Of a DNA stretch of 64,000 nt, positions 1-64,000 are shown one piece after another (position 1 is the first letter of the stretch; every line of letters begins with the position of its first letter). The position numbers were made by a program, and so were the translations under genes. The notes beneath the pieces are model-generated. The model did no database searches and had not been told where the DNA came from. It was given only the letters and a program-made list of their open reading frames with translations. This stretch comes from Salvelinus alpinus (Eukaryota; Chordata; Actinopteri; Salmoniformes; Salmonidae): positions 29,415,702-29,479,701 of the forward strand of contig NC_092090.1 in NCBI RefSeq assembly GCF_045679555.1, written 5' to 3'.

Positions 1-31
1 TCTGAATTCCAAAAACAAGAATGGCGCTTAC

Positions 32-9990
<9,959 letters not shown>

Positions 9991-12900
9991 ATGGCCAAGA
10001 AACGAAGAGAAAGACGAGAGGCCGATAGTGTTTCGTCAGTAACGTTACACGAGGAACCGAAGACAAAATTTAACGAGGCACAAACCCTCAAAGGTATGTA
10101 TAGCTAACGTTAGATAACGAAGTTGCTATACCGGCTAACTGGCTAGTATAGCTAGCTAATTTACTTGTGTTCTTCTAATTGATTAGCTAACGTTAAGATA
10201 CATTACATGATGTGGTAAATGTCTCGTTAAATAATGTTGCTAGCCGGCTTGATAACCAGCCAGATGATTGTGAAATGCGGATATGCTGTTGTCAGTCAGC
10301 GTTAGCTAACTCACAGCTGATTATCAAGAATTAGAAGTTGCTTGCTTTCAAGGCTGGAGGTGGTATGACGGAGTTGAAGCACAGACAAAATGGGTTAGTT
10401 ACCAGTATCTTTGGTTGAAATTCACATGATCAGGTTAGTAACTTAGTAGCTTGCTATCTATCCAGCCACTGTCAGGGGCCATACCCAGTTTGACATTAAG
10501 TTACTAATGTTAATCAGTGTCAATGACAGAACTACTTGGATGAAGTCAGGAAAATATTAGTAGGCTAACCATGTAATGTTATTCTTATATAGATGGAGCA
10601 ACACAATTATCATGACAGGATGTTACACAATACACACTTTATTTTTATTTATTTAACCTTTTTATTTAAATAAACAGATACGCTTGGAGTCATGTGATAA
10701 CATAGGCAGATGTATTCTAACTTTGATGAGGAACATATGTAGTCAGTTTCAAGGATTATATATCTTGAATGGTTTGACTACATAGCATGCTTCATGTACT
10801 CTGGGGAAATCAACCAGGAACTAGAACAACAAGTGAAGCAAGACATTACATGAGGCTTACTGCTGTTGTTACAGAAGAATAGAGGCTTATCAAGATATTT
10901 ATAATTTGCTGACTGTGTGTGCGCTATATAACTACTCCCCTCTCCACAGAGACTCAATACACTGGAGGGGGCTCAGCTCGCATGTCTCTCCTCATCCTGC
11001 TGTCTATCTTCACCTGCGCTGCTTCTGTCATGTACCTAGTGTACAGGAATTTCCCAGAGCTCAACGAGTAATTGTTCTTTGCATTTATCTTTCCAGCAAG
11101 CCGACCCATGTAGAAAGAGTTACTTTTGTACAACATTTGTAACTTTTGTGAAACAGTCTACCAAATGGCATTCACCAGCCAAGTTAAATAATTTTATTCA
11201 AATGGTTCTCATCATTAGCTGTGATAACCGTTGATGGATTATTTTATGGAGCAAAAATGGATATGATTTTATAACGGAGCATTTTCTCAATTCAAACATT
11301 CCCCTGCAACTAGCCATCCGAGTTTAGAAGACACCTGGGACGTCCGAATAGAGAACAAAGAAAGTATCACCATGTAAAGGCTGTTCGGAAATCTGACTAT
11401 TACAGATAAATAGGAGCCTGTTATCAATGATTATCACAGCTAATGATGAGAACCATTTGATTTAAATTGTCTACAGCCTAGTATGTCACACTCCAATAGA
11501 GACGGTCACGTTTTAATTTCTCTGTTTCTGTAAGTGTCAAAGCCCTTGCACACAGATTCACACACATTTGTATTTCATTTGTATCCACAACATTGTATGA
11601 TGGTGAATTGATATCCACGTTTTTTCATTTCAGTGATGAGAGGGCTACTATTAAAATCCCCAAAGATATGGATGATGCTAAAGCCTTGGGCACTGTACTT
11701 TCCAAATATAAGGACACCTACTACACCCAAGTGTTAGTAGCCTACTTTACCACCTATATCTTGTATCCTTTTGGGTAGTAAATGTATTGCAAAGTTGTTA
11801 ACTTTTGGAGGATTGAGTTACATACTTATTAGCTGTTTCAACATGCATCATGTCTGTGAGGCCCCCTATGTGGGTCAGCAGAGGAGAGTGACAGACTGGG
11901 AAGTGGACCAAGACAGGCTGTTACTCTGTGATGGGCTTGTTGATTGCATCATCCCTAATCTCCCCTACCTGGCTCTCGCATGCTCGGTCTCCCTCTCTCA
12001 TTCATTATTTCCTTTGAATAAAGCAGCCAGCCAAGGCCATAGTAAAGGCATGGGCTTGCCTCTGGATAATGAATGGAGAAGTAGGAGGTGGGGGTACAGT
12101 GGGCTTTGATCCTTGAGTATTAATTCAGGCAATTCTTGTGTGTTCACAACAACCACAGAGTGCAGTACATTTTCCTTCATTTTATGACAGGAGACGACAG
12201 ATTAAATCAGACATGGACATGCAGTTAAACTTACAGTTCAACTTTATCAGTACAGTAGGTTCTAAGGACTTCGTTTCCACCCACAGCTATTTGCAATAGA
12301 AACTCTGTTCCAGCTTTGTCAATTGCACTTCAGACAGACATTACGGGCAGATAGAATTATCCGCTATAAAAGAGGAGAAAAACATGGTCCGATGCATGTT
12401 ATGGTCCCACCTCATATGTAAACATTATCCATCTTCAGAGCACATTTTATGAAGAATATGAATAAACACTGCACAGTATGAACTATGAATACAAATGCAG
12501 TATCATGCCTGATGTTTCCTACCCTGCTTCTTCTGCTAGTTTGCCTAATCTCTTTCCGCTCCACTGTCTTGGCACATATTAATGCATAGTGTCTGTGCGC
12601 TGGCCAGCATGTGCTAACAGCACAAGGACTGGACCAGCTGACCAGGCCCCATCCACTGTCTGATGTGTTGCCTTGTAGTTTTACTGGTAAATAAATGTTT
12701 GATATCCTGTCTGAGAAATATTTTGCCAACAACATGTGTTGTCTTGTAGTTTTACTGGTAATGTTGCTGACCTTTACCATGTTGTGGGCAAAGCATTTCT
12801 CAGACAGGATATCAAACATTTATTTACCAGTAAAACTACAAGGCAATACATCCCAGACAGTGGCTGGGGCCTGGTCAGCTGGTCCAGTCCTTGTGCTAAC

Positions 12901-15900
12901 AGCACATACTGGCCAGAGCACAGACACTATGCATTAATATGTTCCTAGAGAGTGGAGGGGAAAGAGATTAAGTAAACTAGCGGAAGAAGACATGAGACCG
13001 CATTTGTATTCATAGTTCATACTTGGCAGTGTTAATTCATATTCATCAAAATAAATGTGCTCTGAATATGGATGATGTTTACATATGAGGTGGTACTATA
13101 ACATGCATCGGACCATGTTTTTCTCCTCTTTTATAGCGGATACTTCTGCACAAATTAGTCCTGCAGCCAGATCTATAATAAACTGGCACTGTATGCTACT
13201 ACAGTGGAGTATATCTTAACTATACTGAACAAAAATAGAAACGCAACATTTAAAGTGTTGGTCACCTGTTGTATGAGCTGAAATAAAAGATCCCAGAAAT
13301 GTTCCATATGCACAAAAATCTTATTTCTCTCATTTTGTGCACAAATTTGTTTACATCCCTGTTAGTGAGCATTTCTCCTTTGCCAAGATAATCCATCCAC
13401 CTGACAGGTGTGGCATCAAGAATCTGATTAACAGCATGATCAATACACAGGTGAACCTTGTGCTGGGGACAATAAAAGGTCACTCTAAAATATGTAGTTT
13501 TGTCACACAACCCAATGCCACAGATGTCTCAAGTTGAGGGAGCATGCAATTGGCATGCTGACTGTAGCAATGTCTACCAGAGCTGTTGCCAGAGAATTGA
13601 ATGTTAATTTCTTTACCTTAAGCTGCCTCCAATGTCATTTTAGAGAATTTGTCAGTACGTCCAACCGGCCTCCCAACCGCAGACCATATGTAACCACGCC
13701 AGCCCAGGACCTCCACACCCGGGTTCTTCACCTGCGGGATCATCTGAGACCAGCCACCCGGATAGCTGATGAAACAGTGGCTTTGCACAACAGAATCATT
13801 TCTGCACAAACTGTCAGAAACCGTCTCAGGGAAGCTCATCTGCGTGCTTGTCGTTCTCACCAGGGTCTTGACCTGACTGCAGTTCGTGTTGTAACCGACT
13901 TCAGTGGACAAATGCTCACATTCGAGGGCCACTGGCATGCTGGAGAAGGGTGCTCTTCACGGTTGACTCCCAGTTTCAACTGTACTGGGCAGATGGCAGA
14001 CAGCATGTATGGCGTCGTGTGGCCGAGCGGTTTCCTGATGTCAACGTTGTGAACAGAGTGCCCCATGGTAGCGGTGAGGTTATGCTATGGGCAGGCATAA
14101 ACTACGGAAAACAAAAACAATTACATTTTATTGATGGCAATTTGAATGCACAGAGATAGATACCGTGACGAGATCCAGAGACCCATTGTCGTGCCATTCA
14201 TCTGCCGCCACCACCTTATGTTTCAGCATGATAATGCACGGCCCCATGTCGCAAGGATCTGTACACAATTCCTGGAATTTGAAAATGTGCCAGTTCTTCC
14301 ATGGCCTGCATACTCACCAGATACAGTGGGGCAAAAAAGTATTTAGTCAGCCACCAATTGTGCAAGTTCTCCCACTTAAAAAGATGAGAGAGGCCTGTAA
14401 TTTTCATCATAGGTACACTTCAACTATGACAGACAGAATGAGAGGAAAAAATCCAGAAAATCACATTGTAGGATTTTTAATGAATTTATTTGCAAATTAT
14501 GGTGGAAAATAAGTATTTGGTCACCTACAAACAAGCAAGATTTCTGGCTCTCACAGACCTGTAACTTCTTTAAGAGGCTCCTCTGTCCTCCACTCGTTAC
14601 CTGTATTAATGGCACCTGTTTGAACTTGTTATCAGTATAAAAGACACCTGTCCACAACCTCAAACAGTCACACTCCAAACTCCACTATGGCCAAGACCAA
14701 AGAGCTGTCAAAGGATACCAGAAACAAAATTGTAGACCTGCACCAGGCTGGGAAGACTGAATCTGCAATAGGTAAGCAGCTTGGTTTGAAGAAATCAACT
14801 GTGGGAGCAATTATTAGGAAATGGAAGACATACAAGACCACTGATAATCTCCCTCGATCTGGGGCTCCACGCAAGATCTCACCCCGTGGGGTCAAAATGA
14901 TCACAAGAACGGTGAGCAAAAATCCAAGAACCACACGGGGGGACCTAGTGAATGACCTGCAGAGAGCTGGGACCAAAGTAACAAAGCCTACCATCAGTAA
15001 CACACTACGCCGCCAGGGACTCAAATCCTGCAGTGCCAGACGTGTCCCCCTGCTAAAGCCAGTACATGTCCAGGCCCGTCTGAAGTTTGCTAGAGAGCAT
15101 TTGGATGATCCAGAAGAAGATTGGGAGAATGTCATATGGTCAGATGAAACCAAAAGAGAACTTTTTGGTAAAAACTCAACTCGTCGTGTTTGGAGGACAA
15201 AGAATGCTGAGTTGCATCCAAAGAATACCATACCTACTGTGAAGCATGGGGGTGGAAACATCATGCTTTGGGGCTGTTTTTCTGCAAAGGGACCAGGACG
15301 ACTGATCCGTGTAAAGGAAAGAATGAATGGGGCCATGTATCGTGAGATTTTGAGTGAAAACCTCCTTCCATCAGCAAGGGCATTGAAGATGAAACGTGGC
15401 TGGGTCTTTCAGCATGACAATGATCCCAAACACACCGCCCGGGCAATGAAGGAGTGGCTTCGTAAGAAGCATTTCAAGGTCCTGGAGTGGCCTAGCCAGT
15501 CTCCAGATCTCAACCCCATAGAAAATCTTTGGAGGGAGTTGAAAGTCCGTGTTGCCCAGCAACAGCCCCAAAACATCACTGCTCTAGAGGAGATCTGCAT
15601 GGAGGAATGGGCCAAAATACCAGCAACAGTGTGTGAAAACCTTGTGAAGACTTACAGAAAACGTTTGACCTCTGTCATTGCCAACAAAGGGTATATAACA
15701 AAGTATTGAGATAAACTTTTGTTATTGACCAAATACTTATTTTCCACCATAATTTGCAAATAAATTTATGAAAAATCCTACAATGTGATTTTCTGGATTT
15801 TTTTCTTCTCATTTTGTCTGTCATAGTTGAAGTGTACCTATGATGAAAATTACAGGCCTCTCATCTTTTTAAGTGGGAGAACTTGCACAATTGGTGGCTG

Positions 15901-18343
15901 ACTAAATACTTTTTTGCCCCACTGTATGTCACCCATTGTGCATGTTTGGGATGCTCTGGATTTAAGTGTACGACAGCATGTTCCAGTTCCTGCCAATATC
16001 CAGCAACTTCACACAGTCATTGAAGAGGAGTGGGACAACATTCCTCAGGCCACAAAATATTATAAATTGTTGCATCTTGAGTTTTTATATTTTTGTTTAG
16101 TGTATTTTTGTGACTGCATCCACAAGTGTGTGCACATACTGCTGTGTGTTCAACCCTTGAGCTGTATTCCTTGACGCTACTGACTCAGCCTCCAGACATT
16201 TGCGATCCCTGGATCCATCTTCCTCAGTATCCTGTCTGGTTATCTCTACCCCTTCCCCCTGGCTCTTTTCCTCGTCTGCCTGGTGAGTATACTATGGACA
16301 AAAGGAGAACTATGACTAATAATAGTGGTGACATTTACAAAATGTACTTTTACTCTGTAAACCAGACTCGGTTTACAAAATGTACTGCCTCTGTCACTGT
16401 GTTTTCCAGTGCTCTGGCCTGGGGGCTTCCTTCTGCTTCATGCTATCTTATCTAGTGGGGCGACCAGTGGTCTACAGATACTTGACAGAGAGAGTCCAGA
16501 AATGGTCCCAGCAGGTAAGACCTTTTGGAAGGAAAAACAGGTTATTTGGTACGTGAACAGTGTAGGAAGTTGTTGATATGAGAGTACAAGCAAACTTTTA
16601 ACAATTTAGTAACACCCACAGAACAGTGGAGTCTTAGTAGGGGGCTAGTAGCCTCCAAGCCTTTCTGTGAATGACAGGTTCTGCTATCTGTTTTCAATTG
16701 CAGGTTGACAAGCACAGAGATCATCTCATCAATTACATCATATTTCTGAGGATCACTCCCTTTCTCCCCAACTGGTTCATCAACATCACCTCACCCATCA
16801 TCAATGTGCCTTTGGGGTTCTTCTTCCTTGGTACTTTCTTTGGTAAGGCTAAGATATATCAAACTCCAGTATTTCCTTCTCAGTAGAAAACAGTGTTGAT
16901 AGTGCTGCATTGTCTTTATTGCTGAGCTATTTTTGAATCTCTCATACCATTTAATACAGTGGTCACCAAACTTTTCTGAGTCAAGATCACTTTCGCAGTC
17001 AAAAAGCATGCTGAGATCTACTGCTCAGAATTCTTTTTTTACGTTAACCTCACACAAACAGTTTTGTAGGAATGAGGTTTGGGCAGTAGGCCTAATACAT
17101 TATCACAGCATATTGGCTATATGCTTGGCCTGCCACTTGTTTATCTCAGACCAAATTATACTTCAAAACTCGAGCTTTGATAACAAAACAGATTAGTTGG
17201 TTTCGCACTTGTGAGGCACTGTGGAGCATGAATTTAAATAATTCGCTTTTTGATTTTACTGGACTGATGGTACCTGCGTCTGATGGTCAACGAGGTCAAA
17301 TCACGATGTCGTTGATCTTCAGCTCGAAAAGTCGGAGCTCTAGAAAGATGCCAGAGTTTCCGAGTTGGATGACCGGTCAAAACGATTTTTCCCAACCGCC
17401 TCTTACGGTCCCTGCTCTCTCCTTCCTTTCCTCCGGTGAGACTGACCAGAGAGAGGGGACACGGTCTTCCACCTAAGGGCGAAACTCGAGTCACACCGCA
17501 TCTGCCTCATGCACAAATTCATGTTGTTCCTATGACCAGAGAATGTGAAATATTCCTTGATATTAAAATCGACACGACGAGCTGCTAATAAAAATAAAAC
17601 GCAGAGCTATCGATACTTGGCTACTCATTCATTGCAGCTGAGCCCAGTTTTGTAATAGTGTTGAATAAAAACAGTGACAGTGCTGAATATAAACTTAAAC
17701 ATGAACTCACTCATAAAAACAGCAGCTCTTTGCTGTATTCATTGACAGTCTCTGTGGTCATGGTTTTAAAAGTTAGTAAATCTTACATAGGCTAGTAGCC
17801 TATTAAACTTGGCTGTAGCCAGGGTTATGGAACTCTGCAGCCACGGTGATTTGAGCTATCCGATTGGGCAGCGCTGTAGGTGCACTCGATTTTGTCTCAT
17901 ATTTGCCGGTCGGCCGAGTAGACGGAGTTTGTCTCTTCAGACAAAATGGTTAAAAATGAACACTTTGCTTACCCGGTGCGCAGGGCTTTTGAATCAAGTG
18001 CATCTACGGTCAACAGCTCAACACGATATTAAAAAAAGGAGCGCAAGCCTTTATAGTTCGCTGGCTTTTCGACAGAAATATTTGGTGATTGACTAGGAAT
18101 GCCTTAGCTATGTGTTGTGTGTCTTACAATACTGACATCCTCCCTTATCTCTGACCTTATCTCTGACTGTCAGGAGTGGCCCCACCGTCCTTTGTGGCGA
18201 TCAACGCTGGTACAACACTGTATAAACTGACGACAGCTGGGGAGGCAGTGTCCTGGAACTCTCTGATTGTGCTAGGTGTCCTGGCCATACTCTCTATCCT
18301 GCCTGTTTGCTTCCAGAAGAAACTGCAGCAGAAGATGGAGTAG
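9991..18343 (+). CDS. tmem41b: TMEM41B, ER phospholipid scramblase (complete, 7 coding exons)
   Basis: TMEM41B is an ER membrane scramblase of the VTT/DedA family, needed for autophagosome formation and lipid mobilisation. Coding exons: 9991-10093, 10950-11067, 11634-11762, 16189-16282, 16410-16514, 16704-16842 and 18174-18343, with consistent phases and GT/AG borders. They total 858 nt, i.e. 285 aa plus TAG (human 291). An in-frame TAA ends seven bases before the ATG. The N-terminus ([16 protein letters not shown]) is basic and divergent. The body is conserved: [13 protein letters not shown] (first membrane segment), [55 protein letters not shown] and [16 protein letters not shown], with a lysine-rich C-terminus ([10 protein letters not shown]). 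The hydrophobic VTT core falls in exons 3-7. Intron 3 (4.4 kb) is loaded with transposons. The gene looks intact. Confidence 0.96.
10094..10949 (+). other. tmem41b intron 1
   Basis: Intron without recognised genes. AT-rich stretch (TTTATTTTTATTTATTTAAC) at about 10640. Confidence 0.5.
11198..11460. mobile_element. MITE-like element with 30-bp perfect terminal inverted repeats
   Basis: Positions 11198-11227 and 11431-11460 are exact reverse complements over 30 bp, enclosing about 200 bp of non-coding sequence in tmem41b intron 2. The size (263 bp) and structure fit a non-autonomous DNA transposon. No clear target duplication is seen and the family is not recognised. Confidence 0.6.
12358..13142. 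repeat. 785-bp imperfect palindrome (inverted duplication)
   Basis: The left arm (12358-12735) and right arm (12778-13142) are reverse complements over nearly their whole length, about 90% by eye, with small indels. The loop is about 42 bp. Both outer ends read TATCCGCTATAAAAGAGG toward the centre. Overlapping open frames on both strands are a by-product of the symmetry. It lies in tmem41b intron 3, just upstream of the nested Tc1 elements. Confidence 0.9.
14324..15924 (+). mobile_element. Apparently complete Tc1/mariner transposon nested in the older Tc1
   Basis: 1601 bp, flanked by TA on both sides (14322-14323 and 15925-15926). The termini are CAGTGGGGCAAAAAAGTATT and its complement. The inverted repeats are long (about 200 bp each; 14324 to about 14524 and about 15725-15924) and carry inner copies of the terminal motif (AATAAGTATTTGGTCACC), the IR/DR layout of Sleeping Beauty-type elements. 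Both ends and the transposase frame are preserved. Confidence 0.93.
14687..15709 (+). CDS. Tc1-family transposase, uninterrupted 340-aa DD34E frame
   Basis: Cut-and-paste transposase that binds the element's terminal repeats and integrates at TA. The frame is open from [20 protein letters not shown] to ...GYITKY, the same length as Sleeping Beauty transposase (340 aa). The N-terminus holds two HTH (paired-like) modules, about residues 1-110, with a PRSGAPRK linker. The catalytic triad is present: D153 (VIWSDET), D244 ([12 protein letters not shown]) and E279 ([11 protein letters not shown]), with exactly 34 residues between the second D and E. The glycine-rich box ([14 protein letters not shown]) is intact. 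The start lies downstream of the left IR and the stop just before the right IR. No frameshift or stop is seen. Whether it is expressed or active is unknown. Confidence 0.93.
16843..18173 (+). other. tmem41b intron 6, partly repetitive
   Basis: The segment from about 16965 (GGTCACCAAACTTTTCTGAG) to about 18080 resembles dispersed salmonid sequence of a class I do not recognise. No exon is seen until 18174. Confidence 0.4.
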
Positions 18344-19270
18344 GCACGAGACAACTCATCTGCCTGCCTGATCCCCCAGCCCATCCCTTGGCTCAGGAAT
18401 GGTACACCCCGCTCTCACTCACATAGTCCTGTCTGTTGCTGTCCCACACACCTGCTGAGGTTGCTGTGGAAACATTGCTTTTGGCCCAACCCTGACTCCT
18501 GTGTCCAAAACATGTGGTGGTGGCCACCTCAACTTTGTGCTCTACAAAGGACTAACTGGCCTCTGCTCATCTTCGGGTTTGTTCTCCCATTTTTGTTAAA
18601 TGTTGTTTGCCTGTAAAACGATTTAAGAAAGGATACAGAAAACATCAGGCATCTGTCTTTAATATTGTTTTAATCACAATGGTTCTCACAAGTTCAAGCT
18701 ACACTTCCCTCCTTTGTATGTCTTGAACCATGTTTTGAATTGATTTAATCTCTTAACCTGTGTGATATGGGTGACGTCAGTTCAGTGTTTTTGATTTTCA
18801 CAAAATTTTAGGACTATTGTTATGACTGTTTTATACACTGGTTAGAATGTGAGCATATTAAATAACTTAGAATGTTCTTTCATTTGAAGATATTGTTAAC
18901 ACACCACCCTAAAATGATCTGTGTGCCATCAATGTTGACATGAAAAATATGCATATGAACACATAGTAAGATAAATATGAATCTCTTGATGCTTTTGTTG
19001 GGCCTATCAGTAAACATATGAAACGGCATATCAAGTATTGAAAACTAGTGTTTTGTATAATCTTATTTTATATTTGTTCTACTAATGGTGCTGAGACTCC
19101 CTCTCTGCCTGTGTGCTCTCCCTCGTGTGTGTCACCAGTCCAAATGTTCTGCCAGTTGAGAAATGCAGTAGTGGATGACCCAGCTGTGCCCTTTGCAAAG
19201 CTACCAATTAGATTTTTGGTTGTTCATGCTTTTCCCAGGTGTTAGTGATTTCACACTGCTACTTCATGTT
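18344..19270 (+). other. tmem41b 3' untranslated/flanking sequence
   Basis: Non-coding sequence after the tmem41b stop. No obvious AATAAA signal close to the stop, so the 3' UTR probably extends further. Confidence 0.5.
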
Positions 19271-21078
19271 CAGTGCCTTCAGAAAGTAGTCACAATTGTT
19301 GACTTTTTCAAAATTTTGTTGTGTTAAAAGGTGGGATTAAAATGGATTTAATTGTAATATTTTTGTCAATGATCTACACAAAATACTCTGTCAAAGTGGA
19401 AGAAAAATTCTAACATTTGTAAAAATAAAACACTAATATACGCTACATGACCAAAAGTATGTGGACATCTGCTCGTCGAAGATCTCATTCCAAAATCAAG
19501 GGCGTTAATATGGAGTTGGTCCCCCCCTTTGCTGCAGTCGGTGTTCCAATTCATCCCAAAGGTGGTTAATGGGGTTGAGGTCAGGGCTCTGTGCAGGCCA
19601 GTCAAGTTCTTCCACACCGATCGTGACAAATAATTTCTTTATGAACCTCGCTTTGTGCACAGGGGCATTGTCATGCTAAAACAAGAAAGGACTTTCCCCA
19701 CACTGTTGCCACAAAGTTGGAGGCATAGAATTGTCTAGAATGTCATTGTATGTCGTAGTGTTTAGATTTCCCTTCACTGGAACTAAGGGACCTAGCCCGA
19801 ACCATGGAAAACAGCCCCAGACCATTATTCCTCCTCCACCAAACTTACAGTTGCATTGGGGCAGGTAACTTCTCCTGACATCCGCCAAACCCATCTGTCG
19901 GACTGTCAGATGTAGAAGCGTGATTGATCACTTCAGTGTATGCGTTTCCAGTGCTCCAGAGTACAATGGCGGCGAGCTTTAAGTGAAAACTAACTAGGCA
20001 TCTCAGAAACATTAAATGTTGTCTTGGTTAGCAACTCCCGTGTATATTTGGCGTTGTGTTTAAGGTTATTGTCCTGCTGAAAGATGAATTTGTCTCCCAG
20101 TGTCTGTTGGAAAACAGACTGAACAAGGTTTTCCTATAGGATTTTACCTATGCTTTACTCTATTCCGTTTCTTTTGATCATAAACTCCCTAGTCCTTGCT
20201 AATGACAAGCATACCCATAACATGATGCAGCCATGTTGAAAATATGAAGTGGTACTCAGCGATGATGTTGGATTTGTCCCAAACATAATGCTTTTTATCC
20301 AGGACATAACGTTAATTTCTTTGCCACATTTTTTTAGTAGTTTTACGTTCGTGCCTTATTGCAAACAGGATACATGTTTTAGAATATTTTATTCTGTATA
20401 GGTTTCCCGCTTTTCACTCTGTCAATTAGGTTACTATTGTGGAGTAACTACAATGTTGTTGATCCATCTCAGTTTTCCCTTATCATAGCCATTAAACTCA
20501 TGGTGAAATCCCTGAGCGTTTTCCTTCCTTCCTTTACACCATCCAAAGTGTAAGAACTTTACCATGCTCAAAGGGATTCAACGTCTTTTTATTTTTAATT
20601 TTTTTTAACACATCTACCTACCAATAGATGCCCTTTGTGAGGCATTGGAAAACCTCCCTGGGCTTTGTGGTTGAATCTGCATTTGAAATTCACTCCTCGA
20701 TTCAGGGACCTTACAATTATATGTATGTGTGGGGTACAGAGTTGAGGTAGTCATAAAAAAATCATGTTAAACACTATTATTGCACACAGAGTGAGTCCAT
20801 GCAACTTATTGTGACTTGTTGAGCACATCTTTACTCCTGAACTTATTTAGGTTTGCCATAACAAAGGTGTTGAATACTTATTGACTCAAGACTATTCAGC
20901 TTTTCATTTTTTATTCGTTTGTAAACATTTCTAAAAACATAATTCCACTTTGACATGATGGGGTATTTTATGAAGGGCAGTGACAAAAAATCTAAATAGA
21001 ATACATTTTAAATTCAGGCTGTAACACAAGAAAATGTGAAAAAGAGTCAAGGGGTGTGAATACTTTCTTAAGGCACTG
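19271..21078. mobile_element. Degenerate Tc1-like element containing a second Tc1 fragment
   Basis: The termini are CAGTGCCTTCAGAAAGTAGT and, on the right, ACTTTCTTAAGGCACTG. Internal landmarks of a common salmonid element are present (TGTGGAGTAACTACAATGTTG, GGTGAAATCCCTGAGCG, AACAAAGGTGTTGAATACTT). No open transposase frame. It lies in the tmem41b 3' region. Confidence 0.8.
19439..19980 (-). mobile_element. Truncated Tc1 fragment nested in the previous element
   Basis: Begins TACGCTACATGACCAAAAGT, the end of another salmonid Tc1 family, and stops abruptly at about 19980. The minus strand encodes a transposase piece (19894-19676) with [12 protein letters not shown], frameshifted and incomplete. 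Confidence 0.8.
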
Positions 21079-21512
21079 TATATATTTCTTAGAATCCAAC
21101 CTGTATGTATCTGTTGGTGTGATGCCTAATTTGTACTATAGTTTGGGTGCTTTGATGTGATTGGAGTGATTTTTACTTAGACTTACCTGATGTCATTATA
21201 TGAATTCTCTGCTGCTGTGAAACCTTCTGGTTGTATCTAGAGGTTGATGCAGTGAATGTGCACTTGGGCAGTCTTACTGTTGATGTTTCTTCAAAGTCCA
21301 TGTCTCAAGCACTGTCCACTCTTCTGCATCTGAGATCACTCATTATTTATGAAAATTGATTTATATTGATTTATATATTTGGATTATTAATGGTCTTACT
21401 TGGATCAGCGTTTTAATCCACTAAAGAAACCCTTTCTGAGCATGAGAAAATACATCTCATTTGTTAGTATTTAATTACCTGAATTAATTTGTGTGGCCAC
21501 TTAGCATATCTA

Positions 21513-21676
21513 AGGCTGTGTTTACACAGGCAGCCTAATTCATTTTTTTTCTCTCACACTAATTGTTTTTTTTGACCAGTCACATCAGATCTTTTCTAGG
21601 AGCTGATCTGATTGGTCAAAAGACCAATTGCTTATAAAATAGATCAGAATTAGGCTGCCTGTATAAAAGCAGGCTA
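21513..21676. mobile_element. Foldback MITE (copy 1)
   Basis: The ends GGCTGTGTTTACACAGGCAG and AGGCTGCCTGTATAAAAGCA are imperfect inverted repeats. The interior (CTAATTG..., GACCA, ATTGGTCAAAAGACCAATTG) is itself self-complementary, typical of a teleost palindromic MITE. Confidence 0.75.
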
Positions 21677-21708
21677 AGTGCTTCATATTTATATGTAATG
21701 GCCACTTT

Positions 21709-21842
21709 GGCTGTGTTGACACAGGCAGCCCAATTCTGATCCTTTTTTTTTTTTTACCACTAATTGGTGTTTTGACCGCTCAGCTCTTTTGCCAATAATT
21801 GGTCAAAAGATCATAACTGTTCTGCCTGTGTAAACACAGCCC
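21709..21842. mobile_element. Foldback MITE (copy 2)
   Basis: Same family as the element 33 bp upstream: starts GGCTGTGTTGACACAGGCAG and ends CTGCCTGTGTAAACACAGCC, so the termini are near-perfect inverted repeats over about 20 bp. Confidence 0.8.
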
Positions 21843-22707
21843 TACTGTATCCAAATCCTGCTGTAACCCATCAATTTCATGACCTGTTTCATGTGATTTA
21901 GTTGTGCTTATTACTATCACATTATTATTTGTTCACCCAATTTGATATCAGAAGTAATTTTGGGAAATTCATTGACATATATTTGCAATAACTGTTTAAA
22001 AGTCCCCAGTAGTTTTATCCAATTTTTAAAGATCACTGCAATATTAGGGTGTTACACATGTTTCTTATTACAACTTTCCAACATTTGTTGATTTTCATGC
22101 AGAGAATATTGAGAATATCTGCGCTGGCTTGGATGATTCTTGGTGTGTTTCCATTCATTACATTTGTGATCTTTACAGTATTAAGTTGTGCAAACTGATA
22201 ATATATTGCAATATGACCTGTGTTTGTAAATTATATAAATTCTTGTACATCTTTTTGTCCAAGCTAATGAATGTTGGTTTATTATTAACATGTTTATTTT
22301 GAAATCATAAAAAATATTCTGTACTTTTTTTCTCACTGTCTGGTAAATGATTGGAATATGAGAATGTGAATCTAATGGCAAAGTTCTGCATGTTTTTACC
22401 GTCACTTTTCACCACATGGTGGAGCTCTTTGTACATGTCTACAGAGTTCAACCCCACAGTTGTTTTGACTTATTTGACTTTAACTATTTATCAAGTAGGA
22501 CAACATTTTTCTTATGATTTAATGAAATATATTCAAAATTGTGCATCAGATAACGTTTATTTTACATGTTTTTCCTGTTTCTGACACCTACTTCTCCTTA
22601 TCTGTGCCTTGAATACTCAAATAGAATACCTATTACTGTATGTGCATTACAACTATGGTATTACATGTGTATTACATGAATACAATTGTTCAGGCTAAAA
22701 TTGTGAA

Positions 22708-22713
22708 ATTAAA
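22708..22713 (+). terminator. Candidate poly(A) signal ATTAAA for tmem41b
   Basis: ATTAAA in TGTGAAATTAAAGTTTGC about 4.4 kb after the tmem41b stop and 440 bp before the dennd5a ATG. This would give a long 3' UTR containing transposons. Earlier sites are possible. Confidence 0.3.
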
Positions 22714-23148
22714 GTTTGCATTCAGTTGTACACTGGATGGTCTTGGCTACAGTGGAGTAAGAATACTATGGCTCAGGTTCATTATATGTGCAATAAGGCC
22801 TATTTAATGCTTCATTTCTATAGCATTATTATTATAAAGGAGAGCATTTTACAAGAGAAATAGTTAACTCAGGAAATGAAGGGTTAAGTGCATAACGTAA
22901 TCTGTAAGGAGTTCGCACATGCTCAGTGTGATCCCTCTACGCAGAGGTAATGCAAGGGTTTGAGAAGATCTGAGACCGATGAAAACAGCTGTACTTGAAG
23001 ACCCATAATGCATTTCGGCTGGCATTCTGTTCTGATTTTCAGGCTTTGCAGTACATCCACAATGGCTGCGCGAAATCACTACGCGATCCTTTAATATGCA
23101 CCCAACTGAAAAAGCAGAGGAAAAGGGTACAACGGGACCAGTCTCAAA
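22714..23148 (+). promoter_or_regulatory. dennd5a upstream region and 5' UTR
   Basis: Sequence before the dennd5a start, with no recognised repeat. An in-frame TGA at 23107-23109 limits the reading frame. The transcription start is not determined. Confidence 0.45.
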
Positions 23149-23248
23149 ATGACCACCGGCTTCAGCTCGAATTCATGTCGATTCGCAGATTATTTTGTTA
23201 TCTGCGGACTTGACACTGAAAGCGGGCTTGAACCAGATGAACTGTCAG
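23149..23248 (+). CDS. dennd5a: DENND5A, first coding exon
   Basis: DENND5A is a DENN-domain Rab guanine-nucleotide exchange factor (Rab39 GEF and Rab6 effector) acting in Golgi/endosome traffic. The exon encodes [20 protein letters not shown] and then [13 protein letters not shown], matching the vertebrate DENND5A N-terminus ([23 protein letters not shown] in human). It covers 33 codons plus one base, ending CTGTCAG/GTAAGT, and should splice to an exon beginning with the rest of an Ala codon (ALCQYIQ in human). An in-frame TGA 13 codons upstream supports the ATG. Only the start of the uDENN module is present; the protein is about 1290 aa. No further exon was found to 64000, implying a first intron longer than 40 kb. 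The gene follows tmem41b in the same orientation, as in human. Confidence 0.94.
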
Positions 23249-24904
23249 GTAAGTGTCGGGTACGGGCTGGTGGACCAATAAGAATAATTCTGCATGGTTT
23301 ATAATGTCTTTCCTAGCTTATTTTTCTTTTATATAGATTTTAGAGTACAATATTATATTAATGTTTAAACAATAAAAACATGACAGTTTATTTATAATGA
23401 GGTTGAAAACGGGTAATACTGTGTACATCAATAAGTAGGACGGCACATCAGTGTTGTTCATAGAAGTTACTATAGTCTACTTTTCCATTTTATGTTATAA
23501 CGTTACGTTAAGTCGTTTAGAATGGATTATTCCAATAAATGTTGTTAGCTTGAAATGCTCGAGAACTGTAGGCCGTCGATGTTCCATAGCCCAGCTGTAA
23601 TTAAAGACAACGAAAAACTGTTCATGGATTAATCTCCTCCTGAGTATAGCCAGCACTCATTAAGTGGTCAAAAGCATGACAGACACACATTTACATACGT
23701 AGATCAGTGACATTGATTGGCTGTTTCAGACCTCACCAGAATAAGACATATTTCTATTTCTACAATTTGTAAATAATAGGGATGTTTCCCCTATCAGTAG
23801 TAAATTGATATTACCATACTGTCAATGGTAATTACACATGTATAAACAAGCATATATATACAAGCAGGCTAGGCCAAAAATAGCTACATCGAAGAAGCAC
23901 ATATGATTTCTTAGTTGTTTATCACATCTGAACGATTTGATTGATTCTCCACTGCCTTCTTACACATTTACCCTCAGTGATAGATTTAAATTAATTGATC
24001 AATGCATGGCAGAAAGCAGAGTGCAGAAAACAGAGTGAAACTGGGGGTATCAAGGACCATAAGGTTCTCCCTGGGGGGGCAGAACGCTGAATATGACAGG
24101 ATGATGTCATTATTAGACTGAGAGGCCTGCTGTTTCTTGGGAGTGCCATGGGTCTGGGGGAGATGAAGATGGTATGATACAAAAAGCAGTTGTGTATGTT
24201 GGGGGGGGAGAGAAAGTGAACTCTTCCTGAGCTCAGGGTGGTGGGATAGTTGTGTATGAGTTTGAAAAGAAGTGAAACTGGTGTGGGTGTACCTGAAGAT
24301 GCTGATCTTCGTTTTCTTGTCAACAACAATCATTTTTAGGGAAGGAACTTTATTTTTCTTGGTAGCCTAAGGTCTAAGGATATGTAAGTATGTGCATTTC
24401 CCTAAACTCAACTGTTACTTTACAATCAAGTTTTCTTCTGTAACATCACCTCCTGTTTATGAATATGTACAAATCAGAACAATCATTTATTATACTGCAG
24501 AGACATTTTTGTTAGTCTCGCAGGTGGTCTCAATCATGAATCAGCACAATTTTATTTTTTGTGTGTGTGTGTGTTGCTTATCATGAAGGGGCATTTTTTT
24601 GAAGGAGGGATGGACATATCTTTAGATAACACACGCACAAGATCTCTCTTATGCAAATTTACTTAACACATCTGATGAGATAAATTATTAACAGTATTTT
24701 TTAAAAGCTTGTCGCAAAGACACGTTTCCTTCCTCTCAGTGTAAAAGTGGAAGTAGAATCTTTTACAGAAATCAGTCAAAGATGTGTTCACTTCTCTGTT
24801 GTTTATCTTGAGAGAATTATGCTATTCAGATTCTTATCATGATTGTCTCCTCTCCTCGAGTACCTGCCTCTCTAATGAGATAGAGACCAGCTGGTGAAAG
24901 TAAA
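23249..24904 (+). other. dennd5a intron 1, proximal part
   Basis: No exon or RNA gene recognised. A short (GT)n run lies at 24561-24574. Confidence 0.5.
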
Positions 24905-25426
24905 AGGAGGATTCCTGGAAGCATATCATTCAAAACATATTCTACATAAAACACACAGAGGTGTTCATCAGGAGATTGCATGTCATTCAGTAATTCGTCA
25001 ATCTAGGAAGAGTGAATTAGACAAATAATGGTGGTCCTCTGACCAGAGATTAGACTGTAGAAGACTAGAGGTTATCCTGTAGGTTCCATACTTGGCCTTC
25101 ATGTTTTCTCCTGCAGTGACTCACTCAGACAATGGAAAGCCTTTTTGGGGGCTAAGGGTGCTGTTGGCTGAGTTGATATGGGATGAGGAATTTGTCCTCT
25201 TTGCCATTCCATGCATAGTTCCAGGGCCATGAGTGCACTGCTGAGACTTGTACCACGGTTTGGTGTAATGGTACGATAGGCTCTTATTAGACATGCTTGT
25301 TACAGACCGTTTCCTGAGTCTGCCAGCCACATCTAAAGGAATTAAAGCTGTTGGCCTGTCAGATATCTCAAGCTGTGTGTTTTATGTAGAATATATTTTG
25401 AATGATATGCTTCCAGGATTCCTCCT
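24905..25426. mobile_element. MITE-like segment with 54-bp terminal inverted repeats
   Basis: 24905-24958 and 25373-25426 are reverse complements with very few mismatches (core GGAAGCATATCATTCAAAAC against GTTTTGAATGATATGCTTCC with one change). They enclose about 410 bp of non-coding sequence. The structure suggests a non-autonomous DNA transposon or an inverted duplication. The family is not recognised. Confidence 0.65.
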
Positions 25427-25572
25427 CTTGTAAGATTGGATCAGCGAATAGGAAGTGACTGCATGCCTGGCGGGGATTCTGAATAGTGAAGACTGCCTAG
25501 GGCCAGACCCTGATGTAATCTTCCTCATTGTGGTCAAGGATCAACGGGGTAGGTTATAATGGTTAGCAAAAA

Positions 25573-25695
25573 AGCTAAAAAAGCAGGAGGGAAAATGTGA
25601 TGTATTTTAATCCTCTCTGATTAGACAAGATGCTCCATCTTGTCTAATCAGAGAGGATTAAAATACATCACATTTTCCCTCCTGCTTTTTTAGCT
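25573..25695. repeat. Perfect hairpin: 60-bp stem, 3-nt loop
   Basis: 25573-25632 and 25636-25695 are exact reverse complements over all 60 bases, separated only by CTC (25633-25635). Stem ends read AGCTAAAAAAGCAGGAGGG outside and GACAAGATG next to the loop. It lies on the transcribed strand of dennd5a intron 1, so a transcript could fold into a long perfect RNA duplex. It is not a typical microRNA precursor (loop too short, no bulges). Confidence 0.97.
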
Positions 25696-27016
25696 AGATC
25701 TTACTAGCTGACAAAAAACGCTATTACAATGTTACTGCAATGTCGTAGCAAGCAGACAATACACTAGCAATGTTGTGAGTGTACAACTCTATGGGGTGTT
25801 GCCACGTCACTGAGACATTGTATGAATGTCTGTGAAAAGTTAATCCCTGTGAGTATATTTGTGAATCTCCTCCAGCTGTACACACAAGGCTGTTAGCGTT
25901 GGCCTTCCTAAACCTCTGATGTGGTGAGGTGTCGTGATTGACTAGTGAGTGAGAGTAGATAAGGTGTCTAAGCTTCCTACAGCCTGGCCTCTGTTCTGCT
26001 GCTCACCGACTGACTGCAGAGACTGGCTCGTGACAGAGAGTGTGGACACGTACAATGCTGCCCCTCTGAAAGCTTTACAGTTTATTTCTGGATCAATTGC
26101 TCACCACAAATTGTGATTTTTCAACCATCTCTCTGGGCCTTAAAGTCACTCTCCCCTGACCTCTACTTCCCATCTCATCTCCCTACTAGTCCACTGTCAT
26201 GGTCTGCAAACAAATATACCATTCGCACATTTCCACTGAAGATTTACTTCACTGTTTTACCAAAAAGGCTCAGACTTTTCTGTTTCCATCTACGCAAGCT
26301 GGCCCCCGGGTCTCACTGGGCATAGCTCTTGCAGACCTTCTCTGACTTGGGGCCAAGCCCAGGGTATTTTTCATTTTAATTTACATAACAATGGCTACTG
26401 TGGCCTTTTAACACCTTCTCACAAGGCAACTGTCTTGATGATGCAGAGGTTGTTGGTTCTGCTCGTTACAAATCTTTAGTGTCACATTCCTGATGGAAAC
26501 ACATAAGTCTCATTGGAAAAGCACCTCTCCCTCTCTCTACAGTAGATATCCATGGAGTATGTATCCTCTTAGGGAGTATGTATCCTCTTCGAGAAACAAG
26601 GCCTTTAGATGGTTACATGAATGCTTTCTCATGCAGCTATTTTGGTATCTCTTGATAACGCCCTCCACCACAACTATACTCTGTGGAGATACTGCAAGCA
26701 GTACGGTTCCTGCCGTGTGCAGGCTATGTGTTCTCGGTATGAACTTCCTGCTGCCCCTCTCGTTCTCAGGCTGCTGAGACCCAGTTAGCGCTAGCAGAGC
26801 TGCTTCATATACGGTAGCAGCGGTGAGTGGAGGAGCTCTTCTTCTCCCTGGCAGACTGAAGGACTCACGTGCACACAGCAAATAGACAGCCCAGTGCAAG
26901 CTGCTCTCACTGACCAATCAAAGGAGATTATGGGTGTCATGTGTTTAGTGGACTGAGCAAGCTTCAAGCTGCAGTCTCTATGCAATTCGTCTGTGCTGTG
27001 GTGAGTGTGTCGACTA
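25696..27016 (+). other. dennd5a intron 1, unannotated stretch
   Basis: No gene or recognisable repeat. A duplicated 15-mer, TAGGGAGTATGTATCCTCTT-type, occurs at about 26560-26590. Confidence 0.4.
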
Positions 27017-27569
27017 AAGGTGTCCGCATGCTTTTCAGCCGAAACACCTCGGAAGAGTTTGTGCATATATCATGACAACATTTTGTGACGTTTTTGTTTG
27101 TATTTGACACCCGTAAGGCTTTTTTTGGCTGTTCGGGCACACAACATTTTTACTTGAGGGAAGCCGAAGTCGGTAGCCAAAGTCTACGCCCCTTCGTCGG
27201 TGATTGGTCAACAGTAGGGATTCTTCAATAAAGTCTTTGTTGTCATTCAATGAGCGACGACTTGTTTTCATGCACATTTTTCATTGAGAAACACTGCACC
27301 AAACATCTTAGTTGGATGTAAAATTGTGCGGCTAACATCTCCTCGGCAAAAACGTCAAAACGAATGACAGATTTCTTGAGTTATTTTAGATTAATTCGGA
27401 CTATTTTGACGAAGTGTAGACTTGCTACAGCTTCTCAAAATGGACAAACTATTGCCGCTTTTTTCTTGTTTTTCAAGTGTTTTTTTATGGGAGTATGCGA
27501 GCACACTCGTTCAGTTCGGCTAGCCAAGTTTGGCTAGGCACTAACCTGATTGAAGCATGCTGACACCTT
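27017..27569. mobile_element. Non-autonomous DNA transposon with 17-bp terminal inverted repeats
   Basis: The left end AAGGTGTCCGCATGCTT (27017-27033) and the reverse complement of the right end, AAGGTGTCAGCATGCTT (27553-27569), differ at one base. The 553-bp element has no transposase. A further internal copy of the left-end theme is not seen. Superfamily unassigned. Confidence 0.7.
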
Positions 27570-28807
27570 AAGAAACATTAAGAAACACAATTAAGGTAGT
27601 GTGGTCCATGATGCAGGCTCAGTTATCACCCCTCAAAATCTGCTGGGATGTTTGTTGGAGAAAGAGGGGCTTGTCCATACGCTGATCTGGCAGTTTCACT
27701 TCAGGTGAGCAGAAGCCTTGTGAAATCATAAGAAACCCCACAATTCATGTCACTTGTGAACACAAGCTGATTTATCAGTTTTACAGAGTTGTTTGAGTCA
27801 CACTGGTCTTTCCATGGCTTGTGTTCTGACTCAAACGGTAAAGTCAGGCAGTCAGGATGGATGGGGCTTTCCAGATAGCCCTTTCTCTGATCACCACCAA
27901 TGATAGGAGGAGGTTTTAGTGGTGAATTGAACAGCTTTGCCTAACTGACAGCTGTCACTCACCCTGTCCTTCTCAGGCAGTTTTCTGTAATGTGAATAGA
28001 GGCTACACTGTACAGTATGTTTGTATTGGTTCACAGAGCCCATATATCCGTACAGGAAACCTCCGTCATCTTTCTCCAAGACACTGTCCCTTATTGGGTT
28101 ACACCACCAGGACTTAAAACAGATGTGTCCTTTAGAGGGTTATTTGTCTTAAGTACCGGAACAGGAGTCCGCCTGGAGATATAGGCCTAGCAATGTTCTG
28201 TAACAGTTGGACCCCAACACTGTATCACTGTACTGACTATGTTCTATTATAAGAGTTCAAGCCCCCATAATGAGCAGACATTGTGACTTGCCTGAGGACA
28301 TCCATGTTAGAGGAGAATGATTCGAGTGTCTCTAAAGGAAGTATAAAACATGTCTTCCAATGTAGAAATTGAAAAAGCTGTCAGAAAAAAAGCATATTTC
28401 ACTTTCATAAAGGGGCTCTGACTGTCAACGTGTTGACGTTAGGAATATGGGGACTGAGGGTAGAAATGATAAGTCCTGAGGTGAATGAGGATGAGCTGTC
28501 TGTCTCAGAATGTCTCTGTGCTGTGACCAGTGCATGATTAGCCCCTCTAGATTATGAGCTCTGACAGGGGAACAGAAACCCACTCTCTCTCTATCCACTG
28601 CCTAAACATGGCCTGAAGCTTTCCTCTGTAGAGCACTGCATTTCCTTGTGTCCCCCCCACAAAGAGACAAGATAGTCATCGGCCCCCTCTCCCATTTTAT
28701 CTTTGATTTTTAATCGATTTTTGTGCACAAAGCTTCTTAAGACTGTTTTTTTTTGTTTTTTTCATGGAACTCCCTTTGTCCTCTTCTTTTCGTTTCAATA
28801 TTCGCCA
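27570..28807 (+). other. dennd5a intron 1, unannotated stretch
   Basis: No gene or recognisable repeat seen. Confidence 0.4.
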
Positions 28808-29079
28808 GCAGCATACCACCCTGCATACCACTGCTGGCTTGCTTCTGAAGCTAAGCAGGGTTGGTCCTGGTCAGTCCCTGGATGGGAGACCAGGTGCTGC
28901 TGGAAGTGGTGTTGGAGGGCCAGTAGGAGGCACTCTTTCCTCTGGTCTAAACAAAGATCCCAATGCCCCAGAGCAGTGATTGGGGACACTGCTCTGTGTA
29001 GGGTGCCGTCTTTCGGATGGGACGTTAAACGGGTGTCCTGACTCTCTGAGGTCATTAAAGATCCCATGGCACTTATCGT

Positions 29080-29113
<34 letters not shown>

Positions 29114-29297
29114 AATTCCCAATCTGGCCTTCAACCATCACGGTCACCTAATAATCCCCAGTTTACAATTGGCTCATTCATCCCCCTCCTCTCCCCTGTA
29201 ACTATTCCCCAGGTCGTTGCTGCAAATGAGAACGTGTTCTCAGTCAACTTACCTGGTAAAATAACGGTAAAAAAAATAATAATTAATAAAAAATAAA
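28808..29297 (+). mobile_element. 5S rRNA-derived SINE (SINE3-like)
   Basis: The head (about 28822-28925) resembles 5S rRNA, with the internal promoter themes GAAGCTAAGCAGGGTTGG and TGGATGGGAGACCAGGTGCT. The body contains TCGGATGGGACGTTAAACGG and GATCCCATGGCACTTATCG. The 3' end is TCAACTTACCTGGTAAAATA, followed by an A-rich tail (AATAATTAATAAAAAATAAA). Head and tail are those of a fish 5S-derived SINE, not a 5S rRNA gene. Confidence 0.88.
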
Positions 29298-30260
29298 AAA
29301 ATATGCTGAAGTTATTATGGTCCAAAGCTGTGTGATCTCCAGTAAGTACTCTTCATATCCAATAAGACAGACTAGTAATTATTAAATGTGATCCGTTCCA
29401 AGGCAACATGGACAGAGGTCTCATAATTTTTTGCCGTGTCACGATCACAATATATATATTTTTAAACGATTTAACTAATCAGCTAATATCTCTCTCCATC
29501 AGTATGCCATGCACATGCTATAATCTTTTCATGACACTGACTTTGCCATCAGGGGGCAGTTATATCACTCGCTGCAGCAGCCAAAACGTGGCAAACTTGA
29601 TGACAAAACCCTCCTTTATGCGACAGTGTTGGGGTGCAGGGTGAGACTAGATTAGCATATGTATTAGGGGCCAGGCTGACGTGATTGGCTGGCTACAATT
29701 TGGTCCTGCTGAGTACATGGGGACAGGCAGCTGACACAACCCACCCACACACACTCACTCTGAGCGCCCCCCCCCCCCCCCGCACTATTCAAATGCTAAC
29801 ATCCCTTGAGTTTCCCAGACACCCCCTCTCTTTAATCTCTCAGTTAATGACATCACTATAAAGCCTCCCGCACATGCTCAGTGTTTGTCTGCACTCATAT
29901 TCACTGCCTATTAATAATTCATAGGTGTGTTAAAGGAGCTCAAGTCCTAAGGAAGTTTCCTCAGGCATCTTACAGTGTCTAACTAAATAGTGTTTAAGCA
30001 AATCTGTAACCCTGTGGAATTGAATAATGACTGTTGAGTGTGTTATACACATGGAAGTATAATTCAATAGGGGAAACAAGTGTGGGTGCCCTTAAAAATT
30101 TCGGATGGCCCAGCTGGATCTCTCCTTTCTGTACTTTTATGTAATTCAAAATCACTTTTCGACTCGAGAAGTTGATACTGAGAAGAAGCCAAGCCATCCT
30201 TTATTGAGCAATACACATAATACTTCTCTATATTCTGAGATTATAAAAGGCAGATTTCTA
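29298..30260 (+). other. dennd5a intron 1, with a C15 homopolymer
   Basis: No gene recognised. A run of 15 C lies at 29767-29781. Confidence 0.45.
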
Positions 30261-31093
30261 CACTGAACAAAACTATTTACGCAATATGTAAAGTGTTGGT
30301 CCCATATTTGATGAGCTGAAATAAAGGATCCCAGAAATGTTCCATACACTCAAAAAGCTTATTTCTCTCAAATGTTGTGCACACATTTGTTTACATCCCT
30401 GTTAGTGAGCATTTCTCATTTGCCAAGATAATCCATCCACCTGACAGGAGTGGCATATCAAGAAGCTGATTAAACAGCATGATCATTACACAGGTGCACC
30501 TTGTGCTGGGGACAATAAATGGCCACTCTAAAATGTGTAGTTTTGTCACACAACACAATGCCACAGATGTCCAAATTTTTTGAAGGAGCGTGCAATTGGC
30601 ATGCTGACTGCAGGAATGTCCACCAGAGCTGTTGCCAGAGAATTGAATGTTAATTTCTCTACCATAAGCCACCTCCAACGTCCATTTAGAAAATTTGGCA
30701 GTACATCCAACTGGCTTCACAATCGCAGACCATGTGTATGGCGTTGTGTGGGCGAGCGGTTTGCTGATGTCAATGTTGTGAACAGAGTGTCCCGTGGTGG
30801 TGGGGTTATGGTATGGGCAGGCAGGCATAAGCTACGGACAACAAGCATTTTTTATCAATAGCAATTTGAATGCACAAAAATACCATGACGAGATCCTGAG
30901 GCCCATTGTGAGGCCTGTTTTTATTTAAGGTATCTGTGACCAACAGATGCATATCTGCATTCCCAGTCATGTGAAATTCATAGATTGGGGCCTAATGAAT
31001 TTATTTCAATTGACTGATTTCTTCATATGAACTGTAACTCAGTAAAATCTTGGAAAGTGTTGCATGTTGGGTTTATATTTTTGTTCAGAATAC
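30261..31093 (+). mobile_element. Tc1 family A copy with internal deletion
   Basis: Left end CACTGAACAAAACTATTTACG after TA; right end TTTATATTTTTGTTCAGAAT. The transposase N-terminus is present (from about 30580: [20 protein letters not shown]) and then jumps to the WRCVGERFADVNVV region, so most of the HTH linker and the catalytic core are gone. About 830 bp. Confidence 0.88.
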
Positions 31094-32102
31094 AGTATAT
31101 ATACATTCACTATGGGGTGTGCATGGTCCAAACATGCCTTGAGACCTCTCTGCAGTTCCTGACTCTGGATGTCAAAGCTCAAGTCATACAGAACTTAAAT
31201 AAATCCTTCGCATAAGGAAATCTGCCTTTAAATCCCAGGCAGAGTTCATGACTGGAGAAAAGCTTGTAGAATAAGCTAACTCTGCCCTCTCAGCACCCTG
31301 AGGTTCTCTCTATCTCCTCTGCTCCGCTCTGTGGAAACAGGAAGCCTTTCTTATAAAGGGGGTTAAGACGGCTGCACGGCAGAGGAGCAGATAGCGTTTT
31401 TACGAAAGCGATGATGTAGACTGACTCCCTCATTACCTCTTAGCCTGTCTGTCCATTTGATCTTAGCTCTGCTTCAGCTCTGCTGCTGAGGAGGCAGTCT
31501 GCCATGAAGAAAGGCTCATGCTGCTTCTGTTGAAAGGAAATGGAGACAATTCATTTTCAACATTGGTCACAGCCAGAGGTAAGCTGTGGCCAGGCCATGT
31601 TGAGTCACATGATCTGGATACTCCTCTGTTTGACAGGGAAAAGCAATGATTGGCTGCCACTGGGGAGCTGCTTCCTCAACAGACTATACTGGAAAGAGTT
31701 CAGTCTTTCATAAAGTTAGAGAAAACATGCTTTCAGTCCTACTCATCCTTTGGACTTGTCTCCCTTTGCCATTAAGCAAGATTTTTATAGAGTGTGTGAG
31801 TTGGTTCAGTGAAAAAGAGCACATTACCCATGTCTCCTTTACGACAAGTCCGAGAAGGTCATTCTGTACATGTCACCCCTGGTTACAGTGTCCATACAGT
31901 ACATTTCTCTGTGGAAGCTACAAACCCTGAAAGCACTACCAGCAGCCAGACTGGAAATGCCAGATGAGAATGACAGTCTTTTCTGTTCACCCCCAGATAA
32001 TGTTACGAAAAAGCCTAGCAAGACACTAGATAGTGTTTAGGGGCAGAGGATTCTTTCACGTTGCCACTAACTTTAACTGAATGCTACATTAATCTGTTCT
32101 TA
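31094..32102 (+). other. dennd5a intron 1, unannotated stretch
   Basis: No gene or repeat recognised. Confidence 0.4.
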
Positions 32103-32519
32103 CACTGAACAAAAATATAAACGCAACATGTGAAGTGTTGCTCCCATGTTTCATGAGCTGAAATAAAAGATCCCATAAATTTCTCTAAAATTTTGTGCAC
32201 AAATTTGTTTACATTCCTGTTAGTGAGCGTTTCTCCTTTGCCTACATTATCCATCCACCTGACAGGTGTGGAATATCAAGAAGCTGATTAAACAGCATGA
32301 TCATTACACAGGTGCACCTTTAGCCGGGGACAATAAAAGGCCACTCTAAAATGAGCAGTTTTGTCACACAACACAATGCCACAGATATCTCAAGTTTTGA
32401 GGGAGTGTGCAATTGGCATGCTGACAGCAGGAATATTCACCAGAGCTGTTGCCAGAGAATTGAATATTCATTTCTCTACCATAACCCCCATCCAACGTTG
32501 TTTTAGAGATTTGATTAAA
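32103..32519 (+). mobile_element. Truncated 5' part of a Tc1 family A element
   Basis: Begins CACTGAACAAAAATATAAACG after TA and runs through the start of the transposase (LRECAIGMLTAGIFTRAVAR at about 32395-32460). It stops abruptly at about 32519 with no right end. Confidence 0.85.
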
Positions 32520-33356
32520 CCACTAGATCCTCTACCCCTATCCCATTAATCTCTGCTCTGTCATGTTTTCTTATACAGCCGCCTTGTGGACATATTGCGC
32601 TGTGAGACGAGGCTGCTGGCCTCCCTCATCTTCATGTCAGTGTGACGTCTGATGTGGTGTAGTAATACCCCATAGGATAATCCATTGTCCTGAGAGGTGG
32701 GTTTGCTCTCATGCTCAAGAACATGGTGTCGTGTCGTGCACTTGATTGAGTTCAACGGCACGCCGGGTGGGTGGAGTTTGCGCTAAGGACCAATGGAATC
32801 GCTGCTAAAATTCAAACCCCATCCATCTGGCGGTCGCAGCAAGTTAAACCAAGCACCTTCTCTCCGGATGAAAGATGGGAACGCTCATGCCCATGGTGCT
32901 GGGGGATATGGATATAGTACTTGTCCTTAGAAGGCAGTAGTGTCTGTCTTCTTCCTCTGTTACTTGTTTATGCACTTTCTCAGAAGTGTGCAGGTTTTTT
33001 GTTATCACGACCGTGTGTTAATGCTGTGGTGCAGCGTTGGGCATTTGTGTGTGGAATCCCAACAGGCCCAGTTAATGGAGTAGAAAAACACTCATGGGAG
33101 GGAGGCCTTGCTCTGAAGGCTGTGAATAACATGAAAATAAGCTGTGTGAATGAGCCAAATGGCCCATAGCTTTGCTGCCTTTTTGGCTGGGCTCACTTAG
33201 TGAGAAGGTCATGGTGTCTTTGCTGCGATCGTTTTTTGATATGTTAGCGATGTCCGCATGAACATTCAGCTGTGATGATGACGAGCTGAGCATTCTGATA
33301 TCTGAGGCATGAGGCATCCCTCTATCGCTGCTCTCCTGAGTCATTACATCCTCAGC
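32520..33356 (+). other. dennd5a intron 1, unannotated stretch
   Basis: No gene or repeat recognised. Confidence 0.4.
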
Positions 33357-33660
33357 TCAGTTGGCCGTGATGGCACCAGGCATGGTATGTAGGTTGAGCA
33401 CAGGAGAGGGTCTGTTCTGGAGGCAGTCCTTGGCAAGCAGGACTAGAGAGAGAGAGCAGAGAGTCCAATGGTGGCAAGCTTTACACCACTCCAGCCGACG
33501 CTTTGTATTGTGTATGGTGACCTTGGGCTTGTGTGCGGCTGCTCTGCCATGGAAACCCATTTCATGAAGCTCCCGACGAACAGTTATTGTGCTGACATTG
33601 CTTCCAGAGTCAGTTTGGAACTCGGTAGTGAGTGTTGCAACTGAGGACAGTGGCCTACTA
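33357..33660 (-). pseudogene. Tc1 transposase fragment (third family)
   Basis: On the minus strand, about 33650-33395 reads VRRELHEMGFHGRAAAHKPK and TKRRLEWCKACHHWTL, the linker-to-core part of a Tc1 transposase of the family also seen at 19676-19894. The catalytic core is absent and neither terminus is identified. It directly precedes the left edge of the array. Confidence 0.8.
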
Positions 33661-33661
33661 C

Positions 33662-33737
33662 TTGTGACTTTGGGTAGTCCATGGATGAGACCAGTACTAA
33701 GTCCATGGATGAGCATGTGTACTAAGCATGTGTACAA
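33662..33737 (+). repeat. Short mosaic copy of array-internal sequence at the left array edge
   Basis: The 76 bp before the first unit hold two partial copies of a motif found inside each unit: TAGTCCATGGATGAGACCAG (compare 37013-37033) and GTCCATGGATGAGCATGTGTAC (compare 36265-36286). Confidence 0.75.
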
Positions 33738-33739
33738 AG

Positions 33740-35311
33740 CGCACTTTAAAATGTTATTTTTTGCCATCATTGTAAGCCTGCCACACACACACTAAAATAT
33801 ACATTTATTAAACATAAGAAAGAGTGTGAGTTTTTGTCACAACCCAGCTCGTAGGAAGTGACAAAGAGCTCCTATAGAACCAGGGCACAAATAATAATAA
33901 TATAATAATAATCAATAATTTTGCTCTTTATTTAGCCATCTTACATATAAAACCTTATTTGTTCATCAAAAATTGTGAATAACTCACCACAGGTTAATGA
34001 GCAGGCTGTGCTTGAAAGGATGCACATAACTCTGCAATGTTGGGTTATATTAGAGAGAGTCTCAGTTTTAAATCATTTTTCACACACAGTCTGTGCCTGT
34101 ATTTAGTTTTCATGCTAGTGAGGGCCGAGAATCCACTCTCACATAGGTACATGGTTGCATAGGACATCAGTGTCGTAACAGCGCAAGAAATCTGGCAGTG
34201 GCTTCTGATTAAATAACATTTTCACAGAACCGCTTGTTGCAATTTCAATGAGGCTCTCTTGTTCAGATATCGGTAAGTGGACTGGAGGCAGGGCATGAAA
34301 GGGATAACGAATCCAGTTGTTTGTGTCATCCGTTTCGGGAAAGTATCTGCGTAATTGCACACCCAACTCATTCAGGTGCTTCGCTATATCACATTTGACA
34401 TTGTTCGTAAGCTTGAGTTAATTTGCACACAAAAAATCATACAATGCTTGAAAGACCTGTGTGTTGTCCTTGTTAATCCAGACAGACAAGAGCTCTAACT
34501 TCTTAATCATAGCCTCAATTTTGTCCCGCACATTGAGTATAGTTGAGAGAGTCCCTGTAATACTAGATTCAGATTATTCAGGCGAGAAGAAACATCACCC
34601 AGATAGGCCAGTCGTGTGAGAAACTCGTCATCATGCAAGTGGTGAGACAAGTGAAAATTATGGTCAGTAAAGAAAACTTTAAGATCGTCTCTCAATTTAA
34701 AAAAACGTGTCAATACTTTTCCCCTTGATAACCAGCGCACTTCTGTATGTTGTAAAATCGTTACATGGTCGCTGCCCATATCATTGCATAGTGTAGAAAA
34801 TACACATCAGGTACACCTCCAATTGACTCAAATTATGTCAATTAGCCTATCAGAAGCTTCTAAAGCCATGACATCATTTTCTGGAATTTTCCAAGCTGTT
34901 TAAAGGCACAGTCTACTTTGTGTATGTAAACGTCTGACCAACTGGAATTGTGATACAGTGAATATAAGTGAAGTACTCTTTCTGTAAACAATTGTTGGAA
35001 AAATGACTTGTGTCATGCACAAAGTAGATGTCCTAACCGACTTGCCAAAACTATAGTTGTTAACAAGAAATTTGTGGAGTGGTTGAAAAACCAGTTTTAA
35101 TGACTCCAACCTAAGTGTATGTAAACTTCTGACTTCAACTCTAAGACGCTTCTAGCCCCTTCTTATTAGTGGTATCTGTTGCTTTTATACATGTCTTACT
35201 ACTGAAAAGTCGTCTTAATTCTCACTCAAAAAACTCCTGGGGCTTATTTTTCCAAATTGGCATGTTTTGTTTCTAAATGTCTGCGCAAGAGTGAAGGTTT
35301 CATTGAGTTTA
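33740..35311 (-). pseudogene. hAT (ZBED5-like) transposase relic in unit 1; same relic in units 2-6
   Basis: Minus-strand reading gives blocks of a BED-finger hAT transposase: HTEVRWLSRGKVLTRFFKLR and LTRLAYLGDVSSRLNNLNL (34779-34507), FPETDDTNNWIRYPFHALPP and SEQESLIEIATSGSVK (34366-34139), then the hATC dimerisation motif YLCESGFSALTSMKTKYRHR at about 34160-34090 in another frame. The N-terminal NSMKPSLLRRHL finger flank is at 35311-35142, separated by the Tc1 end. Frameshifts and a 2-kb deletion make it non-functional. The same defects recur in every unit, so they predate the amplification. Confidence 0.9.
34808..35140 (-). mobile_element. Terminal fragment of a Sleeping Beauty-like Tc1 inside each unit
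   Basis: Matches 60674-61008 of the full element on the right flank: starts CAGGTACACCTCCAATTGAC and ends GTAAACTTCTGACTTCAACTC, followed by TA. It contains the two direct-repeat-like motifs (TGTGTATGTAAACGTCTGAC, TAAGTGTATGTAAACTTCTG) of an IR/DR end. The rest of the element was lost in the deletion. Equivalent copies occur in units 2-6. Confidence 0.9.
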
Positions 35312-35432
35312 TTTATTTTTATTTAAAAATGCATTTATTTATTTAAATTGATTGATTTCCTTATATGATCTGTAGCTCAGTAAAATCATAGAAATTGTTG
35401 CGTGTTTCATTTATATTTTTGTCCAGTATTAT
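35312..35432 (+). mobile_element. 3' end of a Tc1 family A element inside each unit
   Basis: TTGATTGATTTCCTTATATG, CTGTAGCTCAGTAAAATCAT and the terminus TTTATATTTTTGTCCAGTA match the 3' end of the family A elements at 30990-31093. It abuts the hAT finger remnant directly. Present in all six complete units, absent from the right-flank copy. Confidence 0.85.
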
Positions 35433-36263
35433 TAGTTGCTTCATCATTTTGCTTCATATTGTTGGCATACTCTCCCTCCCCTAGTTGTGTGCATCGGTCG
35501 GGTTATTTTAACCTAATTTGCATATGACACACCCACACCATGTAACATGGACAACCATGACCCATGTTCCTATGTGTTATGTAGGCATGCCACCCTGATG
35601 CCACATTGAGGTAGGGAAATTAGCTACTTTTGTATTTGTTTAGTAGGTTTAAAAAAAAAAAAATAATAATTAAAAATGTTTTTTATTATATATATATTTA
35701 TTTTTTTGTAACATTTTTTTGTGTGGATGATTTTGGGATCACTCTTTATACTGTGAAATAATACATATTAATTTTGGCTGTGTCCAGTGTTCCTGCAACT
35801 TTGTGGTCTACTGTATTGAACAAGTCCACCCTCACACACATTTTTGAGAGCGGTCCCCTTTTCCAGATGTGTTGCATTGTGGGTGTGAAATGGCCGCATA
35901 CAATAATACATTTCTGAATAGTGTACATTGAATTCCATGAAATCCTTGAATGTGAACAATAGTACATTTTGATAACTTTTATATAGACAGCCAACATAGT
36001 AAATAGACTACCATGACCCATGTTCCTATGCCACCCTTAGTGCTATAATCAAGTAGTGTCAGTAAAGTACATACTTTCATGATGTGAAGTAGAAGACCAT
36101 AATGAAAGTTTGATGAAAATGTTTTGTTTTTACCTGTTCTTCAGAGAAATGCAATGCTCTGAAGATGCTGTTCCAATTAACTGACAATGGAAGAATAAGG
36201 AGTAGAGGGCATGAAGCAGTCAAAATGACGACCTCTTAGTTTTTGTGCAGTACTAAGTACTAA

Positions 36264-37314
36264 TTCCATGGATGAGCATGTGTACTAAGCCTGCTGGCAG
36301 AGAAATAATGAATTCAGTGGCCCATGGCAGTGGCTTTTAACACCAACAAATGCATGTTAAACAAGAGTGTTAATTGATACCTTTTTTCTTGGCTATTAGG
36401 GGCCCTGCCTTAGACAGTATTCGGCAGTAACTACATAACAAGGAAAACCAGGCTAAACAGTAATTTACACAGTGATGTATAGGCCTAGTGTTTTGAGGTG
36501 CATTACAGAGACTACTGACTTCTGTATCATATTCTCTTTAACATAGTTGTGGGGCTTCCTCACTGAGGAAACCTACTGGACAAATAGTAAAATAGCAAAT
36601 TTTCCATACCTTTTAGGAAATGATGATATGGACTCTATTTGGCATGTACGTTTCTCGGTCATGGGTGGCACACACTGGGATATGGGGGAGGGGAGTGGGT
36701 GGGGTAAATGCATTGTCCTATTTTCCCCCACATGATAACGCTGAAGAGACACACACGAAGGTACAGACACATGCATACATTGTGATATTGTTGTATGGTG
36801 GTATTAAACATGTTGTATTGTAGATATGTATTGGTGTAATAATGTTATATGATGTACTTTTGTATCTTTTGTTGTATATGTAATGTAAGTGTTTTTATAT
36901 AGTTTTGGACCCCAGGAAGAGGGATACCTAATAAGTAATACTGACCTGGCTGACACAGAGAGGAAGGGGCCAGTGCTTTCTGAACTGACCCTGACTCATT
37001 GTGACTTTGGCTATTCCATGGATGAGACCAGTACCGTGTGTGAGTAGGCATGTGTACCTGGCCTACTGGTAGAGAAATAATGAATTCAGTGACCTGTGAC
37101 AGTGTCTTTTAAACACCCACAAATGCTTGTTAAACAAGTGTTAATTGATCACTTTTTTCTTGGCTACTGCCTTGTACAGTATTCAGAGCTAACTACATAT
37201 CACTGAAAACCAGCCATAACACTAACTTACATAGTGATGTATAGGCCTAGTGTTTTGTGGTGCATTATATATGCTACTAATGTTCACATCATATTTTCAG
37301 TATTTATTCTTTAA
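36264..37314 (+). repeat. Internal duplication within the unit (two ~290-bp copies 749 bp apart)
   Basis: 36264-36542 and 37013-37314 align along their length: ATTCCATGGATGAG, GAGAAATAATGAATTCAGTG, TTTTTTCTTGGCTA, GTGATGTATAGGCCTAGTGTTTTG and a TTCTTTAAC-type end. They have diverged far more than the units have from each other, so this duplication is older than the array. Shown for unit 1; present in each complete unit. Confidence 0.88.
36684..36704 (+). other. G-quadruplex motif, repeated once per unit
   Basis: GGGGGAGGGGAGTGGGTGGGG: four G-runs of three or more with loops of one to three bases, a canonical G4 pattern. The same motif occurs at the corresponding place in units 2-6 (for example 40663-40683). 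Confidence 0.8.
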
Positions 37315-37320
37315 CCTTTC

Positions 37321-37500
37321 TAGGACACACGTTCCGCTAGCGGAACCCCCCCCCCAACATTCCGCTGAAAAGGCGAAATTCAAAAATATTTTTGAAATAT
37401 GTAACTTTCACACATTAACAAGTCCAATACAGCAAATGAAAGACAAACATCTTGTTAATCTACCCATCATGTCCGATTTTTAAAATGTTTTACAGCGAAA
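37321..37500 (+). repeat. Palindrome-bearing dispersed repeat segment in each unit
   Basis: Contains the perfect 16-bp palindrome GTTCCGCTAGCGGAAC at 37331-37346, followed by a C run of 9-10, ATTCCGCTGAAAAGGCG and ATGTCCGATTTTTAAAATG. I recognise it as a common salmonid dispersed repeat of unassigned class. In units 2-6 the C run is one base shorter than in unit 1. Confidence 0.65.
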
Positions 37501-37720
37501 ACACAATAATAATTTACAAGTTAACATTTCTAATAAAATGTAGTAAAAATTCTAAATAATAAACAATTCAAACAATAAGCAATCAATCAACTTAAGTTAA
37601 TGAAATGAGAAACTAACAAAAGACTAAAAAGAAATGCAGTCAATAAACAAAAACAGGTAACAATCAAACAGGTAACAATCATCAGGTTCCTAAACTTTTT
37701 ATAATCAAATCAAATCAAAG

Positions 37721-40700
37721 CGCACTTTAAAATGTTATTTTTTGCCATCATTGTAAGCCTGCCACACACACACTAAAATATACATTTATTAAACATAAGA
37801 AAGAGTGTGAGTTTTTGTCACAACCCAGCTCGTAGGAAGTGACAAAGAGCTCCTATAGAACCAGGGCACAAATAATAATAATATAATAATAATCAATCAT
37901 TTTGCTCTTTATTTAGCCATCTTACATATAAAACCTTATTTGTTCATCAAAAATTGTGAATAACTCACCACAGGTTAATGAGCAGGCTGTGCTTGAAAGG
38001 ATGCACATAACTCTGCAATGTTGGGTTATATTAGAGAGAGTCTCAGTTTTAAATCATTTTTCACACACAGTCTGTGCCTGTATTTAGTTTTCATGCTAGT
38101 GAGGGCCGAGAATCCACTCTCACATAGGTACATGGTTGCATAGGACATCAGTGTCGTAACAGCGCAAGAAATCTGGCAGTGGCTTCTGATTAAATAACAT
38201 TTTCACAGAACCGCTTGTTGCAATTTCGATGAGGCTCTCTTGTTCAGATATCGGTAAGTGGACTGGAGGCAGGGCATGAAAGGGATAACGAATCCAGTTG
38301 TTTGTGTCATCCGTTTCGGGAAAGTATCTGCGTAATTGCACACCCAACTCATTCAGGTGCTTCGCTATATCACATTTGACATTGTTCGTAAGCTTGAGTT
38401 AATTTGCACACAAAAAATCATACAATGCTTGAAAGACCTGTGTGTTGTCCTTGTTAATCCAGACAGACAAGAGCTCTAACTTCTTAATCATAGCCTCAAT
38501 TTTGTCCCGCACATTGAGTATAGTTGAGAGAGTCCCTGTAATACTAGATTCAGATTATTCAGGCGAGAAGAAACATCACCCAGATAGGCCAGTCGTGTGA
38601 GAAACTCGTCATCATGCAAGTGGTGAGACAAGTGAAAATTATGGTCAGTAAAGAAAACTTTAAGATCGTCTCTCAATTTAAAAAAACGTGTCAATACTTT
38701 TCCCCTTGATAACCAGCGCACTTCTGTATGTTGTAAAATCGTTACATGGTCGCTGCCCATATCATTGCATAGTGTAGAAAATACACATCAGGTACACCTC
38801 CAATTGACTCAAATTATGTCAATTAGCCTATCAGAAGCTTCTAAAGCCATGACATCATTTTCTGGAATTTTTCAAGCTGTTTAAAGGCACAGTCTACTTT
38901 GTGTATGTAAACGTCTGACCAACTGGAATTGTGATACAGTGAATATAAGTGAAGTACTCTGTCTGTAAACAATTGTTGGAAAAATGACTTGTGTCATGCA
39001 CAAAGTAGATGTCCTAACCGACTTGCCAAAACTATAGTTGTTAACAAGAAATTTGTGGAGTGGTTGAAAAACCAGTTTTAATGACTCCAACCTAAGTGTA
39101 TGTAAACTTCTGACTTCAACTCTAAGACGCTTCTAGCCCCTTCTTATTAATGGTATCTGTTGCTTTTATACATGTCTTACTACTGAAAAGTCGTCTTAAT
39201 TCTCACTCAAAAAACTCCTGGGGCTTATTTTTCCAAATTGGCATGTTTTGTTTCTAAATGTCTGCGCAAGAGTGAAGGTTTCATTGAGTTTATTTATTTT
39301 TATTTAAAAATGCATTTATTTATTTAAATTGATTGATTTCCTTATATGATCTGTAGCTCAGTAAAATCATAGAAATTGTTGCGTGTTTCATTTATATTTT
39401 TGTCCAGTATTATTAGTTGCTTCATCATTTTGCTTCATATTGTTGGCATACTCTCCCTCCCCTAGTTGTGTGCATCGTCGGGTTATTTTAACCTAATTTG
39501 CATATGACACACCCACACCATGTAACATGGACAACCATGACCCATGTTCCTATGTGTTATGTAGGCATGCCACCCTGATGCCACATTGAGGTAGGGAAAT
39601 TAGCTACTTTTGTATTTGTTTAGTAGGTTTAAAAAAAAATAAAAAAATTTAAAAATGTTTTTTATTATATATATATTTATTTTTTTGTAACATTTTTTTG
39701 TGTGGATGATTTTGGGATCACTCTTTATACTGTGAAATAATACTTATTAATTTTGGCTGTGTCCAGTGTTCCTGCAACTTTGTGGTCTACTGTATTGAAC
39801 AAGTCCACCCTCACACACATTTTTGAGAGCGGTCCCCTTTTCCAGATGTGTTGCATTGTGGGTGTGAAATGGCCGCATACAATAATACATTTCTGAATAG
39901 TGTACATTGAATTCCATGAAATCCTTGAATGTGAACAATAGTACATTTTGATAACTTTTATATAGACAGCCAACATAGTAAATAGACTACCATGACCCAT
40001 GTTCCTATGCCACCCTTAGTGCTATAATCAAGTAGTGTCAGTAAAGTACATACTTTCATGATGTGAAGTAGAAGACCATAATGAAAGTTTGATGAAAATG
40101 TTTTGTTTTTACCTGTTCTTCAGAGAAATGCAATGCTCTGAAGATGCTGTTCCAATTAACTGACAATGGAAGAATAAGGAGTAGAGGGCATGAAGCAGTC
40201 AAAATGACGACCTCTTAGTTTTTGTGCAGTACTAAGTACTAATTCCATGGATGAGCATGTGTACTAAGCCTGCTGGCAGAGAAATAATGAATTCAGTGGC
40301 CCATGGCAGTGGCTTTTAACTCCAACAAATGCATGTTAAACAAGAGTGCTAATTGATACCTTTTTTCTTGGCTATTAGGGGCCCTGCCTTAGACAGTATT
40401 CGGCAGTAACTACATAACAAGGAAAACCAGGCTAAACAGTAATTTACACAGTGATGTATAGGCCTAGTGTTTTGAGGTGCATTACAGAGACTACTGACTT
40501 CTGTATCATATTCTCTTTAACATAGTTGTGGGGCTTCCTCACTGAGGAAACCTACTGGACAAATAGTAAAATAGCAAATTTTCCATACCTTTTAGGAAAT
40601 GATGATATGGACTCTATTTGGCATGTACGTTTCTCGGTCATGGGTGGCACACACTGGGATATGGGGGAGGGGAGTGGGTGGGGTAAATGCATTGTCCTAT

Positions 40701-41698
40701 TTTCCCCCACATGATAACGCTGAAGAGACACACACGAAGGTACAGACACATGCATACATTGTGATATTGTTGTATGGTGGTATTAAACATGTTGTATTGT
40801 AGATATGTATTGGTGTAATAATGTTATATGATGTACTTTTGTATCTTTTGTTGTATATGTAATGTAAGTGTTTTTATATAGTTTTGGACCCCAGGAAGAG
40901 GGATACCTAATAAGTAATACTGACCTGGCTGACACAGAGAGGAAGGGGCCAGTGCTTTCTGAACTGACCCTGACTCATTGTGACTTTGGCTATTCCATGG
41001 ATGAGACCAGTACCGTGTGTGAGTAGGCATGTGTACCTGGCCTACTGGTAGAGAAATAATGAATTCAGTGACCTGTGACAGTGTCTTTTAAACACCCACA
41101 AATGCTTGTTAAACAAGTGTTAATTGATCACTTTTTTCTTGGCTACTGCCTTGTACAGTATTCAGAGCTAACTACATATCACTGAAAACCAGCCATAACA
41201 CTAACTTACATAGTGATGTATAGGCCTAGTGTTTTGTGGTGCATTATATATGCTACTAATGTTCACATCATATTTTCAGTATTTATTCTTTAACCTTTCT
41301 AGGACACACGTTCCGCTAGCGGAACCCCCCCCCAACATTCCGCTGAAAAGGCGAAATTCAAAAATATTTTTGAAATATGTAACTTTCACACATTAACAAG
41401 TCCAATACAGCAAATGAAAGACAAACATCTTGTTAATCTACCCATCATGTCCAATTTTTAAAATGTTTTACAGCGAAAACACAATAATAATTTACAAGTT
41501 AACATTTCTAATAAAATGTAGTAAAAATTCTAAATAATAAACAATTCAAACAATAAGCAATGAATCAACTTAAGTTAATGAAATGAGAAACTAACAAAAG
41601 ACTAAAAAGAAATGCAGTCAATAAACAAAAACAGGTAACAATCAAACAGGTAACAATCATCAGGTTCCTAAACTTTTTATAATCAAATCAAATCAAAG
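37721..41698. repeat. Array unit 2 (type B)
   Basis: 3978 bp. hAT relics at 38120-38347 and 38488-38760 (minus). Type-B markers: GCATCGTCGGG (one G fewer), AACTCCAACAAATG, GAGTGCTAATTG and AGCAATGAATCAAC, all shared with unit 6. Private GTCCAATTTTT. Confidence 0.95.
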
Positions 41699-44600
41699 CG
41701 CACTTTAAAATGTTATTTTTTGCCATCATTGTAAGCCTGCCACACACACACTAAAATATACATTTATTAAACATAAGAAAGAGTGTGAGTTTTTGTCACA
41801 ACCCAGCTCGTAGGAAGTGACAAAGAGCTCCTATAGAACCAGGGCACAAATAATAATAATATAATAATAATCAATCATTTTGCTCTTTATTTAGCCATCT
41901 TACATATAAAACCTTATTTGTTCATCAAAAATTGTGAATAACTCACCACAGGTTAATGAGCAGGCTGTGCTTGAAAGGATGCACATAACTCTGCAATGTT
42001 GGGTTATATTAGAGAGAGTCTCAGTTTTAAATCATTTTTCACACACAGTCTGTGCCTGTATTTAGTTTTCATGCTAGTGAGGGCCGAGAATCCACTCTCA
42101 CATAGGTACATGGTTGCATAGGACATCAGTGTCGTAACAGCGCAAGAAATCTGGCAGTGGCTTCTGATTAAATAACATTTTCACAGAACCGCTTGTTGCA
42201 ATTTCGATGAGGCTCTCTTGTTCAGATATCGGTAAGTGGACTGGAGGCAGGGCATGAAAGGGATAACGAATCCAGTTGTTTGTGTCATCCGTTTCGGGAA
42301 AGTATCTGCGTAATTGCACACCCAACTCATTCAGGTGCTTCGCTATATCACATTTGACATTGTTCGTAAGCTTGAGTTAATTTGCACACAAAAAATCATA
42401 CAATGCTTGAAAGACCTGTGTGTTGTCCTTGTTAATCCAGACAGACAAGAGCTCTAACTTCTTAATCATAGCCTCAATTTTGTCCCGCACATTGAGTATA
42501 GTTGAGAGAGTCCCTGTAATACTAGATTCAGATTATTCAGGCGAGAAGAAACATCACCCAGATAGGCCAGTCGTGTGAGAAACTCGTCATCATGCAAGTG
42601 GTGAGACAAGTGAAAATTATGGTCAGTAAAGAAAACTTTAAGATCGTCTCTCAATTTAAAAAAACGTGTCAATACTTTTCCCCTTGATAACCAGCGCACT
42701 TCTGTATGTTGTAAAATCGTTACATGGTCGCTGCCCATATCATTGCATAGTGTAGAAAATACACATCAGGTACACCTCCAATTGACTCAAATTATGTCAA
42801 TTAGCCTATCAGAAGCTTCTAAAGCCATGACATCATTTTCTGGAATTTTCCAAGCTGTTTAAAGGCACAGTCTACTTTGTGTATGTAAACGTCTGACCAA
42901 CTGGAATTGTGATACAGTGAATATAAGTGAAGTACTCTGTCTGTAAACAATTGTTGGAAAAATGACTTGTGTCATGCACAAAGTAGATGTCCTAACCGAC
43001 TTGCCAAAACTATAGTTGTTAACAAGAAATTTGTGGAGTGGTTGAAAAACCAGTTTTAATGACTCCAACCTAAGTGTATGTAAACTTCTGACTTCAACTC
43101 TAAGACGCTTCTAGCCCCTTCTTATTAATGGTATCTGTTGCTTTTATACATGTCTTACTACTGAAAAGTCGTCTTAATTCTCACTCAAAAAACTCCTGGG
43201 GCTTATTTTTCCAAATTGGCATGTTTTGTTTCTAAATGTCTGCGCAAGAGTGAAGGTTTCATTGAGTTTATTTATTTTTATTTAAAAATGCATTTATTTA
43301 TTTAAATTGATTGATTTCCTTATATGATCTGTAGCTCAGTAAAATCATAGAAATTGTTGCGTGTTTCATTTATATTTTTGTCCAGTATTATTAGTTGCTT
43401 CATCATTTTGCTTCATATTGTTGGCATACTCTCCCTCCCCTAGTTGTGTGCATCGGTCGGGTTATTTTAACCTAATTTGCATATGACACACCCACACCAT
43501 GTAACATGGACAACCATGACCCATGTTCCTATGTGTTATGTAGGCATGCCACCCTGATGCCACATTGAGGTAGGGAAATTAGCTACTTTTGTATTTGTTT
43601 AGTAGGTTTAAAAAAAAAAAAAAAAAAAATTAAAAATGTTTTTTATTATATATATATTTATTTTTTTGTAACATTTTTTTGTGTGGATGATTTTGGGATC
43701 ACTCTTTATACTGTGAAATAATACATATTAATTTTGGCTGTGTCCAGTGTTCCTGCAACTTTGTGGTCTACTGTATTGAACAAGTCCACCCTCACACACA
43801 TTTTTGAGAGCGGTCCCCTTTTCCAGATGTGTTGCATTGTGGGTGTGAAATGGCCGCATACAATAATACATTTCTGAATAGTGTACATTGAATTCCATGA
43901 AATCCTTGAATGTGAACAATAGTACATTTTGATAACTTTTATATAGACAGCCAACATAGTAAATAGACTACCATGACCCATGTTCCTATGCCACCCTTAG
44001 TGCTATAATCAAGTAGTGTCAGTAAAGTACATACTTTCATGATGTGAAGTAGAAGACCATAATGAAAGTTTGATGAAAATGTTTTGTTTTTACCTGTTCT
44101 TCAGAGAAATGCAATGCTCTGAAGATGCTGTTCCAATTAACTGACAATGGAAGAATAAGGAGTAGAGGGCATGAAGCAGTCAAAATGACGACCTCTTAGT
44201 TTTTGTGCAGTACTAAGTACTAATTCCATGGATGAGCATGTGTACTAAGCCTGCTGGCAGAGAAATAATGAATTCAGTGGCCCATGGCAGTGGCTTTTAA
44301 CACCAACAAATGCATGTTAAACAAGAGTGTTAATTGATACCTTTTTTCTTGGCTATTAGGGGCCCTGCCTTAGACAGTATTCGGCAGTAACTACATAACA
44401 AGGAAAACCAGGCTAAACAGTAATTTACACAGTGATGTATAGGCCTAGTGTTTTGAGGTGCATTACAGAGACTACTGACTTCTGTATCATATTCTCTTTA
44501 ACATAGTTGTGGGGCTTCCTCACTGAGGAAACCTACTGGACAAATAGTAAAATAGCAAATTTTCCATACCTTTTAGGAAATGATGATATGGACTCTATTT

Positions 44601-45679
44601 GGCATGTACGTTTCTCGGTCATGGGTGGCACACACTGGGATATGGGGGAGGGGAGTGGGTGGGGTAAATGCATTGTCCTATTTTCCCCCACATGATAACG
44701 CTGAAGAGACACACACGAAGGTACAGACACATGCATACATTGTGATATTGTTGTATGGTGGTATTAAACATGTTGTATTGTAGATATGTATTGGTGTAAT
44801 AATGTTATATGATGTACTTTTGTATCTTTTGTTGTATATGTAATGTAAGTGTTTTTATATAGTTTTGGACCCCAGGAAGAGGGATACCTAATAAGTAATA
44901 CTGACCTGGCTGACACAGAGAGGAAGGGGCCAGTGCTTTCTGAACTGACCCTGACTCATTGTGACTTTGGCTATTCCATGGATGAGACCAGTACCGTGTG
45001 TGAGTAGGCATGTGTACCTGGCCTACTGGTAGAGAAATAATGAATTCAGTGACCTGTGACAGTGTCTTTTAAACACCCACAAATGCTTGTTAAACAAGTG
45101 TTAATTGATCACTTTTTTCTTGGCTACTGCCTTGTACAGTATTCAGAGCTAACTACATATCACTGAAAACCAGCCATAACACTAACTTACATAGTGATGT
45201 ATAGGCCTAGTGTTTTGTGGTGCATTATATATGCTACTAATGTTCACATCATATTTTCAGTATTTATTCTTTAACCTTTCTAGGACACACGTTCCGCTAG
45301 CGGAACCCCCCCCCAACATTCCGCTGAAAAGGCGAAATTCAAAAATATTTTTGAAATATGTAACTTTCACACATTAACAAGTCCAATACAGCAAATGAAA
45401 GACAAACATCTTGTTAATCTACCCATCATGTCCGATTTTTAAAATGTTTTACAGCGAAAACACAATAATAATTTACAAGTTAACATTTCTAATAAAATGT
45501 AGTAAAAATTCTAAATAATAAACAATTCAAACAATAAGCAATCAATCAACTTAAGTTAATGAAATGAGAAACTAACAAAAGACTAAAAAGAAATGCAGTC
45601 AATAAACAAAAACAGGTAACAATCAAACAGGTAACAATCATCAGGTTCCTAAACTTTTTATAATCAAATCAAATCAAAG
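41699..45679. repeat. Array unit 3 (type A)
   Basis: 3981 bp. hAT relics at 42098-42325 and 42466-42738 (minus). Shares CATATTAATTTTGG with units 1 and 5 and TTTTCCAAGCTG with unit 1. Longest poly(A) tract (about 43611). Confidence 0.95.
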
Positions 45680-48600
45680 CGCACTTTAAAATGTTATTTT
45701 TTGCCATCATTGTAAGCCTGCCACACACACACTAAAATATACATTTATTAAACATAAGAAAGAGTGTGAGTTTTTGTCACAACCCAGCTCGTAGGAAGTG
45801 ACAAAGAGCTCCTATAGAACCAGGGCACAAATAATAATAATATAATAATAATCAATCATTTTGCTCTTTATTTAGCCATCTTACATATAAAACCTTATTT
45901 GTTCATCAAAAATTGTGAATAACTCACCACAGGTTAATGAGCAGGCTGTGCTTGAAAGGATGCACATAACTCTGCAATGTTGGGTTATATTAGAGAGAGT
46001 CTCAGTTTTAAATCATTTTTCACACACAGTCTGTGCCTGTATTTAGTTTTCATGCTAGTGAGGGCCGAGAATCCACTCTCACATAGGTACATGGTTGCAT
46101 AGGACATCAGTGTCGTAACAGCGCAAGAAATCTGGCAGTGGCTTCTGATTAAATAACATTTTCACAGAACCGCTTGTTGCAATTTCGATGAGGCTCTCTT
46201 GTTCAGATATCGGTAAGTGGACTGGAGGCAGGGCATGAAAGGGATAACGAATCCAGTTGTTTGTGTCATCCGTTTCGGGAAAGTATCTGCGTAATTGCAC
46301 ACCCAACTCATTCAGGTGCTTCGCTATATCACATTTGACATTGTTCGTAAGCTTGAGTTAATTTGCACACAAAAAATCATACAATGCTTGAAAGACCTGT
46401 GTGTTGTCCTTGTTAATCCAGACAGACAAGAGCTCTAACTTCTTAATCATAGCCTCAATTTTGTCCCGCACATTGAGTATAGTTGAGAGAGTCCCTGTAA
46501 TACTAGATTCAGATTATTCAGGCGAGAAGAAACATCACCCAGATAGGCCAGTCGTGTGAGAAACTCGTCATCATGCAAGTGGTGAGACAAGTGAAAATTA
46601 TGGTCAGTAAAGAAAACTTTAAGATCGTCTCTCAATTTAAAAAAACGTGTCAATACTTTTCCCCTTGATAACCAGCGCACTTCTGTATGTTGTAAAATCG
46701 TTACATGGTCGCTGCCCATATCATTGCATAGTGTAGAAAATACACATCAGGTACACCTCCAATTGACTCAAATTATGTCAATTAGCCTATCAGAAGCTTC
46801 TAAAGCCATGACATCATTTTCTGGAATTTTTCAAGCTGTTTAAAGGCACAGTCTACTTTGTGTATGTAAACGTCTGACCAACTGGAATTGTGATACAGTG
46901 AATATAAGTGAAGTACTCTGTCTGTAAACAATTGTTGGAAAAATGACTTGTGTCATGCACAAAGTAGATGTCCTAACCGACTTGCCAAAACTATAGTTGT
47001 TAACAAGAAATTTGTGGAGTGGTTGAAAAACCAGTTTTAATGACTCCAACCTAAGTGTATGTAAACTTCTGACTTCAACTCTAAGACGCTTCTAGCCCCT
47101 TCTTATTAATGGTATCTGTTGCTTTTATACATGTCTTACTACTGAAAAGTCGTCTTAATTCTCACTCAAAAAACTCCTGGGGCTTATTTTTCCAAATTGG
47201 CATGTTTTGTTTCTAAATGTCTGCGCAAGAGTGAAGGTTTCATTGAGTTTATTTATTTTTATTTAAAAATGCATTTATTTATTTAAATTGATTGATTTCC
47301 TTATATGATCTGTAGCTCAGTAAAATCATAGAAATTGTTGCGTGTTTCATTTATATTTTTGTCCAGTATTATTAGTTGCTTCATCATTTTGCTTCATATT
47401 GTTGGCATACTCTCCCTCCCCTAGTTGTGTGCATCGGTCGGGTTATTTTAACCTAATTTGCATATGACACACCCACACCATGTAACATGGACAACCATGA
47501 CCCATGTTCCTATGTGTTATGTAGGCATGCCACCCTGATGCCACATTGAGGTAGGGAAATTAGCTACTTTTGTATTTGTTTAGTAGGTTTAAAAAACAAA
47601 AATATTTTTTAAAAATGTTTTTTATTATATATATATTTATTTTTTTGTGTGGATGATTTTGGGATCACTCTTTATACTGTGAAATAATACTTGTTAATTT
47701 TGGCTGTGTCCAGTGTTCCTGCAACTTTGTGGTCTACTGTATTGAACAAGTCCACCCTCACACACATTTTTGAGAGCGGTCCCCTTTTCCAGATGTGTTG
47801 CATTGTGGGTGTGAAATGGCCGCATACAATAATACATTTCTGAATAGTGTACATTGAATTCCATGAAATCCTTGAATGTGAACAATAGTACATTTTGATA
47901 ACTTTTATATAGACAGCCAACATAGTAAATAGACTACCATGACCTATGTTCCTATGCCACCCTTAGTGCTATAATCAAGTAGTGTCAGTAAAGTACATAC
48001 TTTCATGATGTGAAGTAGAAGACCATAATGAAAGTTTGATGAAAATGTTTTGTTTTTACCTGTTCTTCAGAGAAATGCAATGCTCTGAAGATGCTGTTCC
48101 AATTAACTGACAATGGAAGAATAAGGAGTAGAGGGCATGAAGCAGTCAAAATGACGACCTCTTAGTTTTTGTGCAGTACTAAGTACTAATTCCATGGATG
48201 AGCATGTGTACTAAGCCTGCTGGCAGAGAAATAATGAATTCAGTGGCCCATGGCAGTGGCTTTTAACACCAACAAATGCATGTTAAACAAGAGTGTTAAT
48301 TGATACCTTTTTTCTTGGCTATTAGGGGCCCTGCCTTAGACAGTATTCGGCAGTAACTACATAACAAGGAAAACCAGGCTAAACAGTAATTTACACAGTG
48401 ATGTATAGGCCTAGTGTTTTGAGGTGCATTACAGAGACTACTGACTTCTGTATCATATTCTCTTTAACATAGTTGTGGGGCTTCCTCACTGAGGAAACCT
48501 ACTGGACAAATAGTAAAATAGCAAATTTTCCATACCTTTTAGGAAATGATGATATGGACTCTATTTGGCATGTACGTTTCTCGGTCATGGGTGGCACACA

Positions 48601-49645
48601 CTGGGATATGGGGGAGGGGAGTGGGTGGGGTAAATGCATTGTCCTATTTTCCCCCACATGATAACGCTGAAGAGACACACACGAAGGTACAGACACATGC
48701 ATACATTGTGATATTGTTGTATGGTGGTATTAAACATGTTGTATTGTAGATATGTATTGGTGTAATAATGTTATATGATGTACTTTTGTATCTTTTGTTG
48801 TATATGTAATGTAAGTGTTTTTATATAGTTTTGGACCCCAGGAAGAGGGATACCTAATAAGTAATACTGACCTGGCTGACACAGAGAGGAAGGGGCCAGT
48901 GCTTTCTGAACTGACCCTGACTCATTGTGACTTTGGCTATTCCATGGATGAGACCAGTACCGTGTGTGAGTAGGCATGTGTACCTGGCCTACTGGTAGAG
49001 AAATAATGAATTCAGTGACCTGTGACAGTGTCTTTTAAACACCCACAAATGCTTGTTAAACAAGTGTTAATTGATCACTTTTTTCTTGGCTACTGCCTTG
49101 TACAGTATTCAGAGCTAACTACATATCACTGAAAACCAGCCATAACACTAACTTACATAGTGATGTATAGGCCTAGTGTTTTGTGGTGCATTATATATGC
49201 TACTAATGTTCACATCATATTTTCAGTATTTATTCTTTAACCTTTCTAGGACACACGTTCCGCTAGCGGAACCCCCCCCCAACATTCCGCTGAAAAGGCG
49301 AAATTCAAAAATATTTTTGAAATATGTAACTTTCACACATTAACAAGTCCAATACAGCAAATGAAAGACAAACATCTTGTTAATCTACCCATCATGTCCG
49401 ATTTTTAAAATGTTTTACAGCGAAAACACAATAATAATTTACAAGTTAACATTTCTAATAAAATGTAGTAAAAATTCTAAATAATAAACAATTCAAACAA
49501 TAAGCAATCAATCAACTTAAGTTAATGAAATGAGAAACTAACAAAAGACTAAAAAGAAATGCAGTCAATAAACAAAAACAGGTAACAATCAAACAGGTAA
49601 CAATCATCAGGTTCCTAAACTTTTTATAATCAAATCAAATCAAAG
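45680..49645. repeat. Array unit 4 (mosaic of types A and B)
   Basis: 3966 bp, the shortest. hAT relics at 46079-46306 and 46447-46719 (minus). It has lost 14-15 bp near 47647 between two copies of TTTTTTTGT. It is B-like at CTTGTTAATTTTGG but A-like at GCATCGGTCGGG, AACACCAAC and AGCAATCAATC, suggesting past exchange between unit types. Confidence 0.95.
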
Positions 49646-52600
49646 CGCACTTTAAAATGTTATTTTTTGCCATCATTGTAAGCCTGCCACACACACACTA
49701 AAATATACATTTATTAAACATAAGAAAGAGTGTGAGTTTTTGTCACAACCCAGCTCGTAGGAAGTGACAAAGAGCTCCTATAGAACCAGGGCACAAATAA
49801 TAATAATATAATAATAATCAATCATTTTGCTCTTTATTTAGCCATCTTACATATAAAACCTTATTTGTTCATCAAAAATTGTGAATAACTCACCACAGGT
49901 TAATGAGCAGGCTGTGCTTGAAAGGATGCACATAACTCTGCAATGTTGGGTTATATTAGAGAGAGTCTCAGTTTTAAATCATTTTTCACACACAGTCTGT
50001 GCCTGTATTTAGTTTTCATGCTAGTGAGGGCCGAGAATCCACTCTCACATAGGTACATGGTTGCATAGGACATCAGTGTCGTAACAGCGCAAGAAATCTG
50101 GCAGTGGCTTCTGATTAAATAACATTTTCACAGAACCGCTTGTTGCAATTTCGATGAGGCTCTCTTGTTCAGATATCGGTAAGTGGACTGGAGGCAGGGC
50201 ATGAAAGGGATAACGAATCCAGTTGTTTGTGTCATCCGTTTCGGGAAAGTATCTGCGTAATTGCACACCCAACTCATTCAGGTGCTTCGCTATATCACAT
50301 TTGACATTGTTCGTAAGCTTGAGTTAATTTGCACACAAAAAATCATACAATGCTTGAAAGACCTGTGTGTTGTCCTTGTTAATCCAGACAGACAAGAGCT
50401 CTAACTTCTTAATCATAGCCTCAATTTTGTCCCGCACATTGAGTATAGTTGAGAGAGTCCCTGTAATACTAGATTCAGATTATTCAGGCGAGAAGAAACA
50501 TCACCCAGATAGGCCAGTCGTGTGAGAAACTCGTCATCATGCAAGTGGTGAGACAAGTGAAAATTATGGTCAGTAAAGAAAACTTTAAGATCGTCTCTCA
50601 ATTTAAAAAAACGTGTCAATACTTTTCCCCTTGATAACCAGCGCACTTCTGTATGTTGTAAAATCGTTACATGGTCGCTGCCCATATCATTGCATAGTGT
50701 AGAAAATACACATCAGGTACACCTCCAATTGACTCAAATTATGTCAATTAGCCTATCAGAAGCTTCTAAAGCCATGACATCATTTTCTGGAATTTTTCAA
50801 GCTGTTTAAAGGCACAGTCTACTTTGTGTATGTAAACGTCTGACCAACTGGAATTGTGATACAGTGAATATAAGTGAAGTACTCTGTCTGTAAACAATTG
50901 TTGGAAAAATGACTTGTGTCATGCACAAAGTAGATGTCCTAACCGACTTGCCAAAACTATAGTTGTTAACAAGAAATTTGTGGAGTGGTTGAAAAACCAG
51001 TTTTAATGACTCCAACCTAAGTGTATGTAAACTTCTGACTTCAACTCTAAGACGCTTCTAGCCCCTTCTTATTAATGGTATCTGTTGCTTTTATACATGT
51101 CTTACTACTGAAAAGTCGTCTTAATTCTCACTCAAAAAACTCCTGGGGCTTATTTTTCCAAATTGGCATGTTTTGTTTCTAAATGTCTGCGCAAGAGTGA
51201 AGGTTTCATTGAGTTTATTTATTTTTATTTAAAAATGCATTTATTTATTTAAATTGATTGATTTCCTTATATGATCTGTAGCTCAGTAAAATCATAGAAA
51301 TTGTTGCGTGTTTCATTTATATTTTTGTCCAGTATTATTAGTTGCTTCATCATTTTGCTTCATATTGTTGGCATACTCTCCCTCCCCTAGTTGTGTGCAT
51401 CGGTCGGGTTATTTTAACCTAATTTGCATATGACACACCCACACCATGTAACATGGACAACCATGACCCATGTTCCTATGTGTTATGTAGGCATGCCACC
51501 CTGATGCCACATTGAGGTAGGGAAATTAGCTACTTTTGTATTTGTTTAGTAGGTTTAAAAAAAAAAAATATAAATTAAAAATGTTTTTTATTATATATAT
51601 ATTTATTTTTTTGTAACATTTTTTTGTGTGGATGATTTTGGGATCACTCTTTATACTGTGAAATAATACATATTAATTTTGGCTGTGTCCAGTGTTCCTG
51701 CAACTTTGTGGTCTACTGTATTGAACAAGTCCACCCTCACACACATTTTTGAGAGCGGTCCCCTTTTCCAGATGTGTTGCATTGTGGGTGTGAAATGGCC
51801 GCATACAATAATACATTTCTGAATAGTGTACATTGAATTCCATGAAATCCTTGAATGTGAACAATAGTACATTTTGATAACTTTTATATAGACAGCCAAC
51901 ATAGTAAATAGACTACCATGACCCATGTTCCTATGCCACCCTTAGTGCTATAATCAAGTAGTGTCAGTAAAGTACATACTTTCATGATGTGAAGTAGAAG
52001 ACCATAATGAAAGTTTGATGAAAATGTTTTGTTTTTACCTGTTCTTCAGAGAAATGCAATGCTCTGAAGATGCTGTTCCAATTAACTGACAATGGAAGAA
52101 TAAGGAGTAGAGGGCATGAAGCAGTCAAAATGACGACCTCTTAGTTTTTGTGCAGTACTAAGTACTAATTCCATGGATGAGCATGTGTACTAAGCCTGCT
52201 GGCAGAGAAATAATGAATTCAGTGGCCCATGGCAGTGGCTTTTAACACCAACAAATGCATGTTAAACAAGAGTGTTAATTGATACCTTTTTTCTTGGCTA
52301 TTAGGGGCCCTGCCTTAGACAGTATTCGGCAGTAACTACATAACAAGGAAAACCAGGCTAAACAGTAATTTACACAGTGATGTATAGGCCTAGTGTTTTG
52401 AGGTGCATTACAGAGACTACTGACTTCTGTATCATATTCTCTTTAACATAGTTGTGGGGCTTCCTCACTGAGGAAACCTACTGGACAAATAGTAAAATAG
52501 CAAATTTTCCATACCTTTTAGGAAATTATGATATGGACTCTATTTGGCATGTACGTTTCTCGGTCATGGGTGGCACACACTGGGATATGGGGGAGGGGAG

Positions 52601-53624
52601 TGGGTGGGGTAAATGCATTGTCCTATTTTCCCCCACATGATAACGCTGAAGAGACACACACGAAGGTACAGACACATGCATACATTGTGATATTGTTGTA
52701 TGGTGGTATTAAACATGTTGTATTGTAGATATGTATTGGTGTAATAATGTTATATGATGTACTTTTGTATCTTTTGTTGTATATGTAATGTAAGTGTTTT
52801 TATATAGTTTTGGACCCCAGGAAGAGGGATACCTAATAAGTAATACTGACCTGGCTGACACAGAGAGGAAGGGGCCAGTGCTTTCTGAACTGACCCTGAC
52901 TCATTGTGACTTTGGCTATTCCATGGATGAGACCAGTACCGTGTGTGAGTAGGCATGTGTACCTGGCCTACTGGTAGAGAAATAATGAATTCAGTGACCT
53001 GTGACAGTGTCTTTTAAACACCCACAAATGCTTGTTAAACAAGTGTTAATTGATCACTTTTTTCTTGGCTACTGCCTTGTACAGTATTCAGAGCTAACTA
53101 CATATCACTGAAAACCAGCCATAACACTAACTTACATAGTGATGTATAGGCCTAGTGTTTTGTGGTGCATTATATATGCTACTAATGTTCACATCATATT
53201 TTCAGTATTTATTCTTTAACCTTTCTAGGACACACGTTCCGCTAGCGGAACCCCCCCCCAACATTCCGCTGAAAAGGCGAAATTCAAAAATATTTTTGAA
53301 ATATGTAACTTTCACACATTAACAAGTCCAATACAGCAAATGAAAGACAAACATCTTGTTAATCTACCCATCATGTCCGATTTTTAAAATGTTTTACAGC
53401 GAAAACACAATAATAATTTACAAGTTAACATTTCTAATAAAATGTAGTAAAAATTCTAAATAATAAACAATTCAAACAATAAGCAATCAATCAACTTAAG
53501 TTAATGAAATGAGAAACTAACAAAAGACTAAAAAGAAATGCAGTCAATAAACAAAAACAGGTAACAATCAAACAGGTAACAATCATCAGGTTCCTAAACT
53601 TTTTATAATCAAATCAAATCAAAG
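49646..53624. repeat. Array unit 5 (type A)
   Basis: 3979 bp. hAT relics at 50045-50272 and 50413-50685 (minus). Type A at CATATTAATTTTGG but B-like TTTTTCAAGCTG. Private GGAAATTATGATATGG (52524-52539). Confidence 0.95.
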
Positions 53625-56600
53625 CGCACTTTAAAATGTTATTTTTTGCCATCATTGTAAGCCTGCCACACACACACTAAAATATACATTTATTAAACAT
53701 AAGAAAGAGTGTGAGTTTTTGTCACAACCCAGCTCGTAGGAAGTGACAAAGAGCTCCTATAGAACCAGGGCACAAATAATAATAATATAATAATAATCAA
53801 TCATTTTGCTCTTTATTTAGCCATCTTACATATAAAACCTTATTTGTTCATCAAAAATTGTGAATAACTCACCACAGGTTAATGAGCAGGCTGTGCTTGA
53901 AAGGATGCACATAACTCTGCAATGTTGGGTTATATTAGAGAGAGTCTCAGTTTTAAATCATTTTTCACACACAGTCTGTGCCTGTATTTAGTTTTCATGC
54001 TAGTGAGGGCCGAGAATCCACTCTCACATAGGTACATGGTTGCATAGGACATCAGTGTCGTAACAGCGCAAGAAATCTGGCAGTGGCTTCTGATTAAATA
54101 ACATTTTCACAGAACCGCTTGTTGCAATTTCGATGAGGCTCTCTTGTTCAGATATCGGTAAGTGGACTGGAGGCAGGGCATGAAAGGGATAACGAATCCA
54201 GTTGTTTGTGTCATCCGTTTCGGGAAAGTATCTGCGTAATTGCACACCCAACTCATTCAGGTGCTTCGCTATATCACATTTGACATTGTTCGTAAGCTTG
54301 AGTTAATTTGCACACAAAAAATCATACAATGCTTGAAAGACCTGTGTGTTGTCCTTGTTAATCCAGACAGACAAGAGCTCTAACTTCTTAATCATAGCCT
54401 CAATTTTGTCCCGCACATTGAGTATAGTTGAGAGAGTCCCTGTAATACTAGATTCAGATTATTCAGGCGAGAAGAAACATCACCCAGATAGGCCAGTCGT
54501 GTGAGAAACTCGTCATCATGCAAGTGGTGAGACAAGTGAAAATTATGGTCAGTAAAGAAAACTTTAAGATCGTCTCTCAATTTAAAAAAACGTGTCAATA
54601 CTTTTCCCCTTGATAACCAGCGCACTTCTGTATGTTGTAAAATCGTTACATGGTCGCTGCCCATATCATTGCATAGTGTAGAAAATACACATCAGGTACA
54701 CCTCCAATTGACTCAAATTATGTCAATTAGCCTATCAGAAGCTTCTAAAGCCATGACATCATTTTCTGGAATTTTTCAAGCTGTTTAAAGGCACAGTCTA
54801 CTTTGTGTATGTAAACGTCTGACCAACTGGAATTGTGATACAGTGAATATAAGTGAAGTACTCTGTCTGTAAACAATTGTTGGAAAAATGACTTGTGTCA
54901 TGCACAAAGTAGATGTCCTAACCGACTTGCCAAAACTATAGTTGTTAACAAGAAATTTGTGGAGTGGTTGAAAAACCAGTTTTAATGACTCCAACCTAAG
55001 TGTATGTAAACTTCTGACTTCAACTCTAAGACGCTTCTAGCCCCTTCTTATTAATGGTATCTGTTGCTTTTATACATGTCTTACTACTGAAAAGTCGTCT
55101 TAATTCTCACTCAAAAAACTCCTGGGGCTTATTTTTCCAAATTGGCATGTTTTGTTTCTAAATGTCTGCGCAAGAGTGAAGGTTTCATTGAGTTTATTTA
55201 TTTTTATTTAAAAATGCATTTATTTATTTAAATTGATTGATTTCCTTATATGATCTGTAGCTCAGTAAAATCATAGAAATTGTTGCGTGTTTCATTTATA
55301 TTTTTGTCCAGTATTATTAGTTGCTTCATCATTTTGCTTCATATTGTTGGCATACTCTCCCTCCCCTAGTTGTGTGCATCGTCGGGTTATTTTAACCTAA
55401 TTTGCATATGACACACCCACACCATGTAACATGGACAACCATGACCCATGTTCCTATGTGTTATGTAGGCATGCCACCCTGATGCCACATTGAGGTAGGG
55501 AAATTAGCTACTTTTGTATTTGTTTAGTAGGTTTAAAAAAAAAATTATTTTTTAAAAATGTTTTTTATTATATATATATTTATTTTTTTGTAACATTTTT
55601 TTGTGTGGATGATTTTGGGATCACTCTTTATACTGTGAAATAATACTTGTTAATTTTGGCTGTGTCCAGTGTTCCTGCAACTTTGTGGTCTACTGTATTG
55701 AACAAGTCCACCCTCACACACATTTTTGAGAGCGGTCCCCTTTTCCAGATGTGTTGCATTGTGGGTGTGAAATGGCCGCATACAATAATACATTTCTGAA
55801 TAGTGTACATTGAATTCCATGAAATCCTTGAATGTGAACAATAGTACATTTTGATAACTTTTATATAGACAGCCAACATAGTAAATAGACTACCATGACC
55901 CATGTTCCTATGCCACCCTTAGTGCTATAATCAAGTAGTGTCAGTAAAGTACATACTTTCATGATGTGAAGTAGAAGACCATAATGAAAGTTTGATGAAA
56001 ATGTTTTGTTTTTACCTGTTCTTCAGAGAAATGCAATGCTCTGAAGATGCTGTTCCAATTAACTGACAATTGAAGAATAAGGAGTAGAGGGCATGAAGCA
56101 GTCAAAATGACGACCTCTTAGTTTTTGTGCAGTACTAAGTACTAATTCCATGGATGAGCATGTGTACTAAGCCTGCTGGCAGAGAAATAATGAATTCAGT
56201 GGCCCATGGCAGTGGCTTTTAACTCCAACAAATGCATGTTAAACAAGAGTGCTAATTGATACCTTTTTTCTTGGCTATTAGGGGCCCTGCCTTAGACAGT
56301 ATTCGGCAGTAACTACATAACAAGGAAAACCAGGCTAAACAGTAATTTACACAGTGATGTATAGGCCTAGTGTTTTGAGGTGCATTACAGAGACTACTGA
56401 CTTCTGTATCATATTCTCTTTAACATAGTTGTGGGGCTTCCTCACTGAGGAAACCTACTGGACAAATAGTAAAATAGCAAATTTTCCATACCTTTTAGGA
56501 AATGATGATATGGACTCTATTTGGCATGTACGTTTCTCGGTCATGGGTGGCACACACTGGGATATGGGGGAGGGGAGTGGGTGGGGTAAATGCATTGTCC

Positions 56601-57601
56601 TATTTTCCCCCACATGATAACGCTGAAGAGACACACACGAAGGTACAGACACATGCATACATTGTGATATTGTTGTATGGTGGTATTAAACATGTTGTAT
56701 TGTAGATATGTATTGGTGTAATAATGTTATATGATGTACTTTTGTATCTTTTGTTGTATATGTAATGTAAGTGTTTTTATATAGTTTTGGACCCCAGGAA
56801 GAGGGATACCTAATAAGTAATACTGACCTGGCTGACACAGAGAGGAAGGGGCCAGTGCTTTCTGAACTGACCCTGACTCATTGTGACTTTGGCTATTCCA
56901 TGGATGAGACCAGTACCGTGTGTGAGTAGGCATGTGTACCTGGCCTACTGGTAGAGAAATAATGAATTCAGTGACCTGTGACAGTGTCTTTTAAACACCC
57001 ACAAATGCTTGTTAAACAAGTGTTAATTGATCACTTTTTTCTTGGCTACTGCCTTGTACAGTATTCAGAGCTAACTACATATCACTGAAAACCAGCCATA
57101 ACACTAACTTACATAGTGATGTATAGGCCTAGTGTTTTGTGGTGCATTATATATGCTACTAATGTTCACATCATATTTTCAGTATTTATTCTTTAACCTT
57201 TCTAGGACACACGTTCCGCTAGCGGAACCCCCCCCCAACATTCCGCTGAAAAGGCGAAATTCAAAAATATTTTTGAAATATGTAACTTTCACACATTAAC
57301 AAGTCCAATACAGCAAATGAAAGACAAACATCTTGTTAATCTACCCATCATGTCCGATTTTTAAAATGTTTTACAGCGAAAACACAATAATAATTTACAA
57401 GTTAACATTTCTAATAAAATGTAGTAAAAATTCTAAATAATAAACAATTCAAACAATAAGCAATGAATCAACTTAAGTTAATGAAATGAGAAACTAACAA
57501 AAGACTAAAAAGAAATGCAGTCAATAAACAAAAACAGGTAACAATCAAACAGGTAACAATCATCAGGTTCCTAAACTTTTTATAATCAAATCAAATCAAA
57601 G
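53625..57601. repeat. Array unit 6 (type B)
   Basis: 3977 bp. hAT relics at 54024-54251 and 54392-54664 (minus). Shares the B markers of unit 2 (CATCGTCGGG, AACTCCAAC, GTGCTAATTG, CAATGAATC) and CTTGTTAATT with unit 4. Private ACAATTGAAGAAT (56066-56078). Confidence 0.95.
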
Positions 57602-58668
57602 CGCACTTTAAAATGTTATTTTTTGCCATCATTGTAAGCCTGCCACACACACACTAAAATATACATTTATTAAACATAAGAAAGAGTGTGAGTTTTTGTC
57701 ACAACCCAGCTCGTAGGAAGTGACAAAGAGCTCCTATAGAACCAGGGCACAAATAATAATAATATAATAATAATCAATCATTTTGCTCTTTATTTAGCCA
57801 TCTTACATATAAAACCTTATTTGTTCATCAAAAATTGTGAATAACTCACCACAGGTTAATGAGCAGGCTGTGCTTGAAAGGATGCACATAACTCTGCAAT
57901 GTTGGGTTATATTAGAGAGAGTCTCAGTTTTAAATCATTTTTCACACACAGTCTGTGCCTGTATTTAGTTTTCATGCTAGTGAGGGCCGAGAATCCACTC
58001 TCACATAGGTACATGGTTGCATAGGACATCAGTGTCGTAACAGCGCAAGAAATCTGGCAGTGGCTTCTGATTAAATAACATTTTCACAGAACCGCTTGTT
58101 GCAATTTCGATGAGGCTCTCTTGTTCAGATATCGGTAAGTGGACTGGAGGCAGGGCATGAAAGGGATAACGAATCCAGTTGTTTGTGTCATCCGTTTCGG
58201 GAAAGTATCTGCGTAATTGCACACCCAACTCATTCAGGTGCTTCGCTATATCACATTTGACATTGTTCGTAAGCTTGAGTTAATTTGCACACAAAAAATC
58301 ATACAATGCTTGAAAGACCTGTGTGTTGTCCTTGTTAATCCAGACAGACAAGAGCTCTAACTTCTTAATCATAGCCTCAATTTTGTCCCGCACATTGAGT
58401 ATAGTTGAGAGAGTCCCTGTAATACTAGATTCAGATTATTCAGGCGAGAAGAAACATCACCCAGATAGGCCAGTCGTGTGAGAAACTCGTCATCATGCAA
58501 GTGGTGAGACAAGTGAAAATTATGGTCAGTAAAGAAAACTTTAAGATCGTCTCTCAATTTAAAAAAACGTGTCAATACTTTTCCCCTTGATAACCAGCGC
58601 ACTTCTGTATGTTGTAAAATCGTTACATGGTCGCTGCCCATATCATTGCATAGTGTAGAAAATACACA
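57602..58668. repeat. Array unit 7 (partial)
   Basis: The first 1067 bp of a unit, apparently identical by eye to the hAT part of units 2-6. It ends where the other units carry a deletion junction. Beyond this point the hAT sequence continues undeleted. Confidence 0.93.
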
Positions 58669-59532
58669 AGAGCTCAGGGGCCTTGCTGTAACAAAGGTAA
58701 CCATTTTCACTGTAGTGTCCAAAACATCTTTCAAGCTGTCAGGCATTCCTTTGGCAGCAAGAGCCTCTCGTGGATGCTGCAGTGTACCCAAGTGACGTCG
58801 GGAGCAACTCCTTGTACGCGTGTTACCACTCCACTATGTCTCCCTGTCATGACTTTTGCGCCATCAGTACAGATACCAACATATCTTGACCATCAAAGTC
58901 CATTTGATGTCACAAAGCTGTCCAGTCATTTAAAAATGTCCTCTCCAGTTGTCCTGGTTTCCAGTGGTGTACAGAAGAGGATGTCTTCCTAAATTGACCC
59001 CCCATAAACGTAACAGAAATATACCAGGAGCTGTGCCAGGCCCGACACGTCTGTTGACTCTTCCAGCTATAACACATAGAATTCAATGGCTTGTATGCGA
59101 AGCAGTAATTGTTTCAAAACATCTCCTGCCATGTCACTGATGCGTTGTGAAACGGTGTTGTTTGATGAAGACATTTTCTGTATAGTTTTCTTGGCCTTTT
59201 CCCCCAGCATTGTCCCAGCCATATCTGCGGCAGCAGGAAGAATTAAGTCCTCCACAATAGTATGGGGCTTGCCTGTCCTAACCACTCGGTAGCTCACCAT
59301 ATACAGTTGAAGTCGGAAGTTTACATACACCTTAGCCAAATACATTTAAACTCAGTTTTTTCACAATTCCTGACATTTAATCCTAGTAAAAATTCCCTGT
59401 CTTAGGTCAGTTAGGATCACCACTTTATTTTAAGAATGTGAAATGTCAGAATAATAGTAGAGAGAATGATTTATTTCAGCTTTTATTTCTTTCATCACAT
59501 TCCCAGTGGGTCATAAGTTTACATACACTCAA

Positions 59533-60619
59533 TTAGTATTTGGTAGCATTGCCTTGAAATTGTTTAACTTGTGTCAAACATTCCGGGTAGCCTTCCACAA
59601 GCTTCCCACAGAAGTTGGGTGAATTTTGTCCCATTCCTCCTGACAGAGCTGGTTTAACTGAGTCAGGTTTGTAGGCCTCCTTGCTCGCACACGCCTTTTC
59701 GATTCTGCCCACAAATTTTCTATAGGATGAGGTCAGGGCTTTGTGATGGCCACTCCAATACCTTGACTTTGTTGTCCTTAAGCCATTTTGCCACAACTTT
59801 GGAAGTATGCTTGGGGTCATTGTCTATTTGGAAGACTCATTTGCGACCAAGCTTTAACTTCCTGACTGATGTCTTGAGATGTTGCTTCAATATATCCACA
59901 TAATTTCCTGCCTCATGATGCCATCTATTTTGTGAAATATACCAATCCCTCCTGCAGCAAAGCACCCCAACAACATGATGCTGCCACCCCCGTGCTTCAC
60001 AGTTGGGATGGTGTACTTCAGCTTGCAAGCCTCCCCCTTTTTCCTCCAAACATAACGATGGTCATTATGGCCAAACAGTTCTATATTTTTGTTTCATCAG
60101 ACCAGAGGACATTTCTCCAAAAAGTACAATCTTTGTCCCCATGTGCAGTTGCAAACCGTAGTCTAGCTTTTTTTATGGCAGTTTTGGAGCAGTGGCTTCT
60201 TCCTTGCTGAGCGGCCTTTCAGGTTATATCAATATAGGACTCGTTTTACTGTGGATATAGATACTTTTGTACCTGCTTCCTCCAGCATCTTCACAGGGTC
60301 CTTTGCTGTTGTTCTGAGATTGATTTGCACTTTTCGCACCAAAGTGTGCTCATCTCTAGGAGACAGAACGTGTCTCCTTCCTGAGCGGTATGACGGCTGC
60401 GTGGTCCCATGGTGTTTATACTTTTGTAAGTCGCTCTGGATAAGAGCGTCTGCTAAATGACTTAAATGTAAATGTAAATGTATACTTGGTACTATTGTTT
60501 GTACAGATGAACGTGGTACCTTCAGGCGTTTGGAAATTGCTCCCAAGGATGAGCCAGACTTGTGGAGGTCTACCATTTTTTTGTTGTTGTGGTCTTGGCT
60601 GATTTCTTTTGATTTTCCC
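59533..60619 (-). pseudogene. Broken Sleeping Beauty-like transposase
   Basis: Starts [20 protein letters not shown] and [12 protein letters not shown] at 60619-60500, then is interrupted by inserted SINE-tail sequence. Further pieces are GRRHVLSPRDEHTLVRKVQI, VDILKQHLKTSVRKLKLGRK (about 59900-59840) and VEGYPECLTQVKQFQGNATK at the C-terminus (59533). Frameshifts and missing core segments make it inactive. Confidence 0.9.
60426..60482 (+). mobile_element. SINE 3' tail fragment inserted in the Tc1
   Basis: GTAAGTCGCTCTGGATAAGA, GCGTCTGCTAAATGACTTAA and (ATGTAA)n are the tail of the tRNA-derived SINE seen complete at 4968-5125. The head is absent. It interrupts the N-terminal part of the transposase. 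Confidence 0.8.
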
Positions 60620-61290
60620 ATGATGTCAAGCAAAGAGGCACTGAGTTTGAAGGTAGGCCTTGAAATACATCCACAGGTACACCTCCAATTGACTCAAATT
60701 ATGTCAATTAGCCTATCAGAAGCTTCTAAAGCCATGACATAATTTTCTGGAATATTCCAAGCTGTTTAAAGGCACAGTCTACTTTGTGTATGTAAACGTC
60801 TGACCAACTGGAAGTGTGATACAGTGAATATAAGTGAAGTACTCTGTCTGTAAACAATTGTTGGAAAAATGACTTGTGTCATGCACAAAGTAGATGTCCT
60901 AACCGACGTGCCAAAACTATAGTTTGTTAACAAGAAATTTGTGGAGTGGTTGAAAAACCAGTTTTAATGACTCCAACCTAAGTGTATGTAAACTTCTGAC
61001 TTCAACTCTTCTAGCCCCTTCTTATTAGTGGTATCTGTTGCTTTTATACATGTCTTACTACTGAAAAGTCATCTTAATTCTCACTCAAAAAACTCCTGTG
61101 GCTTATTTTTCAAATTGGCATGTTTTGTTTCTAAATGTCTGCGCAAGACTGAAGGTTTCATTGAGTTGTGATATTGTACTTTTGCAGGTATAACACACTG
61201 TGGCTGAGGAAAGGCACTACTCCCAATATAAGTGAACCCCAAATCAATGTAGTTCTCATCATATTTGCACCTCTTTGATGGTCCAACGTC

Positions 61291-62150
61291 CCTGTCTGTT
61301 TAAAAAAAGAAAAAAGTGAATCACATAATTCTTTAGTGTACCCCTGACGCAGTTTAGGAATACCTGGTCATGTGTAATGGTTGACGGTATGTTTGTGTCT
61401 TTATGTTGGGGGAGGGTAAGGGGTGGGGTCTGGCAGTTTCTGGCTGGAGGTGGCAATTGTGGTTGGTCACTTCTGTATCCAGGGTTGGTGCTGGTATTGG
61501 GGCTAGGACCAGGAAGAACTGGGTTGGTGTTGGGGCTGGGTTGGAAATTGTGCTGATATCAGGGCTGGAAAACCAGGGGTTAGGTGCTGGGTTTGGTGCT
61601 GGGACTGTGGCCCTGGGAGAAAGAACAACTCGGAACGAGGAACTGAGGGGAGCAAGGACAACCTGAGGAGCAAGCAGACACACAAGGGAGCCCTAGACCC
61701 AAAGGTCAATGGTAGTACTTCCCTGTCGCCTGCTCGCTGTGGGTGAAGCTGCTGGTTTAACAAAGGTTAGCCATGTATTGGCAAAAATGTCCAAGTCAAG
61801 AAAGCTTACCAGCAGTCAGCGGCACTTGTCGCACTGGTAGCCTATTCACTGGTGCTTTTCAAAGCCTATGTCAGATACTCCAGTGAGTGTAATTGGCTCA
61901 AAGTTAGAAGTTGAGATAGAAGATACTCTCCTCTTTTCTACTGTAGGTATGTAATTTATTTATTCTGTTGTTGCTAGCGACATTCATAAAAACATTGGGG
62001 GAAAAAATATGTATTTTTGTCTGACCCCCGGTTGAATAACAGAGACATCAACACTTACCTTTAGACATCTGAATCACAGCAAAGACGCACAGTGAAATAA
62101 AATAGGGTGAGCATTAGCATTTATTTTCCCTCATCATCATCACAAACCAC
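61291..62150 (+). repeat. Intron 1 stretch with GGGTTGGTGCTGG-type imperfect minisatellite
   Basis: From about 61470 to 61615 variants of GGGTTGGTGCTGGTATTGGG recur (GGGTTGGTGTTGGGGCTGGG, GGTGCTGGGTTTGGTGCTGG). The open frames over it come from this composition. The remainder shows nothing recognisable. Confidence 0.55.
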
Positions 62151-62362
62151 GTTTCCATCCACTGTTTTTATGCGAGTAAAGTCATACCGTATAAAAATAA
62201 TCATGACACCTGTGATGGATACACAAGGTTTTGGTAAGATTTTATAAATGGTGTCAGATAATTTGTTGGTTTGACATGGTGGTATCTTTCTGTGTCTGTA
62301 AAATTAATTATGCACAAAATGGCGGTGGAAATGCCTTTATCTGCAAATATTGATTTAATAAC

Positions 62363-62402
62363 CATCATATCGAAGTAAACTTGGGTTTACTTCGATATGA
62401 TG
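62363..62402. repeat. Perfect 18-bp hairpin with 4-nt loop
   Basis: CATCATATCGAAGTAAAC (62363-62380) and its exact reverse complement (62385-62402) flank TTGG. It sits inside the GTTTCCATCCA element. Confidence 0.9.
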
Positions 62403-62445
62403 TCACGCAATGACATGTGTGTGTCACGCAATGACATGGTGTGTG
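62402..62445 (+). repeat. Two-copy direct repeat
   Basis: GTCACGCAATGACATG occurs twice in succession, separated by TGTGT, directly after the 18-bp hairpin. Confidence 0.8.
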
Positions 62446-63008
62446 ATCCTCCCACGACAGCTCGGGAAAGCATGCAGTTTATTAGGCTACAGATGAAATA
62501 AATAATGATGAACTTCACAGGGTGGTGAAAGTGCATGGTATGAGCTTGATACTCCTTTACAATAAATGTTGAGGGTCTTATTCTGGTGACATGATGAATG
62601 ATACTTGACTACCATTTTGATAAATACAAACATTCTTGCTCTTATCCATAATAATCTCATCATATAGACTAGCCTCCCTGCACAGTCTACCCACACTGTA
62701 TCTGTGAGCTGTTGGATAGAGTGTACATGTCAAAACCAGAGTAGACACATTTTTGTATTTAACACAATCGTTTTTTGTGACAAAACTATAGGTAGAGTTG
62801 AAAATGTGATGGAAACACATTGAACATCAGATTTTTATTCCGTACATAAAAACTTAAGCGAAAAAGTACATTTTGTGTGCACTACATCATCAAGCATTGA
62901 TTTTGATCAGTTTGGTGGAAACACACAACTGGTGGGAAAATGTGCATGTTCTATTTATGCAGATTTTAGAATATTCACATGAAAATCTGTCACCAACTGG
63001 ATGGAAAC

Positions 63009-63744
63009 CTAGCTAGTGATTCTTCAGCTTAGTTCAGCTGTCACTAAATTCCAGCTAAAATAAGCAGAATAACATTGTCAAGCAGACACACAATGAATCA
63101 ATCACATTACTCAGTACTCAGGAAAAAAGGACTTATTTTCCACAGCATCATCAATAATCTGATGTACTGTGTGTCATCACTGGATCACCCCACTGTAGGT
63201 GAGTGGGTGAGGAAAATGATGGGTTAGGCCAGACAGGTTTACCCATCAGACCAATCAGAAATGGTCCTATTTGTGGGTTATCACAGAGAGGAAGTTAGAA
63301 ATCTGATGGGTTAGAGAGGAAGGTCTAGGAGAGGCTCTGGATTGGACTGGATCTCCTGACTCATGGAAGACAAGAGAGGGCACGTCATACGTCCCACGCA
63401 GCCACAGGCTCCCTCAGCTCTAAAATGTGGTGTATAATGTGTGTGACAGCCGGACTGGAGGAGGACTGGACCCTAGCCATGGCACAGGGAGAGAGATGCA
63501 GACCTAGGTTTTCTCTCTCCTTCTCTGTGTCTAAATCAGGATAACACTGAATGAATCAGCAGACTGACACCTGTGCGATAGCAGGTGTGCTATAAACTCC
63601 CCAGGGATGGAGACCATTTACTTTGGCTGACTATTGGCCCTTGCTAAGATATCAGTATAATAATAATATAATCAAAACATATTGGCCCTTGCAAACAGCA
63701 GTCAGTATAATCAAAACATATCATTTAAGTATTTGACAGAGATG
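63009..63744 (+). other. dennd5a intron 1, distal stretch with a short direct repeat
   Basis: ATTGGCCCTTGC and CAGTATAAT...ATAATCAAAACATAT occur twice between 63636 and 63722. Nothing else recognised. Confidence 0.45.
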
Positions 63745-63930
63745 TGGGGGGGGCTTCCTCTTTGAGGAAGCCTATTAGACTAATACTAATAGAAGCAAGT
63801 ATTCCATATTTACTGTGATGTCAAGATAATCTCTATACTTGGCATGTAGGTTTTCTCAGTCATGGGTGGCAGACATTGGGGCGTATGGGGGAGGGGAGGG
63901 GCGTGGTATATGCAAATTGTACTGTACAAT
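63745..63930 (+). repeat. Diverged single copy of an array-unit segment
   Basis: Aligns with 36545-36730 of unit 1: GGGGCTTCCTC..TGAGGAA, TTGGCATGTA, GTCATGGGTGGCA, TATGGGGGAGGGGAG. It is clearly diverged with small indels. It lies about 5 kb beyond the last array unit, showing that this part of the unit is an older dispersed repeat. Confidence 0.82.
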
Positions 63931-64000
63931 AACATCCATCCCCCAGGTTTATCTATCTTTGTGGACAGTGTAGGAAGGAACACAGGGACCAGTCTAGAGA

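What the first reader, a model, noticed from the sequence alone, without database searches (positions are those of the whole stretch)
33740..58668. A 25-kb TE-derived macrosatellite inside a dennd5a intron
Seven starts of the same unit at intervals of 3966-3981 bp, head to tail and almost identical, occupy more than a third of the window. The unit is not a satellite monomer or a single transposon but a composite of hAT, two Tc1 families and an unknown segment, amplified as a block. The near identity implies recent amplification or continuing homogenisation. The location in intron 1 of a conserved Rab GEF gene is unusual and could affect splicing, chromatin or copy-number variation.
Basis: seen in the sequence. 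Interest (0 to 1): 0.85.

Follow-up and report, generated by a model that had tools for sequence, protein, structure and literature searches.

The report
Intronic tandem array carrying U7-RNA gene copies
A 25-kb block of six near-identical 4-kb repeats sits inside the first intron of a fish dennd5a gene; each repeat mixes transposon scraps with a copy of the gene for U7, a small RNA that trims histone messages, and that copy looks unlikely to work in its usual job.

Summary
The array is real. Window 33735-58668 holds seven unit starts 3,966-3,981 bp apart: six full units plus 1,072 bp. Units differ by 4-15 substitutions. It fills 60% of the 41,634-bp intron 1 of dennd5a.

Each unit carries one U7 snRNA copy (Rfam 45 bits, cut-off 34) with a PSE-like element, a decayed U8 snoRNA copy and a second U7 relic. 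The ohnologous dennd5a has the same segment in single copy. This gives the ancestral order and points to local tandem duplication followed by homogenisation.

The array U7 keeps its Sm site and hairpin. Its histone guide is changed and pairs no better than shuffles with four histone 3' ends of this genome, so the copies are probably passengers.

The genome also has at least 60 U7 matches over cut-off, including a second, unrelated U7-bearing tandem array on C18. A review excepts teleosts from snRNA pseudogenes.

Best reading: an RNU2-like snRNA macrosatellite built on a probably dead U7 gene.

The parts
33735..58668 (.). whole tandem array: six full units plus a 1,072-bp partial, in the form L-A-(B-X-A)x6-rest
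33738..34806 (-). segment A of unit 1: end part of an old hAT (ZBED-like) element; begins about 80 bp inside the element's end
   Evidence: 83-94% copies on many chromosomes; end position from 8 other copies; hAT dimerisation domain in 2 of 5 related ORFs at E 3e-4 and 8e-4, just under Pfam's cut-off
34807..35141 (-). segment B, part 1: end of the Tc1 that is nested in the hAT (1,994 bp of the distal copy, 58669-60662, are absent here)
   Evidence: 95.9% to 60663-61167
35142..35309 (-). segment B, part 2: hAT resumes after the nested Tc1; unit-to-unit duplication junction at about 35309
35337..35429 (.). end fragment of a second Tc1-like family (also at 30999-31091)
35614..35650 (+). decayed U7 relic, 5' half only, running into A-rich sequence (one per unit)
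   Evidence: inverted copy of the U7 gene; its C33 counterpart scores 25.4 bits to U7, below the cut-off of 34; found in 6 of 6 units
36056..36177 (+). decayed U8 snoRNA copy (23.7 bits, cut-off 41, D box lost), one per unit
   Evidence: E 0.32 on its own; C33 counterpart 39.0 bits; starts at 36056, 40035, 44016, 47982, 51961, 55938
36550..36604 (-). U7 snRNA copy of unit 1, 45 bits, model 1-62/62
40529..40583 (-). U7 snRNA copy of unit 2, identical
44510..44564 (-). U7 snRNA copy of unit 3, identical
48476..48530 (-). U7 snRNA copy of unit 4, identical
52455..52509 (-). U7 snRNA copy of unit 5, identical
56432..56486 (-). U7 snRNA copy of unit 6, identical
36650..36668 (-). PSE-like element 46-64 bases upstream of the U7 copy; identical in 6 of 6 units (also 40629, 44610, 48576, 52555, 56532)
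   Evidence: human consensus from PMC5493778, loose fit judged by eye
37311..37506 (.). about 196-bp dispersed repeat, 90-94% at many chromosomes
   Evidence: query 1882-2077
58669..59303 (-). continuation of the same hAT right of the array
59303..61007 (-). Sleeping-Beauty-type Tc1 nested in that hAT (itself carrying a LINE 3'-end fragment at 60413-60466)
   Evidence: (PF25787, E 1.7e-19)
61008..61300 (-). hAT resumes
63749..63804 (-). further U7 relic in the same intron (29.4 bits, below cut-off 34) with octamer and PSE-like element
23149..23248 (+). dennd5a exon 1 coding part, followed by the splice donor
   Evidence: query protein recalled

Best explanation
The array is a locus-specific macrosatellite formed in place. 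Old dennd5a intron 1 held a small cluster of U7 and U8 copies followed by a hAT insertion, and this is shared with the ohnologous gene (shown). In this copy a Sleeping-Beauty-type Tc1 then landed in the hAT (shown). A tandem duplication joined the far side of the hAT to the start of the U7/U8 stretch, and 1,994 bp were lost from the duplicate (junction and deletion shown, order of events inferred). Unequal exchange between the repeated hAT ends then raised the unit to six copies and keeps them alike (inferred). The six U7 copies were carried along. They keep the Sm site, the hairpin and a PSE-like element, but the octamer and the histone-guide sequence are altered, so they most likely do not process histone mRNA and may not be transcribed (inferred).
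For: Tandem structure and sub-percent divergence. U7 in 6 of 6 units, full model length, over the curated cut-off. On C33 the same intron segment is single copy in the order Xa - Tc1 - Xb(U7) - Xc - hAT, so the unit order A-B-X is a rotation of native sequence, as tandem duplication makes it. The hAT is shared by both ohnologues at 84-88%. The segment shared by unit and distal copy differs by 10 mismatches and 4 gaps in 514 columns, against 0.25% between units. The four private substitutions of the leftmost unit all lie in its first 1,434 bp, an edge effect expected under unequal exchange. The array U7 guide pairs with four histone 3' ends at -3.3 to -4.7 kcal/mol, and 138-239 of 300 shuffles do as well.
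Against: Sm site and hairpin are unchanged against the ohnologue over 36 nt where the surrounding identity is 84% (chance about 0.002, boundary chosen after seeing the data), which hints at constraint. The U7 copy scores well (45 bits). The pairing contrast is weaker than it looks: the presumed main genes L035/L048 clearly beat shuffles on only one of four histone ends (8 of 300) and do so poorly on the other three (35-57 of 300); only L040 does well on all four (5-8 of 300). Only 4 of 74 histone matches were read, three from one chromosome and alike. 8 of 22 substitution sites lie in one A/T-rich stretch where alignment is uncertain. No transcript, read depth or second individual was available. 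Why both L and X join the hAT at the same base, after a shared CAA, is not explained.
Confidence: 0.75

Rival explanations
1. The array is an expressed, dosage-raising U7 (or U7-like) gene array, like the human RNU2 U2-gene macrosatellite, kept in copy number by selection.
For: One gene copy per unit, identical in 6 of 6 units; Sm site and hairpin intact; PSE-like element at a plausible distance; a second U7-bearing tandem array with an unrelated unit exists on C18.
Against: Guide core GCTCTTTTAG, present in 22 of the 30 best-scoring U7 loci fetched, is changed and does not pair with the histone 3' ends read; the octamer present in the C33 copy and the third copy is altered; U7 loci with the full core exist elsewhere, among them the pair L035/L048.
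Confidence: 0.1
2. Assembly artefact: a single unit or a few units expanded or mis-joined by the assembler.
For: One assembly only; identity is very high.
Against: Pairs of units differ by 4-15 substitutions and 1-3 indels, the leftmost unit has its own edge variants, and the A|B deletion junction occurs in 6 of 6 units.
Confidence: 0.07
3. The unit came from an excised circle that was amplified by rolling-circle replication and reinserted here.
For: Head-to-tail order; both left junctions start at the same hAT base after CAA.
Against: Unit content is the local native sequence and the last A runs straight on into the rest of the same hAT, as in-place duplication predicts; no other place holds this unit among the matches scored (40 of 3,536 candidates; 39 of 11,868, which also failed to list the array itself).
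Confidence: 0.12
4. The block is a mobile composite element that moves as a unit.
For: Made of several transposon pieces.
Against: Apart from a 196-bp dispersed repeat, the X segment was found only in this array and, rearranged, at the ohnologue (40 of 3,536 candidates scored); of 15 inverted pairs in and around unit 1 none bounds the unit in the A-B-X phase, though a 24-nt, 83%, A/T-rich pair lies near both ends of X (35334-35357 and 37581-37604).
Confidence: 0.02

Closest known systems
Human RNU2 macrosatellite (U2 snRNA genes; PMC4132748 and PMC3795722, abstracts read)
   Same: kb-scale head-to-tail unit with one snRNA gene per unit, near a conserved protein gene
   Different: 6.1-kb unit, 5-82 copies and a gene for an essential splicing RNA there; here a 4-kb unit, six copies in one assembly, U7 with an altered guide, inside an intron and rich in transposon pieces
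Composite satellite DNA from 'TE graveyards' (review PMC12628747, abstract and its section 5 read)
   Same: monomer contains pieces of several different transposons, some nested
   Different: that model concerns degraded heterochromatin and short stretches of similarity; here long recognisable pieces in a gene intron, with the ancestral order readable from the ohnologue
Second U7-bearing tandem array in the same genome, C18:14922294-14933052
   Same: one U7 copy per unit, head to tail
   Different: period 5,346-5,358 bp, at least three copies, 100% identical over 3,055 bp; at E 1e-4 the 8,401 bp read match unit 1 only at the U7 and its upstream part
Variant U1 (vU1) snRNA genes of humans (PMC5493778, passages read)
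   Same: snRNA copies, once taken for pseudogenes, that keep promoter-like elements
   Different: vU1 genes are reported as transcribed; nothing is known of transcription here

Membership tests
macrosatellite | tandem head-to-tail units of about 1 kb or more, highly alike | tested here: met
macrosatellite | copy-number variation between individuals | not testable with these tools
   one assembly only
U7 snRNA | covariance-model match over the curated cut-off | tested here: met
   45 bits against 34, model 1-62 of 62
U7 snRNA | U7-type Sm site and 3' hairpin | tested here: met
   AUUUGUCCAG (model: AUUUGUCUAG) and a 9-bp stem
U7 snRNA | 5' end complementary to the histone downstream element | tested here: not met
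   core changed; duplex no better than shuffles on 4 of 4 histone 3' ends read, out of 74 matches listed
working pol II snRNA gene | PSE, Oct1 site and 3' box at usual places | tested here: inconclusive
   PSE-like element at -46 to -64 and 3'-box-like sequence, both by eye; octamer altered in the array, intact in C33 and third copy
working U7 gene | transcript bound by Lsm10/Lsm11 | not testable with these tools
   no RNA data
U8 snoRNA | covariance-model match over cut-off, C and D boxes | tested here: not met
   23.7 bits against 41, D box lost; U8 copies at 95.6 and 94.7 bits are on C24 and C13
hAT transposon fragment (segment A) | dispersed copies with shared ends | tested here: met
hAT transposon fragment (segment A) | hAT transposase domain | tested here: inconclusive
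   Dimer_Tnp_hAT in 2 of 5 related ORFs, 21.0 and 19.5 bits against 21.4; no Pfam hit over cut-off in the window's own broken hAT pieces
Tc1/mariner, Sleeping Beauty type (59303-61007) | HTH_SB domain | tested here: met
   PF25787, 69.7 bits, E 1.7e-19
RNU2-type snRNA macrosatellite | functional snRNA gene in every unit | tested here: inconclusive
   gene copy in 6 of 6 units but guide altered

The most novel reading that the evidence does not exclude
The array encodes six copies of a naturally retargeted U7-like RNA: Sm core and hairpin under constraint, guide freed from histone mRNA and pointing at another transcript, amplified for dosage. With a second U7-bearing array on C18 and dozens of dispersed U7 copies, this fish lineage would then have repeatedly multiplied U7 genes into new roles.
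Probability: 0.06. Interest if true: 0.85.

Novelty: new variant of a known kind. Interest (0 to 1): 0.52.

Why it matters
It turns a 'transposon macrosatellite' into an snRNA-gene macrosatellite whose birth can be read, because the ohnologous dennd5a intron preserves the single-copy order. It also shows a genome, taken for a salmonid, with at least 60 U7 matches over the Rfam cut-off, although a review says that all metazoans studied except teleosts and birds have snRNA-derived pseudogenes (PMC5493778, passage read; whether the study behind that sentence covered U7 was not checked). Two unrelated U7-bearing arrays in one genome make it testable whether snRNA genes seed tandem amplification.

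Tried and rejected
Tried with little result: Pfam on eight broken ORF pieces of the hAT and Tc1 copies gave matches over cut-off in two, both Tc1-type; four more hAT pieces gave nothing over cut-off. Considered LTR-type recombination because of the A-(BA)n form; rejected since A is a dispersed hAT fragment. Considered that the array U7 is a retropseudogene; rejected since its upstream part is shared with other U7 copies. Considered that the dispersed U7 family is a fold-back element; not supported: inverted arms in 9 and direct ones in 14 of 33 sequences. Considered U8 as a working gene here; rejected. Papers: ten searches, judged from the listings, showed no paper describing this array or a U7 expansion in salmonids; the library lacks most subscription journals.
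Full report
OBSERVATION. Self-comparison finds one long periodic region, 33735-58668, with offsets of 3,981 bp and near-multiples. Unit starts are 33736, 37717, 41695, 45676, 49642, 53621 and 57598, with intervals 3981, 3978, 3981, 3966, 3979 and 3977. The form is L-A-(B-X-A)x6-rest: six full units and a last 1,072-bp A. Pairs of units differ by 4-15 substitutions and 1-3 indel events, mean 0.25%, range 0.10-0.38%. Of 22 substitution sites, 11 are private to one unit and 11 are shared in mosaic patterns; 8 of the 22 lie in one A/T-rich stretch (columns 1924-1935) where the alignment is uncertain. The four private sites of unit 1 all lie in its first 1,434 bp. Distinct variants argue against a simple assembly duplication, but only one assembly was seen.

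PLACE. A recalled human DENND5A sequence matches exon 1 at 23158-23259 and later exons on the fetched DNA right of the window. The coding start is 23149, the donor GTAAGT follows 23248, and exon 2 starts at base 883 past the window, so intron 1 is 41,634 bp and the array is 60% of it. On the left, importin-7-like exons run on the minus strand between 9280 and 33 (recalled query). The window lies in an unnamed 2.37-Gb genome, contig C5. I take it for a salmonid from genome size, ohnologue and transposons; the species was not established. A second dennd5a, on the minus strand of C33, is taken as the ohnologue: exon 1 at L030:3-65, further exons in L026. In Arctic charr dennd5a lies on LG10, which is ohnologous to LG15 (PMC6802010, passages read).

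WHAT THE UNIT IS MADE OF. A (33738-34806) is the end part of a hAT element: other copies at 83-94% lie on many chromosomes (39 of 11,868 candidates scored, the array itself not among those listed), and eight of them show the element's end about 80 bp further out than where A starts. Two of five related ORFs match the hAT dimerisation domain (E 3e-4 and 8e-4, just under the cut-off); the window's own broken pieces match nothing over cut-off. Right of the array the same hAT goes on at 58669-59303, is broken by a Tc1 at 59303-61007 with a Sleeping Beauty HTH domain (E 1.7e-19), and resumes at 61008. B (34807-35309) is the end of that same nested Tc1 plus the next 168 bp of hAT; the unit lacks 58669-60662 (1,994 bp). 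X (about 35310-37716) begins with a Tc1-like end also present at 30999-31091 (family name recalled) and holds a 196-bp dispersed repeat. Beyond that repeat, the matches scored (40 of 3,536 candidates) are the six units and, at 75-95%, C33:24624959-24629036.

U7 AND U8. Rfam puts one U7 snRNA in each of the six units, minus strand, 45 bits against a cut-off of 34, full model length (alignment); the six are identical. A PSE-like sequence lies 46-64 bases upstream in all six; against the human consensus quoted in PMC5493778 the fit is loose, and the 3'-box-like sequence was judged by eye. The octamer ATTTGCAT is present in the C33 copy and in a further U7 relic at 63749-63804 (29.4 bits) but altered in the array. 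Each unit also has a plus-strand half U7 (35614-35650) and a decayed U8 snoRNA (36056-36177, 23.7 bits, E 0.32, D box lost), believed because its C33 counterpart scores 39.0 bits (cut-off 41). The C33 intron has U7 at 42.1 bits and U7-like at 28.2 and 25.4 bits, not in tandem. U8 copies at 95.6 and 94.7 bits are on C24 and C13, so the intronic U8 is a side copy.

ORIGIN. In window orientation C33 reads: 29320-32512, then Xa (35333-36217), then 32512-33727, then Xb (36276-37314, with U7), then Xc (37508-37666), then hAT (33799-59303 and on, without the nested Tc1), then, after about 3.5 kb of other sequence, 61049-61573. So X natively precedes A. The unit order A-B-X is a rotation, with the new joint at about 35309 (hAT to Xa). 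The hAT is shared by both ohnologues at 84-88% and is therefore old. B differs from its distal counterpart by 10 mismatches and 4 gaps in 514 columns, about 2%, against 0.25% among units: the first duplication is older than the last homogenisation. I infer tandem duplication, deletion and unequal exchange. Not explained: L and X join the hAT at the same base after a shared CAA.

DOES THE U7 WORK? Against the C33 copy the array U7 has 5 differences in 55, none in the 36-nt stretch with Sm site and hairpin (chance 0.002 at 16% background, a boundary chosen after looking). The guide core GCTCTTTTAG occurs in 22 of the 30 fetched U7 loci, which were the best-scoring ones, but not in the array, C33 or third copy. 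I could read 4 of 74 histone stem-loop matches, three of them alike and from one chromosome. Their downstream element, as I read it, is AATAAGAG(T/C)ATT. The array guide pairs at -3.3 to -4.7 kcal/mol, with 138-239 of 300 shuffles as good, and the C33 guide at -3.7 to -5.6 (184-284 of 300). The pair L035/L048 gives -7.2 to -9.5: 8 of 300 on one histone end but 35-57 of 300 on the other three, so the yardstick itself is only moderate. L040 gives -12.9 to -14.9 (5-8 of 300) and the third copy -7.1 to -8.4 (29-78 of 300) (all). The array copies are therefore most likely not histone-processing U7 genes. A retargeted RNA is not excluded.

WIDER SETTING. The genome search gave 64 U7 matches, 60 over cut-off; 65 of 435,450 first-look candidates were scored and the array's own copies were not listed, so this is a lower bound; the 14 control genomes gave 6 with matches, none over cut-off. 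Of the 30 loci fetched, 27 share flanking sequence beyond U7 with at least three others (exceptions L035, L048, L049). In the five members profiled, the shared flanks fade between about -330 and -450 upstream and +200 and +430 downstream, so this is a dispersed repeat with U7 inside. By simple patterns few of the 30 keep promoter elements: octamer in 5, PSE-like core in 4. Array and C33 copies share only about -110 to +75 with that repeat. Three loci on C18 are 5,346 and 5,358 bp apart and identical over 3,055 bp: another U7-bearing tandem array, sharing with this unit only U7 and its upstream part at E 1e-4. Among the 64 matches, 5 pairs lie within 100 kb where 0.17 are expected at random; three of the five come from that one array.

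KNOWN KINDS. It is built like a macrosatellite and resembles human RNU2 (6.1-kb unit, 5-82 copies, 5 x 10^-3 mutations per generation; PMC4132748, abstract read) and the composite satellites of PMC12628747 (abstract and its section 5 read). It is not shown to be an snRNA-supplying array.

Noticed in passing
L033-L062 (30 loci on many chromosomes): A dispersed family of U7 snRNA copies (60 matches over cut-off genome-wide, lower bound); 27 of 30 fetched loci share flanks beyond U7, with A/T-rich TACTACAGT-type short repeats around them; how it spread is unknown.
   Followed up: partly
G000:C18:14922294-14933052 (L057, L058, L059, L063): A second U7-bearing tandem array: at least three copies at 5,346-5,358 bp, 3,055 bp 100% identical. 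Complete identity could also be an assembly duplication.
   Followed up: partly
L035 (C35:19198165) and L048 (C4:52199122): A U7 pair sharing about 2 kb at 83% (probably ohnologues) with the full guide core and a long hairpin: candidates for main U7 genes, although L048 has a changed Sm site (TTTGTCAAG) and both pair only moderately with the histone ends read.
   Followed up: partly
G000:C2:90198542-90259848: Six histone stem-loop matches at a regular spacing of about 12.25 kb: a tandem histone-type array.
   Followed up: no
window 60413-60466: LINE 3'-end (UnaL2) fragment inserted in the Tc1 that is itself nested in the hAT: three levels of nesting.
   Followed up: no
window 4971-5114: tRNA-like sequence directly followed by a LINE 3'-end element on the plus strand: a tRNA-derived SINE, probably.
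   Followed up: no
window 36276-36536 and 37048-37298: An older direct duplication at 79% inside the unit.
   Followed up: no
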